Assembly (NCBI RefSeq): GCF_000270285.1
Contig: NC_015738.1
Location: forward strand, 310,001-374,000
Length of the DNA: 64,000 bases
Source: Eggerthella sp. YY7918
Lineage (GTDB): Bacteria; Actinomycetota; Coriobacteriia; Coriobacteriales; Eggerthellaceae
Direction of reading: 5' to 3'
Position 1 is the first letter of the stretch, and every line of letters starts with the position of its first letter. Under the pieces are notes generated by a model, which was not told where the DNA came from, searched no databases, and worked only from the letters and a program-made list of their open reading frames with translations. Positions 1 to 64,000 of this stretch are shown one piece after another. The position numbers were made by a program, and so were the translations under genes.

Positions 1-72
1 CTTCGCGTTAGAGGAAGACGAAGAACAGCCCGACAAGCCCCTACCTGTTATTTGAACCTTCGTTGCGCTAAC

Positions 73-1185
73 TTACGCCTCGAACACGACGGCGCCAGAG
101 GTGAAGCCGCCGCCGAAGGCCACGACTATCACCTTGTCGCCGCGCTGGATGCGGCCCTGCTCGTAGGCGTCGGCCAGCGCCATCGGCACGCTTGCGGCAG
201 ACGAATTGCCCGTGTGGGCGATGGAAAGCTGGAAGAAGTCCATAGGGCGTCCAAGCTTTTTGGCGGCGTACTTGATGATGCGTTCGTTGGCCTGATGGGG
301 CACGATGCATGCAACATCGTCAAGCGTGATGCCGGCTCGCTCGACCGCCTGACGTACCGCAGTGGTCATGGCTTCAGCCGCGAACTTGAACACCTTAGGC
401 CCATCCATATACAGCACCTGACGGGGGCGGCCCGCCTCCACAAGCGCGTGCGTGCCAATTTCCTCATCGGTGCGCGGAAGGGCGGGGTCTCCTGCCGCGG
501 CGGCTTCAAGGGAAATGCCGTCTTTGTCGAAAGGCTGCGGGGCATCAAAGGCGTTCGCGCAGGTAAGGGCATTGGTGATGTCGTCCTCGTTGACGATGAA
601 ACTGCTCAGAATGCCCGCGCGTTCTTCGTTCCACTCCAGCACGGCAGCGCCGGCGCCGTCGCCGAACAGCACGCAGGTGTTGCGGTCGCTCCAGTTGGTA
701 AGGCGGGTAAGGCGCTCGGCCCCCACAACGAGCGCACGCTTGATGGGGTTGCGCCCCGCGGCGCCCGCAACGTTTGAGGCGGAAGCCGCTATCATAGTTT
801 CGGCAACCGTGAGTCCGTAGATGAAGCCCGAGCAGGCGGCATTGACGTCAAACGCGATAGCGTTATCAAGTCCCAAGCGGCGGCGCAGCAAGCCGGCTGC
901 CGAGGGAACCACCACATCGGGCGTGACGGTTGCGCAGATTACGAGGTCAATCTCGCCGGCTTCGATACGCCGTTCAGCGTACCCGCCCTCGGTCCATCCC
1001 AGGGCCTGACGTGCGGCTTCTTCTCCCAGATCGGCATTCGTTTCATCGACCGCAATGCGTCGGCTTTTGATGCCGGTGCGGGTGGTAATCCACTCGTCGT
1101 TCGTGTCGACCAGCGCTTTCAGCTCGTCGTTTTCCACTTCCAAAGCAGGAAGAGACTTTCCACATCCGATGATCGTGCTGCCCAT
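73..1185 (-). CDS. fabH: 3-oxoacyl-ACP synthase III (beta-ketoacyl-ACP synthase III)
   Basis: Cytosolic condensing enzyme that starts type II fatty acid synthesis by joining an acyl-CoA primer to malonyl-ACP. The thiolase-fold catalytic triad is visible: Cys118 in NAACSGF, His297 in IVPHQANERI and Asn327 in IAHTGNSSAA. The N-terminus has the family's DTNDEWITTRTGI signature. At 370 residues it is longer than the usual 310-330; the extra length is a stretch near residues 205-250 that I take to be a loop insertion. The ATG at 1185 gives the typical FabH N-terminus directly. It is the first minus-strand gene here, and further fab genes probably follow beyond the left edge. A palindrome over the predicted start site (1238-1250) suggests control by a FabT-like repressor. 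The family call is secure; primer preference cannot be read. Confidence 0.96.
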   Translation of the reverse strand: MGSTIIGCGKSLPALEVENDELKALVDTNDEWITTRTGIKSRRIAVDETNADLGEEAARQALGWTEGGYAERRIEAGEIDLVICATVTPDVVVPSAAGLLRRRLGLDNAIAFDVNAACSGFIYGLTVAETMIAASASNVAGAAGRNPIKRALVVGAERLTRLTNWSDRNTCVLFGDGAGAAVLEWNEERAGILSSFIVNEDDITNALTCANAFDAPQPFDKDGISLEAAAAGDPALPRTDEEIGTHALVEAGRPRQVLYMDGPKVFKFAAEAMTTAVRQAVERAGITLDDVACIVPHQANERIIKYAAKKLGRPMDFFQLSIAHTGNSSAASVPMALADAYEQGRIQRGDKVIVVAFGGGFTSGAVVFEA

Positions 1186-1237
1186 GCTGCTCCATCCTTG
1201 CCCCGTTAGGCTCCGCTGTTGCGGACGGCCTAATTAC

Positions 1238-1264
1238 TTTGATAATCAAACTAAAATGATTATA
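1238..1264 (-). promoter_or_regulatory. fabH promoter with FabT-like palindrome
   Basis: On the minus strand a TATAAT -10 box lies at 1264-1259. Just downstream, at 1250-1238, is the perfect 13-bp palindrome TTTGATAATCAAA, which would cover about +2 to +14 of the transcript. MarR-family FabT of streptococci binds a TTTGA-N3-TCAAA palindrome at fab genes, so an operator role is a reasonable inference. I see no convincing -35 box. Confidence 0.55.
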
Positions 1265-1773
1265 CCACCGCGTTCATGCGGCCGTGAAAACCGAAGAGGG
1301 AACAGCGCGGAAACCCAGCCGACCTTCACAATGCAGGGGCGGGTGAACCGAGGGAGGCGTGCCCGCACAGGGGACGGCGAACAGGCTTCCGAGCAGGAAA
1401 ATGCTAAGGGCGGTTTAGCGCATACCCTCAACAAATACCGTGCCGTTTCCGATGTACGTGTGATATGATTCAATTAAAATGTGAAGCTCCACACGTAATT
1501 CATCAATAAAACTTTGAACCTCACCTGAGGAAAGATGGATCGCGCGAGGGGTTTCACAGAGAACGTACCTCCACCAATCGCAGGCAAAATGGGAAGGCGG
1601 AGACGGAAAAGTTAGTTGCTCTTGCGATGTGCTTTCTGTCTCCGCCGATTCGCGTGCCATGCCGTTGGTCTGCCGCGGCAGCATCGGGCGGGGGTGCGCT
1701 CGGTCGTCGGGACAGGCAAGGGTGCGCGATCCGAGCGGATTCGCGCGCGTCAAGTGCAGGAGATGAGGTAGCC
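1265..1773. other. divergent intergenic region with two inverted repeats
   Basis: About 500 bases between fabH and the next plus-strand gene, with no ORF I would defend. It holds an 8-bp inverted repeat (TACGTGTG at 1455-1462, CACACGTA at 1490-1497) around an AT-rich centre. It also holds a strong hairpin: GGCGGAGAC at 1596-1604 pairs with GTCTCCGCC at 1638-1646, and the stem continues inward after one mismatch. No T-tract follows, so the hairpin looks like a structured leader of the downstream gene rather than a terminator. Confidence 0.4.
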
Positions 1774-2997
1774 GTGCAAGGATCGTGGTTGGGCATCGGG
1801 CTGATGGTGGCTTCAGTCGTCGTATGTGCCATCTACGGATTCCGGCGAAGCCAGACGAAGGTGCAAACGCGGGCAACGCTGTGCGCCTTCATTTCCATGG
1901 TGATTATCATTGCGCTGTTCTGCGCCATTGTTATTGTCGCTTCCCAGAAGTGGGCTTTGCCCGTGTTTGTGGTAGCTGTTCTTGTTGTTCCGATCGCCGT
2001 ATATGCGCTGGTTATTCTGCCGACTGTGCTCAAGGCGCGCAAATCGGGTGCATCGGGCGCGGCCTCAGCGCAATCCTCTGCGCCTGCGCGTGCTGCCCAA
2101 AGTAAAAGGCCGGCGCCCTCAAAGCGTACGGCGAAAACTTCAAGTGCGGGTTCGCCCTCTACGGCGAAGTCTCGCCGCGCATCGGGCGAAACGGCCAGCG
2201 CGTCCCGTCCTCTGCGGCCGGCGGCGGACCGCACTCGCGTGACGACAAAACCTGCTCCGGTGCCAAGTGTCCGTCTGGAGCCTGAGGAGTTCGCTCCCAT
2301 CGATTCCGCCTCGTGGACCAAACAACCAGAGAGGGAACCCGAAGAGGTGTTTGCGGAGGCTGCCTTTGAAGTGCCGTCGGAAGACATGGTAGCTGCCGTT
2401 GAGCCCGTGACCGAAGTTTTGCTTCCTGTTGAAGCTGCGCCTGAACTTGAAGAGGCACCGCTTCCGGAAAAGGTCATGCTACCTGTTGAGGCTTCGCCTG
2501 TATCGAACGAGACTCCGATCCTTACTGAAACTGCACCCCTGCCCGCCGAAGCTGCACCCACATTTGAAGAAGCGCCGCTTCCTGTGGAAGCTGTGCCCGA
2601 GGTTGGGGAAGCACCGGAAGAAGCGCCGCTTCCTGTCGAGGTCGCACCCATACCCGAGGTCCAACCTGCTCCAGCTGCGGAAGCGCCTCTGGCCCCGCCG
2701 ACGGAGGTCGCTCCTGCGGCGCCGACATCCTTCGATGCCGAGAGCTATTTCACGCGTGCCACGGCCTTGCGCGACAAGGGCTTGTTCGCCGTCGCGGCAC
2801 GCCTGTACGCAGAATGCGCAGCCCAAACGGACGATTCCGCCATTGTACGCAAGGCAAATTTGGAAGAAATGGCCTGCTATGTGAAGGCCGGTCATCTTGA
2901 GCAGGCGCAGATCATAGCCGAATCGCTGGTTCCTCAGCTTGAGCACATGAGTCCCGCAGAGCGTGTCAAGGTATCTGCTGTAATGAGGACTGCCTGA
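1774..2997 (+). CDS. membrane protein with Pro/Glu-rich linker and C-terminal TPR-like helices
   Basis: Not a family I recognise. From GTG 1774, with AGGAG at 1758-1762 and GAGG at 1765-1768 upstream, the product is 407 residues. Three hydrophobic segments lie in the first 90 residues, followed by a basic Ala/Ser/Lys region. A long low-complexity stretch comes next, rich in Pro, Glu and Ala, with a repeated LPVEA-type motif. The last 80 residues are helical and TPR-like (around KGLFAVAARLYAECAAQ). A reading from further upstream (1627) would add a Cys/Arg-rich N-terminus and lacks a ribosome site. The stop overlaps the next start in ATGA-like fashion, so it is translationally coupled to the VanW-like gene. 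The linker could span the wall, with the helical part as a protein-binding module. Confidence 0.75.
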   Translation: MQGSWLGIGLMVASVVVCAIYGFRRSQTKVQTRATLCAFISMVIIIALFCAIVIVASQKWALPVFVVAVLVVPIAVYALVILPTVLKARKSGASGAASAQSSAPARAAQSKRPAPSKRTAKTSSAGSPSTAKSRRASGETASASRPLRPAADRTRVTTKPAPVPSVRLEPEEFAPIDSASWTKQPEREPEEVFAEAAFEVPSEDMVAAVEPVTEVLLPVEAAPELEEAPLPEKVMLPVEASPVSNETPILTETAPLPAEAAPTFEEAPLPVEAVPEVGEAPEEAPLPVEVAPIPEVQPAPAAEAPLAPPTEVAPAAPTSFDAESYFTRATALRDKGLFAVAARLYAECAAQTDDSAIVRKANLEEMACYVKAGHLEQAQIIAESLVPQLEHMSPAERVKVSAVMRTA

Positions 2998-3926
2998 TGA
3001 AGCACCGAGCGACAGCCCGTCATCGTGGACAACCGGCGAATCCGGTCGGCTGGGGGGCGGTTGCGGCAGGAGCCTGTAGTGTGCTGGTGGCCGCGGTGAT
3101 GGCGTTTGGCAATCCCGCGCTCTGGGCAACGGCGCAGCAGGTTTCGGCACAGCGCTATGCGCCGGGCATCGACGTTGACGATTACGACTTCATCGATCAG
3201 GCGGCCGGGGATTACATCGAAACCTCTCAGCTTGCCTGTCTTGGATCCTACAAGGCTATATCCCAGGTAGACGACGAAGCGCGCGCGACAAACATCGCTC
3301 TTGCGGCCAGCGCGCTTGATGGTTTTGAAATCAAGCCGGGCGAAACGCTTTCCGTCAACGAGGTGCTGGGCGACACGATGCTCGATGATCGCTACCTTGA
3401 AGCTCCCGTTGTTTACGGAGTTTCGATGCAGCGCGAGCGCGGAGGCGGCGTGTGCCAAGTGTCGACGGCGCTCTACATCGCCTCCCTCGAATCGGGTATG
3501 GACGTGGTTGAGCGTCATCCCCACACTATCGTTGTGGACTACGCGCCTCTCGGGCTTGATGCGACGCTGTCGTACGGTCAGAAGGATTTGTGTATCAAGA
3601 ATCCCACCGATGCCAGCGTGTTCGTGCACGCCGAGGCGCTGGGGCAAACCGTCGAAGTCAAGCTGTTCGGCGCCGACGTTCGCAACGACGTGGAGCTGGA
3701 TGCCACTTCCCGCGTGGTTGAGCGTTTGGAGGAACCGGCAAAGGACGTATACGACGATCCTGCCGCAGAAGGGTTTGATCCCGAAGACGTGGTAACACGC
3801 TATCGAACAGAGGCACAACTGGTCACGTATCGTGAGGGCATAAAGGAGTCAAGCGAGCTTTTGAGCGAAGACATCTACCTGGTGGTGATTCCCTCTGCGG
3901 AGGAGGCTGCGCATCAGGCGGCGTAG
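2997..3926 (+). CDS. VanW-like cell-envelope protein
   Basis: A 309-residue protein with one N-terminal hydrophobic segment (about residues 18-45) that acts as signal anchor, then an extracytoplasmic VanW domain. The domain shows the family's GVSMQRERGGGVCQVSTAL block and the following ERHPHTIVVDYAPLG and DLCIKNPTDA motifs. VanW proteins occur beside glycopeptide-resistance genes and in many spore and envelope loci; their biochemical role is unknown, and nothing here suggests vancomycin resistance. The ATG at 2997 overlaps the stop of the preceding gene by one base. The C-terminal tail (from about residue 235) is charged and continues past the domain. Confidence 0.9.
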   Translation: MKHRATARHRGQPANPVGWGAVAAGACSVLVAAVMAFGNPALWATAQQVSAQRYAPGIDVDDYDFIDQAAGDYIETSQLACLGSYKAISQVDDEARATNIALAASALDGFEIKPGETLSVNEVLGDTMLDDRYLEAPVVYGVSMQRERGGGVCQVSTALYIASLESGMDVVERHPHTIVVDYAPLGLDATLSYGQKDLCIKNPTDASVFVHAEALGQTVEVKLFGADVRNDVELDATSRVVERLEEPAKDVYDDPAAEGFDPEDVVTRYRTEAQLVTYREGIKESSELLSEDIYLVVIPSAEEAAHQAA

Positions 3927-4054
3927 AAGGCGGCGAGCAAGAGACAAGACCAGACGGGCGAATAAGGGAACGTGCCGTGACGAGCGGCTCAGGAGAAGGC
4001 AAGGCGACCGTCGCATGACATGCGGCGGGGAAACCATTGAAGGAAGGACAGGCA

Positions 4055-5053
4055 ATGAGCACTGAAACCAACGAATCGATTTTAACTAAAGGGGTTGTCG
4101 CCATCGACGATCGCAAGCTCATCGGCAAGGTGAAGGATGTCATCATCGACTGCGACGCGTGCGGCGTGAGCCACTACATCGTGTCCAGCTCCAGCACCAA
4201 TAGCGCGCTGGTCCTTCCTTTTGAGAAATCGCTGGCGGTAGGCGATACGTTCATGACCATCCAGAGCCGCGCCGACTTCCTTCCGACGACCGATCTTACG
4301 GCGCGCGGTGCACTTGACGACAACTTCGACCTGGTGGGCTTGGACGTGTACTCGCGTGCAGGCAGCCATCTGGGCGTTATCAAGGGCTTCGACATCGACA
4401 CGACGTTTGGCGGCGTGACGAAGATTGACCTTGAGGACGGTACCGCCTTCGAGCGCGATACCTTTGTGTTCTTTGCGCCGGAGTTTGTGTTCGTGGATGA
4501 CGGTGCCGTAATGGATGCCGATTTGCGCGCGGCCGTGCAGCCGCTCTCCGCCGACCAGGAGGACGATGCCGCCCCTTTAACTGAACCGGCCAGCGTCGAG
4601 GACGCTGCGCCGGAAATCGCTGAGGTCGAAGCCGTACAGGTGGAGAACGTCGAGGCTGAGGTTATCGAAGAGGTTGACGAAGAGCCCGAAGCTGAAGAAC
4701 CCGCCGACGAGCCTGTTGAAGCGGAAGAGGCCGAAACGGACGAAACTGAAGTCAAAGCTGAGGCCGAGGTTGAAGCGCAGGACGAAGAGTCCGAAGTCGA
4801 AGCTGAGGCCGAACCCGAGACTGTGCCAGAAGCACCTGAACCAGCCGACGAAGAGGCGCCGGCCGAGGAAGCTAAGGCCGATCCGGATGCGGAACTCAAA
4901 GACTTTTTGCGCGGCAAAAAGCTAATTGAGCGGGTGGAAAGCCAAGATGGAGCCTTTGTGGCGGAGCGCGGCGATGAGCTGACCGACGAGATCCTTGCGG
5001 AGGCACAAAAGCACGACGCACTGCTTCTTCTGACAATGTCAGTTGACGAATAG
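4055..5053 (+). CDS. PRC-barrel domain protein with long acidic tail
   Basis: The product is 332 residues from ATG 4055, which has AAGGAAGG at 4040-4047; an upstream TTG at 4037 lies inside the ribosome site and is unlikely. Residues 1-70 and 85-160 look like two PRC-barrel repeats (GKVKDVIID; GVIKGFDIDTTFGGVTKI). PRC barrels are small beta-barrels found in RNA-processing (RimM) and photosystem proteins. Residues 165-285 are an almost pure Glu/Ala/Asp/Pro/Val tract. A short folded C-terminal unit (KDFLRGKKLIERV and on) ends the protein. There is no signal peptide, so it is probably cytosolic. Function unknown. Confidence 0.82.
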   Translation: MSTETNESILTKGVVAIDDRKLIGKVKDVIIDCDACGVSHYIVSSSSTNSALVLPFEKSLAVGDTFMTIQSRADFLPTTDLTARGALDDNFDLVGLDVYSRAGSHLGVIKGFDIDTTFGGVTKIDLEDGTAFERDTFVFFAPEFVFVDDGAVMDADLRAAVQPLSADQEDDAAPLTEPASVEDAAPEIAEVEAVQVENVEAEVIEEVDEEPEAEEPADEPVEAEEAETDETEVKAEAEVEAQDEESEVEAEAEPETVPEAPEPADEEAPAEEAKADPDAELKDFLRGKKLIERVESQDGAFVAERGDELTDEILAEAQKHDALLLLTMSVDE

Positions 5054-5075
5054 CCTGATGGCTGCCCATAGAATG

Positions 5076-5161
5076 AAAATATGTGCTATAGTATGAGAAA
5101 AAAGTGATGGAGAGGGTGTTGCGCAGAGCCGACGGTACAGCCAGTCGGGCGCGCAACACCC
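5076..5161 (+). promoter_or_regulatory. extended -10 promoter and leader hairpin of the first giant adhesin
   Basis: AAAATATG at 5076-5083 runs straight into the extended -10 box TGCTATAGT (5084-5092), with no clear -35. Transcription would start near 5099. The leader then contains a perfect 11-bp inverted repeat, GGGTGTTGCGC at 5114-5124 and GCGCAACACCC at 5151-5161, with a 26-base loop. The coding start follows 59 bases later. The hairpin could be an attenuator or an RNA-stability element; no known riboswitch class is recognisable. Confidence 0.5.
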
Positions 5162-5220
5162 TTTGTCCGGTTTGTAAGAAGACAGCGGTAGTGCAACAAA
5201 GAAAGCGCAGAGGTAGTGGC

Positions 5221-8200
5221 ATGAGCAACGGTACAAGCAAACGAGATAGGGACGCGATACGCGGACGCTCGTCTGTGCTCCGGCGGTTTCTCTGCGTAGC
5301 ACTGTCCGGCCTGATCGCGGTGCCGTTTGGCAGCACGGCGCTTCTGTCGTCGCAGGCTGCGGCCGAACCTGTCGATGATGCTGCCTCCTCGGAAACCGCC
5401 CCCGGCGAGCTGTCTGCGAGCGCTACCATAGAAGTGGCCGACACGGCTGCCGCCAATGCCCTCGAGGCTGCAGAAGCAGCGCATATGCCCACCCTCGAAG
5501 AATACCTGGGGGGGGGTCTAGCTTCTAGCGCTTCTCGCGCTTCGACCCTGTCTATCGAGGATTCCGATCAACAATCAAATACCCTGTCCACCCTTGAAGT
5601 GGCCAGCCTGTATGCGAACGTGCAGGATCTCGAGCCGGGCACACCCGAGTATTACAATGCCCGTTGGCAAGACTGTTTAGACAAGTTCTCCTATAAAGAA
5701 ACAGGGTTGCCCGAGTGGGATGGATCGGATGCGGGAACAAAGCCGACCGAAGGGTCGGGAACGACTGGCGATCCCTATAAAATATATACAGCCGAACAAT
5801 TTCGTTGGGCTTTGAAGAACCAGACAAGCTGCATCCTTATGAACAACTTGGATCTGGGCGGGCGGAACAATCGGAACTGGACGGGCATTTCATACACGAG
5901 GGCGGCCGTCGTCGACGGCAACGGGTTTACGGTGTACAACCTGTATTCCTCTGCAGCCCAGCGTGCCGGCTTGTTCGAGTGGGCCGGTGCCGACGGCTAT
6001 GGGTTCGTTCTGAAGAACCTCACCGTCTCGAACTCGCGAGTTTATGTGAGTCAGCGATTTGCTGCGCCACTTATTGCCGGATTTGATGGAGGCGTTGTCG
6101 ACAATTGCGCGGTTATCGACTCGATAGCCTGGCAAGATAAAGAATCAGGGATTGAGCCCCCTCTCGTATCTGGAGCAGTCACCTTTGGCTGGGGCTATGC
6201 TGGCATAAACTACTCGGGCGATGCAAGATGGCACGGATACAAGTCGACCATCACGAATACCTATACGTGCAACGTGTCCATTCGCGGTAAAGCTTGCTCA
6301 TCAGGTTTCACTGAAGTCCCGTATAACGCCCTCATTGAAAACTGTGCGTCGATGGACGGCACGATCGTCGTATCGGGAGGGCATTCCGGAGGGTTCGCTT
6401 CCTGCGACTATGGACCCATAACGTATCGAAATTGTTTTACGAACAACAACGTCTACGGCAACGCGACAACGGGTGTTTTCCAAGGTGCTCTTCACAACGA
6501 CGAACACTCATTCGAGAATTGTTGGGCATCGGGAAAAATCGAGGGCACAAGCATCATCGGCGGATTTATGCCGTTTGTCGATGGAGCCTCAAAAATCACG
6601 CTGAAGAATTGCTACTCGACTTCAATGGTAGGTATGTCGTCGGGCGGTACGAATATGGGCGGATTCGTTGGTGTTGCAGCTGCGAATACCACGTTCACCA
6701 ACTGCTATGCCGCCGGTGAAGTGGGAACGCTGAAGTCGAACGACAACGGTGTGGCACTCGACGATAGCGGAAACCCTGTAACGAGTGTAGGTGGATTCGC
6801 CGGCTCAAACCAAGGAGCCACTTTTGTCAATTGCTATTACGACAAACAAACCACAGGGTCGAGAGAAAACGCACTAGGGACGACGCAAGATTCAGCTGTT
6901 CCTGGTGTTACAGGGCTTCTCACGAAAAGTCTGACGACAACCAGTCCCGACGACTCGGCATATAAGCTTAGTAAAGGAACGTATCCGCAAATCAAGGTGT
7001 TCAGCGAAGGCGACGCAGCACAATGGGGCAACAATCAGCTTCTTGCGGACTATGCCAAAGCCTATTCGCAGGCATCGGCATCTACGGTGTTCCTCTACCC
7101 CAGCATGAACGACGATTCAAAGTACGACGCTTCCACCACCGATTATGACACGGTGCGGCGCATTCGCTATGCGTTCCCGCTCACGAACGACACGATGGTG
7201 GGCGACGCAGCGCTCGACACGGTTTGGAAGTACTACGATGACGGTGATCGTTTCCCGAATAAAAGTCCGGTGAACCCCGACGCGAAAATTATCACGCTCT
7301 CGACGGAAACCAACGACGATACTATGAACGACGTGAGCGTAACGTCGGTTGCTACAGGCATCGGGTGGTTGCGTACGGAGAGCGTCTTCAATGGGGTCAC
7401 GGGGTCGCGCAATCTGCGCCTGGTACCGACCACATCGGTGGCCATTGGCAAGGACGGCAAAGCCATCGTCGGCTCGGACGATACGGTGTACTACCAGGAC
7501 GATGCGAATCCACCCACGGGCAACATAGCGTATCAGAAGCTTTCGGATGACCTGACCAAAGCCGATCATCGCGAGGGTATCACGTTTATCGTGGCGTCAT
7601 CTAAGAACCTAGACGACTACATGAATGACAACGGCTCATATACGACCAACGCGGATAAGCTCAAAGCGCACAACATCGTGGCGCTCGATTTCAAAAGTCT
7701 CTCGGGAACCACGAGCGAAGCCGTTGCCGATTCGACGACGGGCAAGAAGACCAACCTCGACTATACCGTCACGCTCAAGAACAGCAGTGGACACGATGAG
7801 AAGCAGGTGGTGCGCCTTTCGGTGGCGAAGGTTATCCCCGCCGATCCGGAAAATCCGGATGCCCCCGGCATCATGTCGGCGCCGCTTGAATGGGACAGCG
7901 CAGACAATTGGCAGCAGTTATTCGAAGGCGAGCGTACGGCTACGCAAGATGAATTGGGCAAATACGTGCTGTCGTACCAATGGATGGATACCGCGAAGAA
8001 AACCGTGCAGGCCCAAGGTACGAAGTACCTGACCGTGGTTTCACCGCTGTCGTTGGTGTACCGCACGGGGTACGGTGACAATACGACGCTGTATACCGAC
8101 CCCGGCGCCTACCAGAACAGCGATCCTGCTGCTGCTGACCGTATGCCTACCGACCCCACGCGTCATGGCTACCAGTTCAGCGGCTGGGTGTACGAACGGG

Positions 8201-11200
8201 AAAATGCGAGCGGCGGTCACGACGCTTTCGCTGCAGACACGCTTATTACGGCGGTTACGGACAGCCGCGGCAATACGAATTCGGTTATCGGCATTCAAGC
8301 GACCTGGACTCCGAACAAGCATGATCTCATCATCAAGGACAAGAAAGGCGGCACGGAACAGAAGCGCCTGTCCACTGACTACGACACGAATCTGCGTACA
8401 GCGCTTGAAAGCCACGTTCCCAGCAGGACGGGCGAAGGTGAATTTTTGGGTTGGCGCATCGAAAGCGGTTTTGATGGGCGCACCGATCAGTACGTGTCGG
8501 CTTCCGATACCATGCCCGACAATGCGGTGGTCGTCTATCCCGTGTTCGGCACAGAGGTATCGGCATCGCTGACGGCGCACAACGAAACGCGAGGCACCAT
8601 CGACGGCACGCAGCACAACCGCGTGGGCGACATCATTACCTACGAGATTGCCATCGTCAACAACCAGCCCGATCTCATTTGGCGAAACGCTACCATCACC
8701 GACCCCTTGATCGTTGGCCAAGATTTTGTGAAAGGCAGCGCCAAGCTCATCAAGCCCGAGGTCGGCGATCCCCTTCCACTTGACGATGCCTGCTTCGATT
8801 CGGCAACGAACGCGGTCGTGTACACCGTTCCCGAGGATGTGCAAACCGACGAGACGTACGTGCTCATGTTCCAGGTAAAACTGAACGAGAATGCTCCCTT
8901 CGTGGGTCAGGGCACCGATAAGGTCATCACGAACTCCGCCACGGTTGATGGTGAGGACGCGAATGGTGGCGATGTGAACGCGAACACCAACGAGGTAAAG
9001 CTGCCTGGTTCTGCCTATGTGGAATTCACGCCTGCCGACAAGTGGGTGTCGAAAAACGCTCAGAACCTCACCGATCCCGATGCAACGAAATCCCAGGTTG
9101 GAGATCGTATTCGCTATACCTTGGAAATGGGCAACAAAAGCGATGACCCCCATTCCCGTTGGCAAAACGGCTGGTTCTACGATGCCGTGCCCAAGGGTTT
9201 GCAGGTGGACAGCAGCACCATAACGCTTACATATCCCAGCGAGGCATCGCCAAACGGTACCAGTACCAGCGTGTTTCCCACAGCCTATAACGATGCTACG
9301 GGAGAAATATCGGTGGCGGCAGGCACGCTGAAGGCGGGCGAGAAGGCCACGCTTACGTTCGAAGCTATCGTTACGGCCGATGCGGTGGGGCAGTCCGTCA
9401 AGAACACCGCCTGGGCGGTGACCGATGAGCCTGCAAAACCGAACGATCCGCCGGTAACCCCGGGCAAGACTGAGCCTGCCCCTGCACCCGATCCCGACAA
9501 TCCCGATCCTGACCCCACCGATCCGGTGGGTCCTGGCACCGATACCATCAACCTGTCTGTCGCTAAAACCGCAGGCGTTACGCAGGCGTCGCCCGGCTCG
9601 GTGGTTCCCTACACCATCACGGTAACGAACAGTGGCAACACGCACGCAAAAAATGTTGTTGTATCCGACACGCTGCCTACCGGACTTGAGTATGTGTCGT
9701 CGGTACCGGCTGCGCAGGTGAGCGACGGAACTGTCACTTGGACGTGCACGGTTCCCGCCGGCATGACAGTGACGCGTACGGTTATGGCACGCGTTACTGC
9801 TGACGCAACCGGCCCGCTTGTGAATGACGTTGTGGTCACGAGTCCGGATGTGGACGGCCCCATCACGCCGCCGTCCAAGCCCACGGTCGACGTGGTTCCC
9901 AGTCCTGACGAGCCGGTAGTTGCTGTGAGTAAGGTGGCCACGACCGACACGGCTGTCACGGGTGGTCAGCTTACCTACTACATCACGGTGACGAACTCCG
10001 GTGCACAAGAGGCGAAAGATGTTGTGGTTACCGACGCGCTGCCTCCCGGACTTGTGTATGCCAGTGCTACCGATGGCGGCACCTACCGTAATGGCCTCAT
10101 GAGCTGGACAGTCGATCTGCCAGCACAGAGTTCCAAGCAACTGTCTGTCACCGCCAACGTCACGGCGAAAACGGGCGAACTGGTGAATACTGCCACCGCT
10201 GTACATGACGGTGTGGCCAACGTGAGCAACTATGTGACGACGAGCGTTTCAGATGGCACGAAGCCCAAGAACGAACCACAATTGTCGTTGAAGAAGACAA
10301 GCTCGGTGTCGCAGGCCGCGGTGGGAAGCGAAATTCCCTACACGATCACCGTTACGAACACCGGTGCCGGTGATGCGAAGAATGTTACGCTTACCGATAC
10401 TCTGCCTGAAGGCCTGGAGTACGTGGACGGCAGCGCCAGTCCTGCGCCCGAGAGCGCGGCCGATGGCGTGATCACCTGGAAGGTGGATGTGTCCGCCGGC
10501 CAGTCGGTCACGCGTACTCTCAAGGCGAAGGTGGCTACGACGGCAAGTACGGGCGCGAAGCTGGAGAATGCGGTCGAGGCGTCGAACCCCTCCGGCGGCG
10601 ATCCTATCGTGCCCTCCGAACTTCCTTCCATCGAAGTGGTCGACGGAAGTACGGGCGGCAATCAACCCATCCTCGGCATTTCGAAAAAGGCCGACGTTGA
10701 CACGGTGACCAGCGGAAGCGATCTTACCTATACCATTACTGTCACGAATACCGGCACGGCTGAGGCAAAGGGTGTGACGGTGAGCGATACGCTGCCTGCG
10801 GGTCTGTCGTACCAGTCAGGCGGCACGTACGATGCAAAAACCGGAGCCGTATCCTGGACCGTGGACGTGCCGGCCAGCGGCAGCACCGATTGCACGCTTG
10901 TGGCCAAGGTGGATGCCAAGGCGGGTGCTCTCTCCAATACCGCCACCGCGACGTTTGGCGATACGCAGGTGAAGAGCGAGGCCGTGTCCACATCAGTCAC
11001 ATCGAGCGGGGGCGCCGCGAAGGCTCAGCTGTCCATTAAGAAGACAACTAGCGTGACCGAGGCTTCCGTCGGCGCGTCCATTCCCTACGTCATCACGGTG
11101 ACGAATACGGGAGATGCGGATGCGAGGGGTGTTACTATCACCGATACGTTGCCCGCGGGCCTTACCTATGAGTCGAGCGAACCTGCCGGCGCGGTGTCGG

Positions 11201-14200
11201 CCGACGGCAAGAGCGTCACCTGGTCAGTGGATGTGCCGGCTGGCGGCGAGGTGAAACGCCAGATTACCGCAAAGGTGGATGCGGGCGTGAGCACCGGTTC
11301 GCAGCTGGCGAACAACGTGAGCGTCTCCGATCCTGAGGGCGGCAGTCCCATCGAGCCTTCGGTGGATCCGCCGACGGTTGATGTGATCGATCCCACCAAC
11401 AAAGCGAACATCGCCATTTCGAAGGTGGCCAGCGCCGACACTGTGGTGTCGGGTAGCCAGATCACCTATACCATTATGGTTACGAACTCCGGTTCAGCCG
11501 ATGCGACCGACGTGAAGGTGAGCGATGCACTGCCTACCGGCATGACGCTTGCTGCAGCCACCGACGGCGGGGCGCTCGAAGGGGGAGCGGTAACGTGGAC
11601 TGTCGATGTTGCTGCCGGCGCATCGAAGCAGCTAAAGGTGACGGCCGATGTTACAGCGGCAACCGGTACGCTCGTGAATGCCGCCCAAGCGACGCTTGGC
11701 GACAAGACCGTTACCTCCGAATCGGTTTCCACCCAGGTGAAAGCGTCCGAAACGGGCGGAACGCCCGAGGCTGTGCTGTCTGTGCAGAAGACCACGAACG
11801 TGGACGAAGTGGTGCAGGGCGCCACCATCGACTACGCCATTGTTGTATCGAACACCGGCGATGCCGATGCGAAGGGAGCGACGGTTTCCGACACGTTGCC
11901 GAGCGGGCTGATGTACCTGTCGAGCGATCCCGCCGGCCAGCTGTCGGCCGACCGCAAGACGGTCACCTGGACCGTGGACGTTGCTGCGGGGTCGTCTGTT
12001 ACGCGCACCATCACCGTGCTCGTGACCGGTTCGCAGGGCCAATCCATCGAGAACAGCGTCGTTGTGACCAATCCCGACAAACCTGATGCACCGCCCATCG
12101 ATCCGCCTGACAAACCGGTTATTGAAGTGACCGATGCGGCCGATATGAGCGCTGCGTTGGCCGTGGACCGTTCCGTTGCCAACAAGAGCGATAATCTGGT
12201 GTACACGGTTTCGATAACGAACTCTGGCACCGTGGATGCGAAGGGTGTTGTGGTTACCAACAAGCTGCCCAAGGGCATCAGTTTTACCTCGGCGAGCGAC
12301 GGCGGCACCTACGTGCCCGAACAGGCCGGGACCACTCCGGCTGCCGCAAGCTTCGATCTGTTTGCCTCCGTGGCGTCGTTCTTTGGCTTGGGCGATCCTA
12401 CAGGTGAAGGCGAGACTGAGAAACCGGAAGCCGGCAGCGTGACGTGGACGGTGGACGTGCCTGCTGGTGCCACCATCACCCGCACGGTGCAGGCGGACGT
12501 GCTTATTGAAAGCGGCCTTCTTGTTGCGACGGGCAACCTGAAGCATCTCGAAACGGCCGTACCCATAAACAACGTGCAGACGAAGGTACTGCCCGAGAGC
12601 ACAGGCACCGGCGAACCGAATATCTCCGTGGAGAAGACCACCACAGCAACCCAGGTCAAGCCTGGATACGAGATTCCCTACACCATCATGGTGCGCAATA
12701 CCGGCACTGCCGATGCGAGGGGCGTATCCGTGGTGGACGCGCTGCCTGCTGGCCTGATCTACCAATCCAGCTCGCCCGCAGGCCAGCTTTCAAATGGTGA
12801 CAAAACCGTATCGTGGATGGCGGATATTCCCGCTGGCGGCGTTGCTTCGTTCACCGTACTTGCGAAGGTGGCCGATGACGCGGCCGGGTCGGTGATGAAC
12901 GATGTGATGGTCACGCCTGATGGAGGCGACCCCATCACGCCGCCGAATCCGCCGGACACGCCGGTTGTTGGCCCGGACGATCCGGGCGATGGCAGGCCGC
13001 ATATTGGCATTGCGAAGTCGGTGGACGCGATTTCCTCCGCCAAGGGCGATACCGTTACCTACACCATTACCGTTTCAAACACCGGTGCGGCTGCTGCGAC
13101 CGATGTCCTCGTGTCCGATGCGGTTCCCGAGGGGCTTGATTCCGTCGTCGCAAGCGACGGGGGCTCCTACGATGCTGCGACACGTGCGGCCACCTGGACT
13201 ATTCCCACGCTTGATGCCGGCGCGACGAAGACATTCACTCTGCAGGCCGAGGTGACGGCTGCAGCCGGCTCGCTTGTGAACATGGCGCAGGCGACGCACG
13301 AGGGCATTACCGTACAAAGCGAACCGGTGGTTACGGACGTTGAAACGAACAGCGATCCGGGTCACGTGCCGGCTCCGAGCCTCGTCATGTCCAAGACCAC
13401 CTCGGTGCAGCAAGCGGCACAGGGCGCTACTGTTCCTTACATCATCACCGTGCGCAACATCGGCGACGCTGCGGCGGATAACGTGACGGTTTCCGATGTT
13501 CTGCCCGAGGGACTGACCTATGTCGACAGTCTGCCGCAGGCTGCTTCTTCGGAGGGCGGCGCAATCACTTGGAACACGAGCATACCGGCTGGCGGCTCGT
13601 CTACCTTCGCGCTGTACGCCAAGATCACGAGCGATGTGGGGACGACGATATCCAACACAGCTCAGGCGCAACTGCCCGACGGCACTACGGTGGAACCGGG
13701 AAGCGACCCGTCCATCACCGTGTCCCCGTCCACACCCAAGGCTTCGGTGCACATTGCCAAGCATGCCGGTCGCGATCAGGCGGTTGCCAACGGCAAGCTT
13801 GTCTACAAGCTATCGCTTACCAATACGGGCAATGGCGACGCGACCGGTGTGGTGGTGTCTGATGCGCTGCCGATGGGTACCTCGTTCATGGAAGCGAGCG
13901 ATGGGGGAACGTATGACCAGGCAACTGGTCGTGTAACGTGGACGGTAGACGTACCTGCGCTCGGCCGTAAGGAAGTTACGCTTACGGTGAAGGTGGATGC
14001 ATTGGCCGGCTCGCTTAAGAATATGGCCTCAAGTACTCACGAGGGCAAGACCGAAACGACGCCGATCGTCATCACGCCGGTCAGCGACGCTCCGACCGAG
14101 GCTGATCCCGAGCCCTCCATCGACAAGGCGGTGGCCAACCTGACCGCACAGAAGGAAGGTCGCTCCGACCCAGACGATCAAAGCACCTGGCGTGACGGCG

Positions 14201-15693
14201 ACGAGCTGGAATTCACTATCACCGCGCAGAATACGAAAACCGACTCACTGTGGACCGACGTCGTTATAACGGACGCACTGCCCGCCGGCCTTACTCTGGT
14301 GGAAGGCAGCGTGCAGTTCGCGGCACCCGGCCAAACCGCGTCTACGAACGACGGGGCGTATGACAGCATCGCGCGTTCGCTGCGCGTCGAGGCGGGCGAT
14401 ATCGCAGGGGGACAAAGCGCCCAGCTGACGTATCGCACCGTCATTCAGGCGGGTCTTGACTGGTCGGTCGATGCCACCCTGCGCAATATCGCACAGGGCG
14501 CAGGCTACGATCCCGATGGCGTGAATCCTCTTGTTGAGGAAGATGCCGTCGCCATTCCCACGCCCGAACCTCATTCGCGAAAAGAGCTGACCAAGACTGC
14601 CGAGAACCTCACCGATCCGCAGGCTTCCATCGTGCAGGTGGGTGACCGCGTGCGCTACGTCATCACGCTCAAGAATGCCGAGCCGAATCCGCGCGCACAG
14701 TGGAAGGGCGCATACGTCTACGACGAGGTGCCCGAAGGCCTTGATGTGGACACAACCACTCTCAAGCTGATCGACGCAAACGGCATATCGCACGACATCT
14801 CCGATTGCTACGATCCCGCCACCCGCCAACTGGTGGTATCCACCGGTGTGATCAAGGGTGGTACGCAGGCTGTGGTGTCGTTCGAGGCGGTTGTTCCCAT
14901 CGGTGCCGTAGGCAAAGACCTGAGCAACGTCGGCATGGTGGGCGAGCTTTTGCCCGATCCCAACAATCCCACGACGCCGCCGGATCCCGGTAAGCCCGAC
15001 GACAGTGTGTTGCCCAACCCGGTCAAGCCCGACGGCAACACCGATCCCAAACCCACCGATCCGGCAAGCCCGAACGAGGACTCTCTAGTAAAGCCCTCTG
15101 ATCCGGATTCGTCGATACAGAAAACCGTGAAGAGCCTTGCGGGCAACGAGGACTACGTCAACGGCGAAGAAGTGCTCTACACCGTGGTGGCTGAAAACAC
15201 GAGGCTCGGTTCGTTGTGGAGCAGCGTGATTATCACCGACGTGCTGCCTGCGGGGGTGAACCTTGATCCTCGCTCCATTCGCCTGATCGGTCCGGACGGC
15301 GTGCCGTCCGATGTGGACCCGAGCAGCTACAACGCGACGACGCGCATACTCGCAGTTCCGTTGGGCGATGTTGAGGGAGGCCAGCGCTATGTGCTCAACT
15401 ACACGGCGCGCCTGGACTTCGCTGCGGGGCAGGGCGACGCGGTGAACCACGTGGTGGCGAACGGTGCCAGCCCCAGCGGTCCCGCGATGAATGAGGCCAA
15501 CGCCTCTGTGACGCCGCCGCTTGTACCGTGGAACGGTACGGTGGCGCGCAGCGGCGACGCGCTGGGTGCAAATGCTGTGACGCTTGCCCTGGCGGCGCTG
15601 GCTTCGTTGGTTGTCTTACTCGTTTCGGCTCGTGCGCGCATGTCCTCGTTAAGGAGCGCACGCGCGGCCGCGCGGACGTGTCGGCGACCCTGA
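5221..15693 (+). CDS. giant DUF11-repeat surface protein (adhesin-like) A, with phase-variation G tract
   Basis: The product is 3490 residues from ATG 5221, which has AGAGG at 5209-5213; reading from 5104 would add a Cys/Arg-rich stretch before the signal peptide. A Sec signal (RRFLCVALSGLIAVPFG, cleavage near SSQAAA) is followed by a linker holding a G9 tract at codons 97-99. Residues about 185-605 carry GLUG-like repeats (NCYSTSMVG, NCYAAGEVG). A Listeria/Bacteroides-type repeat lies near 975-1030 (PTRHGYQFSGWVY). Then come two longer DUF11-like units, 12 standard DUF11 modules and three more long units. The C-terminus has VARSGD, a hydrophobic segment and Arg-rich residues, like a sortase signal but without LPXTG. 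It is probably a wall- or membrane-anchored fibrous adhesin. The ligand is unknown. Confidence 0.93.
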   Translation: MSNGTSKRDRDAIRGRSSVLRRFLCVALSGLIAVPFGSTALLSSQAAAEPVDDAASSETAPGELSASATIEVADTAAANALEAAEAAHMPTLEEYLGGGLASSASRASTLSIEDSDQQSNTLSTLEVASLYANVQDLEPGTPEYYNARWQDCLDKFSYKETGLPEWDGSDAGTKPTEGSGTTGDPYKIYTAEQFRWALKNQTSCILMNNLDLGGRNNRNWTGISYTRAAVVDGNGFTVYNLYSSAAQRAGLFEWAGADGYGFVLKNLTVSNSRVYVSQRFAAPLIAGFDGGVVDNCAVIDSIAWQDKESGIEPPLVSGAVTFGWGYAGINYSGDARWHGYKSTITNTYTCNVSIRGKACSSGFTEVPYNALIENCASMDGTIVVSGGHSGGFASCDYGPITYRNCFTNNNVYGNATTGVFQGALHNDEHSFENCWASGKIEGTSIIGGFMPFVDGASKITLKNCYSTSMVGMSSGGTNMGGFVGVAAANTTFTNCYAAGEVGTLKSNDNGVALDDSGNPVTSVGGFAGSNQGATFVNCYYDKQTTGSRENALGTTQDSAVPGVTGLLTKSLTTTSPDDSAYKLSKGTYPQIKVFSEGDAAQWGNNQLLADYAKAYSQASASTVFLYPSMNDDSKYDASTTDYDTVRRIRYAFPLTNDTMVGDAALDTVWKYYDDGDRFPNKSPVNPDAKIITLSTETNDDTMNDVSVTSVATGIGWLRTESVFNGVTGSRNLRLVPTTSVAIGKDGKAIVGSDDTVYYQDDANPPTGNIAYQKLSDDLTKADHREGITFIVASSKNLDDYMNDNGSYTTNADKLKAHNIVALDFKSLSGTTSEAVADSTTGKKTNLDYTVTLKNSSGHDEKQVVRLSVAKVIPADPENPDAPGIMSAPLEWDSADNWQQLFEGERTATQDELGKYVLSYQWMDTAKKTVQAQGTKYLTVVSPLSLVYRTGYGDNTTLYTDPGAYQNSDPAAADRMPTDPTRHGYQFSGWVYERENASGGHDAFAADTLITAVTDSRGNTNSVIGIQATWTPNKHDLIIKDKKGGTEQKRLSTDYDTNLRTALESHVPSRTGEGEFLGWRIESGFDGRTDQYVSASDTMPDNAVVVYPVFGTEVSASLTAHNETRGTIDGTQHNRVGDIITYEIAIVNNQPDLIWRNATITDPLIVGQDFVKGSAKLIKPEVGDPLPLDDACFDSATNAVVYTVPEDVQTDETYVLMFQVKLNENAPFVGQGTDKVITNSATVDGEDANGGDVNANTNEVKLPGSAYVEFTPADKWVSKNAQNLTDPDATKSQVGDRIRYTLEMGNKSDDPHSRWQNGWFYDAVPKGLQVDSSTITLTYPSEASPNGTSTSVFPTAYNDATGEISVAAGTLKAGEKATLTFEAIVTADAVGQSVKNTAWAVTDEPAKPNDPPVTPGKTEPAPAPDPDNPDPDPTDPVGPGTDTINLSVAKTAGVTQASPGSVVPYTITVTNSGNTHAKNVVVSDTLPTGLEYVSSVPAAQVSDGTVTWTCTVPAGMTVTRTVMARVTADATGPLVNDVVVTSPDVDGPITPPSKPTVDVVPSPDEPVVAVSKVATTDTAVTGGQLTYYITVTNSGAQEAKDVVVTDALPPGLVYASATDGGTYRNGLMSWTVDLPAQSSKQLSVTANVTAKTGELVNTATAVHDGVANVSNYVTTSVSDGTKPKNEPQLSLKKTSSVSQAAVGSEIPYTITVTNTGAGDAKNVTLTDTLPEGLEYVDGSASPAPESAADGVITWKVDVSAGQSVTRTLKAKVATTASTGAKLENAVEASNPSGGDPIVPSELPSIEVVDGSTGGNQPILGISKKADVDTVTSGSDLTYTITVTNTGTAEAKGVTVSDTLPAGLSYQSGGTYDAKTGAVSWTVDVPASGSTDCTLVAKVDAKAGALSNTATATFGDTQVKSEAVSTSVTSSGGAAKAQLSIKKTTSVTEASVGASIPYVITVTNTGDADARGVTITDTLPAGLTYESSEPAGAVSADGKSVTWSVDVPAGGEVKRQITAKVDAGVSTGSQLANNVSVSDPEGGSPIEPSVDPPTVDVIDPTNKANIAISKVASADTVVSGSQITYTIMVTNSGSADATDVKVSDALPTGMTLAAATDGGALEGGAVTWTVDVAAGASKQLKVTADVTAATGTLVNAAQATLGDKTVTSESVSTQVKASETGGTPEAVLSVQKTTNVDEVVQGATIDYAIVVSNTGDADAKGATVSDTLPSGLMYLSSDPAGQLSADRKTVTWTVDVAAGSSVTRTITVLVTGSQGQSIENSVVVTNPDKPDAPPIDPPDKPVIEVTDAADMSAALAVDRSVANKSDNLVYTVSITNSGTVDAKGVVVTNKLPKGISFTSASDGGTYVPEQAGTTPAAASFDLFASVASFFGLGDPTGEGETEKPEAGSVTWTVDVPAGATITRTVQADVLIESGLLVATGNLKHLETAVPINNVQTKVLPESTGTGEPNISVEKTTTATQVKPGYEIPYTIMVRNTGTADARGVSVVDALPAGLIYQSSSPAGQLSNGDKTVSWMADIPAGGVASFTVLAKVADDAAGSVMNDVMVTPDGGDPITPPNPPDTPVVGPDDPGDGRPHIGIAKSVDAISSAKGDTVTYTITVSNTGAAAATDVLVSDAVPEGLDSVVASDGGSYDAATRAATWTIPTLDAGATKTFTLQAEVTAAAGSLVNMAQATHEGITVQSEPVVTDVETNSDPGHVPAPSLVMSKTTSVQQAAQGATVPYIITVRNIGDAAADNVTVSDVLPEGLTYVDSLPQAASSEGGAITWNTSIPAGGSSTFALYAKITSDVGTTISNTAQAQLPDGTTVEPGSDPSITVSPSTPKASVHIAKHAGRDQAVANGKLVYKLSLTNTGNGDATGVVVSDALPMGTSFMEASDGGTYDQATGRVTWTVDVPALGRKEVTLTVKVDALAGSLKNMASSTHEGKTETTPIVITPVSDAPTEADPEPSIDKAVANLTAQKEGRSDPDDQSTWRDGDELEFTITAQNTKTDSLWTDVVITDALPAGLTLVEGSVQFAAPGQTASTNDGAYDSIARSLRVEAGDIAGGQSAQLTYRTVIQAGLDWSVDATLRNIAQGAGYDPDGVNPLVEEDAVAIPTPEPHSRKELTKTAENLTDPQASIVQVGDRVRYVITLKNAEPNPRAQWKGAYVYDEVPEGLDVDTTTLKLIDANGISHDISDCYDPATRQLVVSTGVIKGGTQAVVSFEAVVPIGAVGKDLSNVGMVGELLPDPNNPTTPPDPGKPDDSVLPNPVKPDGNTDPKPTDPASPNEDSLVKPSDPDSSIQKTVKSLAGNEDYVNGEEVLYTVVAENTRLGSLWSSVIITDVLPAGVNLDPRSIRLIGPDGVPSDVDPSSYNATTRILAVPLGDVEGGQRYVLNYTARLDFAAGQGDAVNHVVANGASPSGPAMNEANASVTPPLVPWNGTVARSGDALGANAVTLALAALASLVVLLVSARARMSSLRSARAAARTCRRP
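5508..5516 (+). repeat. G9 homopolymer inside adhesin A
   Basis: Nine consecutive G residues cover the end of Leu96 and codons 97-99. With eight Gs the frame reads GTC then TAG. With ten Gs it reads TCT AGC TTC TAG. Either one-base slip therefore truncates the protein right after its signal peptide and linker. Confidence 0.9.
9545..14090 (+). repeat. array of 12 DUF11 modules in alternating A/B order (adhesin A)
   Basis: Twelve modules of about 360-390 bp begin near 9545, 9917, 10276, 10666, 11024, 11404, 11770, 12150, 12616, 12997, 13375 and 13741. Each has the core (Y)TITVTNTG, then DTLPxGLxY, then W(T)VDVPAG. Odd modules (type A) start KTTSV-like and have PYTITV. Even modules (type B) have (L)TYTITV and a DGGTY-like turn. 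Module 8 carries a unique insertion with a hydrophobic SFDLFASVASFFGLG stretch. Each module would form an Ig-like beta-sandwich. Confidence 0.85.
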
Positions 15694-15783
15694 GTTTTAG
15701 GTCGGCATAGGTGTCGGCTCATCGAAAGTTTTTGACGTAAGGAGGTGGTGCCTTTCGAGCAACTCATCTCACGCGAACAGGAA

Positions 15784-15856
15784 GAAGGCGGGACAGCAGA
15801 CGTGCGCGCCTGTGCAAACAGGCATCCCGCCTTCGACCATTTTCTGGCATTTTATG
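15784..15856 (+). terminator. hairpin between the two adhesin genes
   Basis: GAAGGCGGGA at 15784-15793 pairs perfectly with TCCCGCCTTC at 15825-15834. A second small stem, CCTGT/ACAGG, sits inside the loop at 15809-15822. Two short T-rich runs follow (15841 and 15850 areas). It probably ends transcription of adhesin A, though the T-tract is interrupted and it may leak. Confidence 0.55.
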
Positions 15857-15911
15857 CGTGCGAAAAGGCATTTTGGAAACATATTTTCTGAAATGATCTA
15901 CCAATCTCCAT

Positions 15912-16154
15912 AAAATATGCTATTTTTGGTTAAAGCAAAGGTTGAAGCTCATGTTGTTCGCGTGAGAAAAAAATTGAAAAGGCGAGGTTGCAGACGTGCA
16001 AAACTCAGCGGTTATGATCGCGGTAGTGATCTGTTTAGTCGTGTCCGGCTTACTTTCGTGCACCCTCATTTCGAGGAAGCAACAACGATCAAAGCTGAGA
16101 GCAAGTTCTCCTGGACAGCCTCGAACCCTTTTTATTTTTTTGCGCGAGAAGCTC
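15912..16154 (+). promoter_or_regulatory. promoter and leader of the second giant adhesin
   Basis: AAAATATG at 15912-15919 overlaps a TGCTATTTT extended -10-like box (15918-15926), matching the AAAATATG plus TGCTAT arrangement in front of adhesin A. The leader is long. If the GTG at 15996 were used, an extra hydrophobic N-terminus with a lipobox-like SGLLSC would precede the signal peptide. A T5-A-T7 run at 16128-16141 sits just before the preferred start at 16155. The run could be an attenuator tail or a second slippage site; I cannot decide. Confidence 0.4.
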
Positions 16155-19100
16155 GTGAAGGTTCAGCATGCCCTCGTATCACGCCGTGCGGCGCAGACGT
16201 GTGCTGTCATGGTCGCCGTCGTGATGGTAGCGGGCACGGCGTTCCCAGCCGGTTTGCCAAGCGCTGCAGCGGTTGAACCCGAAGAGGGCGCCGAAGCGCC
16301 TACCGGTTCGTTCACGGCCGATGCCTCGGCAAGCGCGACGGTGGAAGTGGCCGGCGATGACGAAGCAGACGAGCCGACAACCTACGATGCCAGCGCCCTT
16401 GAGTCGCAACACATGCCAACCCTCGATGAATTCCTGGAGAATGGGGGGGGGTCGCTTAGTGCAACTCCATTCATGCTGAGTTCGGAGGGTGAACAGGAAG
16501 CGAACTCGGCTCAGGTGGCGGCGCTGTATGAAAGTAGGGCGACCGACCTCCAGCCGGGTACGCCGGCATATTACGATGCTCGCTGGAACGACGCCGTAGC
16601 GAAAGTGTACGCGACGGGCGTGAACAATACTCCTTGGGTCGATACCTCGACGAAGGGCAATGGTGGCAGCGCGCTCATACCGTGGGACGGAAACATGGGC
16701 GGAACGCAGCCTTCGCAAGGTGCGGGAACCGATGGTGACCCCTATCGTGTCAGCACGGCAAACGAGTTGCGGTGGGCGCTCGTTAACCAGAAGTCCTGCA
16801 AGTTGACGCAGGACATCGACTTGGGTGGCATGCAGGACAAAAGGTGGAAAGCGGTCGATGTCTCCACGGCTTTCACCATCGACGGCGATGGCCACACGAT
16901 CTGGAACATGAATGCGTACCAGGAGTATGTGACGAATCCCGACGGGACCCATGCCGGAACCTTACCCTGTGGCTTCCTAGGCAATGTCATGCCGGAAGCG
17001 TTCCTTATGAAGAACCTGAAAATGTCGAATGTTCTGGTGAGGAGTGAGTGTCAATCTGAGCAGAACATGGCGGCGGTCATCGCGAAGTTCCAGGGCGGCA
17101 CCGTTCGAGATTGCGAATTTAACAACATATTAGTTTCGTCGATCGACAAGGATACGAAGCAGTATGTGAACTTTGGATCCTGCGCTGCTATTTTCGATAC
17201 ATCGCAGTGGAACGAGGCCGGTTCGGGTTGCATCAACATCTACAACACCGTCACGCGGAACGCTCATGTGCGCGGTGGCGGCTGCACCGGCCACTTTTAC
17301 GAAGGAGGTTGGAACCGCGGCACTGAGGACGTTCGCATCACCATAGAAGGATGCGCTTCTATGGATGGCACTGTTGTCAGCACAGGTCATTCGGGCGGCT
17401 TCATCTCGTGCACGGGCTTGACCACCGTTAAAAACTGTTTTGCGAACATCGACGTGTATGGCGACGATATGGCAGGTGTCTTTGTCGGCGTTGTCCATTA
17501 TCCCGTGACGATCGAGAACTGCTGGGCAAGCGGGAAGGTGGAAGGTACGCGGAACGTGGGCGGTTTCGTCGGAGGTCTGGGCAGACACGATTACAACGTA
17601 GACAGCACGTCCACATTTACCAATTGCTATTCCACCTCGATGGTAGGCATGTCGAGCACGGGCTTATGCATGGGTGGTTTCATCGGCACCACGTGGGATT
17701 ACAATGCATCGACAGTGCCGCAAAAACTCCTGTTCAAGAATTGCTACGCCGCCGGTGAGGTTGGAACGCTGCAATCGAAGCCTGACGGGACGGCGGTAAA
17801 CGCGAGCGGAAGCGATGTTCCGACGGTGGGCGGTTTTGTGGGGGAGACTACAAGTAATGCCACGTTTGAGAACTGTTTTTACGATAAGCAGGCTACAGGT
17901 TCTATGGAGATAGAGGCGGGTGCTGCGGCAACCGATTTAGCGAACCATGCGACAATAGCGGTCAAGCCCAACGTTTCCGGTTTGCAGGGGCTTCTCACCA
18001 AATCGCTGACGGGGCAGAATCTCGGTACTGGTTGGACCACGTCGAACGGCAGCGCGTATCCGCAGGTTTCTTCTTTTGTGGACGGCAGTTGGACGACGAA
18101 CGATGCGTTCAAGGCGTTCGGCAAAGCATATTCGCAGGCTTCGGTGTCGACGACGTTCCTGTTTCCCAGCATGAATGGCGACAATTACAACCCCGATGCC
18201 ACCGATTACGACACGGTGCGGCGTATCCGCTATGCATTCCCGCTCACGAACAATGTGGCGGTAAACAATTCAGCTATTAAGACTTCATGGGAATACGACA
18301 AGGACAACGAGGCGTATTATCCCAATGCGAGTCCGGTCAATACCGATTCGAAGATCATCACGCTCTCTGCGACGGACCCGAATGATGCATCAATGGACGA
18401 TGTCAGTGTGACTTCGGTGTCAACCGGTATTGGATGGCTGCGCGTGTACAGCACCGTCGATGGCGTTACGGGAACGCGCAACCTGCGTCTTGTTCCTACA
18501 ACCGCTGTCGTTATCGGCACGGATGGTCATGCCATCGTGGGCTCGGATGCTACGGTGTACAGCCAAATACCGCAAAACGAGTACCCGGACGGGTACAAGC
18601 CACTTGCGGACTCGCTGACAAAATCCGATCATCGTGACGGCATCACATTTGTGTCGGCTACGTCGGTTGCGCTCGACAAGTACATGACCAGCACCGATCT
18701 GGACAAGGCGAACCATCTTAAAGACTATGGCATATATACTGAGGCATTCAAGGATTTGTCGTCCACATCAACTATTGGGTCAGATGGCAAAGGTAGTTAC
18801 ATTCAGTATGCAGTCACCATCGGAGGCTCGCAGCAAACGGTTCGGCTGCGCGTGAACAAGACCATCGAAGATCCCACCAATCTCGACGGTGCCGGCATCT
18901 TGAGTCCTGTGACGCTGGATGAGGATATGCAGAAGCTTCTCGAGGGGCAGCGGGCGCCTCTGAAAACGGAGCTTGGCAAGTATGCGCTTTCCTATCAATG
19001 GTTGGGCACGGATGGGTCGGTTCAGGCGGAAGGTACGAAGTACCTGACGGTTGTGTCGCCCTTGTCGCTTCAGTATCTGCAGGGCTACGCCGACAACGCG

Positions 19101-22100
19101 AAGTATGCGGAGGACCCCGGCGCCTACATGAACGACCAGTCCATCAACGAGCGATCGGCAGATGAGCCAACGGCGACAACCAAGGCGCTGCCAAGCAAAC
19201 CTACGCGGTTCGGATACGATTTCGTCAAGTGGGTGTACCAGCGCGATTGGGACAAGCAAGGCGCGTCGGCGGATGAGTTCAGCGCCAACACCAAGATCAC
19301 TGCCGTCACGGACAGTAAGGGCAAGACCGATTCGGTGATCGCCCTCAGGGCCGTGTGGACGCCCCACATGAACAATTTGGTTGTCAAGGAATCAAAAGAC
19401 GGGGCCGTTAAGGAAACCCTGTCGATCGCGTTCGATACGCGCCTGCTTGCCGACGCGCTTGCCGGACACGAGCCAACCCCTCCGACCGGCCAGGATTTCC
19501 TGGGATGGCGTGTCGAGAGCGGGCTAGACGACGAGAGCGGGCTGGGCGACGAGCGTGTGGGCACGTACCTGTTGTCTACCGATAAGATGCCCGACAAAAA
19601 AGTGGTGGTGTATCCTGCCTTCGGGAGCAGCGTGTCGGCATCAATTACGGCCAAAAACGAAACACAGGGGGTTCTGAGCGGCGATGCGAACAACCGCGTG
19701 GGCGACGTCATCGCGTACTCGGTGGCCATCCAAAACAACCTGTCCGGTTCGATATGGAATGCCCCTCTCATCACCGACAAGCTTGAAGATGGCCAGGACT
19801 TCGTGGAGGACAGCATCAAGCTGTTCGCACCCGACGGCCAGCCGGTTTCGCTGGAAAACGTCTCGCATGGATTCCATGCCGAAACCCGTACGGTTTCCTG
19901 CGCGGTTCCTGCAAACCTTAAACCCGACGACGTGTATACGTTGGAATTCAAGGTAACCCTGAACCAAGACGCGCCGTACGTGGGGCAGGGAACAAACAAC
20001 GTCATCAAAAACGCGGCGGAAGCCGTCGGTACCGATGCCAATAATCTCGAGGTGCGCGCTGTGACGGATGAGGTCGCCCTGCCTGGTTCGACCTACGTTG
20101 AATTCAAGCCGGCCGAAAAGCACGTTTCGAAGAATGCGCAGAACCTTACCGACCCTGATGCGACGAAAGCACAGGTGGGCGACCGCGTGAAGTACACGCT
20201 GGAACTGGGTAACAGCAGCACCGACCCCGATTCACGTTGGGTGAATGCGTGGTTCTACGACGAGGTGCCCGCAGGGCTTGTTGTCGACACGAGTACGATT
20301 GCCCTCACCGACAACGCGGGGCAGGAGTACAACGTTCCGAGCGCCTACAACGAGGCAACGCGCGTGGTGTCGGTTGCTGCGGGTTCCATCGGTCCTTCGG
20401 AGGGCGCTACGCTTACGTTTGAAGTGGTGATCTCGGCCGATGCCGTGGGCCAGTCCATCAAGAACACGGCTTGGGCAGTTTCCAATCCTTCGGATCCGCC
20501 CAACAGCGAACCGGAGGTGCCGGGCAAGACCGACGAGAATCCGCCCGCGCCCAACCCCGATAACCCCGAGCCTGAGCCGACCGATCCGGTGGGTCCGGGT
20601 ACCGACACGGTCAACTTGTTCGTGACGAAGTCGGCTGGGGCCAGCACCGCCTCGCCGGGTTCTGTTGTGCCCTACACCATTAAGATTACGAATACCGGTA
20701 ACGCGCACGCCAAGAACGTCACGGTTACCGACACGCTGCCCGCGGGACTTGAGTATGTTTCGTCGGTGCCGGCCGCTTCGGTATTCGACCAGACCGTGCA
20801 ATGGACCTGCACGGTGCCTGCCGGCATGACCGTGACGCGTACGGTTATGGCGCGCGTCACCGCCGATGCAAGCGGAACGCTGGGCAACAAAGCGGTTGTG
20901 GAGGCGCCCGGCAAAGACCCCATCGAGTCGTCGACAACCGAGGTGTCCATCGAACCGAGTCCCGATACACCGATGGTGAGCGTAAGCAAAGTGTCCACGA
21001 CCGATTCCGCCGTCACGGGCGGCCAGCTTACCTATTATCTGACGGTGACGAACTCCGGCGCGCAGGACGCGAACGGCGTGGTGGTTACCGACCCGCTTCC
21101 CGCGGGGTTGGTGTACGCGAGTGCCACGGATGGGGGCGTTCATCGCAACGGCGTGATGACGTGGACGCTCGATCTGCCGAAACAAAGCTCGAAGCAGATT
21201 GCCGTGACCGCAAACGTCACGTCCAAATCGGGCGAGCTGGTGAATGCGGCAACTGCGGTGCACGAGGGTGTGGCGACTACAAGTAACGTGGTGACCACGA
21301 GCGTGTCCACGGGCGAGAAGCCCAAGGACCAGCCGCAGCTGTCCGTTAAAAAGACCGGTTCGGTTTCTCAGGCCGTGCCGGGTGCTCAGATTCCCTACAC
21401 CATCACGGTGTCCAACACAGGTAAGGCCGATGCGAAGGACGTGGTGGTTACCGATACGCTGCCCGAGGGCATGGAATACGTTGCGGGCAGTGCTGCTCCT
21501 GCGGATGCGCAGGTGAACGGCCAGAGCATCGCTTGGACAGTGGACGTACCGGCAGGCAAGGAAGTTTCGCTGTCGCTTACGGCGAAGCTGGCCGACGATG
21601 CGGTGGCGGGAAACAGCTTGCAAAACACGGTGGAGGTAACAAACCCCGTCGGCGGCGACCCCATCGCTCCGCCTGATCTTCCCAGCATCGAAGTCCTCGA
21701 TCCTACGGGTGACGCGAAACCTGTCTTGGGCATCACGAAAAAGGCGAGCGCCGCCACGCTGGAAAGCGGCAACGACATCACCTACACCATCACCGTGGTC
21801 AACACGGGTACCGCCGATGCGAGTGGGGTGAAGATAAGCGACGCGCTGCCTGCCGGCCTGACGTTCAAGAGCGCCAACGAGAGCGGAGCTTATAGCCAAG
21901 CTACGGGTGCGGTCAGCTGGGGGGTCGACGTTCCCGCAGGTGGAAGCGTTGAGCGTACGGTGACGGCTACGGTTTCGGCCAAAGAGGGCACGCTTCGCAA
22001 CACCGCAATCGCGCAGCTGGGCGATACGAGCGTCGAAAGCGAGGCTGCGGCTGTGAGCGTGACGCCGGGCGCGGGCGACGGGAACGATCCAAAAGCAGTG

Positions 22101-25100
22101 CTCTCCATCAAAAAGACCACGAGCGTGACCGAAGCTTCGGCGGGAAGCCTTGTTCCCTACACCATTACGGTAACGAACACCGGCAATGCCGCCGCCGAAA
22201 ACGTGGTGGTCACCGACACGCTGCCTACCGGGTTGGAATACGTGTCCAGCAATCCTGAAGGTGCGGTGCAGGATGGCGGCAAGCAGATTGTGTGGACGGT
22301 GACCGTGCCTGCGGGCGGCGAAGTGAAGCGTCAGCTGGTCGCACGCGTGGCTGCCGATGTCACAGCGGGTAATAGCCTGACAAACAACATTTCGGCTGTT
22401 GATCCCTCCAATCCGGATGTGCCTATTGATCCTTCGGTGAATCCTCCGACCGTTCCGGTGGTGGATCCCGACCCCGATAAGCCGGCATCCTTGGTGGTAA
22501 CGAAAGCCGCTAGCTCCGACGCTGCCGTTACGGGCAGTCAGCTTACCTATACCATTACTGTGCTCAATTCCGGCGGGGCTGCCGCGAAGAACGTGACGGT
22601 GAGCGACACGCTGCCGGTGGGAACCACATTCGCGGCTGCCACCGAAGGGGGCAAGCTTGAAGGCGGTGCGGTTGTGTGGACCGTCGACGAGCTTGCTGCG
22701 GGCGAATCGAAGTCGTTCAACGCGACGGTGGATGTGACGGCCGCTTCAGGCGAGCTGGTGAACACTGCACATGCCGCTCTTGGCGATGCGAAGGTCTCGT
22801 CCGAGCCGGTGACCACGCCGGTGACGAGCGGTTCGAGCGGGGACACCGCAGCGCCGGCGCTCTCGGTAACCAAGACCACGAATGCGTCGTCGGTGGCGCA
22901 GGGCGCCTTGGTGGACTACCTGATAACGGTGTCGAACACAGGCGATGCCGACGCCACCGACGTGGTGGTGACCGACGCGCTGCCCAGCGGCCTGAAGTAC
23001 GTCAGCAGCGACCCCGAGGGTACCGTGTCAGCCGATGGTAAGACCGTGACCTGGAAGGTGAACGTCGCGGCGGGTTCTCAGGTGACGCGTTCTCTCACCG
23101 TGCTCGTGACGGGCGGGAAAGGGCAGATCGAGAACAGTGTGACGGTGACCGACCCGAACGATCCCGACAATCCTGTTACGCCTCCCGACAAACCGGTCGT
23201 TGACGTAACCGACATGGCCGACGTGAGTGCGCTGTTGGCGGTCGATCGCTCGCAGGCTATCAAGGGCGATGCGCTTGCGTATACCCTGGCAATTACCAAC
23301 TCAGGCACCGTTGACGCAAAGGGCGTTGACGTGGCCGAGCAGCTGCCCAACGGCACAACGTTCACAAGTGCCGACAACGATGGCGCCTGCGACGAGAAGG
23401 GTGTTGTGACCTGGACGGTTGATGTTCCCGCGGGCAAGACAATTCTGCTCAAGGTGAACGCCGAAGTGGGCATCGATAACGGTACGATGATTGCTGGCGG
23501 CACGTATTCCTACCTTGACTCCGCGAAGGCGATCAACGATGTACAGACGGTGGTGAAGACCGAAAACGACCCTGGTGAGACGGGCAAGGCCAACTTGTCG
23601 GTGGAGAAGAGCACCGCGGCCACGCAAGTCAAGCCGGGTTACGAGATTCCCTATACCATCACCGTTAAGAATACCGGTACGGCGGCGGCCGAAGGTGTGG
23701 CTGTGGTGGATACGCTGCCGGATTCTCTCGAGTACGTGTCAAGCACGCCCAATGGGGTACATGATCAAACGAACGGCACCGTTACGTGGGAAGCCGATGT
23801 TCCTGCAGGCGGAGAGGTGACGTATACGCTGATCTGCCGCGTGGCGCAGGATGCTACGGGAGACGTGCAGAACAGCGTGCAGGTTATTCCCGATCCGAAC
23901 AATCCGGATGATCCGGATAATCCACCGGTGACGCCGCCTGATGTGCCGGTGACGCCGGTGAAGCCGGACGATCCCGACAACCCCGATACCGGCGAGCCGC
24001 AGATAGGCCTCGCCAAGTCTTCCGATGCAGGGGCTAGCGCCAAGAAGGGCGACACGATTACCTACACGCTTACGGCTTCGAACACGGGCACGGCTGAAGC
24101 GCGTGACGTGCAGGTGACCGACGCGCTGCCTGAAGGTTTGAGCGTTGCCGATTCGTCTGCGCTTCCCGCAGGCGTAACCTACGATGCAGGTTCGCGTACG
24201 GTGTCGTGGACCATCGATTCGATAGCTGCCGGCTCCACCGCGTCGGTGTCGTTCGGAACTTCGGTGAGCGCCGGGGCCGGAACTCTGACAAATACAGCTG
24301 TCGCTCAGTGGGATTCGAAAGAAGCGCGAAGCAATTCGGTGTCGGTAGCTGTCGAGGGAAGTTCTGATCCGAGTGCTACGAAAACGCCGCTTTTGACGGC
24401 GTCTAAGGTGGTTGGCTCAACGCAGGCGGCGCAGGGGTCGACGGTACCCTTTGTCGTTACCATCAAGAATATTGGCGACGGCGCTGCGCAGGGCGTGAAG
24501 GTGACCGACCTCCTTCCGGAGGGGCTGGACTACGTTGGCGCCGATCCTGCGCCGACGTCCTTCGATCCTTCCACCAACGATCCGATGTGGACGATCGATG
24601 TGCAGCCGGGCGCGTCCGCCATGTTCACGGTGCGCGCGAAAGCCACAGCCGACACAGGTGTGAAACTGCGCAACAAGGTGCAGGCCGCCATTCCCGACGG
24701 CCAAAGCGTGCAGGCCGAAAGCGGCGCGATCGAGGTAACGTCTCCGGCTCCCGCGCCGACGGCGCAGGTGAGCATATCCAAGCGTGGCAGCGCGGACAAG
24801 GCTTCCGCAGGCGGCTTGTTCACCTACAAGATCACGGTCTCCAATACGGGGACCGTTGACGCGAAAGATGTGGTTGTAACCGACGCACTGCCCGAAGGTA
24901 CGTCGTTCAGCTCGGCGAGCGACGGCGGTACCTACGATGAGGGTATCGGGCGCGTTACCTGGACTATCGACGTGCCGGCGTTGAGCCGCACGGAGTTGAC
25001 CCTCGTGACGAAGGTGGAGGCGCTGGCCGGTTCGCTGAAGAATCAGGCCGTGTCTTTGTTCGACGGCAAGAACAGTGTGACGCCGCTTGTTATCACGCCG

Positions 25101-26714
25101 GTTTCCGACGCTCCCACCGAGGCGGACCCGGTGGCTTCGATCACGAAGAGCGTGCGGAACCTCACGGCTGAAAGCGATGAGCGTACAGCTTCTGCCGACG
25201 ACCAGACTGTCTGGCGCGACGGCGACGAGCTGCTGTTCACCATCGAGGCGAAGAACGCCAAGGATGCGCAGGTTGAATCGGTCTGGAAGGACGTGTCCGT
25301 TGTGGACAAGTTGCCGGTTGGACTCGATCTTGTCGACGGCAGCATGAGCTTCACGTCCCCGGATGCAGGCGCTTCCGCAGCAAGCTGGGATGAGCAGGCG
25401 CGCACCATTTCAGCCAAGGCGGGCGACATCGCCACGGGCAAGAGCGCCGTGCTCGAATACAAAGTGACTATCAACGCTGGAGACGGGCCGACGGAAGACC
25501 CGGCGACGGTGACCAACTTCGCGCAGGCGGCGGGCTTCGATCCCGATGGGGTGACAAGCTTCTCGGCTGATGCGAAGGTGGATGTGGCCGTTCCCGAACC
25601 GGCTTCCATCAAGAAGATAGCGAAGACAGCCGAGAATCTGACGGATCCCGGGGCATCGGTGGCGCAGACGGGCGACCGCGTTCGCTACACCATCACGCTC
25701 AACAACGCGCAGGAGAATCCGCGCGCTCAATGGAAGGGCGCCTACTTCTACGATGAGGTGCCCGAGGGTTTGAACGTCGACGTTACCACGATTCGCCTTG
25801 TGGATGCGGCGGGAGCGTCGTATGAGCTGGCGGATTGCTACGATCCTGCGACGCGTCTGCTGGTGGTTTCGGCGGGGACGATTAACGGCGGCAAGCAGGC
25901 AAGCCTGTCGTTTGAGGCCGACATCGCGGAGGATGCGGTTGGAAAGAATATCGCGAACGTGGGCATGGCGGGGTCGCTTGTGGTAACTCCCGGCGACCCG
26001 GATCCGGCGCCCGGCAAGCCCGATGACGGCCTGCTTCCCAGCCCGGTGCGACCCGACGGAGTCGATCCGGCGCCGACCGATCCAGTGGCGCCCGGCAATG
26101 ATATTGTGGAGTACGCCGACCCGGATCCGTCGGTGAACAAGACGGTCAAGAATCTGTCTGGAACCGAGGACTATCACAGCGGCGATGAGGTGCTGTACAC
26201 CATCGTTGTCGAAAACAAAAAGGCCAATTCTATGTGGTACGACGTGGCCGTGTCCGACGTGCTGCCCGCCGGGGTGGAGCTGGACGCGCGCTCCGTGCGC
26301 CTCATGGGGCCGGACGGTGTGACGCAGGATGTTCCTGCATCGTGTTACAACGCCGCTGCGCGCACGATCAACGTCTCTGTGGGAGATGTTGCGGGCGGCG
26401 AGCGCTACACGCTGTCCTACACGGCGGATTTGGACTTCGCGTTCGCGCAAGGCGATGCGGTGAACTTGGTCAGGGTCGAAGGCGTTGTTCCCGGTGGCGG
26501 TTCTGTCGCGTCGGGAGAGGGCAGCGCCTCGGTGACGCCGCCCCTGGCGCCTTGGAACGGCTCAGTGGCGAAGTCCGGCGACAGGCTGGGATCGTCCACG
26601 GCAACGCTCGTTTTGATGGCAGGGTTGGCGCTGGTTGTGATTGCAGTTTCGGCACGAAGACGGCAAGCGGGCATCAAAGCAGCACGCGCCTCGCACCACC
26701 CGTTCAACAACTAA
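16155..26714 (+). CDS. giant DUF11-repeat surface protein (adhesin-like) B, paralogue of A
   Basis: Paralogue of the preceding gene, colinear over its whole length. I chose GTG 16155 (3519 residues) because it gives a normal signal peptide (TCAVMVAVVMVAGTAFPAG, cleavage near PSAAA) and puts the G9 tract at codons 97-99, exactly as in adhesin A. The longer reading from 15996 has a slightly better ribosome site (AAGGCGAGG) and stays possible. Domain order is the same: HMPTLDEFL linker, GLUG-like repeats, a Listeria/Bacteroides-type repeat (FGYDFVKWVY), long DUF11-like units, 12 alternating modules, long units, then VAKSGD plus a hydrophobic anchor. It should be an extended cell-surface fibre. 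Strong similarity to A makes recombination between the two likely. Confidence 0.92.
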   Translation: MKVQHALVSRRAAQTCAVMVAVVMVAGTAFPAGLPSAAAVEPEEGAEAPTGSFTADASASATVEVAGDDEADEPTTYDASALESQHMPTLDEFLENGGGSLSATPFMLSSEGEQEANSAQVAALYESRATDLQPGTPAYYDARWNDAVAKVYATGVNNTPWVDTSTKGNGGSALIPWDGNMGGTQPSQGAGTDGDPYRVSTANELRWALVNQKSCKLTQDIDLGGMQDKRWKAVDVSTAFTIDGDGHTIWNMNAYQEYVTNPDGTHAGTLPCGFLGNVMPEAFLMKNLKMSNVLVRSECQSEQNMAAVIAKFQGGTVRDCEFNNILVSSIDKDTKQYVNFGSCAAIFDTSQWNEAGSGCINIYNTVTRNAHVRGGGCTGHFYEGGWNRGTEDVRITIEGCASMDGTVVSTGHSGGFISCTGLTTVKNCFANIDVYGDDMAGVFVGVVHYPVTIENCWASGKVEGTRNVGGFVGGLGRHDYNVDSTSTFTNCYSTSMVGMSSTGLCMGGFIGTTWDYNASTVPQKLLFKNCYAAGEVGTLQSKPDGTAVNASGSDVPTVGGFVGETTSNATFENCFYDKQATGSMEIEAGAAATDLANHATIAVKPNVSGLQGLLTKSLTGQNLGTGWTTSNGSAYPQVSSFVDGSWTTNDAFKAFGKAYSQASVSTTFLFPSMNGDNYNPDATDYDTVRRIRYAFPLTNNVAVNNSAIKTSWEYDKDNEAYYPNASPVNTDSKIITLSATDPNDASMDDVSVTSVSTGIGWLRVYSTVDGVTGTRNLRLVPTTAVVIGTDGHAIVGSDATVYSQIPQNEYPDGYKPLADSLTKSDHRDGITFVSATSVALDKYMTSTDLDKANHLKDYGIYTEAFKDLSSTSTIGSDGKGSYIQYAVTIGGSQQTVRLRVNKTIEDPTNLDGAGILSPVTLDEDMQKLLEGQRAPLKTELGKYALSYQWLGTDGSVQAEGTKYLTVVSPLSLQYLQGYADNAKYAEDPGAYMNDQSINERSADEPTATTKALPSKPTRFGYDFVKWVYQRDWDKQGASADEFSANTKITAVTDSKGKTDSVIALRAVWTPHMNNLVVKESKDGAVKETLSIAFDTRLLADALAGHEPTPPTGQDFLGWRVESGLDDESGLGDERVGTYLLSTDKMPDKKVVVYPAFGSSVSASITAKNETQGVLSGDANNRVGDVIAYSVAIQNNLSGSIWNAPLITDKLEDGQDFVEDSIKLFAPDGQPVSLENVSHGFHAETRTVSCAVPANLKPDDVYTLEFKVTLNQDAPYVGQGTNNVIKNAAEAVGTDANNLEVRAVTDEVALPGSTYVEFKPAEKHVSKNAQNLTDPDATKAQVGDRVKYTLELGNSSTDPDSRWVNAWFYDEVPAGLVVDTSTIALTDNAGQEYNVPSAYNEATRVVSVAAGSIGPSEGATLTFEVVISADAVGQSIKNTAWAVSNPSDPPNSEPEVPGKTDENPPAPNPDNPEPEPTDPVGPGTDTVNLFVTKSAGASTASPGSVVPYTIKITNTGNAHAKNVTVTDTLPAGLEYVSSVPAASVFDQTVQWTCTVPAGMTVTRTVMARVTADASGTLGNKAVVEAPGKDPIESSTTEVSIEPSPDTPMVSVSKVSTTDSAVTGGQLTYYLTVTNSGAQDANGVVVTDPLPAGLVYASATDGGVHRNGVMTWTLDLPKQSSKQIAVTANVTSKSGELVNAATAVHEGVATTSNVVTTSVSTGEKPKDQPQLSVKKTGSVSQAVPGAQIPYTITVSNTGKADAKDVVVTDTLPEGMEYVAGSAAPADAQVNGQSIAWTVDVPAGKEVSLSLTAKLADDAVAGNSLQNTVEVTNPVGGDPIAPPDLPSIEVLDPTGDAKPVLGITKKASAATLESGNDITYTITVVNTGTADASGVKISDALPAGLTFKSANESGAYSQATGAVSWGVDVPAGGSVERTVTATVSAKEGTLRNTAIAQLGDTSVESEAAAVSVTPGAGDGNDPKAVLSIKKTTSVTEASAGSLVPYTITVTNTGNAAAENVVVTDTLPTGLEYVSSNPEGAVQDGGKQIVWTVTVPAGGEVKRQLVARVAADVTAGNSLTNNISAVDPSNPDVPIDPSVNPPTVPVVDPDPDKPASLVVTKAASSDAAVTGSQLTYTITVLNSGGAAAKNVTVSDTLPVGTTFAAATEGGKLEGGAVVWTVDELAAGESKSFNATVDVTAASGELVNTAHAALGDAKVSSEPVTTPVTSGSSGDTAAPALSVTKTTNASSVAQGALVDYLITVSNTGDADATDVVVTDALPSGLKYVSSDPEGTVSADGKTVTWKVNVAAGSQVTRSLTVLVTGGKGQIENSVTVTDPNDPDNPVTPPDKPVVDVTDMADVSALLAVDRSQAIKGDALAYTLAITNSGTVDAKGVDVAEQLPNGTTFTSADNDGACDEKGVVTWTVDVPAGKTILLKVNAEVGIDNGTMIAGGTYSYLDSAKAINDVQTVVKTENDPGETGKANLSVEKSTAATQVKPGYEIPYTITVKNTGTAAAEGVAVVDTLPDSLEYVSSTPNGVHDQTNGTVTWEADVPAGGEVTYTLICRVAQDATGDVQNSVQVIPDPNNPDDPDNPPVTPPDVPVTPVKPDDPDNPDTGEPQIGLAKSSDAGASAKKGDTITYTLTASNTGTAEARDVQVTDALPEGLSVADSSALPAGVTYDAGSRTVSWTIDSIAAGSTASVSFGTSVSAGAGTLTNTAVAQWDSKEARSNSVSVAVEGSSDPSATKTPLLTASKVVGSTQAAQGSTVPFVVTIKNIGDGAAQGVKVTDLLPEGLDYVGADPAPTSFDPSTNDPMWTIDVQPGASAMFTVRAKATADTGVKLRNKVQAAIPDGQSVQAESGAIEVTSPAPAPTAQVSISKRGSADKASAGGLFTYKITVSNTGTVDAKDVVVTDALPEGTSFSSASDGGTYDEGIGRVTWTIDVPALSRTELTLVTKVEALAGSLKNQAVSLFDGKNSVTPLVITPVSDAPTEADPVASITKSVRNLTAESDERTASADDQTVWRDGDELLFTIEAKNAKDAQVESVWKDVSVVDKLPVGLDLVDGSMSFTSPDAGASAASWDEQARTISAKAGDIATGKSAVLEYKVTINAGDGPTEDPATVTNFAQAAGFDPDGVTSFSADAKVDVAVPEPASIKKIAKTAENLTDPGASVAQTGDRVRYTITLNNAQENPRAQWKGAYFYDEVPEGLNVDVTTIRLVDAAGASYELADCYDPATRLLVVSAGTINGGKQASLSFEADIAEDAVGKNIANVGMAGSLVVTPGDPDPAPGKPDDGLLPSPVRPDGVDPAPTDPVAPGNDIVEYADPDPSVNKTVKNLSGTEDYHSGDEVLYTIVVENKKANSMWYDVAVSDVLPAGVELDARSVRLMGPDGVTQDVPASCYNAAARTINVSVGDVAGGERYTLSYTADLDFAFAQGDAVNLVRVEGVVPGGGSVASGEGSASVTPPLAPWNGSVAKSGDRLGSSTATLVLMAGLALVVIAVSARRRQAGIKAARASHHPFNN
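16443..16451 (+). repeat. G9 homopolymer inside adhesin B
   Basis: Nine Gs form three Gly codons after ENx in the HMPTLDEFLEN linker. With ten Gs the frame reads GTC GCT TAG. With eight it reaches TGA about ten codons on. The tract sits at the same codon as that of adhesin A. Confidence 0.9.
20610..25100 (+). repeat. array of 12 DUF11 modules in alternating A/B order (adhesin B)
   Basis: Modules begin near 20610, 20973, 21333, 21720, 22097, 22486, 22857, 23226, 23590, 23998, 24388 and 24763. Each matches the module of the same rank in adhesin A better than its neighbours; for example both eighth modules start with the unusual LAVDRS and both ninth modules have TQVKPGYEIPYTI. The array was therefore built before the whole gene was duplicated. 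Module 8 here lacks the hydrophobic insertion found in A. Confidence 0.82.
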
Positions 26715-26739
26715 CGCCGCTCTCCCCACAGCAGGCATA

Positions 26740-26778
26740 ACGACCCACTCTGCAACAAACCAGAGTGGGTCGTTTTTT
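26740..26778 (+). terminator. Rho-independent terminator after adhesin B
   Basis: ACGACCCACTCT (26740-26751) pairs with AGAGTGGGTCGT (26762-26773) around a 10-base loop and runs into T6. This is a textbook intrinsic terminator, placed between the convergent adhesin and amidotransferase genes. Confidence 0.92.
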
Positions 26779-26791
26779 CGTCAAAAGGCAA

Positions 26792-26807
26792 TGTTTCACG
26801 TGAAACA
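26792..26807. other. parS: parS site (ParB/Spo0J binding centromere)
   Basis: TGTTTCACGTGAAACA is an exact copy of the classical bacterial parS consensus. It extends to a perfect 22-bp palindrome (26789-26810). It lies in the gap between two convergent genes, not in a coding region. ParB loads at such sites to segregate chromosome origins, and parS sites usually cluster near oriC, so this suggests an origin-proximal location. No parA or parB is in the window. Confidence 0.85.
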
Positions 26808-26836
26808 TTGAGGGGTTGCGGGCGGGGCGGGGTTGC

Positions 26837-27682
26837 TTATTGGGTGGCTCGTATGGCGCGGATGAGGGCGTCGAAGAGCGGGGTATTGTCGTTGAGGTAT
26901 TCCGGGTGCCACTGCACGCCCAGGAAGAAGCGCCGTGTCGGATCTTCGATAGCTTCGATGAGGCCGTCGTCGCTTGTGGCAGACACGCGCAAACCGGGCG
27001 CGAGCGAAGCAACCGCTTGGTGATGCATGGTGTTGACCAACAGAGGGCGAGTTTGCGTTTCTTCCGCCTTGGTCGTTGCACCCTCGCGGAAAGCGCATGC
27101 GGGCAGCGCGTCTCCCGCCGCCTCTGCCGCCCCCTCAATCATACGCTGCCGACATGTTGAGACGTCGCCGAACAGCGTTTGGTCAAGCACGCTTCCCGGC
27201 ACGACATCGATGCGCTGTTTGGCCGTCTCGTAGGGCGGTTTCTGCTGGTGGGCGATGCGCGTGATTTTGCAGGCATTGACATCCTGATACAGCGTACCGC
27301 CCAACGCCACATTCATCACCTGCATGCCGCGACAGATGCCCAGCACGGGCATGTTGCGCTCGTGCGCGCGGCGCGCGAGTTCCAGCTCTAAAGCGTCGCG
27401 ATCCTCAAACACATGGGTTGTTTCGGGAAGCCTTTCGCTTTCGCCGTACCACGAGGGGTCGATGTCGCCGCCGCCGGAAAGAACAAGGCCGTCAATGCGA
27501 TCGAGCAAAGCCCGTGCAGCTTCCTCATTTGCTGCGCGGTCGCCCGGTACCGGTGGCAAAAGTACCGGTACGGCGCCCGATGCGGCGACACGCCAAAGAT
27601 ATTCGACTGTGGTCCGCTCGACTAGCACGCGCTCATCTGGCATATCTTCTTCAACTCGCGTTGTCGTAATACCGACTATCAT
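26837..27682 (-). CDS. class I glutamine amidotransferase-like hydrolase (PuuD / gamma-glutamyl-GABA hydrolase family)
   Basis: A 281-residue cytosolic protein of the peptidase C26 family. The nucleophile elbow LGICRGMQ places the catalytic Cys at 117, and VQWHPEYL gives His259 and Glu261 of the triad. LVLSGGGDIDPSWYGE is the oxyanion/GGG strand typical of the PuuD-like group. The best-studied member hydrolyses gamma-glutamyl-GABA in putrescine breakdown. No other put/puu gene is near, so the substrate here is only inferred from family. ATG 27682 is preceded by AAGGATG. It faces away from the CoA cluster, whose first sigma-54 promoter lies about 110 bases upstream of its start. Confidence 0.88.
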   Translation of the reverse strand: MIVGITTTRVEEDMPDERVLVERTTVEYLWRVAASGAVPVLLPPVPGDRAANEEAARALLDRIDGLVLSGGGDIDPSWYGESERLPETTHVFEDRDALELELARRAHERNMPVLGICRGMQVMNVALGGTLYQDVNACKITRIAHQQKPPYETAKQRIDVVPGSVLDQTLFGDVSTCRQRMIEGAAEAAGDALPACAFREGATTKAEETQTRPLLVNTMHHQAVASLAPGLRVSATSDDGLIEAIEDPTRRFFLGVQWHPEYLNDNTPLFDALIRAIRATQ

Positions 27683-27790
27683 GCCGCATCCTTCCCGTTG
27701 CGCTTTTTCGCCCGCACATCATCAAGCACCATTCATGCCACATTTGCGCGACTTCTAGGGATCGTTCTTGCAAATTCACCGAAGAAATAT

Positions 27791-27806
27791 TGGCACGTAA
27801 GTTGCT
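27791..27806 (+). promoter_or_regulatory. sigma-54 (-24/-12) promoter of the first CoA transferase
   Basis: TGGCAC-GTAAG-TTGCT is an exact match to the TGGCAC-N5-TTGCW consensus, with GG and GC separated by 10 bases. It lies about 130 bases before the start at 27937. Confidence 0.88.
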
Positions 27807-27936
27807 AGAAGGAATCCAGAGCATTCGCTATCCCCGCAAAACGCGTATGCGGCGAAGCGAAGGCGGGGCCAAACCAGCAAAAGATCCGCGACGTACCCGA
27901 AGCGGATAAGGACACGGGATCCAAGGAGGTATGGGA

Positions 27937-29184
27937 ATGAAATCGACGGAACGTCCCAAGTTCGGCAACCTGCAGAATTTAAAGGTGCTTAATGCAGGCG
28001 CTGTCATCGCGGCACCGTTTGTATGCGAGCTGTTCGCCGAACAGGGCGCCGATGTTATCGAACTCGAAAGCACGGTTGCTCCCGACATGTATCGCATGTA
28101 TGGCGATGCCTGGTCGGTCGATCGCCGCAATCAGCGCATGATGACGCTCAACATCCCCTCGCCCGAGGGCAAAGAAATCCTTCTTCAAATGGTGAAGTGG
28201 GCCGATGTGCTTGTTGAGTCGTCCAAGGGCGGCACCTGGGCGAAGTGGGGTCTGACCGACGAGGTCTTGTGGGAATCCAACCCCGCCCTCGTCATCCTGC
28301 ATATTTCCGGCTTTGGCAACTGGGGCGATCCGTCCTACGTCAACCGGGCGTCGTTTGATCCCATCGGTCAGGCGTTTTCGGGCTACTCCAACATCAACGG
28401 CTTCCCTGACAGTCCGCCGAGTGTGACCAAGCCCTTCACCGGCGATTTTATGACCGGTCTCATGGGCGCTTGGGCCACGCTGGCCGCCGTCATTCGCGCC
28501 CGCGAAACGGGCGAAGGCGAGTCCATCGACTGCTGCCAGTTCGAGGCGCTTGTCAGATTGCAAGGCGCAACGCTTTCCGACGGCATCAATCACGGCATTC
28601 AGCCGCCGCGTTTGGGCAACGAAGATCTGGTGGGTGCGTGCGCCGGTTCACAGAAGTGCAAAGACGGCTACTGCCAGGTTGCGGTGGGCGGTGCCGGCCC
28701 GGTGAAGAAGCTGGTTGAATTCTTCGGCTTTGCCGACGATCCCGATTTCCAGCCGCTTGGATCGTACCCGTCCATCACGCGCAAGCCCGGTTGCAAGAGC
28801 CTGGACGAGCCGCTGCCCGATCGTGCTGCCAAGTTCCGTCGCGCCATCGATACCTGGTGCGCCGAGCACACGGTCGAAGAAGTGAACAAGACCTTCGGCG
28901 AGATGGGCGTTGCGGTCAGCCCGCACATGACCTACGAGATGATGCTTGAAGATCCGCACTATCAGGCGCGCGAGGTATTTGTGGACTGCTACGACGAAAT
29001 CACGGATAAGACGATCAAGCAGGTGAACATGATCCCGCGCTTCAAGAACCATCCGGGCCAGATTGTGCGCGGCGGAGCGAAGTACGACGCGGATACCAGA
29101 GACATCCTCGAGGAGTTCGGCTACTCGGAGCAAGAAATTGAGCTTCTGTACGAACGGGGCGTGTTGAAGAAGGGCGATCAGTAG
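27937..29184 (+). CDS. CaiB/BaiF-family (class III) CoA transferase, copy 1
   Basis: Family III CoA transferase, expected to move CoA from one acyl-CoA to another carboxylate in the cytosol. The product is 415 residues from ATG 27937. The ATG at 27931 is one base from AAGGAGG and therefore too close. The N-terminus VLNAGAVIAAPFVCELFAEQGADVIELE is the family's signature start. Asp170 in TGDFMTGLMGA aligns with the catalytic Asp169 of CaiB and formyl-CoA transferase. DPHYQAREVF and the NHPGQI tail are also typical. It has a sigma-54 promoter of its own and is followed by an MFS carrier, an arrangement repeated at 31763-34448. Substrate not readable. Confidence 0.93.
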   Translation: MKSTERPKFGNLQNLKVLNAGAVIAAPFVCELFAEQGADVIELESTVAPDMYRMYGDAWSVDRRNQRMMTLNIPSPEGKEILLQMVKWADVLVESSKGGTWAKWGLTDEVLWESNPALVILHISGFGNWGDPSYVNRASFDPIGQAFSGYSNINGFPDSPPSVTKPFTGDFMTGLMGAWATLAAVIRARETGEGESIDCCQFEALVRLQGATLSDGINHGIQPPRLGNEDLVGACAGSQKCKDGYCQVAVGGAGPVKKLVEFFGFADDPDFQPLGSYPSITRKPGCKSLDEPLPDRAAKFRRAIDTWCAEHTVEEVNKTFGEMGVAVSPHMTYEMMLEDPHYQAREVFVDCYDEITDKTIKQVNMIPRFKNHPGQIVRGGAKYDADTRDILEEFGYSEQEIELLYERGVLKKGDQ

Positions 29185-29197
29185 ATTGCAAAGACGC

Positions 29198-29222
29198 GGG
29201 CAGCCCGCTTTCAGGGCTGCCC
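29198..29222 (+). terminator. hairpin after the first CoA transferase
   Basis: GGGCAGCCC (29198-29206) pairs with GGGCTGCCC (29214-29222) over a 7-base loop, 14 bases after the stop codon. No T-tract follows. It could be a weak terminator or a 3'-end stabiliser ahead of the next sigma-54 promoter. Confidence 0.5.
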
Positions 29223-29279
29223 CTTCCCCTGGGGTACGTAGCAGAAACGGTAGCCGGCGTTCCGTTGCAGAGGAAACTG

Positions 29280-29295
29280 CGGCACGGTTTTTGCT
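29280..29295 (+). promoter_or_regulatory. sigma-54 (-24/-12) promoter of the first MFS carrier
   Basis: CGGCAC-GGTTT-TTGCT keeps the invariant GG and GC 10 bases apart and differs from consensus only at the first base. It lies 50 bases before the start at 29345. Confidence 0.75.
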
Positions 29296-29344
29296 AGCGA
29301 TACAGCGCATCGTTTAAGGATGCGGATAGAGACAAGGAGAGAAA

Positions 29345-30616
29345 ATGGGAACTCAAACCAAAGGCAGCAATTACGCCTGGGCGGTAGCTATCGCTTGTGT
29401 GGCGTTCTACGCTGTCCCGCTTGGCTTCGCGGCTAATCACGCGGGCCTGTTCATCACTCCGGTCATGGATCAGTTCGGTTGGTCTCGTACCGACGCGACG
29501 CTGTTCATGTCCCTTCAGCCTTGGGTGGCTGCCATCTGCACACCTATTGCTGGCAAGCTTATTTCCAAGTACAACCCGCGCTGGATTATGACGGCCGCGG
29601 TGTTGGCGTTTGGTCTGGCCAACTTGGCCTGCGCCTGGTTCACCGAGCCGTGGCAGTGGCACATCTATGGCATCATCTACGGCGCTTCCGCCGCCTTCTG
29701 GATGTACATCGCCACGCCGACGTTCGTGAATCGCTGGTTCGCCAAGAGCAACGGCACGGTCATCGGCACCATCGGCGTTATGGTGTCGCTGCTCGGCGCC
29801 ATCATGAGCCCCGTCATCCAGGGTTGGATTACCAGCATGGGTTGGCAGACGGCTCGTATCATCTGCTCCGTTATCGTTATCGTGCTGGGCGCGGGCGTAA
29901 CGGCGCTGCTGCTTCGCGAATCTCCCGAAAAGATGGGCGTGTTGCCGTGGGGCTACAGCGAAGCTGAAGCCGAGGCGAGCAAATCCGAAACCAAGGCGAC
30001 CATCGATGTTGCCAACGACGAGGGCGCAACGGCCGCTCAGGCTCGTAGGAGCCCTGCTCTGTGGCTGCTCATCGTAATGGCCGGCTTCTTTGTAATCTCG
30101 GCATCGTTTGTACAGCAGCTGGCATCCTACGCTTCGGTTACCGAGGGCTTGGGTGCTGCGGTTGGCGCTATGGCTGTGTCGGTTGCTATGGTTACTTCGA
30201 TGGCCGGTAAGTTTGGTCTGGGTTGGATTTCCGACCACTTCGGTGCGCGTGCTGCGGGTATCACCGCTGGCGTGCTTGGTGCCGCGGGTGCGTTTATCTG
30301 CTTCATCGGCGGCGCGAACGTCATGATGTTCTATGTGGGCGTTGGCCTGTTCGGTATCGGCTACTCCGCGCTGAACGTTGTTCCTCCGATGACCTGCCGT
30401 CAGGCGTTTGGTCAGAAGGACTACGCGAACGTGTTCTCCATCGTTGCTACCGGTCTGAACGTGTTCTCGGGCTTTTCGGCTCTCATCTACGCGCAAATCT
30501 TTGACATCACCGGTTCGTTTGCTGGCGCATTCTGGATGATCATCGTGTTCTACGTGGTTATCGTGTTCCTGTCGCTGGTTATCGTGCCGATGGGTCGCAA
30601 GATCTGGGCGAAGTAA
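29345..30616 (+). CDS. MFS transporter (OFA/BaiG-like), copy 1
   Basis: A 423-residue inner-membrane carrier with about 12 hydrophobic helices in two halves, split by a charged cytosolic loop near residues 200-225. AGKLISKYNPRWIM and the later GKFGLGWISDHFGAR are MFS loop-2/loop-8 type motifs. The family resembles oxalate/formate antiporter-like and BaiG-like carriers that work beside CaiB-type transferases. ATG 29345 has AAGGAGAGAAA in front. It has its own sigma-54 promoter. It probably imports the carboxylate used by this cluster or exchanges it for the product. Confidence 0.9.
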   Translation: MGTQTKGSNYAWAVAIACVAFYAVPLGFAANHAGLFITPVMDQFGWSRTDATLFMSLQPWVAAICTPIAGKLISKYNPRWIMTAAVLAFGLANLACAWFTEPWQWHIYGIIYGASAAFWMYIATPTFVNRWFAKSNGTVIGTIGVMVSLLGAIMSPVIQGWITSMGWQTARIICSVIVIVLGAGVTALLLRESPEKMGVLPWGYSEAEAEASKSETKATIDVANDEGATAAQARRSPALWLLIVMAGFFVISASFVQQLASYASVTEGLGAAVGAMAVSVAMVTSMAGKFGLGWISDHFGARAAGITAGVLGAAGAFICFIGGANVMMFYVGVGLFGIGYSALNVVPPMTCRQAFGQKDYANVFSIVATGLNVFSGFSALIYAQIFDITGSFAGAFWMIIVFYVVIVFLSLVIVPMGRKIWAK

Positions 30617-30657
30617 GTCGTACAACCCATGCGCCGGGGCTGCAAACCCGGCTGTGG

Positions 30658-30684
30658 CGGGCCGCCTTCGGGCGGCCCGTTTTT
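30658..30684 (+). terminator. Rho-independent terminator after the first MFS gene
   Basis: CGGGCCGCC-TTCG-GGCGGCCCG followed by T5 (30680-30684): a 9-bp GC stem closed by a UUCG tetraloop. It separates the first CoA-transferase/MFS pair from the Hsp70-like gene. Confidence 0.93.
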
Positions 30685-30749
30685 ACATGAGGGGATCGAC
30701 AACACCTGATCAGTTCAGCTGCGCGGTCATTCGAGCGAGCGCGAGATCC

Positions 30750-30809
30750 TCTGTCAGAGAGGGGGGCGAGTTTGTTGCTTCTGTCAGATGGTGTGAGCGA
30801 GTTTGTTAC
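30750..30809. repeat. imperfect 30-bp tandem direct repeat at the Hsp70-like gene's 3' end
   Basis: TCTGTCAGA and GCGAGTTTGTT occur in the same order at 30750-30776 and 30780-30807. The second copy includes the stop codon of the minus-strand Hsp70-like gene and the first lies just beyond it, so the gene's end appears to have been duplicated. Confidence 0.6.
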
Positions 30810-31573
30810 CTCCACCACTTGGCAACTTCGATGCTGAGCTGTTCGAGTCGCTCGTCCTTAACCTTAAGCTGCTCGACCGCATCGTGAAGCGCGCGCATGG
30901 ACGCGGGTGTGATATCGGGTGGCATAACGCGCAGCGCAGCTTCCACTCGTCCGCGAATTTTCTTATAGCCGCGCTGCTCGAAGAACGACATTTTGCGCTT
31001 TGCAAGGCTGTAGTGTTCATACGCGGTATCAAGCAGTTTGTAAGCATCCAGCATATCTTGGATCGCCGCGCGGGTTTCGTCATCCTTTTCGGCGTGTTGG
31101 TGCGCGTCATCCAGAGCTGTCTGCACCTCTTCGGCGCTCACCTGCTCCTTCAAGTTGTGAACAAGAATCTCATCGCGCTTGCGGTCTTTGTTGTCGGTGG
31201 AAACGCTGAGCCTTCCCTGTTTATCAAGATCAAACACCAGCTCGATCTTCGGCACTCCCGCACCGCTCCATTTCACGTTTCGCACACGAATGCGGCACAG
31301 GCTGATGTTGTCCTGCACAAGGGGGCGCTCTCCCAACACGAGATGAAACTCGGCGGCCGTTTGGTAGGACTGTGCGGTCGAATACAATTCACGGCGCTGG
31401 TGGGGAAGTCGAACTCCCCGCTCTATCACGTGTTGGCTGCGCCCACCGGGAATTTCAATTCCCAAGCTGAGCGGCATCACGCCGTCAGGCGCGGCAATAC
31501 TGATAGAAACGGCATTCGAACCCTCTTTGACGGTTTGATTGCTCGAACGGGAAGAACCTGTTTTGTGTGCCAT
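30806..31573 (-). CDS. orphan Hsp70 substrate-binding domain protein (no ATPase domain)
   Basis: A 255-residue cytosolic protein that matches only the C-terminal half of DnaK. Residues about 28-130 align with the beta-sandwich substrate-binding domain: MPLSLGIEIPGG, VIERGVRLP, LYSTAQSYQTAAEFHLVLGE, then GVPKIELVFDLDKQGRLSVS. Residues 135-250 form the helical lid, with the DAHQHAEKDDETR region. The 380-residue nucleotide-binding domain is absent and no remnant lies upstream; the ORF starts cleanly at ATG 31573 with a short polar N-terminus. It therefore cannot cycle with ATP by itself. It lies antisense between the two CoA-transferase/MFS units, divergent from the second sigma-54 promoter. It may hold clients for the cluster's enzymes or act with the cell's DnaK; both ideas are inference. 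Confidence 0.88.
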   Translation of the reverse strand: MAHKTGSSRSSNQTVKEGSNAVSISIAAPDGVMPLSLGIEIPGGRSQHVIERGVRLPHQRRELYSTAQSYQTAAEFHLVLGERPLVQDNISLCRIRVRNVKWSGAGVPKIELVFDLDKQGRLSVSTDNKDRKRDEILVHNLKEQVSAEEVQTALDDAHQHAEKDDETRAAIQDMLDAYKLLDTAYEHYSLAKRKMSFFEQRGYKKIRGRVEAALRVMPPDITPASMRALHDAVEQLKVKDERLEQLSIEVAKWWR

Positions 31574-31636
31574 AGCTCACTCGCTTTCATGGATATCAGT
31601 ATCCCCTTTCTATTCAGCGCAAAATTCGTGCCAAGT

Positions 31637-31652
31637 TGGCATCTATTTTGCT
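31637..31652 (+). promoter_or_regulatory. sigma-54 (-24/-12) promoter of the second CoA transferase
   Basis: TGGCAT-CTATT-TTGCT with GG and GC 10 bases apart. It lies about 110 bases before the start at 31763. A small palindrome, GGATA-TCAG-TATCC, lies upstream at 31591-31604. Confidence 0.82.
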
Positions 31653-31762
31653 TGTTTGAGGAAGAGTCATCTGCGAGCGCACGGGCTTTTCAACCGAAGC
31701 GCTTCGGTGAACGATTCGGACAAGGTCGCCCCAAGGGGGCGGCAAGGCGAAGGAGGAAGCAT

Positions 31763-33004
31763 ATGAAGTCATCCGAATGCCCCAAGTTTGGTCCCTTGCA
31801 AGGAGTGAAGGTGGTAAACCTCACTATGGCTATTGCCGGGCCATTTGCCTGCAGCCTGTTGGCTGACCTGGGCGCGGAGGTTATCGGTGTGGAAAGCCCC
31901 CGCGGTCGCGATACCTCGCGGCCCACAAATCAGGCGTTGCAAGGGTGGGGCACGCAGATGGAACGCCGCAATACGCGCTCGCTTTGCATGAACGTTAAAG
32001 ATGGGGCGGGCCGCGAGTGGTTCTTTGAGCTGCTCAAGCAAGCCGACATCCTTATGGATGGTTTCCGTGGCGGACAGATGGCCAAGTGGGGCATGACCGA
32101 CGAGGCGCTCTGGGAAATCAATCCAAAGCTCACCATCGCGCACATTTCGGGATTCGGCCAAACGGGCGATCCCGCATACATCGAGCGGGCCTCGTTTGAC
32201 GGTATCGGCCAAGCGTTCGGGTGCTTCATGGAAATGAATGGATATCCCGATCGTCTGCCCGTCCTCGCGTTTCCGCAGGTGTCTGACTACTATGCGGGCT
32301 TCATGGCCAGCGTGGGAGCGTTGGCCGGCTACATCAACGCGCAGCGCACCGGCAAGGGCGACAGCGTGGATGTAGCCCAATACGAGGCGATGCTGCGCTG
32401 CGAGGGCTTCTATGCGGTGAACTATCTCAACACGGGTGCACTGCCGGTGCGGGAAGGTTCGCACAGCACCTCAAGCGCCGGCTACGGCACGTACATCTGC
32501 AAAGACGGCGTTCCTATTTACACGCTTATTCTCGGACCCGGAGTGGTGCGGGCCGCCCTGCCGCTCTTCGGTCTTGAATACGGAAGCGAGCTGTTCCCCG
32601 AAGGAACGCCAGTCATTTCGTTTGGAAGCGAAGCGGGCAACGTGCTGGAAGAGGCCATGGAGCGCTTTTTCAGCGAGCACACCGCCGAAGAGGCTGAGCA
32701 GTTGATGCTGAAGGCAGGCGTGCCGTGCAGCCGCATTTACACGTACGAGATGGCCGAACAAGATCCGCATTACCTTGCTCGCGAAAGTTTCACCGAGTGG
32801 AAGAACTCCTATGACGACGGCACCATTCGCGGCGTAAACATCGTACCTCGCATGAAGAACAATCCTGGTCAAATATGGCGCGGCATGCCGCTCGTCGGCG
32901 CTGACAACGAGGATATCCTCGAAGAGTTGGGCGCGTCAGCCGAACAGATTGAGGGGCTTTATGGCGAAGGCCTGCTCAAGAAAGAAGAGGGTCCGTTCGG
33001 CTAG
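31763..33004 (+). CDS. CaiB/BaiF-family (class III) CoA transferase, copy 2
   Basis: The product is 413 residues from ATG 31763, which has AAGGAGG at 31750-31756. The open frame runs much further upstream but is antisense to the Hsp70-like gene and has no coding sense. The N-terminus is very close to copy 1 (MKSSECPKFGPLQGVKV versus MKSTERPKFGNLQNLKV), so the two are paralogues. Asp175 in VSDYYAGFMA is the predicted catalytic Asp. The C-terminal pattern (EQDPHYLARESF, NNPGQIWRG) also matches copy 1. Cytosolic. It probably uses a different acyl pair from copy 1, or supplies the product-side exchange; substrate unknown. Confidence 0.93.
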   Translation: MKSSECPKFGPLQGVKVVNLTMAIAGPFACSLLADLGAEVIGVESPRGRDTSRPTNQALQGWGTQMERRNTRSLCMNVKDGAGREWFFELLKQADILMDGFRGGQMAKWGMTDEALWEINPKLTIAHISGFGQTGDPAYIERASFDGIGQAFGCFMEMNGYPDRLPVLAFPQVSDYYAGFMASVGALAGYINAQRTGKGDSVDVAQYEAMLRCEGFYAVNYLNTGALPVREGSHSTSSAGYGTYICKDGVPIYTLILGPGVVRAALPLFGLEYGSELFPEGTPVISFGSEAGNVLEEAMERFFSEHTAEEAEQLMLKAGVPCSRIYTYEMAEQDPHYLARESFTEWKNSYDDGTIRGVNIVPRMKNNPGQIWRGMPLVGADNEDILEELGASAEQIEGLYGEGLLKKEEGPFG

Positions 33005-33035
33005 GCCTCATACCTTTATACACCCCCATCCCCTT

Positions 33036-33107
33036 GAGCGATAAGGCATGCGTTCTTATCGCTCGTCCCCAAAGAAAAACTTCGGAGTGCAACCGAAGTT
33101 TTTCTTT
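33036..33107 (+). terminator. palindrome plus long-stem terminator after the second CoA transferase
   Basis: Two elements. The first is GAGCGATAAG (33036-33045) with CTTATCGCTC (33055-33064), a 10-bp dyad with no T-tract. The second is a perfect 15-bp stem, AAAGAAAAACTTCGG (33071-33085) with its complement at 33093-33107, ending in a T-rich run and so able to terminate in both directions. The first dyad lies about 55 bases before the next -24 box and could instead be an activator-binding site. Confidence 0.75.
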
Positions 33108-33117
33108 TTAGCCAACT

Positions 33118-33133
33118 TGGCATGGTATTTGCT
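33118..33133 (+). promoter_or_regulatory. sigma-54 (-24/-12) promoter of the second MFS gene and downstream operon
   Basis: TGGCAT-GGTAT-TTGCT with GG and GC 10 bases apart, 53 bases before ATG 33186. No further terminator or promoter is evident until after 42048, so it probably drives the six genes 33186-42048. Confidence 0.82.
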
Positions 33134-33185
33134 CCGTACCTCTTATCGGTAAGTGAAGGGGATCGACAGACAAGGAGATGCGGAA

Positions 33186-34448
33186 ATGAGTACAGCACGT
33201 ACCAAAGGAGCCGTGTGGGCGTGGCTCGTCGTTCTCGGTTGTATAGGTTTCTACTCTATTCCAACCGGCGTTATTGGTAACACGTCAGGTATTTTCGTAG
33301 CACCGGTCATGGATCAGTTCGGTTGGTCGCAAACCGACACCACCATGTACCGTACCATCCAGCCCCTGGTGTCAGCTATTTGCGCGCCCATTGCAGGCAA
33401 GCTTATGGAAAAGTACAACCCGCGCTGGATACTTGCGGTGGTGTCAGCGGCATTCGGTCTTGCCTCGTTGGCGAGCGCCTATGCGACCGAGCTGTGGCAA
33501 TGGAACCTGTACGGCGTCGTGTACGGCATAACTGCGGCATTCTATATGTATCTGGCTGCGCCGGTTTTGATCAATGTGTGGTTTAAGAAGAGCGCAGGAC
33601 TCGCCATCAGCATTACCGCTGCTGTGCTGTCCATTTTGGCCGCCATCGCCAGCCCGGTGGGACAAGAGCTCATCAACCAGTATGGTTGGCAGACCTCCCG
33701 CGCTATCCTTTCAATTTTCACGACGGTTCTTTCAGTTGTGATGACCATTGCCTTTGTGCGCAAGAGCCCCTCGGTCATGGGCCTGCTTCCCTTTGGTGCG
33801 GATGAGGAAGGCGACGAAGAAGAAGAGGCAGTTGCCATAGAACAAGAAGGCGCCACCGTTGCTCAGGCCATCAAATCGCCCGGCCTGTACCTGCTCATTT
33901 TGGTGGCATGCATCTTCGTTATGTGTGCGGCGTTCTTCCAGCAGATTCCTGCGTTTGCAGCACATGGTGCGCTCGGCGCCGGAGCAGGCGCTATGGCGGT
34001 GTCGATCATCATGGTGGGCGGCGTGGTATTCAAGCTGGTGCTTGGTGCGCTCAACGACAAAATTGGCGTCAAGTACACGGGCATTATCGCTGCGAGCTGC
34101 GGTGCGCTGGGCATCTTCCTTGCCTTTATCGCAGGCGAAAACGTGGCTTTGTTCTATGCGGGCATGGTGATTTTTGGCGGTGGCTATGCAGGCCTTACGG
34201 TTATCGCACCGATGCTTGCACGTGCCTCGTTCGGGTCGCTTAACTACTCGCAAATTTACTCCTGGGTGTCTACCGGCATCTTCATCGCCACGGCCGTTTC
34301 ATTCTTGGTATACGGCTCCATCTACGACACCACCGGTTCGTTCGACCTGTGCTTCATCTTGGTCATCGCCCTGTATCTGTTGGCTGTGGTGTTGGTTCCC
34401 CTCACCATCGTGCTTTCGCAGAGGGCTTGGAAGAAAAAGAACAAATAG
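33186..34448 (+). CDS. MFS transporter (OFA/BaiG-like), copy 2
   Basis: The product is 420 residues from ATG 33186, which has AAGGAGA upstream; an earlier start at 33153 would add a charged leader before the ribosome site. It has about 12 hydrophobic helices and a central acidic loop (around EEGDEEEEAVAIEQEG). It is clearly paralogous to copy 1: FVAPVMDQFGWSQTDTTMY and AGKLMEKYNPRWIL match the same positions. It is an inner-membrane carrier for the cluster's substrate, product or an exchanged acid. It is the first gene of the long operon, and the next start is 38 bases after its stop. Confidence 0.9.
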   Translation: MSTARTKGAVWAWLVVLGCIGFYSIPTGVIGNTSGIFVAPVMDQFGWSQTDTTMYRTIQPLVSAICAPIAGKLMEKYNPRWILAVVSAAFGLASLASAYATELWQWNLYGVVYGITAAFYMYLAAPVLINVWFKKSAGLAISITAAVLSILAAIASPVGQELINQYGWQTSRAILSIFTTVLSVVMTIAFVRKSPSVMGLLPFGADEEGDEEEEAVAIEQEGATVAQAIKSPGLYLLILVACIFVMCAAFFQQIPAFAAHGALGAGAGAMAVSIIMVGGVVFKLVLGALNDKIGVKYTGIIAASCGALGIFLAFIAGENVALFYAGMVIFGGGYAGLTVIAPMLARASFGSLNYSQIYSWVSTGIFIATAVSFLVYGSIYDTTGSFDLCFILVIALYLLAVVLVPLTIVLSQRAWKKKNK

Positions 34449-34486
34449 CGTTGGGATTTTGAGAGCACTACAGAGAGGATTAGTAC

Positions 34487-36577
34487 ATGAGCACGCAGTA
34501 TCCCCTTTTGGGGTCGCCGTTGCAGGTGAACGGCATCACGTTGAAAAACCGCATGATCACGACGTCGATGTCTCCGGGACACGGCTATGTGGAAAACAAC
34601 ATTCCCACCGATCGGCTTGCAGCTTACCTTGAGGAGCGCGCGGCGGGTCAAACGGCCATGATCATTCAGACTATCTGCCCGTGGAAGCGCACCGAGGTGG
34701 ATGGATTTCATCCCTTGCCAACCTGCTACGACGACAGCTGTATTCCCGATCTGCAGAAATACATGATCGAACCGGTTCACAAGCACGGTGGTCTTATCTG
34801 CGCTCAGCCGTACTACGTGCATGATTGGAAGCCCGACGACGAAACGCCCGAAGGTCCCTACGGCCCATCCGACATTGCCATCCTTAAATTCATGGGCGGA
34901 TTTCGGGCTATGACGCTCGAGCAGATTGAGGCCTTTAAGCAGCAGTACTTCAATGCTGCGCGCGTTTGCAAAAAAGCTGGCTTCGACGCCATTGAAGTGA
35001 TGGCTGGTGTTGGCGGTATTCTCAGCCGCTTTATGACGCAGGCGACCAACAACCGCACCGACCAGTACGGCGGCAGCTTGGAAAACCGTGCACGTTTGGC
35101 GTGCGAAGTCATCCGCGGCGTACGTGAAGTGGTGGGTCCTGACTTTCCCATTGTGGTGCGCTGGTCGCCCATCGACTTCATCAAAAGCCCAGCGGGACCG
35201 GGTCTGTCGATGGACGAAGCTTTACAGATCGCGCCGATGCTCGAAGAGGCGGGCTGCGATTTGCACGACCTTGCGGTGGGGTGGCACGAAACAAGCGAGC
35301 CGCTAACCACGAAGGTTATCGACGACGGCCACTGGACGTGGATATCCGAGAAAATCAAATCGGTTGCGAAAAAGCCAGTCGCTCAGGGGTATCGCAATTC
35401 CGATCCTAAGGTGATGGAGCAAAACCTGCAGGACGGCAAAGTGGACGTTATTGCGGGCCTGCGTTACAGCATCGCCGATCCGGATTTGCCGCGCAAAGTC
35501 ATGGAAGATCGTACCGACGATATGCGTCTGTGCATTGTGTGCTGCCGCTGCTTGGACGATGTGGTCAGCCAACAGAAGCCCCTTGAGTTCTGCGGCGTAA
35601 ACCCGCGTCTGGGGCCTGAGCTTGACCACGAGGCGTTCCCCAAAGCGGAAAAGCCCAAGAAGGTTATGGTGGTGGGGTCCGGTCCTGCAGGCATCAACGC
35701 TGCGCTTACCGCAGCTCAGCGTGGCCATACCGTCGACCTCTACGAGCAGGGGCCGCGTTTGGGCGGCTCTGTGAAGATGAGTTCCATCTTTAGCCCCTAC
35801 CATGAGCGCTACCTCAACTACCTGCTCACCCAAGTGAAGAAGCACCCCGAGATTACCGTGCATCTTAAAACGGAAGTCACGCCCGATGTGGTGCGCGCTG
35901 CGAAGCCCGATGCGGTTATCGTTGCCGTGGGAGGTCATGCTACCGGGTTGGATGTTCCTGGCAACGATGGCAAAAACGTCATCACGTCGCACGACTTCCT
36001 AGAGATGATCAACGGCCACAAGCCCGAAGGAAAGAAGGGCGCGTTCAACAACTTTATGTGGGGGGCGGGCACTGCGTTTCTCAAGCATTACTACACCCCG
36101 TCGTTCGCTCGTATGATGACGGCGAAGTCCACGTGGCCCATCAGCCGCAACGTTGCCATCATTGGCGGCGGTTTGCCTGGTTGCGAGTTTGGTCACCTGT
36201 GCATGGAAACCGGTCGCACCACAGCCATCATCGAAGAGCGCAAAAAGGTGGGCTTCGATGTGGGCGGTTCCGATCGCTTTGGCCTTATCAACGGCTTCAA
36301 GAAAGCCGAGAACGTGGAGCTGTATCCGCTTACGCGCGTGGTCGAAATTACCGACGAGGGCGTGAAGGCAGTGCAAACCACTGCCGAAGGCGAAGAAAAA
36401 GAGCTCTTCATTCCTGCAAAGACCGTGGCCATCACGCTGAACCTGTCAGAGAATCACGATCTGGGCGAGGCGCTCAAGCCGTTGGCGGGAGAGATTTACT
36501 TGGTAGGCGATTGCGATTCTCCGGGTCGCATAGCCGATGCGACGAAGGCGGGCTATCGTGCCGCCTGCGCCCTGTGA
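34487..36577 (+). CDS. BaiCD/BaiH-like NADH:flavin oxidoreductase (OYE family, Fe-S, FAD)
   Basis: A 696-residue enzyme with the layout of 2,4-dienoyl-CoA reductase, enoate reductase and BaiCD. An Old Yellow Enzyme TIM barrel takes up about residues 1-335 (NNRTDQYGGSLENRARL). A Cys cluster follows for a 4Fe-4S centre (CIVCCRC at 349-355 and Cys369). Then comes a FAD-binding fold (VMVVGSGPAGINAALTAAQ, near 390) and an NAD(P)-type fold (NVAIIGGGLPGCEFG, near 555). Such enzymes reduce an activated C=C bond with NADH, passing electrons through FAD, the cluster and FMN. In this operon it most likely reduces an enoyl- or dienoyl-CoA or an enone. Spacing of the Cys residues differs slightly from the common C-x2-C-x3-C pattern. 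Confidence 0.92.
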   Translation: MSTQYPLLGSPLQVNGITLKNRMITTSMSPGHGYVENNIPTDRLAAYLEERAAGQTAMIIQTICPWKRTEVDGFHPLPTCYDDSCIPDLQKYMIEPVHKHGGLICAQPYYVHDWKPDDETPEGPYGPSDIAILKFMGGFRAMTLEQIEAFKQQYFNAARVCKKAGFDAIEVMAGVGGILSRFMTQATNNRTDQYGGSLENRARLACEVIRGVREVVGPDFPIVVRWSPIDFIKSPAGPGLSMDEALQIAPMLEEAGCDLHDLAVGWHETSEPLTTKVIDDGHWTWISEKIKSVAKKPVAQGYRNSDPKVMEQNLQDGKVDVIAGLRYSIADPDLPRKVMEDRTDDMRLCIVCCRCLDDVVSQQKPLEFCGVNPRLGPELDHEAFPKAEKPKKVMVVGSGPAGINAALTAAQRGHTVDLYEQGPRLGGSVKMSSIFSPYHERYLNYLLTQVKKHPEITVHLKTEVTPDVVRAAKPDAVIVAVGGHATGLDVPGNDGKNVITSHDFLEMINGHKPEGKKGAFNNFMWGAGTAFLKHYYTPSFARMMTAKSTWPISRNVAIIGGGLPGCEFGHLCMETGRTTAIIEERKKVGFDVGGSDRFGLINGFKKAENVELYPLTRVVEITDEGVKAVQTTAEGEEKELFIPAKTVAITLNLSENHDLGEALKPLAGEIYLVGDCDSPGRIADATKAGYRAACAL

Positions 36578-36591
36578 GCTGAGGAGTCAGG

Positions 36592-37407
36592 GTGGCGATG
36601 AAGAGTGTGACTGTGCTGAGCTCAGAACCTGCTGTTTCGGCAGACGAAACGGTGCGGGATGTCGTGTATGCCGAGCATCTTGAAGGCGGGATCGAGGTCG
36701 TGTACCTCAACCAGCCGCACAAAAAGAATGCCATTTCGGCCGAGATGATGGACAAGCTCGATCAGGTGCTGCGCCAGGCGGATCTCAGCGACGAGGTGCG
36801 GGTTGTGGTGCTGCGGGGTGTCGGCGAAAACTTTTCGAGCGGGGGAGACCTGAACCAAGGTCCCTCCGCTCCGGGACCCGAGGGATCGCGTAAAACATTG
36901 CGGCGCTATCTCAGTGTGGTGCGTACGGTGCGTACGATGGCAAAGCCAGTCATCGCTATGGTTGACGGGTATGCCGTGGGAGGGGCGTTTGCGCTTACGC
37001 TTGCAGCCGATTTGGTGTGCGCATCGGAACGGGCACTGTTCGTTCCGGCGTTTTGCCAGATCGGCATCATTCCCGAGATGGGAATGATGAAGCTTTTGCC
37101 CGAGCTGGTGGGCCAGCAGCGTGCGAAAGAAGTGCTGTTCTTCGGCGGCAAGATTCCGGCAGCGCAGCTTCAGGACTGGGGTTTGGTGAACCGGGTGTTT
37201 CCCTCTGATGTGTTGGAGAAGGAAACGCTTGCTTTTGCGCGACAGTTGGCAGCTATGCCAGATGCTTCCATCCAGATTACGAAGAACATCATGAATGCGT
37301 TGTCTGACGGAAATCTTGAAGCGTGTTTGGAGGCGGAGTCGACCGCGTCGCCGTTCTGTACGACCACGAAGGCATACGCCGCCACCATGGAGAAATTTGC
37401 TCGTTGA
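36592..37407 (+). CDS. enoyl-CoA hydratase/isomerase (crotonase) family protein
   Basis: A 271-residue cytosolic crotonase. The GTG at 36592 lies 5 bases after GAGGAG, and a second possible ATG is two codons in. The oxyanion-hole segments are visible as ENFSSGGDLNQG and the later DGYAVGGAFALTLAADLV. The acidic pair that activates water is less clear: IGIIPEMGMMKLLPELVG keeps a Glu where many members have their second catalytic Glu. It could hydrate, dehydrate or isomerise a CoA-bound double bond. CaiD of the carnitine pathway is a comparable partner of CaiB. It is tightly spaced between the oxidoreductase and ligase genes. Confidence 0.9.
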   Translation: MAMKSVTVLSSEPAVSADETVRDVVYAEHLEGGIEVVYLNQPHKKNAISAEMMDKLDQVLRQADLSDEVRVVVLRGVGENFSSGGDLNQGPSAPGPEGSRKTLRRYLSVVRTVRTMAKPVIAMVDGYAVGGAFALTLAADLVCASERALFVPAFCQIGIIPEMGMMKLLPELVGQQRAKEVLFFGGKIPAAQLQDWGLVNRVFPSDVLEKETLAFARQLAAMPDASIQITKNIMNALSDGNLEACLEAESTASPFCTTTKAYAATMEKFAR

Positions 37408-37431
37408 TATGACTATAGGGGTGGGATTGGT

Positions 37432-40014
37432 ATGGCGTACTGTAACGTTGTTGAGCCGTTTCTTGAAAGCGTGCGCCGACATCCTGACAAGACGGCGGTC
37501 GTGTTCGACGGTAGTGAAATTACGTATGGCGAGCTGAATGATCGCATCAATCGGACAGCTCGCCTGCTCGTGGACGATATGGGCGTGAAGGCGGGCGATA
37601 GGGTGGCGTATCTGCTGCCCAATTGTCCCGAGATTATAGAAATCTACTACGCTCTGCAAAAGATCGGCGCCATCGCGGTGCCGCTTAACTTCAAACTTAT
37701 CGCGCGCGAAGTGGGCTATCTCGTCAATGCGAGCGGAACGAGCGTGCTGCTGTTCGCGCGTCAGTTTGCCGACAAGGTGAAAGAGGCCGCGGACGAGTTT
37801 GTGAACGACGTTGCGCTGTTGAGCGTCGGCGGGTCGACCGAAGGGGCTCGCTCGTTTGAAGAGGTACGAGCAAGCAAGGGTGCCGAAGAACCGCTGCTGT
37901 TTTGCGACGCGCGTGCACTCTCGCGCATCCAATACACCGGCGGTTCGACGGGCATACCCAAGGGGGCGGCTCGTACGCATGCGGCCGACCTGGTAGAACT
38001 CGATGCCATCATGGACTCCAACGGCATCGCCGACAATCCTGACAACGTGGTGCTTATCCAGTGTCCGCTTGAACATCACGGTGGTCATAGCTGGTTCACC
38101 ATAGCGTTTGCCGCGGGAGCGACCGTTGTCGTTTGCGAGGCGTTCAACGCTGAGCAGATTCTGCACTTTATCGAGCGCTATCGGGTCACGTATATGATCT
38201 TGCTGCCGCCCACCACCTACCTGAGGCTTTTGCGTTGCCCCACCATCGATCAGTATGACCTCAGCTCGGTGCGTCTTGTGCAAAGCTCGGCAGGCGCCAC
38301 AACCGAGCCCATCATTCGAGCCATTTACGACAAGTTCCCCCATGCGGTACTCAACTACGGATGGGGACAATCGGAAAGCGGTGCAGGCGCGAGCCTACGT
38401 ATCACGCGTGAAATGCTGGAAGAACAGTCTCCGCTGCTCCAAAGCGTCGGGCGGCCGATGAAGCACGTACAGATGAAGGTGGTGGATGAGGAGGGAAACG
38501 AGCTGCCGGATGGACAGGTGGGGGAGGCGCTGTTCAAGTCCGATGCTGTTATGAGTGGTTACTACGGCCAAGACGATGCCACCGAAGCGGCGTTCACACC
38601 TGACGGATGGCTGCATACGGGCGACTTGATGATGCGTGACGCGCAAGGATACTACTACGTGCGTTCGCGCAAGAAGGACATGATCAAGTCCGGCGGTGAA
38701 AACGTGTTCGTCGCCGAGGTGGAGACGGTGCTGCGCACCCATCCCGATATCGACGATTGCCTGGTGTTCGGCACGAGCGATGCGGTGATGGGCGAGGCGG
38801 TTGCTGCCGTCATTCAGCCGCGCAAGGGAGCAAATTTGACGGCTGCTGAAGTGCAGAACCATTGCAAGCGCCATATTGCCAGCTACAAGAAGCCGCGCTA
38901 CGTCGTCTTCATGGACGATATGGGTCGTGACGATGCCGGCAAGGTGCGCAAGCGCGATATTGAAGCGTTCTTCGATGCGCATAAGGAGCAGGCGGCTCCT
39001 CGCTATCACGAGAAGATTTGTTCTCAGCCGGATATCTATCTTATCCAGGTGCCGTTCTCGCAAGGAACACCCATCGGGTACACCAATACCTATCTTATCC
39101 TGACCGACGAGCGCAATCTTTTGGTGGACCCGGGCGTGAGCCATGAAGCGTCGTATGAGGTGCTGCGCTCGGCGCTGGTCGATCTGTGCGTCGACATGGC
39201 AAAAACGGATATATTTCTTACTCATCTGCACATAGACCACGTGGGACTTGCGGCGGCAATTGCGCACGAGGATACGCAGGTATATATGAGCGCGGACGAC
39301 GAAGCGCTGTTCCGTGCGCGTGGCGTGCATTCATATAGGGGTACGTTCAAAGAGAGGATCATACAGGAAGGCTTCGAACGCGCGGATCTTGAAGAGCTTC
39401 AACGAACCGACGAAAACCTCATTCCGCGGGCGGAGTGGCCGATGCCCGAACGATTTGTGAATCTGGCCGACGGGCAGCAGCTGCGCTACGGCTCCTACCG
39501 TCTACAGGTGGTGGCTACGCCGGGGCATACGCCAGGGCATCAGTGCCTCTACCTTCCCGATCAGCAGATCATGTTCTATGGCGACCATGTTCTGTTGAAC
39601 AGCTCGCCCAACATAGCGCCGTTTCCTGAGGTGGCCGACGCCTTGGGCGACTACCTGGCAAGCTTGAACAAAATCTCGCGCTATCCCGTGAAGCTTGCCT
39701 GCATGGGGCATGGATTCGTCGAACCGAAGGACCAGGCGCGCATGTTGCCGCAGCGTATTCAGTGGCTTCAAGACCACCATGCCCATCGGCTCGAGGAAAT
39801 TCTGGCCCGACTTGCAGAGCGTCCCGGCATGAATGGCACGGAAGTTGCTAAGTCCATCTCATGGAACATCCCGCATAAAACCTGGGAGGAACTCCCCATC
39901 ATTCAGCGCTGGATCATCGTGTGCGAAACGCTTGCCCATCTTGATCATCTGATGATCGAAGGACGCGTTTCAAGAACGTATGACCAGGGCGTATATCGTT
40001 ACTTTGTGGGATAA
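37432..40014 (+). CDS. acyl-CoA ligase fused to a metallo-beta-lactamase-fold hydrolase
   Basis: An 860-residue two-part enzyme. Residues 1 to about 525 are an AMP-forming acyl-CoA synthetase: IQYTGGSTGIPKGAARTHA (P-loop), YGWGQSESG, DGWLHTGDL, SRKKDMIKSGGENVF, and a terminal GKVRKRDIEAFF with the catalytic Lys. Residues about 535-860 are a metallo-beta-lactamase domain of the LACTB2/glyoxalase-II-like type: HLHIDH at 598-603 as first metal ligands, TPGHTPGHQ, FYGDHVL, and a helical tail. The ligase should activate a carboxylate to its CoA thioester. The second domain could hydrolyse a thioester, lactone or ester. One unbroken frame covers both, and I see no internal ribosome site. BaiB and CaiC are single-domain analogues of the first half. 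Confidence 0.9.
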   Translation: MAYCNVVEPFLESVRRHPDKTAVVFDGSEITYGELNDRINRTARLLVDDMGVKAGDRVAYLLPNCPEIIEIYYALQKIGAIAVPLNFKLIAREVGYLVNASGTSVLLFARQFADKVKEAADEFVNDVALLSVGGSTEGARSFEEVRASKGAEEPLLFCDARALSRIQYTGGSTGIPKGAARTHAADLVELDAIMDSNGIADNPDNVVLIQCPLEHHGGHSWFTIAFAAGATVVVCEAFNAEQILHFIERYRVTYMILLPPTTYLRLLRCPTIDQYDLSSVRLVQSSAGATTEPIIRAIYDKFPHAVLNYGWGQSESGAGASLRITREMLEEQSPLLQSVGRPMKHVQMKVVDEEGNELPDGQVGEALFKSDAVMSGYYGQDDATEAAFTPDGWLHTGDLMMRDAQGYYYVRSRKKDMIKSGGENVFVAEVETVLRTHPDIDDCLVFGTSDAVMGEAVAAVIQPRKGANLTAAEVQNHCKRHIASYKKPRYVVFMDDMGRDDAGKVRKRDIEAFFDAHKEQAAPRYHEKICSQPDIYLIQVPFSQGTPIGYTNTYLILTDERNLLVDPGVSHEASYEVLRSALVDLCVDMAKTDIFLTHLHIDHVGLAAAIAHEDTQVYMSADDEALFRARGVHSYRGTFKERIIQEGFERADLEELQRTDENLIPRAEWPMPERFVNLADGQQLRYGSYRLQVVATPGHTPGHQCLYLPDQQIMFYGDHVLLNSSPNIAPFPEVADALGDYLASLNKISRYPVKLACMGHGFVEPKDQARMLPQRIQWLQDHHAHRLEEILARLAERPGMNGTEVAKSISWNIPHKTWEELPIIQRWIIVCETLAHLDHLMIEGRVSRTYDQGVYRYFVG

Positions 40015-40044
40015 GCACCGTCGATCAGGGAAAGGAACAACACC

Positions 40045-41208
40045 ATGGATTTCAGTTTGACCGACGAACAGCAGCTGCTGCTGGAGAGTCTCGATGAGCT
40101 TATGGAGCGCTATTGCACCGAAGCGTATCTGAAGAAATGCGACGAGGCGCACGAATGGCCGCAGGAGTTTACCGATGCGCTTATGGAGAATGGCTTTGGG
40201 CTGCTTGGCATACCCGAGGAATACGGCGGCACGCCTGTGGACACGACCACGCTTATGCTCGTGTCGGAGCGCATCTGCAAAAACGGCGCACCCATTTACG
40301 TGTACGGCAGCGTATGCAGTCTTGTTGACATGATTGAGTACGGCAGCGAGGAGCAAAAGGCACAGTGCTTTGAGGAAGTGGCGGCCGGACGTCCTGGTTT
40401 TGTGCTGGGATTCACCGAGCCGGGTGCGGGTTCGGATAGCTCGGCGCTGGCATCCACCTATCAGCGTCGCGACGGCAAAGTGTATCTCAACGGAAACAAA
40501 TCGTTCATGACGAATGCGTGCAACTCGAAGTACATGCTGTGCGTGGCGCGTAATGCCGACGACGACCCCGACGATCCCAAAAACCGTTCGCGTTTCTCCA
40601 TGTGGTGGGTTCCCATGGATTCTCCGGGAATTACCGTTGAGCCGCTGGAAAAGATCGGCTGGAATATGGGCAACACCTGCGAACTTCACATGGAAAACGT
40701 TGAGCTTGAAGAGAAGGATCTTGTGGGTGTGGAAGGCAATGGGTTCATGCAGGCTATGGTGAACTTCGAGGTGGAGCGTCTGCTTGCCTGCGCCCAGTCG
40801 CTCGGTGCGGCCGAGTGTGCCTTCGAAGATGCCGTGCTCTACGCCACACAGCGTATCCAGTTCGGCAAACCTATTGGCAAGAACCAGCTCATTCAGGAGC
40901 ACATTACCAACATGTACGCAAAGATTGAGACCATGCGGGGGCTTGTATACAAGTGCGCGTGGATGATCGATCAGGGCCAATCCGTCCAAATCGACTCGGC
41001 TGTGTGCAAGCTGTACTGCGCTCGTGCCGCATGCGAGGTTATTGATACGGCGCTGCAGGTGATGGGTGGTATCGGGTACACGAAGGATTGCCGCATCTCG
41101 CGCTTGTGGCGCGATCAGCGTGTGTACCGCATCGGCGCCGGCACCGATGAAATCATGATCCATATTGCCGGCAGAGCGATTCAGAAGAAGTTTGCGGCGA
41201 AAGCCTAA
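40045..41208 (+). CDS. acyl-CoA dehydrogenase family protein
   Basis: A 387-residue FAD enzyme that inserts or, run backwards, removes an alpha-beta double bond in an acyl-CoA. FTEPGAGSDSSAL is the FAD/substrate loop, FGKPIGKNQLIQ the mid-domain helix and GGIGYTKDCRISRLWRDQR the C-terminal signature. The usual catalytic Glu near the end (YEGT-type) is replaced: the sequence is YRIGAGTDEI. Glu244 in FEVERLLA aligns instead with the isovaleryl-/long-chain-type catalytic Glu position. CaiA-like crotonobetainyl-CoA reductase is one possible analogue, but no etfAB pair is in the window. Cytosolic. ATG 40045 is 30 bases from the previous stop. Confidence 0.92.
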   Translation: MDFSLTDEQQLLLESLDELMERYCTEAYLKKCDEAHEWPQEFTDALMENGFGLLGIPEEYGGTPVDTTTLMLVSERICKNGAPIYVYGSVCSLVDMIEYGSEEQKAQCFEEVAAGRPGFVLGFTEPGAGSDSSALASTYQRRDGKVYLNGNKSFMTNACNSKYMLCVARNADDDPDDPKNRSRFSMWWVPMDSPGITVEPLEKIGWNMGNTCELHMENVELEEKDLVGVEGNGFMQAMVNFEVERLLACAQSLGAAECAFEDAVLYATQRIQFGKPIGKNQLIQEHITNMYAKIETMRGLVYKCAWMIDQGQSVQIDSAVCKLYCARAACEVIDTALQVMGGIGYTKDCRISRLWRDQRVYRIGAGTDEIMIHIAGRAIQKKFAAKA

Positions 41209-41250
41209 ACGTCTTGGCTGATAGGGAACTACACGAGAAGGGGAACGAGA

Positions 41251-42048
41251 ATGGCTGAAATCTTCAATCCGATCGACGATCTTATTGCGGAGCAATCGCT
41301 GGTGGATGCGCTTGTCGCTGACTTTACCGAGGACGATTGGATGCGCACGGCGGCGTACTGCACCACATGGACGCTCAAAGACGTTATTTGTCATATCGCG
41401 TTTTTTGACTACTGCGCGGTTGAGCTTCTGGCCGGGCGTGGCGAGAGCGTGAACGCAGTGGCCGATGCCGCTTCCGAACAGGATGAACACTATCATGTAT
41501 TAGTGTATCGCGACCAAAGCGGTGCCGACATTCTTAACTGGTGGCGCGAACAGCGCACGCTTATGGCTGCTGCGTTTATGGAGCAGGGGCCGAAGGGTCG
41601 CGTGCCTTGGGCTGCGGGCATTCCGCCCATGTCGGTACGCTCGCTCGCGTCGGCGCGTCTTATGGAGCTGTGGGCTCACAGCGTTGATATTTACGATGCC
41701 TTAGGAATGGATCCCGTGGTGAAGGATCGCATTACGTCTACGCTGTTTTTGTCCTGGCAGGGTCGTCCCAATATGTACAACGTCAACGGCCTTACCTTTA
41801 ACCCTGAAATCCCCATGTATCTTGAGCTCACGTTGCCCTCCGGCGAAATCTGGGCGAAGGGCGAGCCAAACGATCAGAACTACATCAAGGGTTCGGCGAA
41901 GGACTGGGCGCTTGTTTCCATCCGTCGTCGCAACTGGATGGATACCGAGCTTGAGGTAGTAGGAGACGAGGCGCGCACATATGCCGGTATTGTACAGACC
42001 TATGCAGGGCCGGCCGATCCGGCTCCCGAAGCAAAGAACCCTCGGTAG
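41251..42048 (+). CDS. maleylpyruvate isomerase/DinB-like metalloprotein (TIGR03084-type)
   Basis: A 265-residue cytosolic protein of the DinB/mycothiol-dependent maleylpyruvate isomerase superfamily; it resembles the group I recall as TIGR03084. The N-terminal half is a four-helix bundle with the likely metal ligands His in VICHIAFFD and the ELWAHSVDIYDAL block. TWTLKDVICH and GIPPMSVRSLASARL are typical of that group. The C-terminal 90 residues form a separate lipid- or substrate-binding-like unit. Family members use mycothiol in actinobacteria with that thiol; Coriobacteriia are not known to make it, so the partner thiol is uncertain. It closes the sigma-54 operon and is followed by a hairpin. 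Confidence 0.8.
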   Translation: MAEIFNPIDDLIAEQSLVDALVADFTEDDWMRTAAYCTTWTLKDVICHIAFFDYCAVELLAGRGESVNAVADAASEQDEHYHVLVYRDQSGADILNWWREQRTLMAAAFMEQGPKGRVPWAAGIPPMSVRSLASARLMELWAHSVDIYDALGMDPVVKDRITSTLFLSWQGRPNMYNVNGLTFNPEIPMYLELTLPSGEIWAKGEPNDQNYIKGSAKDWALVSIRRRNWMDTELEVVGDEARTYAGIVQTYAGPADPAPEAKNPR

Positions 42049-42072
42049 GTTAAACAGCGCGGGTCGCAAGAG

Positions 42073-42103
42073 AGGGGAGGGGTGCGCATCGTATCCCTCC
42101 CCT
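42073..42103 (+). terminator. hairpin ending the CoA-cluster operon
   Basis: AGGGGAGGG (42073-42081) pairs with CCCTCCCCT (42095-42103) over a 13-base loop, between the last operon gene and the convergent acetyltransferase. No T-tract follows on either strand, so termination strength is uncertain. Confidence 0.6.
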
Positions 42104-42126
42104 TCGTAATCAAAGGTGAGGTGTTC

Positions 42127-42591
42127 CTATATCGTTTCGGGGCAAAAGGTCATCGGTTGAGGACAGCAGGAAAGACGGTCTTCACAGTCGGGGCAATCCG
42201 AAGCGATAAGCGGGGCTATGTCGTCCCAGTCAACGTGCGTACAGCCGAGCGCCTCATAGAAGGGAACCGCGCTGCCGCGGGCGACAAAGCGAAGTTCGCC
42301 ATAACGTTTTCCCGCGTAGTCCATAAGTGCCCGTCCGATGCCTCGTCCGCGTGCTTCGGCACATACGACGATGGGGCTGATGTGAGGACAGTCTTCTAGT
42401 TCGACAATGCGGATAAAGCCCAGAACCCGTTGATCGTCTGTGGCCACAAATGACCGTCCGGGAAACGAGAGTGCACCCATATCGGCTTCCAAAGCCAGTT
42501 CTGCAATAACAGCAGCATCCTGGTCGGTTGCTTCTCGTATGGAAATGGGTGAGGAATCGCGCTGCACAGGAGACCTTTCGTTTGAGCGCAT
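42127..42591 (-). CDS. GNAT-family N-acetyltransferase with Cys-rich tail (ArgA-like)
   Basis: A 154-residue acetyltransferase. The acetyl-CoA-binding motif A is ISPIVVCAEARGRGIGRALM (RGRGIGRA), followed by a beta-strand and FYEALGC near the end of the fold. The last 30 residues hold six Cys (CPDC, SCC, FC), a tail seen in small single-domain N-acetylglutamate-synthase-like proteins and able to bind metal. Substrate is inferred only. ATG 42591 was taken because the preceding region is AT-rich and promoter-like. It is convergent with the CoA operon and divergent from rpoN, so it probably has an independent role. Confidence 0.85.
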   Translation of the reverse strand: MRSNERSPVQRDSSPISIREATDQDAAVIAELALEADMGALSFPGRSFVATDDQRVLGFIRIVELEDCPHISPIVVCAEARGRGIGRALMDYAGKRYGELRFVARGSAVPFYEALGCTHVDWDDIAPLIASDCPDCEDRLSCCPQPMTFCPETI

Positions 42592-42654
42592 GCAAGTGTA
42601 AGCGATGATACTACAACTAAATGTTTAGCAAAAAACATGCCAGAGTTAGTATTT

Positions 42655-42663
42655 TGCTATAAT
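42655..42663 (+). promoter_or_regulatory. extended -10 promoter of rpoN
   Basis: TGCTATAAT is a perfect extended -10 box. It sits 125 bases before the rpoN start in a strongly AT-rich stretch shared with the divergent acetyltransferase. No clear -35. A small dyad, GACTC-N5-GAGTC (42747-42761), lies in the leader. Confidence 0.6.
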
Positions 42664-42787
42664 GTATTGAAAATTTCACAAAATAAGCTAAAATATAACC
42701 CCACATGAGAGAGTTTGTCTAAACGGGTGGCAAAGGGATACTTGTTGACTCTTGACGAGTCTGGGGCGACATGTAGAGAGGGGATAT

Positions 42788-44215
42788 ATGCCGAGAAGCG
42801 GGAGCCAGACGGTACGTATGGAGCCGAGGGCTGGTGTCGCTCCGCGCACTAAGCAGCGATTTGCTCCTACGGCTATCCAAGGACTTGAAGTGCTTGCGTT
42901 GCCCGTCGCCCGACTGGATGCCTACGTGAGCGCCTTGGTGGAACAGAATCCCCTGCTCGATTTCGATTACGATCGCTCATCGCTTGTCTTTGAAGAGTTG
43001 CCCGAAGAAACTGACGAAGACGAGCGTGGCACTGACGATCGCACCTCTGGCGATCAGCCGTTTCTTCCCCCACGTTCTGTTTCGTTCGGTTCAAAGGAAG
43101 GCTTCGATCTTGCCCGTTTGCGCGATGAGTACAGCGAAACGGAGACCCTTCACAGCCATATGCGCATGCAGATAAGTGAAGCCGATCTGAACGAAGCCGA
43201 TCGCAGATTGCTTGACGCCATCATAGAAAACATCGACGACGACGGATATTTTTCCGGAAGCATGCCGGCCGTATGCGCGGAGCTGGACTGCCCGGTCTCT
43301 GAGGGGGAGCGTATGCTTTCCTTTATTCAAGGGCTTACCCCGCGCGGGGTGGGCGCGCGCACGTTGGTCGAGTGTTTGACGCTGCAGCTTACTCCGGACA
43401 TGCCCTATGCTTCGATCATTGCCACGCTGCTGCGCGACAATATGGAGGACTTGGCCGAGAACCGCACGACAAAACTGATGCGCTCCTATCGACTGACCAT
43501 CGACGATCTTGCCGCTATTCGTCAGGTTATCTGCGGCCTCGATCCCCGACCGGGGGCTTCGTTTTCGCAGCGTTCGAATACCGTCTATGTCATTCCCGAT
43601 ATCACCATCACGCGCGAGGGGTCCGGGTTCTCTGTGCGCGTGACGGGCGAGCTTGCGGAAACGGTTGTGATCAACGGCGCCTATGTCGATATGCTTGACC
43701 ACGGCGCTCTCGATGCCGAAGCCCGGGAGTGGTTAGTTGAGAAGCGCAGCGAAGCCGATGTCGCATTGGCAAACATCGACCAACGTAAGCAGACGCTTCA
43801 TCGGTTTGGCACCTATCTGGTTGAAGCCCAGTACGATTTTTTCTGCGGCGGCGAAGCGCGCATGCGACCACTCACCATGCAGAAAGCCGCCGATGCGCTG
43901 GGCGTGCACGTGTCTACCATCAGCCGTACCGTGCAGGACAAACACGTGCTCACGCCGTGGGGGGTCTATCCGCTCAAGCATTTCTTTTCAAGTGCAGTGG
44001 CGTGTTCGGCCGAAGAGCGTCGTCGCTCGCTCTCTTCGCTGGCCATCAAAGATCGCATCAAAGAGCTGGTGTCCCATGAGGATTGCCGCAAGCCTTTGAG
44101 CGACGAGGCGATAACAACCATTTTGAACAGCGAAGGCGTACAGATCAAGCGTCGCACCGTGGCAAAGTATCGAGAGGCTTTGGGTATAGGGAGGCAGTCG
44201 CAGCGTCGTAGGTAG
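42788..44215 (+). CDS. rpoN: RNA polymerase sigma-54 factor
   Basis: The product is 475 residues from ATG 42788 (GAGAGGGG upstream); an earlier start at 42752 would add 12 residues. Region I is recognisable ([19 protein letters not shown] followed by EQNPLLD). The core-binding region has the [16 protein letters not shown] motif. The C-terminus carries the RpoN box [13 protein letters not shown] from residue 455, which reads the -24 element. It directs polymerase to -24/-12 promoters but needs an ATP-driven activator to open them. That activator is encoded 13 bases downstream, and four matching promoters lie in the preceding 15 kb. Only one rpoN is visible here. Confidence 0.97.
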
Positions 44216-44228
44216 AAAAGGAGGACTC

Positions 44229-46262
44229 GTGGTATACCAAAAAGAGCACGCGATCGAGGCATGGAAGACATTCGTCAGCTCGGGAACTATTCTCGAAGGT
44301 AAGGTACGCCCCGAAATCGCCCGCTCATGGATTCGGTGTCGCAGGGCGGGCGTGAATCCATGGTCGAACGATTTTGCGGATCAAAATGCCCCGCTGCTCG
44401 AGGAGAAGCGGAGCCGTTTTGCCGCTTCTTTGCGGGCAACGACGCCGGTTATGAAATTCCTCAAAACGATGCTGGGATCAAACGTCTCGCTTATGGACGG
44501 CGAAAACTTTGTGTTCGAACTTATCTCGCCTTTGCCCACCTATCCGCGAACGTACGGCACGTTTATGCGCGAAGAGGACGTGGGTACGGGTAATGCCACC
44601 ATTGTGGCGTATGAAAAACGCCCGGTGCGGGTGGATGGGTTTGAGCATTATCGCGCTATCGCGCAAAACTATTCCGGCGTTGCCGCACCCTATCTCGATT
44701 CGGCTGGCAAGTACTTTGGCGCGCTCAACATCAACAGCCCCTTTGCGGTGCTGCCGCAGAGCGCCCTTGAGCTGTGCACGATAGGGCTTGAGTTAACAAA
44801 CGACCTGTTTCGTGCGCGCTCAAAAGCGGGCGCGCTTCTGTCCACGGTCGATTTCTTCAAACCGCTCATGTTGGCTTACGAGCATCCGGTGCTGCTCATC
44901 GACTTCGAGGGGCGCATTTTGGGGGCAAACGCGTGGATGCGGCCGTACTGCCCCGACTGGGAACAGTATTCGTACGGATCGCAGTCGCTCGGTGCATATT
45001 TGGGCAAGGATATGGGGGTGCGAGACATTCTGGGATTGCTCGATAAGCTTGACGCACCGATGTCGATTAAGTTCAAGAAGGGTCGCTCGCGCGCGGTGCA
45101 AGAGCTGAGCCTCGTGCGTCAAGGCGTGGTGGATATCGAAGGGCAAGAGCCGTTCATTATGCTTGTGTTCGAAAACGGAGGCGAGGTGGAGCGCAACGCA
45201 AAGACCACCGCAGGACGTCGCAGCAATGCCGAGGTTATGCCCACCGGCGACAAGGTGGACTACATCGGCGAAACTGAGGAGTGGCAAAAGATTGACCGCA
45301 TGGTACAAAAGGTCGCTCCCATCAAGACTAACGTGCTTCTATTGGGAGAAACGGGAACCGGCAAGGAAGTGGTGGCGCGGGCGCTGCATCGGCGAAGCGG
45401 GCGTACGGGCGAGTTTGTGGCCATCAACTGTGGCGCTCTGCCGCGCGACCTGCTTGCCACCGAACTGTTCGGCTATGAGGGAGGGGCGTTTACGGGCGCG
45501 CGCGAAACAGGTGCCATTGGAAAGTTTGAATACGCCGACGGAGGTACGCTTTTTTTGGACGAGATCGGCGAAATGCCGGTCGATATGCAGGTCAGCTTGC
45601 TGCGCGTGCTGCAGGAGCAAAGCGTAACCAAGCTGGGATCGAATACGTCCAAAGCGCTTGACGTGCGCGTTATTGCGGCCACGAATCAAAATATCGAGCG
45701 TCTTATTGCCGAGAAGAAGTTCCGCAGCGATTTGTACTATCGCCTGAGTCTTGTCGAAATACGTCTGCCGCAATTGCGCCGGCGCGTCGACGACATTCCT
45801 TTGTTGGCCGAATACTTTAACGGGCAGCTGTCTCCCGTGCTCAATCTGCCGTATACGCCGCTTCCTGCCGAGACGATCGATGCGCTTCGTGCTTACAGTT
45901 GGCCGGGAAACGTGCGCGAATTGCGCAATATTGTCGAGCGATGCTTGATCATGCAGGGCGAGGGGTCAAAGGTGACGGTCGAATCTCTTCCGGCCCATAT
46001 TGCCAATGCGGTGAACACCATGCCCGGTGGACCATCTGCTTCTGCGGGTGCCGAGGCGTCGAAGGGCGAGGCGGGAACAAGCGTGGAAGAAAGCTGGCGG
46101 GCCGAGGAGCGCCGTCGCATCGTTGCCGCGCTAGAGCGCTGCGATGGGAATTTGGCGGCGGCAGCAAGCGAGCTGGGGCTGCATTCCGACGAGCTGGTCG
46201 AGCTGCTCTCGGCAATTAATCTGCGCGTTCAAATGGTGGTCGAAGACGCCGCCGAGGCGTAG
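44229..46262 (+). CDS. sigma-54-dependent enhancer-binding transcriptional activator (AcoR-like)
   Basis: A 677-residue cytosolic regulator starting at GTG 44229 with AAAGGAGGA. The N-terminus [15 protein letters not shown] and a GAF-like domain (about 60-200) resemble AcoR. A PAS-like region follows at about 210-330. The AAA+ domain has GETGTGKE near 373, the sigma-54-contacting GAFTGA loop at about 419-424, and FLDEIGEMP as Walker B. The Fis-type HTH at the end ([14 protein letters not shown]) has an acidic second helix ([11 protein letters not shown]) where a basic R-x-T-L-x-R-K pattern is usual. Its position next to rpoN and the four sigma-54 promoters makes it the likely activator of the CoA cluster, with the effector sensed by GAF/PAS. 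Confidence 0.95.
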
Positions 46263-46265
46263 CCT

Positions 46266-47231
46266 CTATGTGGCGGCGCTTGGGGGGATTGAAGGAAGGG
46301 CGATGATGAAACAGGCGCCGCCCAGAGGCAGGTTGATGGCTTCGACGGTGCCGTCGTGCGCTTCGACGACGGACTTCACGATAGCCAAGCCCAGTCCGGT
46401 ACCGCCCGTGCCGCGGCTACGCGAGGCGTCGGTACGATAAAAGCGATCGAACAAAAGCTTCGGATCCACATCGCCAAAGCCGTCGCCGTCGTCCTTCACG
46501 GCAAGGATCGAATTGCCTTTCAAGCCGAACAGCTCAATGGTGATGTGCCCGCCGGGTTTGATGAAGCGGCTCGCATTTTCTACAAGGTTCGTGATGGCTT
46601 GCTTGAGGCGGTCGGGGTTGCCCAGCACATCGGGGGCTTCCCCGACGATTTCGGTATGAGCTTCGCGATTGCGCAGGATGGGTTCCAGCGCGTCGAGCAC
46701 GCGCGCGGACAATTCGCGCAAATTCACGCGAGAAAATTCAAGAGGAAGCGCATTGTCTTCGATGCGCTGCAGCGTGAGCAAATCGTTGGTAAGTCGGCTC
46801 AGGCGTTCGCTTTCGTCGATGATGATCGAGCAGAACTTTTCATGCATATCGGGCGGCAAATCGGGGTCTGCAAGCATTTCGGCGTTGCCGCGTATGGCGG
46901 TAAGGGGGGTGCGCAGCTCGTGGGCCACATCGCTGATGAATGCCGCTTGACGGCGCTCCTTCAGTATGAGGTCATGCTGCTGAGCGCTGGTGGTTTGTGC
47001 GAGTGCCTTGAAGTCGACGGTTAATTCGTCGGCTTCAAGCAGCCTGCCGTCCGGTTCGAACAACACGTCGGCTCCCGCGCGATAAGCGGCCGTTTTCTTG
47101 GCGAGCACCCGCAGCGGTTCGGACAAAAAATGACCGATGACAAGGCTTAAGGCAAATACCACAATCCCGACGGGAATCAGAAGCAGAAACGCCTTCGGCG
47201 TAATGTCGAAGGCGAGAAAGCAGACGAGCAC
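46266..47231 (-). CDS. sensor histidine kinase (two-component system)
   Basis: Membrane histidine kinase, 321 residues from the first ordinary start codon (GTG 47231). Motifs: phospho-accepting His104 in DVAHELRTPL, N box LVENASRF, G1 VKDDGDGFGD, F box LFDRFYRTD and G2 GTGLGLAI. A HAMP-like linker follows the membrane part. With the GTG start only half of the first transmembrane helix is encoded. The open frame continues 23 codons upstream and supplies the missing helix, starting with ATA at 47300, which overlaps the response regulator's stop as ATAA. I keep GTG as the conservative call but suspect the non-standard start. The short extracellular loop suggests intramembrane sensing. Signal unknown. 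Confidence 0.92.
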   Translation of the reverse strand: MLVCFLAFDITPKAFLLLIPVGIVVFALSLVIGHFLSEPLRVLAKKTAAYRAGADVLFEPDGRLLEADELTVDFKALAQTTSAQQHDLILKERRQAAFISDVAHELRTPLTAIRGNAEMLADPDLPPDMHEKFCSIIIDESERLSRLTNDLLTLQRIEDNALPLEFSRVNLRELSARVLDALEPILRNREAHTEIVGEAPDVLGNPDRLKQAITNLVENASRFIKPGGHITIELFGLKGNSILAVKDDGDGFGDVDPKLLFDRFYRTDASRSRGTGGTGLGLAIVKSVVEAHDGTVEAINLPLGGACFIIALPSIPPSAAT

Positions 47232-47296
47232 TATAATTGTGCCAGCGAGCAGCGAAAGCAGTGTTGCAAGCAGCGAGAAGTATGTCTGAAGTCGTT

Positions 47297-47992
47297 TTAT
47301 TGCCTGAACCTATATCCGTATCCGCGAACCGTTTCTACCAAGCCGGGGTCGTATCCGGCCGATTCAATCTTATCACGCAGGCGTTTGATGTGGGTGTCGA
47401 CGGTCTTGGTTTCTGTCAAGTATTCCCAACCCCACGCGTCGCGCAGCAAATCTTCGCGAGACACCACCTTGCCCGCGCTCTTCATCAAGCTTGCAAGCAG
47501 TTCGAATTCGCGCGGCGTCAAATCGATTTCTCCGTTTGCGCCACTTGCCGTGTGGGCATCTTCGTCCAACGTGATGCCGCTTGCCGTGACGGCGTGGTTG
47601 GCGCCGGGGAAATCGCCACCCGAACCGCGTCGCAGAAGGGCGCGCACGCGTGCGATAAGCTCACGAACGCCGAACGGTTTGGCCAGATAGTCGTCGCCAC
47701 CGATCTCAAGGCCGACCACTTTATCAAGCTCGGTGTCACGTGCCGAAAGGAACAACACCGGCACAGAGGTCTTTGAGCGCAGACGGCGGCAGAGTTCGTA
47801 TCCATCCATTCCGGGAAGCATGATGTCGAGCACGAACAAATCGTAGGGGTTCTTTGTGGCCAGCTCGAGCGCGTCTTCGCCATTGTCGACGACATCGGTG
47901 TAGAAACCCTCTTTTTTGAGCGCATAGCTCACAAATTCAGTGATAGATGGCTCGTCGTCGACGACGAGAATACGATGCGGCGTGTCGTTCAT
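47297..47992 (-). CDS. OmpR/PhoB-family response regulator
   Basis: A 231-residue DNA-binding response regulator. The receiver domain has the acidic pair VVDDE, phospho-acceptor Asp56 in FVLDIMLPG, the Ser/Thr in LFLSARD and Lys in YLAKPFG. The C-terminal winged helix has LTPREFELLASL and VDTHIKRLRDKI and ends in RGYGYRF. It forms an operon with the histidine kinase just downstream. Target genes cannot be told; the neighbouring coaX is divergent and has its own promoter. ATG 47992 was taken as the start. Confidence 0.96.
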   Translation of the reverse strand: MNDTPHRILVVDDEPSITEFVSYALKKEGFYTDVVDNGEDALELATKNPYDLFVLDIMLPGMDGYELCRRLRSKTSVPVLFLSARDTELDKVVGLEIGGDDYLAKPFGVRELIARVRALLRRGSGGDFPGANHAVTASGITLDEDAHTASGANGEIDLTPREFELLASLMKSAGKVVSREDLLRDAWGWEYLTETKTVDTHIKRLRDKIESAGYDPGLVETVRGYGYRFRQ

Positions 47993-48031
47993 GTGCTGCC
48001 TTTCCTATCGGATAGAGTCCGGTGCTGCTGT

Positions 48032-48059
48032 CTGACAGATGCGCCTGGGCGGGTATAAT
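48032..48059 (+). promoter_or_regulatory. housekeeping promoter of coaX
   Basis: CTGACA (48032-48037), 16-base spacer, TATAAT (48054-48059). It lies 55 bases before the coaX start and between the divergent response regulator and coaX. Confidence 0.75.
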
Positions 48060-48113
48060 GGACGAAAGAAACTATAGACATTAGAACCTCTTCCAAAGGA
48101 GACTGTCAAGAAC

Positions 48114-48893
48114 ATGTTACTTGCCATCGATGTGGGGAATACTCAGACAGTTGCGGGTGTTTACCGGGGCGAAGAGCTTTCGCACCGGTGGCGTATCGCC
48201 ACCAACAAAAGCGATACGGCCGACGAGTTGCGCATTCGGCTCAAGCAGTTGCTTGCCTCCGACGATATTGCCGTCCACGATGTGCGCGGCATTGCGCTTG
48301 CGTCGGTTGTTCCCCAACTCACGTTGTCGTGGGGAAGTGCCATTCATCGCATGTTTGGCAAGGACATGCTTGTGTGCTCAGCCGAAACGGCGGGGGAGCT
48401 GTTTCCTACCGACTATCCCAATCCTCGTGAGATTGGCGCTGACCGCGTGGCAGATGCGGTGGCGGCCAAGGAGCTGTATGGCGCGCCGGCGATCGTTGTC
48501 GATTTTGGCACGGCCACCAATATCGAGGTTATCGATGCCCAGGGACGCTTTGCGGGAGGCGTGATTGCGCCCGGGGTGGAAACGTCGGCCACAGCGCTGT
48601 TCTCTCATGCCACCAAGCTAGGGGCCATCGATCTCATCGATCCGCATACCGCCATCGGCCACAATACGGAACAAGCCATACAGGCGGGCATCGTATATGG
48701 TGAGGCGGATCGCGTGGACGGGCTCGTTCGCCGCATCTTCGACCAGCTGGGCTACGAAACGCCGGTCATCGCCACCGGTGGACTCGCGTCACGCGTGGCC
48801 GCCCAGTCGAAAACCATCACTGCCATCAACCCCGAACTAACACTCGAAGGCCTGCGCCTTGTGTTCGAGGCGTGCGAAAGCAACGATTGTTAA
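48114..48893 (+). CDS. coaX: type III pantothenate kinase
   Basis: A 259-residue cytosolic ASKHA-fold kinase that phosphorylates pantothenate, the first step of CoA synthesis. The type III signatures are all present: N-terminal AIDVGNTQT phosphate loop, GADRVADA, VVDFGTATNIEVID with the catalytic Asp region, and FAGGVIAPGVETS. The ATG at 48114 has AAAGGAGA 11 bases upstream. The stop overlaps that of the convergent LuxR-type gene (shared TTAA at 48890-48893). A CoA-synthesis gene near the CoA-thioester cluster may be chance, as two regulator blocks separate them. Confidence 0.96.
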   Translation: MLLAIDVGNTQTVAGVYRGEELSHRWRIATNKSDTADELRIRLKQLLASDDIAVHDVRGIALASVVPQLTLSWGSAIHRMFGKDMLVCSAETAGELFPTDYPNPREIGADRVADAVAAKELYGAPAIVVDFGTATNIEVIDAQGRFAGGVIAPGVETSATALFSHATKLGAIDLIDPHTAIGHNTEQAIQAGIVYGEADRVDGLVRRIFDQLGYETPVIATGGLASRVAAQSKTITAINPELTLEGLRLVFEACESNDC

Positions 48894-50401
48894 AGGGTAT
48901 CTTCCATTGAATCGATAAGGGCTGCAAGCTCTTGACGATTATGGATATCGGCTTTGACGTATACCATTTTGACATGGGTTTTAACCGTGTTTGTCGATAT
49001 GTATAAATCGTCCGATATCTTGGCAATACTTTTGCCTTTTGCCAAGTGGTAGAGGACTTCTCTTTCTCGTGCCGTCAGCAAGTGCCTTTCGGCCAGCAGA
49101 TCGCATCGCTTGCGCAGAAGCTGGTCGGCAAGAAGCTCGAGTTCCTTTCGTTTGTCTGGAGTAAGTTGTGCGATTGCAAGCGACTCGGGAGTGGGTCCGG
49201 CCTGCTTCGCCTGCTGGTTTTTGGTCAGCATGTGAACTGTGGTGAGGAGAGCGGCCCCAATCAGATACAGGGCGATAAAGGAGAACGATACCAGTTGCAT
49301 GATATCGAAGCCCCTTTCAAAGAACCATTCGGAGAGAGCTATGCCCGCCAAACTTGCTGCTCTCAAACATCCATTAACAGTGCCCAGTACCGCGTTGGGA
49401 CGGGCTTTAAGATTGCGAAGCGCTTCGAACGTTGCAACCGTTAAGGCAAGGTAGGAGAGTTGGGAACACATTCCTGCAATTGAGGTGAGGGCGCTTCCGT
49501 ATTCGGTCCCAAGGAAGGGCAAGAAGAGGATTGATCCTCCGAGGGCTACGAATATCAGGTTAAAAAGAAGAGAGATATTTACTTGGAATCCGATGAAAAT
49601 TATCACGAAAAAGAGCATGTCAACTATAAGAATAGCTGTTCGAACTGACGACATCGTGCTCAGGAACCCCGCTGCTTCGATGAAGGAGATCTGGCTGCTT
49701 GACGTGAAAACCATGCGGGTGACGCAGGCGTAAAGCACAGGAAGTGCAAGCAAGGTGAGCGTTTTGTTGAACGCTCTCTTTTGCGTAATGACAGGGGGAC
49801 TTGAAGTGCGGGAGTCACAGGAGGTTTGCGTGAAAAAAGCGAGACCAGATACGATCAAGGCCAATAAGGCAAGGAAGAGCGCCATACCTGGAGGGGCCAT
49901 TTGAATCAGCATGCATAAGGTCGATCCAAGGAGGCCTCCTGTGGCGAGAAGGCGGAGCGACTTCTCGGGATAGGCGCTTACCAGTTCACTTTGCCAGAGG
50001 ATTGTCAGCCGTCCGGCGCTCCATCCAATCACGACGCCCGCGACAATTGAGAGGATCTGCTGCGGAACGACATTCATCAAAGGGGTAGAGTTTATAAGTG
50101 TAAGACCCAGCAGCGTGGTGAAAGAATATGCGGCGCCGATCCAATTTCTTCTGGAGGATTCTCCTGAGGTCGATCGATTGTGGACGTGCGAGTTTATACC
50201 GATGGAGCAGAACGAGGCAATCATCGCGGTGATAATAAGAGACAGCGTGAAGGAGTCGTTGTGCGTTCGATTAAAGGAAAAAACGGCAAAAAGAGAATTT
50301 GATGAAAAAAGAGCATACTCTACGCCCCAAAACAGACCAAAACCAACAGGCCAAAACAGGCTTGGGTCTGCCGAAACTGGTATGTCGAGCTTGTGAGTCA
50401 T
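48890..50401 (-). CDS. membrane-anchored LuxR-type transcriptional regulator 1
   Basis: A 503-residue protein with an MFS-like membrane part of roughly 10-12 hydrophobic helices (residues 15-400) and a C-terminal LuxR/FixJ HTH: LTAREREVLYHLAKGKSIAKI, then LYISTNTVKTHVK. This architecture is characteristic of Eggerthellaceae, where such regulators sit beside exported reductases and are thought to sense the reductase's substrate at the membrane. Here it follows the flavoprotein reductase at 50487-52097 on the same strand, 85 bases apart with a strong hairpin between. Start at ATG 50401. The sensed ligand is unknown. Confidence 0.92.
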   Translation of the reverse strand: MTHKLDIPVSADPSLFWPVGFGLFWGVEYALFSSNSLFAVFSFNRTHNDSFTLSLIITAMIASFCSIGINSHVHNRSTSGESSRRNWIGAAYSFTTLLGLTLINSTPLMNVVPQQILSIVAGVVIGWSAGRLTILWQSELVSAYPEKSLRLLATGGLLGSTLCMLIQMAPPGMALFLALLALIVSGLAFFTQTSCDSRTSSPPVITQKRAFNKTLTLLALPVLYACVTRMVFTSSSQISFIEAAGFLSTMSSVRTAILIVDMLFFVIIFIGFQVNISLLFNLIFVALGGSILFLPFLGTEYGSALTSIAGMCSQLSYLALTVATFEALRNLKARPNAVLGTVNGCLRAASLAGIALSEWFFERGFDIMQLVSFSFIALYLIGAALLTTVHMLTKNQQAKQAGPTPESLAIAQLTPDKRKELELLADQLLRKRCDLLAERHLLTAREREVLYHLAKGKSIAKISDDLYISTNTVKTHVKMVYVKADIHNRQELAALIDSMEDTL

Positions 50402-50438
50402 GCGTGATCACCGAACGTCCTCAGCATAGCATGAATGC

Positions 50439-50474
50439 GTGTGGGCAGTTACGGAGGGGAGTAACTGCCCACAC
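50439..50474 (-). terminator. strong hairpin between reductase 1 and its LuxR-type regulator
   Basis: GTGTGGGCAGTTAC (50439-50452) and GTAACTGCCCACAC (50461-50474) form a perfect 14-bp stem with an 8-base loop, 12 bases after the reductase stop. There is no T-tract, so it may lower read-through or protect the reductase mRNA rather than stop all transcription. Confidence 0.65.
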
Positions 50475-50486
50475 GGGCATCGTCTG

Positions 50487-52097
50487 CTAGGCCACGAATT
50501 CGGCCATGGCGCCTCCTGTTAGAAAGCCTGAGGTCACTGCAAGGCAAATACCTACACCGTTTCCTACGTAGGTGTCGTTGTAGAGATTGCTGCCCGCTTC
50601 AATTCCAACAGCCCACAGTCCTGGGATGGGGTTATCGTCATTGTCGTAAACGCGGTACTGCGCATCCGTTGCTAAGCCTCCCCAAGAAGTGAGATTGTTT
50701 TGCTCCGCCTTGATAAGAAAGTAAGGGCCTTCTTCCAGTGGGATGAGACTTTCTGGCCTTTTGCCAAGCTGGCTGTCATTGCCACTTGCGCAGTATTGCT
50801 CGTAGTTCTTGCATTCGGTTTCGAACGTAGCGGGATCCATTCCTGCAGCTTCAGCCAATTCTTGGAACGTGTTTCCCATAAAGCCGTTTTCTCCATTTGC
50901 GGCTGCCTCGAACACGGGAAGCGGATCGCTCCAAGGGGTTTCAATTGAAAAGTTAGCAGGAAGGAAGCGCGGCGGTATGGGAGGATTTGCCGTGACGCCA
51001 AGGGCGGCCATTCCACCTTCAGCGAGCTTGTCGAGCTGTGTTTTCGAGACAACTACGTAGTGGAAGGCGCCCTGGAAAGCGCTTGAATTCGCAGCAGCAT
51101 CGGGGATATTTACGAGATCCTCGTTGCGGAATCGCCTGCCTTTTTCTGTCACGTTCATAAAATGAGGTAGATAGGCCGTGAAGAACGGGTAACGCGCAGG
51201 AAATTCGTCGAATTGCTCGAGCAGAGAATCGGTGCAAGGAGTAAGCGTTTGGTGGAGCATCTGGCCACCGAAGTTAATAGGCTTTTTCGCACCGATATTC
51301 CAGGCCATTTCCAAACCTTCGCCGATGTTTTGCGGAAGTCCGTCGCAGATTCCATCGAAGCCGAAAGCCTCTTTTACCATCTCGCGATTGGCGGCATAGC
51401 CTCCGGTGGCGATGGTGAGGGCCTTGCAGTCGAATTGGACGCCGTTTCCATCTGAATCAAGTGCGATCACGCCAGCGATTGCGCCCGATTCGTCCAAGAT
51501 AAGTTGTTTGGCCGTCATGTTGGTGAACAGAGAGACGCCCGACGATGTAATCATGTTTTGATATAGTTCCGTGCGCACATCTTTTCGGGTTTGGATCGTT
51601 CCCGGCAATGCCCACATGCCTCCGTTTTGGGTAAGTTCCCATCCATGATTGTCTTGCAGCCACGAGAATGCTGTTCCAGAGTTGCGGAGGAGCGTATAAA
51701 TTGCTTCAGCATTGACTCTCCAATGCGAATCGGCCACCCATTCGTTGACTTCTTCGGTGAGGTCATCATCGGGGTTTCGCACAAGAGCTGAGACGACGCT
51801 TAAGCTTGATCCTCCAACTTCGCCGGCTTTTTCGAGCAATGCTACGCGTGCGCCGGATTCGGCTGCGTGTACAGCAGCGGTTATGCCCGATGCACCAGCT
51901 CCGCACACCACGATATCGAAAGACTCAGTGCGGGTGATTTCGATGGTGTCTTGCTGATCGGTTTTATCGGCGGAGTCTTCCTCTGGCTGCGATGTGCTTG
52001 AAGGAGCGCACGCAGTAAGTCCTGCAAACGTTCCTCCAACTCCTACGAGAGCGGCTGCTTTCAAAAAACCGCGACGGTTCCAGAGCGTCTTTTCCAT
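50487..52097 (-). CDS. exported FAD-dependent reductase 1 (fumarate-reductase flavoprotein family, Tat lipoprotein)
   Basis: The product is 536 residues from ATG 52097 (AAGGAGGAAG upstream); the frame from 52145 starts before the ribosome site. A twin-arginine signal (NRRGFLKAAALVGVGG) is followed by a lipobox (GLTAC), so it is exported folded and lipid-anchored. FAD binding: FDIVVCGAGASGITAAVHAA and LWAVGIEAGSNLYNDTYVG at the end. This is the family of fumarate, urocanate and related respiratory reductases. No FMN-binding or haem domain is attached, so electrons must come from another protein. An organic electron acceptor is probable but cannot be named. Its regulator follows downstream. Confidence 0.92.
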   Translation of the reverse strand: MEKTLWNRRGFLKAAALVGVGGTFAGLTACAPSSTSQPEEDSADKTDQQDTIEITRTESFDIVVCGAGASGITAAVHAAESGARVALLEKAGEVGGSSLSVVSALVRNPDDDLTEEVNEWVADSHWRVNAEAIYTLLRNSGTAFSWLQDNHGWELTQNGGMWALPGTIQTRKDVRTELYQNMITSSGVSLFTNMTAKQLILDESGAIAGVIALDSDGNGVQFDCKALTIATGGYAANREMVKEAFGFDGICDGLPQNIGEGLEMAWNIGAKKPINFGGQMLHQTLTPCTDSLLEQFDEFPARYPFFTAYLPHFMNVTEKGRRFRNEDLVNIPDAAANSSAFQGAFHYVVVSKTQLDKLAEGGMAALGVTANPPIPPRFLPANFSIETPWSDPLPVFEAAANGENGFMGNTFQELAEAAGMDPATFETECKNYEQYCASGNDSQLGKRPESLIPLEEGPYFLIKAEQNNLTSWGGLATDAQYRVYDNDDNPIPGLWAVGIEAGSNLYNDTYVGNGVGICLAVTSGFLTGGAMAEFVA

Positions 52098-52160
52098 ACT
52101 TCCTCCTTGGCGTGGTTTGATTACCTGTCCAGATTGTGGGAGCAAGGGGAATGGGACGGC

Positions 52161-52181
52161 TCACCTATCGCGGGTGATTTT
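52161..52181 (-). promoter_or_regulatory. candidate operator upstream of reductase 1
   Basis: An inverted repeat, TCACC (52161-52165) with GGTGA (52173-52177), runs into GGGTGATTTT (52172-52181), 64-84 bases upstream of the reductase start. The same decamer occurs in the palindrome upstream of reductase 2 at 57343-57352. Confidence 0.5.
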
Positions 52182-52384
52182 TTGAAACAGTTATTTTAGC
52201 AGGGAATTTGTAGAAGCTCATATCTCTCATGTCGTGATAGGTAAATTTGAAAATAACGGTCCGATCAACGTGTTTGTCGCACCTCTGAGAGGGTCGGGGA
52301 GTATGGTTGGCTTGGAAAACCAGTAGAATACGGGATAAGCCGATATCCAGCGGTAGTACCGGACAAAGAGAAAGAGGGCCCGAC

Positions 52385-54052
52385 GTGTTGAGCGACATTG
52401 AAATTGCCCAGGCGACCGAACCGGAGCACATTCGTGCGATAGCCGAAAAGGCAGGCGTGCCGGAGTCGTATTTGGAGTTGTACGGCTCGAACAAGGCGAA
52501 GGTTGACTACAACCTGCTTACAGACGAGCAGCACACGCCCGGCAAGCTTATTCTTGTTACGGCAATCAATCCCACGCCGGCTGGCGAGGGAAAAACCACG
52601 ACTACGGTAGGCCTGGCCGACGCGTTGGCGCGTCAGGGTAAAAACGTGGTTGTGGCCCTGCGTGAGCCCTCGCTCGGACCTGTGTTCGGCATCAAGGGTG
52701 GCGCGGCCGGTGGCGGGTATGCGCAGGTTATTCCCATGGAAGACATCAACCTGCACTTCACGGGCGACTTCCACGCCATTGGCGCTGCCAACAACCTGTT
52801 GGCTGCCATGTTGGACAACCACATTCAGCAGGGCAACGAGCTGGGCATCGATGTGCGCAAGATCACATGGAAGCGCGTGGTGGATATGAATGACCGTCAG
52901 CTGCGCAATGTGGTGGACGGCATGGGCGGCAAGGCGCATGGCGTGCCGCGCGAAGACGGTTTTGACATCACGGTGGCCAGCGAAATTATGGCCATCTTCT
53001 GCCTGTCCACCTCTATCACGGACCTCAAAGAGCGCTTGGCGCGCATCGTCGTGGGCTACACGCGCGATGACAAGCCGGTGACCGCGGGCGACTTGAAGGC
53101 ACAGGGCGCGATGGCGGCGCTGTTGAAGGATGCGCTCAAGCCCAATTTGGTGCAGACGCTTGAGGGTACGCCGGCGTTTGTACACGGCGGCCCGTTCGCG
53201 AATATCGCGCACGGTTGCAACTCCATTATGGCCACGCGCATGGCTATGGCGCTGGGCGATTACTGCGTGACCGAGGCCGGCTTCGGTGCCGACTTGGGCG
53301 CAGAGAAGTTCCTCGACATCAAGTGCCGCCTGGCCGGGTTGAAGCCCGATGCTGTGGTGGTGGTTGCCACGGTGCGCGCGCTGAAGAATCACGGCGGCGT
53401 GGCGAAGGCCGACCTCAACGAGGAAAACCTTGAAGCACTTGAGGCGGGTCTGCCGAACTTGCTGCAGCATGTGGAGAACATTACGAAGGTGTATCAGCTG
53501 CCGTGCGTGGTTGCCATTAACCGGTTCCCCACCGATACCGAGGCTGAGCTGGCGCTTGTGGAGAAGAAGTGCCGCGAGCTGGGTGTGAACGTGGCCTTGT
53601 CCGAGGTGTGGGCAAAGGGCGGCGAAGGTGGTTTGGCGCTGGCTGACGAGGTGGTGCGTCTGTGCGACGAGCCGAACGACTTCCAGTTTGCCTACGGCGA
53701 CGACCTTTCGCTGGCCGAGAAGATCGAGGCCATCGCGACGCGTGTCTACCATGCCGACGGCGTGGACTTCGAGCCGAAGGCCGCGGCCGAACTGGCGAAG
53801 CTTGAAGGCTTGGGCTTCGGCGGCATGCCGGTGTGCATGGCGAAGACCCAGTACAGCTTCTCCGACGATGCGAAGAAGCTGGGTGCGCCGCGCGATTTCC
53901 GCATCACGGTGCGCAATGTGAAGGTGTCGGCTGGTGCTGGCTTTGTGGTGGCGCTTACCGGCGACATCATGACCATGCCTGGTCTGCCGAAGGTTCCCGC
54001 TGCCGAGCGCATTGATGTTGACGAGACAGGGAAGATCTCCGGATTGTTCTAG
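52385..54052 (+). CDS. fhs: formate-tetrahydrofolate ligase (10-formyl-THF synthetase)
   Basis: The product is 555 residues from GTG 52385, matching the usual length of about 555-560; the longer frame from 52307 adds a non-conserved leader. It joins formate to tetrahydrofolate with ATP. Landmarks: the P-loop [18 protein letters not shown], then [20 protein letters not shown] and the [14 protein letters not shown] block. Cytosolic. With focA 0.8 kb downstream it suggests formate uptake and entry into one-carbon metabolism. It is followed by a hairpin and appears monocistronic. Confidence 0.97.
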
Positions 54053-54103
54053 CGTTTGAGGCCACGCAGCGTCGCCCGCTTGTGGCACTTGCTTTAGTAT
54101 TCG

Positions 54104-54145
54104 AACATGCCTTCCGACGGTGCTCACGTTGGGAGGCATGTTTGT
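54104..54145 (+). terminator. terminator after fhs
   Basis: AACATGCCT (54104-54112) pairs with AGGCATGTT (54134-54142) and is followed by a short T-rich end. The stem starts about 50 bases after the fhs stop. Confidence 0.65.
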
Positions 54146-54315
54146 CGGTATGTGAGAGTGGTGTGTGGGAAGGGGCAGCGACCGATACTCTATTGCGAAA
54201 TTCTCGCCTCTTGTCGTAAAATCAAATCTTCCATTCGGGTTATGCTGAACAGCTCGAATCAAAACACCTTGCATCAGAGCTTTGTGATACAGCCTAGATT
54301 AGAGGCGAGAAGCAC

Positions 54316-54735
54316 ATGTACGGATTAAAAACGGAGAGCAGCTTCGATGCTGCTCATTTTCTGACTGACTACGACGGCAAGTGCGAAAATCTTCACGGCC
54401 ATCGTTGGCGCGTGGTCGCCTATATTGAGCAGGACCGTCTGCAAAGTGACGGGCAGGCGAAGGATATGGTGGTCGATTTCGGCGATTTCAAACATGCCTT
54501 GCGTGCTCTGACCGAGGAACTGGACCATATGTTTATCGTCGAGGAAGGTTCGCTTGCTCCAGAGACGGTTGCCTGCCTTGAGCGCGAAACATTTAAGCTG
54601 TTTGTGGTACCTTTCCGCACCACATCAGAGAACCTTGCCCGTTATTTTTACGAGCGACTTGAAAAGCGGGGCTTTCCGGTGTCGCTCGTTGAAGTATATG
54701 AGACGCCGCTCAACTGCGCCTACTATAGTAAGTAA
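54316..54735 (+). CDS. queD: 6-carboxytetrahydropterin synthase (QueD/6-PTPS family)
   Basis: A 139-residue cytosolic T-fold enzyme, standard family length. Zn ligands His14 (DAAHFL), His27 and His29 (LHGHRW), catalytic Cys23 (KCENLHGH) and the acidic active-site loop ending VEVYETPLNCAYY are all present. QueD makes carboxytetrahydropterin in queuosine synthesis. No queC, queE or queF is near, so it could also be a pterin enzyme of different use; the KCENLHGH motif favours the QueD side. ATG 54316 has GAGGCGAGAAG upstream. It sits between the two formate-related genes. Confidence 0.88.
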   Translation: MYGLKTESSFDAAHFLTDYDGKCENLHGHRWRVVAYIEQDRLQSDGQAKDMVVDFGDFKHALRALTEELDHMFIVEEGSLAPETVACLERETFKLFVVPFRTTSENLARYFYERLEKRGFPVSLVEVYETPLNCAYYSK

Positions 54736-54739
54736 ATCT

Positions 54740-54795
54740 CTGCGCCGAAGGAGACGTGCGCAGAAAAGTACGCTGCCCGCCTGAGGAGACGGGCA
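54740..54795 (+). other. two consecutive hairpins in the focA leader
   Basis: CTGCGC/GCGCAG (54740-54745, 54758-54763) and TGCCCG/CGGGCA (54774-54779, 54790-54795) are two short stems in a row. Both loops contain GGAGAC, like ribosome-binding sites hidden in loops. They precede the focA start by about 25 bases. They do not match a riboswitch I know. Confidence 0.4.
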
Positions 54796-54820
54796 CAGGA
54801 GAACAAGAGGGGAACGACAG

Positions 54821-55699
54821 ATGAGCTTGAACGAATCGCACATACGCGCTTTACGACCCGATGCGCTTGGGCCGACGGATATCGAGGCGAAAGCGGAGAC
54901 GGTTGCCGAGGGGAAAGTGGCCATGCCCTTCCCGCAGCTGATGGTGGCTGCCATGCTTGCGGGCATGTTTATCGCGTTCGGTGCGATGTTCTTCTGCACG
55001 TTTTTGGGTGATACCACTATGCCGTTTGCCGTGCAGCGGCTCTTTGGCGGCGTATGTTTCTGCCTTGGCCTCACGTTGGTTTTGTGCTGCGGTGCCGAGC
55101 TGTTCACGGGTAGTATGCTCATGGTCTGCGGTGCGGCCAGCAGAAAGATTGCATTTGGCGCCATGCTTAAGAACTGGGGCCTTGTGTGGATCGGCAATCT
55201 GATTGGGTCGCTGCTGGTGGTGTTTCTTGTGTTCATGTCGCACTTGGCCGATATGAACAGCGGCGGAGTTGGTACAGCGATGATCAGTGTCGCCCTCGGT
55301 AAGGTCACTCCCGATTGGATAACGCTGTTTTTCAAGGGCATACTGTGCAATATCCTTGTATGTCTGGCGGTGTGGATTGGCTTTTCGGCGCGTACGGTTG
55401 TCGATAAAATAGCCGGTTTGTTGCTGCCCATTACCGCCTTTGTCGCGTGTGGCTTCGAGCACTGCGTGGCGAACATGTTCTTTCTTCCCATGGCGTTCGT
55501 GCTGAAGATCACCGGGTTTTCCACTGCTCTTGATGCGACTGGCTTGGATATCGGCTCTATCTTATACAACCTTTCGGCGGCTACGCTCGGCAACATCGTC
55601 GGAGGCGCTGTCTTCGTAGGGTTGGCCTACTGGTTCGCCTATCGCTCTCGCAGCCCGAAAAGCACCGTCGCGATGCAGCAAGAGGCACGTGAGCAGTAA
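54821..55699 (+). CDS. formate/nitrite transporter family channel (FocA-like)
   Basis: A 292-residue inner-membrane channel with six hydrophobic helices after a 38-residue cytosolic N-terminus. The FNT pore His lies in GFEHCVANMFFLPMA; the two half-helix loops appear as CCGAELFTGSMLMV and this block. FNT channels pass formate, nitrite, hydrosulfide or lactate. Closeness to fhs favours formate. RBS AAGAGGGGAACGAC precedes ATG 54821. No pyruvate-formate-lyase gene is in view. Confidence 0.92.
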   Translation: MSLNESHIRALRPDALGPTDIEAKAETVAEGKVAMPFPQLMVAAMLAGMFIAFGAMFFCTFLGDTTMPFAVQRLFGGVCFCLGLTLVLCCGAELFTGSMLMVCGAASRKIAFGAMLKNWGLVWIGNLIGSLLVVFLVFMSHLADMNSGGVGTAMISVALGKVTPDWITLFFKGILCNILVCLAVWIGFSARTVVDKIAGLLLPITAFVACGFEHCVANMFFLPMAFVLKITGFSTALDATGLDIGSILYNLSAATLGNIVGGAVFVGLAYWFAYRSRSPKSTVAMQQEAREQ

Positions 55700-55736
55700 A
55701 CCGCCCGCGCGGCTGCTTCTTTAAGAGATGCCTCGC

Positions 55737-57266
55737 CTAGTCGGCAATCCTGTCGAAGGCGTCAATAAGCTCATCGCGCGTGTGTACGTTGGCTTTGCGA
55801 TAAATATGACTGACGTGGGTTTTAACCGTGTTGTAGGACAAGAACGTTTCCGTTGCGATGGAGCGTAGGCTTCGTCCTCGCAATAGATAGTCAAGAATTT
55901 CCTGTTCGCGCGATGAAAGCCCATAAAACTCGCTGAAGGCTGCGCGCCGTTTGTCCAGGCTCTTGTCGGCTTGCGCATCGTTGTCGGGATGCTCGGATTC
56001 GTCTGAGCTCACTTCGCGCGTAGCCAAGAGCTCTAATGCCTTTTTGTCGCGGTTTCTATTCTCGATATCTTCCAATACCTTGGGAAAAACGAGGATTCCT
56101 ACAAGAATGAGCAGATAGACAACGACAAGAATGACCCCGATAGACCAGACAGAAGACAGCGACGTTACGGCGAAGAGAAGTCCGAAACCCGCAAGCAACC
56201 CCACATCGATGGCGCAGGTTCCAAGAGCAAATATTCGAGATGGGAGTGCATTGGTTTCCGATGCAAACACACTGAACTCGGTATAGATGTAGATGAGGAA
56301 GAGGTGGTATCCCGTCTGCATGAATACGCCGGCCCATGATTCAAGCCCGGTGGTGAATACGGAAAGAACAAGAAGCCCGCCGGCCATGAGGGGTACGATC
56401 AAGCGAGAAAAAACGTTGGTGCTTCCGCGCTTCATGAAGAGAAAATCAAGAAAGCTCGCAAGCATGACAAGAACGCAGACGCAGGAAAACACCATGCCCC
56501 AGCTGCCCACAACATCGCCGTGACTGATTGAGGCGTAACTATTCTGGTAGAGGCCGGCGGGAAGGGCCAGTACAAAACAGCAGAGCAGCAGACGAATGAA
56601 TATTCTTTTCACGTGCTCGCTGGAAGCGGGTTCGGAAACGAAATCGAAAGCGTTTTGCTCGGTGCGCTCAGGGATGGCGGTCTGAGAGAGAGGATCGCGG
56701 GCGGTCGATTCCTCGGTAAGAATTTTGTTCGCACCGACAATGCAGCGAACCATAACGATCGGCAGCGCAAAACAGGTGAACAGAGCGATGAGCGGCGGAA
56801 GACAAACGATAAGCAATATAATCATCAGGCCCGCAACGACGGATCCGGAAAGCACCAAGTGCTGCACATCTCCCTCTTGTAGGCGTGTGCAGGATTCTCC
56901 CCAGATCAGCAGAACAAACGAGGTCCCTATGCCAGAAACTACCGAACCGATCAGCGTCAGGCTGGTCGCAGGAAGCGCATAGCCTATAAAAAGCGCGGCT
57001 GTGCCCGCAATAATAAGGGGCGGCGCACCGGTAACGAACGCACGACGTTGCGAATAGGGCGCAAGCCTTTTTGAAAGCAAACCAAATATCAGAAGGCACA
57101 CGCAGTGAGTGCCGACATTGAGCAACCACGTGGCGTGCATAAAGGAAATATCTGCGCTTGGCCACAACGATGCCGTGATCAACAAGGCGCCCGACCACGC
57201 CCAATATGAACCTATGCCGATCAAGCAATAAAATACGACATCAAACCTGAGGTTAGTTTCTCTCAC
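55737..57266 (-). CDS. membrane-anchored LuxR-type transcriptional regulator 2
   Basis: The product is 509 residues from GTG 57266, which has GGAGGAG at 57278-57272 and ideal spacing; the open frame up to 57335 adds an acidic leader. The membrane part has 10-12 hydrophobic segments. The C-terminal LuxR HTH is LSSREQEILDYLLRGRSLRSI and SYNTVKTHVSHIYRKA. It shares the layout of regulator 1 with little similarity in the membrane part, as expected if the two sense different ligands. It is divergent from reductase 2, with a palindrome in the shared promoter region. Probably a one-component sensor controlling that reductase. Confidence 0.92.
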   Translation of the reverse strand: MRETNLRFDVVFYCLIGIGSYWAWSGALLITASLWPSADISFMHATWLLNVGTHCVCLLIFGLLSKRLAPYSQRRAFVTGAPPLIIAGTAALFIGYALPATSLTLIGSVVSGIGTSFVLLIWGESCTRLQEGDVQHLVLSGSVVAGLMIILLIVCLPPLIALFTCFALPIVMVRCIVGANKILTEESTARDPLSQTAIPERTEQNAFDFVSEPASSEHVKRIFIRLLLCCFVLALPAGLYQNSYASISHGDVVGSWGMVFSCVCVLVMLASFLDFLFMKRGSTNVFSRLIVPLMAGGLLVLSVFTTGLESWAGVFMQTGYHLFLIYIYTEFSVFASETNALPSRIFALGTCAIDVGLLAGFGLLFAVTSLSSVWSIGVILVVVYLLILVGILVFPKVLEDIENRNRDKKALELLATREVSSDESEHPDNDAQADKSLDKRRAAFSEFYGLSSREQEILDYLLRGRSLRSIATETFLSYNTVKTHVSHIYRKANVHTRDELIDAFDRIAD

Positions 57267-57338
57267 GGTTTCTCCTCCCTCGTCCCTCACGTCATTATCG
57301 CAAAACGTCAAAGGACCCGTTTCCTGCAACATCATACA

Positions 57339-57367
57339 GATCGGGTGATTTTGACAAACACCCGATC
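57339..57367. promoter_or_regulatory. candidate operator between LuxR regulator 2 and reductase 2
   Basis: A perfect 9-bp dyad: GATCGGGTG (57339-57347), 11-base spacer, CACCCGATC (57359-57367). It lies 73 bases from the regulator start and 120 from the reductase start, so it can serve both directions. Its GGGTGATTTT (57343-57352) recurs upstream of reductase 1. Confidence 0.6.
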
Positions 57368-57486
57368 CTCCTGATGATTGTCGCTTACGGACGGAATATG
57401 TTTTATGCGCGATGGCGGCCGTTTACTGCGTTTCAGCGAGCGGACACCTTCGGCGCAGTGGTTAAGAAGTGAAAGGGAGGGTTGAT

Positions 57487-59067
57487 ATGAGTACAAGGGG
57501 AGTAAAGCTTTCTCGTAGAGGTTTTCTCGGGTTGACCGCGGCAGGGGCACTTGTAGCGGGAGCCGGTTTGGCGGGTTGTTCTTCGCAGGAGCCTAAGGCT
57601 GCGACGGCGAGTGATGAGGCAGAAGGCTATACACCGGGCACCATTGTTGAAACTATCGACACCGATATTGTCGTTGTGGGCTTAGGTATGTCGGGTCTTT
57701 CAGCGGCGGTGCAGGCAGCCAATAACGGAGATGCGGTCGTTGGCATTGAGGCGACAGGCGTGACCGGCGGCAATGGTATTGGCGTCGAAGGCATCTTTGC
57801 GGTGGGCACCGATATGCAGAAGAAGGCTGGCATTGAGATTGAGCCGGTCGAGGTTGTGCAGACCGAGCTTGAAGAAGCGCAGATGGTAACCGACGGCGCC
57901 CTATGGAAAAAACTGGTTCAGTCGTCGGCCGACAACGTGTCGTGGCTTATGGAGCAGGGTGTTCAATTCTCGGGCGTCGTTGACGACTATTTGGGTTCGG
58001 GTATCGTATCGGGCTTTCACTGGTTTGAAGGGAATATCGCAAGTGAAGGCTACATTCCCCAGATGACCCAGCGCGCGGAAGAATTGGGCGTCGACATGCG
58101 CTTCAACACTCCCGCGAAGGCGCTTATCACCGAGAACGGCAAGGTTGTCGGCGTGTTTGCGCACAACCAAGATGGTGATGACATTCAAATCAACGCGAAA
58201 GCGGTTATCCTCGCAACGGGCGGTTATGCTCAAAACCAGAAGTTTATGGAAGAGCGTGGATTCAACTGGGAGAACATTGTTTACGGCGGCACGCCGGGCC
58301 ACAACGGCGATGGTTTGACCATGGCGCTGGAAGCGGGTGCCCGAAGCTTTGTTAAAAACTCAACCTTTAACTGCACGAATATCATTGGTCAGGGCGATAC
58401 GTTTGCCTGGAAGGCCGATTCGTTCACGTCCACGTTCTGCGGTGCTGGCATGTTCGGTACCGGGGGTAACCAGCTGTGGGTAAACCAGGATGCCGATCGG
58501 TTTATCAACGAAAACTTTGCAGCGGCCAACTTCGAGATGCAGAGCGTTCCCGCTATGACGCAGCGTGTCATGTATACCGTATTCGATCGTGCCATTCTTG
58601 AGTCTTCGCTTGCGAACGATCCCGATACGATCAAGCGGGTGGATGATGCGAAGGAGGCCGATCTTGCGGTGGCCGACACTCTTGCAGAAGCCGCCGAGCA
58701 GCTCGGACTGGACGCAGAAGCGCTGCAAGCTTCGGTTGATCGCTACAACGAGCTGTGCAAGACGGGCGTGGATGCGGACTTCGGTAAGCCCGCTGAGCTT
58801 ATGGTTCCCATCGAGAATCCGCCCTTCTACGTGGGCAAACTCAATCAGTACTACCTGATGTCGGTTGGTGGCATCGAGTGCAACATCAACGCTCAAGTTA
58901 TTGATGAGAGCAAAACGCCTATCGAGGGCCTCTATGCGGTCGGCACCGATGGCTGCATGCTCTATCGCAACATCTATACCATCAATGTGGGTGGTACGTG
59001 CAACGCCAACAACATCAATTCGGGTCGCACTGCCGCCAATCATGCGCACTCCGTGATAGCAGGATAA
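57487..59067 (+). CDS. exported FAD-dependent reductase 2 (fumarate-reductase flavoprotein family, Tat lipoprotein)
   Basis: The product is 526 residues from ATG 57487 (AAAGGGAGGG upstream). Twin-arginine signal SRRGFLGLTAAGALVAG, then lipobox LAGC, so it is anchored outside the membrane. The FAD Rossmann motif is DIVVVGLGMSGLSAAVQAA and the C-terminal FAD contact is GLYAVGTDGCMLYRNIYTI. Like reductase 1 it has neither FMN-binding nor haem domain. It belongs to the broad group that reduces unsaturated acids and related acceptors in anaerobic respiration. Acceptor not readable. Divergent regulator 2 is its likely controller. The two reductases share family but not close sequence. Confidence 0.92.
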   Translation: MSTRGVKLSRRGFLGLTAAGALVAGAGLAGCSSQEPKAATASDEAEGYTPGTIVETIDTDIVVVGLGMSGLSAAVQAANNGDAVVGIEATGVTGGNGIGVEGIFAVGTDMQKKAGIEIEPVEVVQTELEEAQMVTDGALWKKLVQSSADNVSWLMEQGVQFSGVVDDYLGSGIVSGFHWFEGNIASEGYIPQMTQRAEELGVDMRFNTPAKALITENGKVVGVFAHNQDGDDIQINAKAVILATGGYAQNQKFMEERGFNWENIVYGGTPGHNGDGLTMALEAGARSFVKNSTFNCTNIIGQGDTFAWKADSFTSTFCGAGMFGTGGNQLWVNQDADRFINENFAAANFEMQSVPAMTQRVMYTVFDRAILESSLANDPDTIKRVDDAKEADLAVADTLAEAAEQLGLDAEALQASVDRYNELCKTGVDADFGKPAELMVPIENPPFYVGKLNQYYLMSVGGIECNINAQVIDESKTPIEGLYAVGTDGCMLYRNIYTINVGGTCNANNINSGRTAANHAHSVIAG

Positions 59068-59096
59068 CCAGCCGCAGATACCCAGCTCCCTCCCCG

Positions 59097-59132
59097 TAAG
59101 CGGAGTTCGCGATACGAAGCGAACTCCGCTTA
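59097..59132 (+). terminator. terminator after reductase 2
   Basis: TAAGCGGAGTTCGC (59097-59110) and GCGAACTCCGCTTA (59119-59132) form a perfect 14-bp stem with an 8-base loop, 30 bases after the stop, followed by a T/G-rich run. Confidence 0.75.
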
Positions 59133-59256
59133 TGTCTGTGTGAGATGTCGATCAACAGCTCATCGGGATAAGTCGCTACGCCGTGAGCGCATTACGCTAC
59201 AATAGCACCGTTTTTTCAAAGCAATTTTGTACAAGACGGTTCCGAGAGGATGTGTA

Positions 59257-60720
59257 GTGGCTGAAGGGACTACAAAAGCCCGCCATGATGTCGAAGCGCC
59301 GGGGAAACCCGGTAGCGCGCATCGCGAGCGTTTTGGAACGCGGCTCGGCTTCATCCTTATATCTGCCGGTTGTGCGATTGGCCTCGGCAATGTCTGGCGC
59401 TTTCCCTATATCACGGGCGAGTACGGTGGCGCGGCGTTCGTGGTCATGTACCTGGTTTTTCTCATTATCTTAGGCTTGCCGGTCATGGTGATGGAATTCG
59501 CCGTTGGCCGTGCCAGCCAAAAAAGTGCAGCGCAGGCATTCGATACGTTGCAGCCATCTGGCAGGTGGCACTGGTTTTCGTGGTGGGGTTACATCGGGTG
59601 TATGGTGCTCATGATGTTCTACACCACGGTGGGCGGCTGGATGCTGTCGTTTGTGGTGAAGATGGGCACGGGCGCGTTCAATGGGCTGGACAGCGCGGGA
59701 GTCGCCGCGGTGTTTGGCGACATGCTGGCCAACCCCACCGAGCTTATCGGGTGGATGCTCGTGGTTATTGTGCTGGGCTTTTTGGTGTGCAGCCTCGGAT
59801 TGCAGAAGGGTGTCGAGCGCATCACGAAAGTGATGATGGTCTGCCTTCTGGGCATCATGGTGTTGCTGGTGGTGCGTGCCGTTACCCTGCCGGGTGGCCT
59901 CGCCGGCCTTGAATTCTATCTCATTCCCGATTTTGACAAACTGTTTGCGGGTGCAACGCCCTCCGAACAGTGGGGTACATTTGCCGATGCGGTGTTTGCG
60001 GCTATGGGCCAGGCGTTCTTTACGCTGTCACTGGGCATTTCAGCAATGGAAATATTCGGCAGCTACATTGGTAAGGAGCGATCGCTTACTGGTGAAGCGC
60101 TGCGCATCTGCGGACTGGACACGGCCGTTGCGCTTATGGCGGGTCTTATCATTTTCCCGGCATGCTTTGCCTTTGCCGTGCAGCCTGATAGTGGTCCTGG
60201 TCTCGTGTTCGTTACGCTGCCAAGCGTGTTCAACCAGATGCCGTTTGGGCAGCTATGGGGTGCGCTGTTTTTTGTGTTCATGAGCTTTGCGGCGCTTTCC
60301 ACCATCATTGCGGTATTTGAAAACCTCATCAGCTGGTCTATGGATAAATGGGGGTGGGATCGCAAACGGGCGGTGGCACGCACAGCCCTTATTGTGACCG
60401 TGCTCAGCCTGCCGTGTGCACTTGGGTTTAATGTGCTGTCGGGTGTAACCATTCCGGCTATCGGTGACATTCAGTCTATCGAGGATTTCGTCGTGTCAAA
60501 CAACCTTCTGCCGCTGGGTAGCCTTTTCTACGTGTTGTTCTGCGTGACGCGTAAAGGTTGGGGATGGGATAACTTCCTTGCCGAAGCCGACACGGGCCGG
60601 GGGGTAAAATTTCCTGCATGGTCGCGCCTCTGGCTGAAGTTTGGCATTCCGATTCTTATTGTTGCCATTTTCATCATGGGCTACGTTCCAAAGTTTTCAA
60701 TCTGGTTTGGTTTGGGATAA
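59257..60720 (+). CDS. sodium-dependent transporter, NSS/SNF family
   Basis: The product is 487 residues from GTG 59257, which has GAGAGGA 7 bases upstream; TTG 59227 would place the ribosome site inside the gene. It has about 11-12 helices. Helix 1 has the sodium- and substrate-binding stretch SAGCAIGLGNVWRFPYITGE, with the unwound Gly pair. Bacterial NSS members (LeuT, TnaT, MhsT) import amino acids with Na+. The substrate is likely an amino acid but cannot be set from sequence. No operon partner; 98 bases separate it from the c-di-GMP gene. Confidence 0.94.
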   Translation: MAEGTTKARHDVEAPGKPGSAHRERFGTRLGFILISAGCAIGLGNVWRFPYITGEYGGAAFVVMYLVFLIILGLPVMVMEFAVGRASQKSAAQAFDTLQPSGRWHWFSWWGYIGCMVLMMFYTTVGGWMLSFVVKMGTGAFNGLDSAGVAAVFGDMLANPTELIGWMLVVIVLGFLVCSLGLQKGVERITKVMMVCLLGIMVLLVVRAVTLPGGLAGLEFYLIPDFDKLFAGATPSEQWGTFADAVFAAMGQAFFTLSLGISAMEIFGSYIGKERSLTGEALRICGLDTAVALMAGLIIFPACFAFAVQPDSGPGLVFVTLPSVFNQMPFGQLWGALFFVFMSFAALSTIIAVFENLISWSMDKWGWDRKRAVARTALIVTVLSLPCALGFNVLSGVTIPAIGDIQSIEDFVVSNNLLPLGSLFYVLFCVTRKGWGWDNFLAEADTGRGVKFPAWSRLWLKFGIPILIVAIFIMGYVPKFSIWFGLG

Positions 60721-60818
60721 CGGCGAAAAAAGTTTACAATAGGCTCTGCATACTTGCGAATAACTAAAGAAAGGCGCTGGACTATAGACAAGCACATCAC
60801 ACATGGGGTGAAAATCGC

Positions 60819-63800
60819 ATGGCTTCGATGATCGAACGAGCTGAGACAAGCGCATACGTAATTGATCGCGATTATCGTATTGTCTATTCGAACGAAACGT
60901 CCAAAAGCGAATTTCCTGGTATCTTTGATGGAGCCACGTGCTTCCGCGTTCTGCGCGGTTTTAATGCCCCGTGTGAAGATTGTCCACTTCGTCTGGTTTC
61001 GGGTGGTAAAACGCTCATCTACAACCAAGTGACGGAAAGCTGGGTTGAAATTGAAGTGAGCGACATCGAATGGCCCGGCGCCGGTCCGTGCCATATCTTT
61101 TTATGTCGCAAGGTTGCGGGACCCGAAATCGAAGCGCCCCGCCAAGAAGAACGGGATGTTCTTACGGGGCTTCGCAGCCGTCTGTCCTTTTTGCATGCGG
61201 CAGCCGATGTGCTGGCCGCTCATCCCGACCAGCGTTACTGCCTTATGGTCATCGACATCGAACACTTCAAGCTGTTCAACGAACTGTATGGCGAAGAGGA
61301 AGGCGACCGTTTCCTTCGCGAGGTGGGAGAGCTTCTGTCGCAAACCGAAATCGAATGCGGCGGAGTTGCCGGCTATCTTTTGGGCGATGACTTCTGTATG
61401 GTGCTTCCGCGCGATGAAGCCGTTATCGAGCATATCCAAGACGAGCTGACAAAGAAAGCGCGTCGCTACGGAAAGGGCGTCGGTTTTCTTCCCTCGTTTG
61501 GTCTGTATGCCATCGACGATCTCAGTTTGCCGGTCAGCACCATGCACGACCGAGCCCTTTTGGCGCTCGCTTCCATCAAGGGAAACTACGCACAAAGAGC
61601 GTGTTGGTACGACGACGAGATGATGCGCGAGATGGAAGACGATCATGCGCTGCTGCTTGGTGTGCAGCGCGCGCTTGAAAACGGCGAGATCATGTTCTAT
61701 GCGCAACCAAAGTGCAGCATGGCTTCGGGGAAAATTGTCGGTCTTGAAGCGCTTGTGCGTTGGATACATCCCGAACGAGGCGTCATTCCGCCGAGCGAAT
61801 TCGTCCCCATGCTTGAGCGTAACGGCCTTATTACGACGCTTGACCTCTACGTATGGGAGCAGGTATGCCGCGCGCTAAAGGAATGGATAGGCAAGGGGCA
61901 TATCGGCATTCCTATATCCGTGAATGTTTCGCGGCGGGACATGTACGCCATCGACGTGGTGGACACGTTTGTGTATCTGACAAACAAATACGACCTGGAT
62001 CCTGCGTTGCTGGAAGTCGAAATTACCGAGAGCGCTTTCGTCGAAGATTATGAGAAGATTTCGACCATCGTCGACCGGCTGCGCGAGGCGGGATTCACCG
62101 TACTCATGGACGACTTCGGCAGCGGCTATTCGTCGCTTGGCATGCTGAAAGACGTGAACGTCGACATTCTTAAGCTCGACATAAAACTGCTTGATCTCAG
62201 CGACCGTTCCGGTAAGGGACGCCGAATTCTCGAGTCCACTATCAGCATGGCGCGCCTTCTTGACCTGCGTCTTGTCGCTGAAGGCGTGGAGACCGAAGAC
62301 CAGCGCGATTTTTTGCTCAAGGCCGGCTGCCTGTATGCCCAGGGATATTACTTTTACCGCCCGCAGTCTCGGGAACAGATCGAGGAATTGCTCCTCAACC
62401 AAGAGAACGTGGACTTGCGCGGCATTCAGGTAAACCCCATTGGGCGGCTGCAGGTTCGTCAGCTGCTCAACGACAGCGTGCTCAGCGACACTATGATGGA
62501 CGACATCTTAGGCCCCATCGCCTTTTATGACATGTACGACGGTCGCGTCGAAGTGGCAAGTGCCAACGACCAGTACTGCCGTCTTATGGGCATGGATTTG
62601 ATAGAAGTACAAGAACAGCGCACCGACATTGCAGAGCTGGTGTACGAAGCGGATCGCGATGACTTTTATCAGGCGTTGGAACAGGCATTCTGCAATGCGC
62701 CGGAAGGCGCGGCGGCAAACGTGCGACGTATGCGCAAGGACGGCGAAACGGTGGTCGTCCACGTGCGCCTGTTCTTCTTGCGTGAGCGCGATGGTCATCG
62801 CCTGTTCTATGGCTCGGTGTCCGACGTGACCGACCAGTTGTCGAAGGCGCGTCTTTTGGAATCGTCTCAGCGTGCGCTGGCGGCCGTGGTGGAAGTTTCT
62901 TCGCACGACCCCTCATTTATGAGTCTTGATGAGGAGAACCGTCGGGCCGCTGCCGTCATTTTCGCGCAGATGACGCCCGGAGGCATGATAGGTGGGTACT
63001 GCGAAGAGGGCTTTCCGCTGTACTTCGCCAACGCCGAAATGGTCAAGCTGCTTGGCTACGATTCCTACGAAGAATTTGTCGAAGGCATCGGCGGCCTCGT
63101 GGGCAACACCATTCATCCCGACGATCAAGAGTCGGTGGCGCGGGATATTGGGCCTGAGTATTATGCGGGACTTGAATACACCACGACGTATCGCATGCCC
63201 AAAAAAGACGGCACGTGGTTCTGGACGCTTGATAAGGGCCGAGTGGTCGAAGCGGAGGACGGGCGACTGGCCATTGTGAGCGCATGTACCGACATCACTG
63301 ACGTTATGTCGGCCCAGCAGCGTCTTGCCGAGCGCAACAAACTGTTGTTGAGCCAGAACAAAGAGCTTGCCTTCTTGAATGAAGACATGCCGGGCGGCTA
63401 TCACCGGTGTCTTTATTCTCCCGGTTTTGATTTCCTTTATATGAGCGACCGTTTCCTCGATTTGGTTGGGTACACGCGTGAGGAAATACAAGAACTCTTC
63501 GATGATAAGTTTGCGAACATGGTGCATCCCGACGACCAGGCGTTGGTGGCGGAGTGTGTTAACCAGCTCAAGAAGGAGCGCGGTTCGACGGTCATTTCTT
63601 TGGAATACCGCATGAAAACGAAGAACGGCTATATGTGGGTGGTCGATCAAAGCCGCTACTTGGAATACGAAGGGCGTGCCTTTTTGCAGGGTGTGGTGGT
63701 GGACATCACCGAAACGGTGGAGCTGCGCAACGCCATACGCGCGCTGGCCGACCATAGCAAGTGCAGCATCGCGGTTCTTTCGTGGTCCGATCGCGATCAG

Positions 63801-64000
63801 GTGAAGATACGCGTTGATCGGTGCGAAATCATGCGATCCTTTGGTTTCACGACTGAAGAGGGCGCTGTCAGAATGGAAGAGTGGCTGCGCGCTCCGCAGG
63901 ATGAAGTGCACGGCTGTCTTCTTGATAGGCTGGTTGAAGCGGTGGAGCGGGGCGAGGAGTTCACCGCAACGGGATCAATTGTGCTTCCTGACGGCGCTGA
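60819..64000 (+). CDS. PAS-GGDEF-EAL multi-sensor c-di-GMP phosphodiesterase (partial, runs off the right edge)
   Basis: At least 1060 residues from ATG 60819. An N-terminal PAS domain (1-85) has a Cys motif (CFRVLRGFNAPCEDCP). The GGDEF domain (about 110-260) is degenerate: LGDDF at 188-192. The EAL domain (about 270-520) is intact: EAL at 310-312, and DDFGSGYSSL at 431. At least three further PAS-type domains follow (near 560-670, 720-830, 850-960), and the frame is still open at base 64000. It should degrade c-di-GMP, with the GGDEF half possibly binding GTP as regulator. No transmembrane segment is seen, so it is cytosolic. Placing sensors after the catalytic domain is unusual. The upstream ribosome site GGGGTGA is weak. 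Confidence 0.93.
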   Translation, partial: MASMIERAETSAYVIDRDYRIVYSNETSKSEFPGIFDGATCFRVLRGFNAPCEDCPLRLVSGGKTLIYNQVTESWVEIEVSDIEWPGAGPCHIFLCRKVAGPEIEAPRQEERDVLTGLRSRLSFLHAAADVLAAHPDQRYCLMVIDIEHFKLFNELYGEEEGDRFLREVGELLSQTEIECGGVAGYLLGDDFCMVLPRDEAVIEHIQDELTKKARRYGKGVGFLPSFGLYAIDDLSLPVSTMHDRALLALASIKGNYAQRACWYDDEMMREMEDDHALLLGVQRALENGEIMFYAQPKCSMASGKIVGLEALVRWIHPERGVIPPSEFVPMLERNGLITTLDLYVWEQVCRALKEWIGKGHIGIPISVNVSRRDMYAIDVVDTFVYLTNKYDLDPALLEVEITESAFVEDYEKISTIVDRLREAGFTVLMDDFGSGYSSLGMLKDVNVDILKLDIKLLDLSDRSGKGRRILESTISMARLLDLRLVAEGVETEDQRDFLLKAGCLYAQGYYFYRPQSREQIEELLLNQENVDLRGIQVNPIGRLQVRQLLNDSVLSDTMMDDILGPIAFYDMYDGRVEVASANDQYCRLMGMDLIEVQEQRTDIAELVYEADRDDFYQALEQAFCNAPEGAAANVRRMRKDGETVVVHVRLFFLRERDGHRLFYGSVSDVTDQLSKARLLESSQRALAAVVEVSSHDPSFMSLDEENRRAAAVIFAQMTPGGMIGGYCEEGFPLYFANAEMVKLLGYDSYEEFVEGIGGLVGNTIHPDDQESVARDIGPEYYAGLEYTTTYRMPKKDGTWFWTLDKGRVVEAEDGRLAIVSACTDITDVMSAQQRLAERNKLLLSQNKELAFLNEDMPGGYHRCLYSPGFDFLYMSDRFLDLVGYTREEIQELFDDKFANMVHPDDQALVAECVNQLKKERGSTVISLEYRMKTKNGYMWVVDQSRYLEYEGRAFLQGVVVDITETVELRNAIRALADHSKCSIAVLSWSDRDQVKIRVDRCEIMRSFGFTTEEGAVRMEEWLRAPQDEVHGCLLDRLVEAVERGEEFTATGSIVLPDGA

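Follow-up and report, generated by a model that had tools for sequence, protein, structure and literature searches.

Positions 27791..46262 of the window (the whole stretch of DNA analysed, 64,000 nt of Eggerthella sp. YY7918, GCF_000270285.1, NC_015738.1 positions 310,001-374,000, forward strand) hold a gene cluster, here called module 1, in which rpoN and a sigma-54 activator gene lie beside genes of a CoA-thioester pathway. Its features, with their basis in brackets, are the following:

27791..27806 (+), -24/-12 promoter of CaiB-like gene I, exact consensus (pattern scan; orthologous sites in relatives)
27931..29184 (+), CaiB-like family III CoA-transferase I (Pfam CoA_transf_3)
29280..29295 (+), -24/-12 promoter of MFS gene I, CGGCAC, one mismatch (scan; relatives)
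29345..30616 (+), MFS transporter I (profile search)
30806..31573 (-), Hsp70 substrate-binding-domain-only protein lacking the ATPase domain (profile positions 389-561 of 599)
31618..31633 (-), -24/-12 promoter of the Hsp70-fragment gene, back-to-back with 31637 (scan; relatives)
31637..31652 (+), -24/-12 promoter of CaiB-like gene II (scan; relatives)
31763..33004 (+), CaiB-like family III CoA-transferase II (profile search; E. coli CaiB alignment)
33118..33133 (+), -24/-12 promoter of MFS II and, by close spacing, also of OYE, crotonase and ligase (scan; relatives)
33186..34448 (+), MFS transporter II (profile search)
34487..36577 (+), OYE-type Fe-S flavoenzyme, 2,4-dienoyl-CoA reductase / 'NCR' class (profile and solved-relative search)
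36592..37407 (+), enoyl-CoA hydratase/isomerase family protein, crotonase (profile search)
37432..40014 (+), acyl-CoA ligase fused to a metallo-beta-lactamase-fold (MBL) domain (profile search)
39834..39849 (+), internal -24/-12 promoter, exact consensus, inside the ligase gene (scan; codon conservation)
40045..41208 (+), acyl-CoA dehydrogenase/reductase, YdiO equivalog, CaiA-like (NF008997)
41251..42048 (+), TIGR03084 / MDMPI-like metal-binding protein (profile search)
42127..42591 (-), GNAT-family acetyltransferase (profile search)
42627..42642 (-), -24/-12 site before the GNAT gene, role uncertain (scan; relatives)
42667..42694 (+), sigma-70-like promoter TTGAAA-N16-TAAAAT before rpoN1 (pattern match)
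42788..44215 (+), rpoN1, sigma-54 (Pfam, TIGR02395, tree)
44229..46262 (+), sigma-54 activator, AAA+ with GAFTGA, Fis-type HTH (Pfam and translation)

The MFS II, OYE, crotonase and ligase genes follow one another with gaps of 38, 14 and 24 bp.

Sigma factor, activator and promoters

The preliminary description of this DNA had assigned rpoN and a GAFTGA-type activator gene to 42788-46262, and TIGR02395, Pfam and the translation confirm both. RpoN1 scores 365 bits against TIGR02395 (cut-off 277) and carries the Pfam domains AID (24.4 bits, cut-off 23.8), CBD (158) and DBD (171); an RpoN box is present as well. The activator matches Pfam Sigma54_activat (219 bits) and HTH_8, and its translation contains GAFTGA. 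Its N-terminal sensor region gives no Pfam match up to E=10; inspected by eye, it may resemble the AcoR GAF. The whole genome contains only two strong sigma-54 activator matches (E 1e-66 to 1e-67), each beside or near one rpoN; a third and a fourth AAA+ match, at 2.5e-8 and 6.6e-6, are weak.

A pattern scan of the window bears out the four -24/-12 sites previously reported at 27791, 29280, 31637 and 33118, all with GG-N10-GC, and likewise the single exact consensus match claimed among them: the site at 27791 is identical to TGGCACNNNNNTTGCW, and the other three have one mismatch each. That each of the four precedes a CaiB-like or MFS gene agrees with the ORF and profile data. The cluster sites conform to TGGCAC-N5-TTGC with GG-N10-GC, the criterion for a sigma-54 promoter, and three of them lie beyond the four, at 31618(-), 39834(+) and 42627(-). 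The form TGGCAYNNNNNTTGCW (TGGCAY-N5-TTGCW) occurs five times in the window without mismatch against a mean of 0.13, a number that 0 of 100 shuffles reach; with at most one mismatch it occurs 11 times against 4.65 expected (1/100 shuffles). When up to two mismatches are allowed, TGGCACNNNNNTTGCW is not enriched in the window (42 against 36.7; 26/100 shuffles), so weak matches were regarded as noise and two-mismatch matches were rejected as evidence.

A genome-wide survey, limited to exact TGGCAY matches, returned 14 sites against three matches for a reversed-pattern control. Five of them fall in the 15-kb stretch of the cluster (0.5% of the genome); of the nine others, eight lie within ORFs of 100 aa or more, leaving one outside any such ORF. 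These counts bear on whether sigma-54 is here an ordinary global factor, RpoN1 serving many genes and merely lying near one target, with both activators using either sigma. The one exact site outside both cluster and ORFs is compatible with such a reading, as is the occurrence of several activators in most sigma-54 species, described in PMC3162934. The concentration of exact sites in the cluster and the count of just two strong activators argue against it, together with the joint absence of module and rpoN and the different -24 element of a second module (both below), and we consider it clearly unlikely.

Another possibility is that the sites are bound and yet housekeeping promoters mainly drive the pathway, sigma-54 being a minor or relic input. 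The sigma-70-like match before rpoN1 would accord with this. A similar sequence was seen by eye upstream of rpoN in three other genomes (G054, G070 and G136). Sigma-70-like matches in the region, however, are no commoner than chance, numbering 6 against 9.3 in shuffles, and the -24/-12 sites occur before the same genes in the orthologous loci compared, across genera and even within a coding frame. Since relics would decay, yet these sites are kept across genera, we do not regard them as relics, and a mainly housekeeping-driven pathway appears highly improbable.

Conservation of sites and cluster

The 31618/31637 pair has the same 19-bp offset in all nine genomes with both sites found there. 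At 39834, which lies 196 bp ahead of the acyl-CoA dehydrogenase gene, the Gly, Thr and Ala codons are identical in 10/10 ligase orthologues compared, the invariant A/G/P/T/V codons overall being 17 of 114 with these three counted in. The role of the 42627 site is uncertain, because several relatives carry TTAGCA-N7-TGCTAA (TAG for TGG) in its place and keep no full promoter. This repeat before rpoN1 was rejected as a general activator site: besides three stray two-mismatch matches, its other matches are the promoters themselves. A simple search for activator-binding dyads (5 bp, gaps of 0-12) in the 200 bp upstream of the promoters in six genomes found none common to at least three promoters. 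In all, 60 -24/-12 sites were picked from nine of the 14 genomes with module 1, their invariant GG and GC being built into the scan. Two of the 14 loci, G206 (where the contig begins at the ligase) and G254, hold few such sites, and in a variant cluster with its own rpoN and activator (G102b) no site was found before the genes.

Pathway genes, rpoN and activator keep their synteny as module 1 in 14 genomes of Eggerthellaceae, two of these being partial. A homologue of the Hsp70 fragment occurs in 12 of these loci (in G254 it is elsewhere in the locus), and the GNAT gene adjoins rpoN in 12. The preliminary description had held that finding the cluster in relatives without rpoN would speak against it; across 296 genomes of the class, the cluster flavoenzyme occurs in 14, all rpoN-positive, and in 0 of 206 rpoN-negative ones. 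In the five genera with both states, absence of the module goes with absence of rpoN among the genomes listed; one congener, G112, is without rpoN and carries different ORFs in the corresponding place. The numbers of rpoN and activator genes are equal in 20 of 23 rpoN-positive Eggerthellaceae, three of them at 2:2, while G155, G250 and G274 depart from 1:1. The regulon first proposed, a CoA-thioester pathway accompanied by a sigma-54 and an activator of its own, thus holds at the level of sequence, and the term 'self-contained' suits its conserved synteny, its joint presence or absence within genera and the near confinement of exact sites to the cluster.

The encoded pathway

Both CoA-transferases match E. 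coli CaiB far above any other solved family; CoA-transferase I reaches 269 bits with CaiB against 101 for the next protein, and CoA-transferase II aligns with it full-length. With the carnitine-specific models, the two score 354 and 359 bits on NF002914 (L-carnitine CoA-transferase, CaiB), under its cut-off of 413, and the acyl-CoA dehydrogenase scores 414 bits on NF002885 (crotonobetainyl-CoA dehydrogenase, CaiA), under 540. The dehydrogenase exceeds the cut-off of NF008997 (640 bits, cut-off 537), a model named PRK12341 acyl-CoA dehydrogenase that we take to be the YdiO type. The OYE flavoenzyme is nearest to 'NCR' and 2,4-dienoyl-CoA reductase. Both transporters are MFS_1 in Pfam, not BCCT, and the top NCBIfam matches of MFS transporter I are monocarboxylate, bile salt and oxalate-formate types, all under cut-off.

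The pathway is likely a CoA-linked reduction of an acid. If this were carnitine, gamma-butyrobetaine or acylcarnitine, the cluster would be a cai-like system under sigma-54, a reading that fits the closeness of both CoA-transferases to CaiB and the resemblance of the dehydrogenase to CaiA and YdiO; carnitine-conjugated fatty acids are also reported among the most depleted metabolites. All three enzymes nevertheless stay under the carnitine-specific cut-offs, the cai operon has a BCCT-type carnitine transporter where module 1 has MFS proteins, and the OYE enzyme and MBL fusion are not known to have a counterpart in cai. This substrate range seems rather unlikely to us, and carnitine was not accepted as an established substrate, the carnitine-specific cut-offs having been missed.

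A plant-derived unsaturated or dienoic acid (cinnamate-like), reduced as an electron acceptor as in the Acetobacterium car operon, is a tentative possibility. It is suggested by the nearest relatives of the OYE enzyme, by an ETF pair placed directly after the activator in seven of the 14 loci, each such pair having a -24/-12 site of its own, and by the combination of ligase, CoA-transferase and reductase, which follows the logic of caffeate reduction. Against it, CarC gives 162 bits with the dehydrogenase and ranks behind 16 other solved relatives, and YY7918 has no ETF pair at the module-1 place; three ETF-beta genes lie elsewhere in this genome, 43-47% identical to the ETF-beta of a relative.

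By the gene content of the E. coli cai and ydi, Acetobacterium car and bai operons, module 1 shares with cai, ydi and car a CaiB-type CoA-transferase, a CaiA/YdiO-type reductase, a ligase, a crotonase and, in relatives, ETF. It differs from them in its sigma-54 control, two CoA-transferase/MFS pairs, OYE Fe-S flavoenzyme, ligase-MBL fusion and Hsp70 fragment, and from cai also in the carnitine-specific scores. With the bai operon (bile acid 7-dehydroxylation) it has in common a BaiCD-like flavoenzyme class, a CaiB/BaiF-type CoA-transferase, an MFS transporter and a ligase, whereas its flavoenzyme reaches 297 bits on NF041087 (BaiCD), far under the cut-off of 825, and it adds an acyl-CoA dehydrogenase and sigma-54 control.

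Proposed dedicated sigma-54 systems in Eggerthellaceae

We consider it quite probable, judging from sequence comparison, that module 1 is a pathway-dedicated sigma-54 cassette with one sigma, one activator and one pathway. RpoN1 and its activator would form a two-gene operon read from the housekeeping-like promoter. The activator, whose N-terminal region may sense a pathway compound by analogy with AcoR, would remodel RpoN1-RNA polymerase waiting at the 6-7 -24/-12 promoters of the cluster, the sequences and conservation of which are described above. Switched on would be the two CaiB-like CoA-transferase/MFS units, the OYE Fe-S flavoenzyme, the crotonase, the ligase-MBL fusion, the YdiO/CaiA-like reductase and, in some relatives, the ETF pair. 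A carboxylic acid would be taken up, activated by the ligase, passed through CoA exchange and reduced as its CoA thioester, probably as an electron sink. In the genomes compared, the cassette is there or missing as one unit.

RpoN1 is not the sole RpoN of YY7918: at 726-738 kb its chromosome carries another rpoN and another activator, which accompany a second CoA module (module 2). Module-2 promoters have TGGCCA in place of TGGCAC/T, a form seen in three genomes; counted over the whole genome it is not enriched, with 4 matches against 3 for the control. In the RpoN box, Lys is replaced by Arg in 3/3 module-2 RpoNs and in 0/56 other distinct RpoNs, which have Lys. A FastTree of 61 RpoN rows, 59 of them distinct (L033 duplicates G053, and L047 G022; G250b, with 175 aa, was left out), recovers module-1 RpoN (0.975) and module-2 RpoN (1.0) as monophyletic. 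The Eggerthellaceae RpoNs form three lineages, one of module 1 and two variants, one of module 2 and one of seven others, and stand apart from the other RpoNs of the class. Their branching order is unreliable because of long branches and rooting, and a horizontal origin of the module RpoNs is no more than conceivable. Since module 2 combines a changed RpoN box with a changed -24 element, the two systems of YY7918 are probably insulated from each other. On balance, and with modest confidence, we lean towards a wider proposal: Eggerthellaceae may have split the normally global sigma-54 into orthogonal catabolic cassettes, each with its own RpoN, activator and -24 element, RpoN box and -24 element co-evolving (Lys to Arg with TGGCAC to TGGCCA) and two insulated systems coexisting in one cell.

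A 2011 survey (PMC3162934) describes bacteria with several RpoNs per cell, each paired with its own promoters and activators, and reports promoter differences at -11 and, in Bradyrhizobium, at -12. Eggerthellaceae resemble them in having several RpoNs in one cell with own promoters and activators, and differ in that the change affects both the RpoN box and the -24 element, and in that every RpoN lies within a catabolic cluster, in a phylum said to be without RpoN. The same survey lists Chlamydia, Borrelia and Lactobacillus plantarum as having one sigma-54 and one activator (PMC3162934), as module 1 does; there it is a single system per genome, whereas Eggerthellaceae have sigma-activator-pathway sets, up to two, present or absent together.

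According to two surveys, Actinobacteria are without sigma-54 (2011, PMC3162934) and Actinomycetota effectively without functional RpoN (2025, PMC12316311). Against these surveys of the phylum, 14 genomes of Eggerthellaceae contain sigma-54 with promoters and activator. The type strain of Eggerthella lenta, a species for which genetic tools exist (PMC9734109), is apparently among them. The system may find use in gut bacteria as an expression system that is orthogonal and tightly off. Three questions become testable now: which compound of the gut acts as inducer of the cluster, with the activator as a ready-made sensor; whether RpoN-box residues set the -24 sequence; and whether a sigma factor can turn pathway-specific, being gained and lost along with its pathway.

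Gene content of the cluster

Genes of the cluster were assigned with Pfam and NCBIfam, and both the rpoN gene and the GAFTGA-type activator gene of the preliminary description were found in it. In order, with window coordinates where given, the cluster reads:

CaiB-like CoA-transferase I
MFS I
30806-31573 (minus strand), stand-alone Hsp70 substrate-binding domain, ATPase domain absent
31763-33004, CaiB-like CoA-transferase II
33186-34448, MFS II
34487-36577, OYE-type Fe-S flavoenzyme
crotonase
37432-40014, acyl-CoA ligase fused to a metallo-beta-lactamase-fold domain
acyl-CoA dehydrogenase
TIGR03084 protein
GNAT protein (minus strand)
rpoN1
sigma-54 activator with GAFTGA

The closest solved protein to CoA-transferases I and II is E. 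coli CaiB (269 and 293 bits; the next protein reaches 101 and 137). The flavoenzyme is closest to 6qkg 'NCR' (261 bits), which we take to be 2-naphthoyl-CoA reductase, followed by 2,4-dienoyl-CoA reductase (220 bits). The acyl-CoA dehydrogenase exceeds the cut-off of NF008997, presumably the YdiO model; aligned to its best solved relative, it carries Ala in place of the Glu of the YEGT motif, the usual catalytic base, and it may therefore work as a reductase. The metallo-beta-lactamase-fold domain of the ligase fusion is a possible built-in thioesterase. Ligase, crotonase and OYE genes also stand in a row in two stretches from Syntrophorhabdus and Syntrophobacterales genomes (L130, L131), with OYE proteins 36-37% identical to that of the window, a row that hints at an aromatic or dienoyl-CoA substrate. 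Immediately upstream of the cluster lie two adjoining ORFs, of 3529 aa (window 5104-15693) and 3572 aa (15996-26714), the N-terminus of the latter looking exported.

The -24/-12 sites and their conservation

The four -24/-12 sites described before the CaiB-like and MFS genes (window 27791, 29280, 31637 and 33118) are present with the claimed GG-N10-GC spacing, and three more lie in the cluster at 31618 (minus), 39834 (plus) and 42627 (minus). Exact matches to TGGCAYNNNNNTTGCW number 5 in the window against 0.13 expected, a count reached by 0 of 100 dinucleotide shuffles; with at most one mismatch there are 11 against 4.65 (1 of 100 shuffles), and at two mismatches TGGCACNNNNNTTGCW shows no excess in the window (42 against 36.7 expected). 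Exact TGGCAY sites number 14 in the whole 3,123,671-bp chromosome, where the reversed pattern has 3 matches. Five of the 14 fall within the cluster (337791-352642), and the Poisson probability of at least five there, at the rate of the reversed-pattern control, is about 5e-12. Eight of the nine outside it fall within ORFs of 100 aa or longer; the ninth does not.

We inspected the neighbourhood of rpoN at 25 places in genomes of the family other than the window's and at 13 in the class beyond this family. The gene order of module 1 (the cluster with rpoN1 and its own activator) was found around rpoN and the activator in 14 genomes, the window's included; the loci of G206, whose contig begins at the ligase, and G254 are partial. 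Two further loci, in G102b and G250a, represent diverged variants. The Hsp70 fragment has a homologue in 12 of the 14 loci, that of G254 being at another place in the locus. An ETF pair lies directly 3' of the activator in seven, each time with a -24/-12 site 46-48 bp upstream (7/7).

The search for co-conservation suggested at the outset found the sites again before the same genes in relatives. We tabulated 60 sites, hand-picked from scan matches in nine of the 14 genomes; the scan required GG and GC and tolerated a single mismatch, and the invariance of these bases is therefore by construction. Allowing one mismatch, few sites were found in G206 and G254, and with GG and GC fixed none preceded any gene of the G102b variant cluster. 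The CaiB II and Hsp70 sites stand back to back, offset by exactly 19 bp, in all nine genomes with both sites at this pair; the arrangement is another one in G221 and G251, and the Hsp70 gene is missing from G266. At the site inside the ligase gene, the Gly, Thr and Ala codons are identical in the ten orthologues compared (of 14 loci). By contrast, the ligase alignment has 114 invariant A/G/P/T/V positions, and the codon is the same throughout at 17 of them, a figure that includes these three. In G136 (L074/L075) the MFS II promoter lies inside a long inverted repeat that holds a mirrored copy of it. Several relatives have an inverted repeat, TTAGCA-N7-TGCTAA, ahead of rpoN1 (the region of window 42600-42700 and its counterparts); it resembles a -24/-12 site with TAG replacing TGG and is possibly autoregulatory.

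A second promoter form with an accompanying RpoN-box change

The same chromosome carries a second CoA module with its own rpoN:

725.7-737.9 kb, module 2: divergent activator, two DASS-like transporters, ETF beta, ETF alpha, family III CoA-transferase, acryloyl-CoA-reductase-like dehydrogenase, ligase, rpoN2
727.7-727.9 kb, GAWACA-like repeats

The transporters score under the TIGR00785 cut-off, and the dehydrogenase reaches 302 bits against a cut-off of 640. The order recurs in G200b and G207; rpoN2 starts 8 bp past the ligase in the window's genome and about 1.5 kb past it in the other two, the G200b ligase being in two pieces.

In this module a second promoter form is accompanied by a change in the RpoN box. 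In 3/3 genomes the locus has two sites of the form TGGCCA-N5-TTGCA, close to where the first transporter begins and ahead of or close to ETF beta; in the window's genome and in G200b this transporter's longest frame starts upstream of the site, and a later start codon was assumed. Genome-wide here the pattern has four matches, two of them in module 2, against three for the reversed control. The RpoN box is ARYRQ or ARFRQ in all three module-2 RpoNs; at its first changed position, each of the remaining 58 rows in the comparison, which represent 56 distinct proteins, carries Lys.

GAWACA-like repeats in tandem, spaced at about 10-11 bp, were seen by eye between the second activator and the promoter of its module (L021 9735-9900). 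G200b has them too, and G207 less distinctly; they are a candidate activator-binding array. A third RpoN lineage occurs in seven other Eggerthellaceae. At the one locus checked with Pfam, in G074 (L066/L067), an exact site precedes an MFS gene and a one-mismatch site a molybdopterin oxidoreductase gene.

Joint presence of rpoN and the cluster, and a proposed mechanism

The sequences show the gene content, the promoters and their conservation, the linkage, and the presence or absence of cluster and rpoN as one, as well as the altered promoter form and RpoN box of module 2. In a class sample of 296 genomes, Sigma54_DBD was detected at E<=0.001 in 90, 89 of them above the cut-off. At E<=1e-200 the flavoenzyme was detected in 14 genomes of this sample, every one of them rpoN-positive (hypergeometric 3e-8, uncorrected for kinship); the cluster in relatives lacking rpoN had been named as evidence against the proposal, and the flavoenzyme is found in 0 of the 206 rpoN-negative genomes. 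G250 is a diverged member of these 14 (53% identical); among the 14 with module-1 order it is replaced by G254, where two frames encode the flavoenzyme. Among the genomes listed, five genera (g1, g4, g6, g10 and g21) hold both module-positive and module-negative genomes, and rpoN tracks the module in all five. Module and rpoN are both absent from the congener G112, where the C26 peptidase (61% identical) and histidine kinase (84%) that flank the module site stand about 4.5 kb apart, with other ORFs between them, against 18.6 kb. One ORF at this place (L174, 5.2-9.7 kb) contains a Tat-like MELTRRSFLGIAG stretch.

Counting PF00158 matches at E<=1e-40 as activators, 20 of the 23 rpoN-positive Eggerthellaceae have as many activators as rpoN genes; in the window's genome, G102 and G200 there are two of each (2:2). 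The exceptions (rpoN:activator) are G155, 1:2; G250, 2:1, one rpoN being a fragment; and G274, 1:0, its rpoN lying close to the end of a contig. Such an activator occurs in 22 Eggerthellaceae, each of them rpoN-positive. Two further PF00158 matches in the window's genome are weak (2.5e-8 and 6.6e-6).

Sigma54_DBD was found in 21 of 396 Actinomycetota genomes of a phylum sample, 18 above the cut-off. Earlier studies describe the sigma-54 system as absent from Actinobacteria (PMC3162934), or report RpoN in 4 of 173 Actinomycetota at first search and then a phylum that 'effectively lacks a functional RpoN' (PMC12316311); in the main text of the latter no word begins with Coriobacter, Eggerthell or Slackia. 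PMC7371122 credits Eggerthella sp. YY7918 with nine Fe-S flavoenzymes and does not contain the word sigma, and PMC10234575 includes carnitine-conjugated fatty acids among the metabolites most depleted by an E. species. Our literature search, in its wider queries among the top matches listed, found no prior report of such a sigma-54/RpoN system in Eggerthella or Coriobacteriia.

We propose that RpoN1 and its activator would drive the -24/-12 promoters of the cluster, the activator sensing a compound of the pathway, and that rpoN1 would itself be transcribed from a sigma-70-like site at 42667. The pathway would reduce an acid as its CoA thioester, and the two sigma-54 systems of this chromosome may be insulated from one another.
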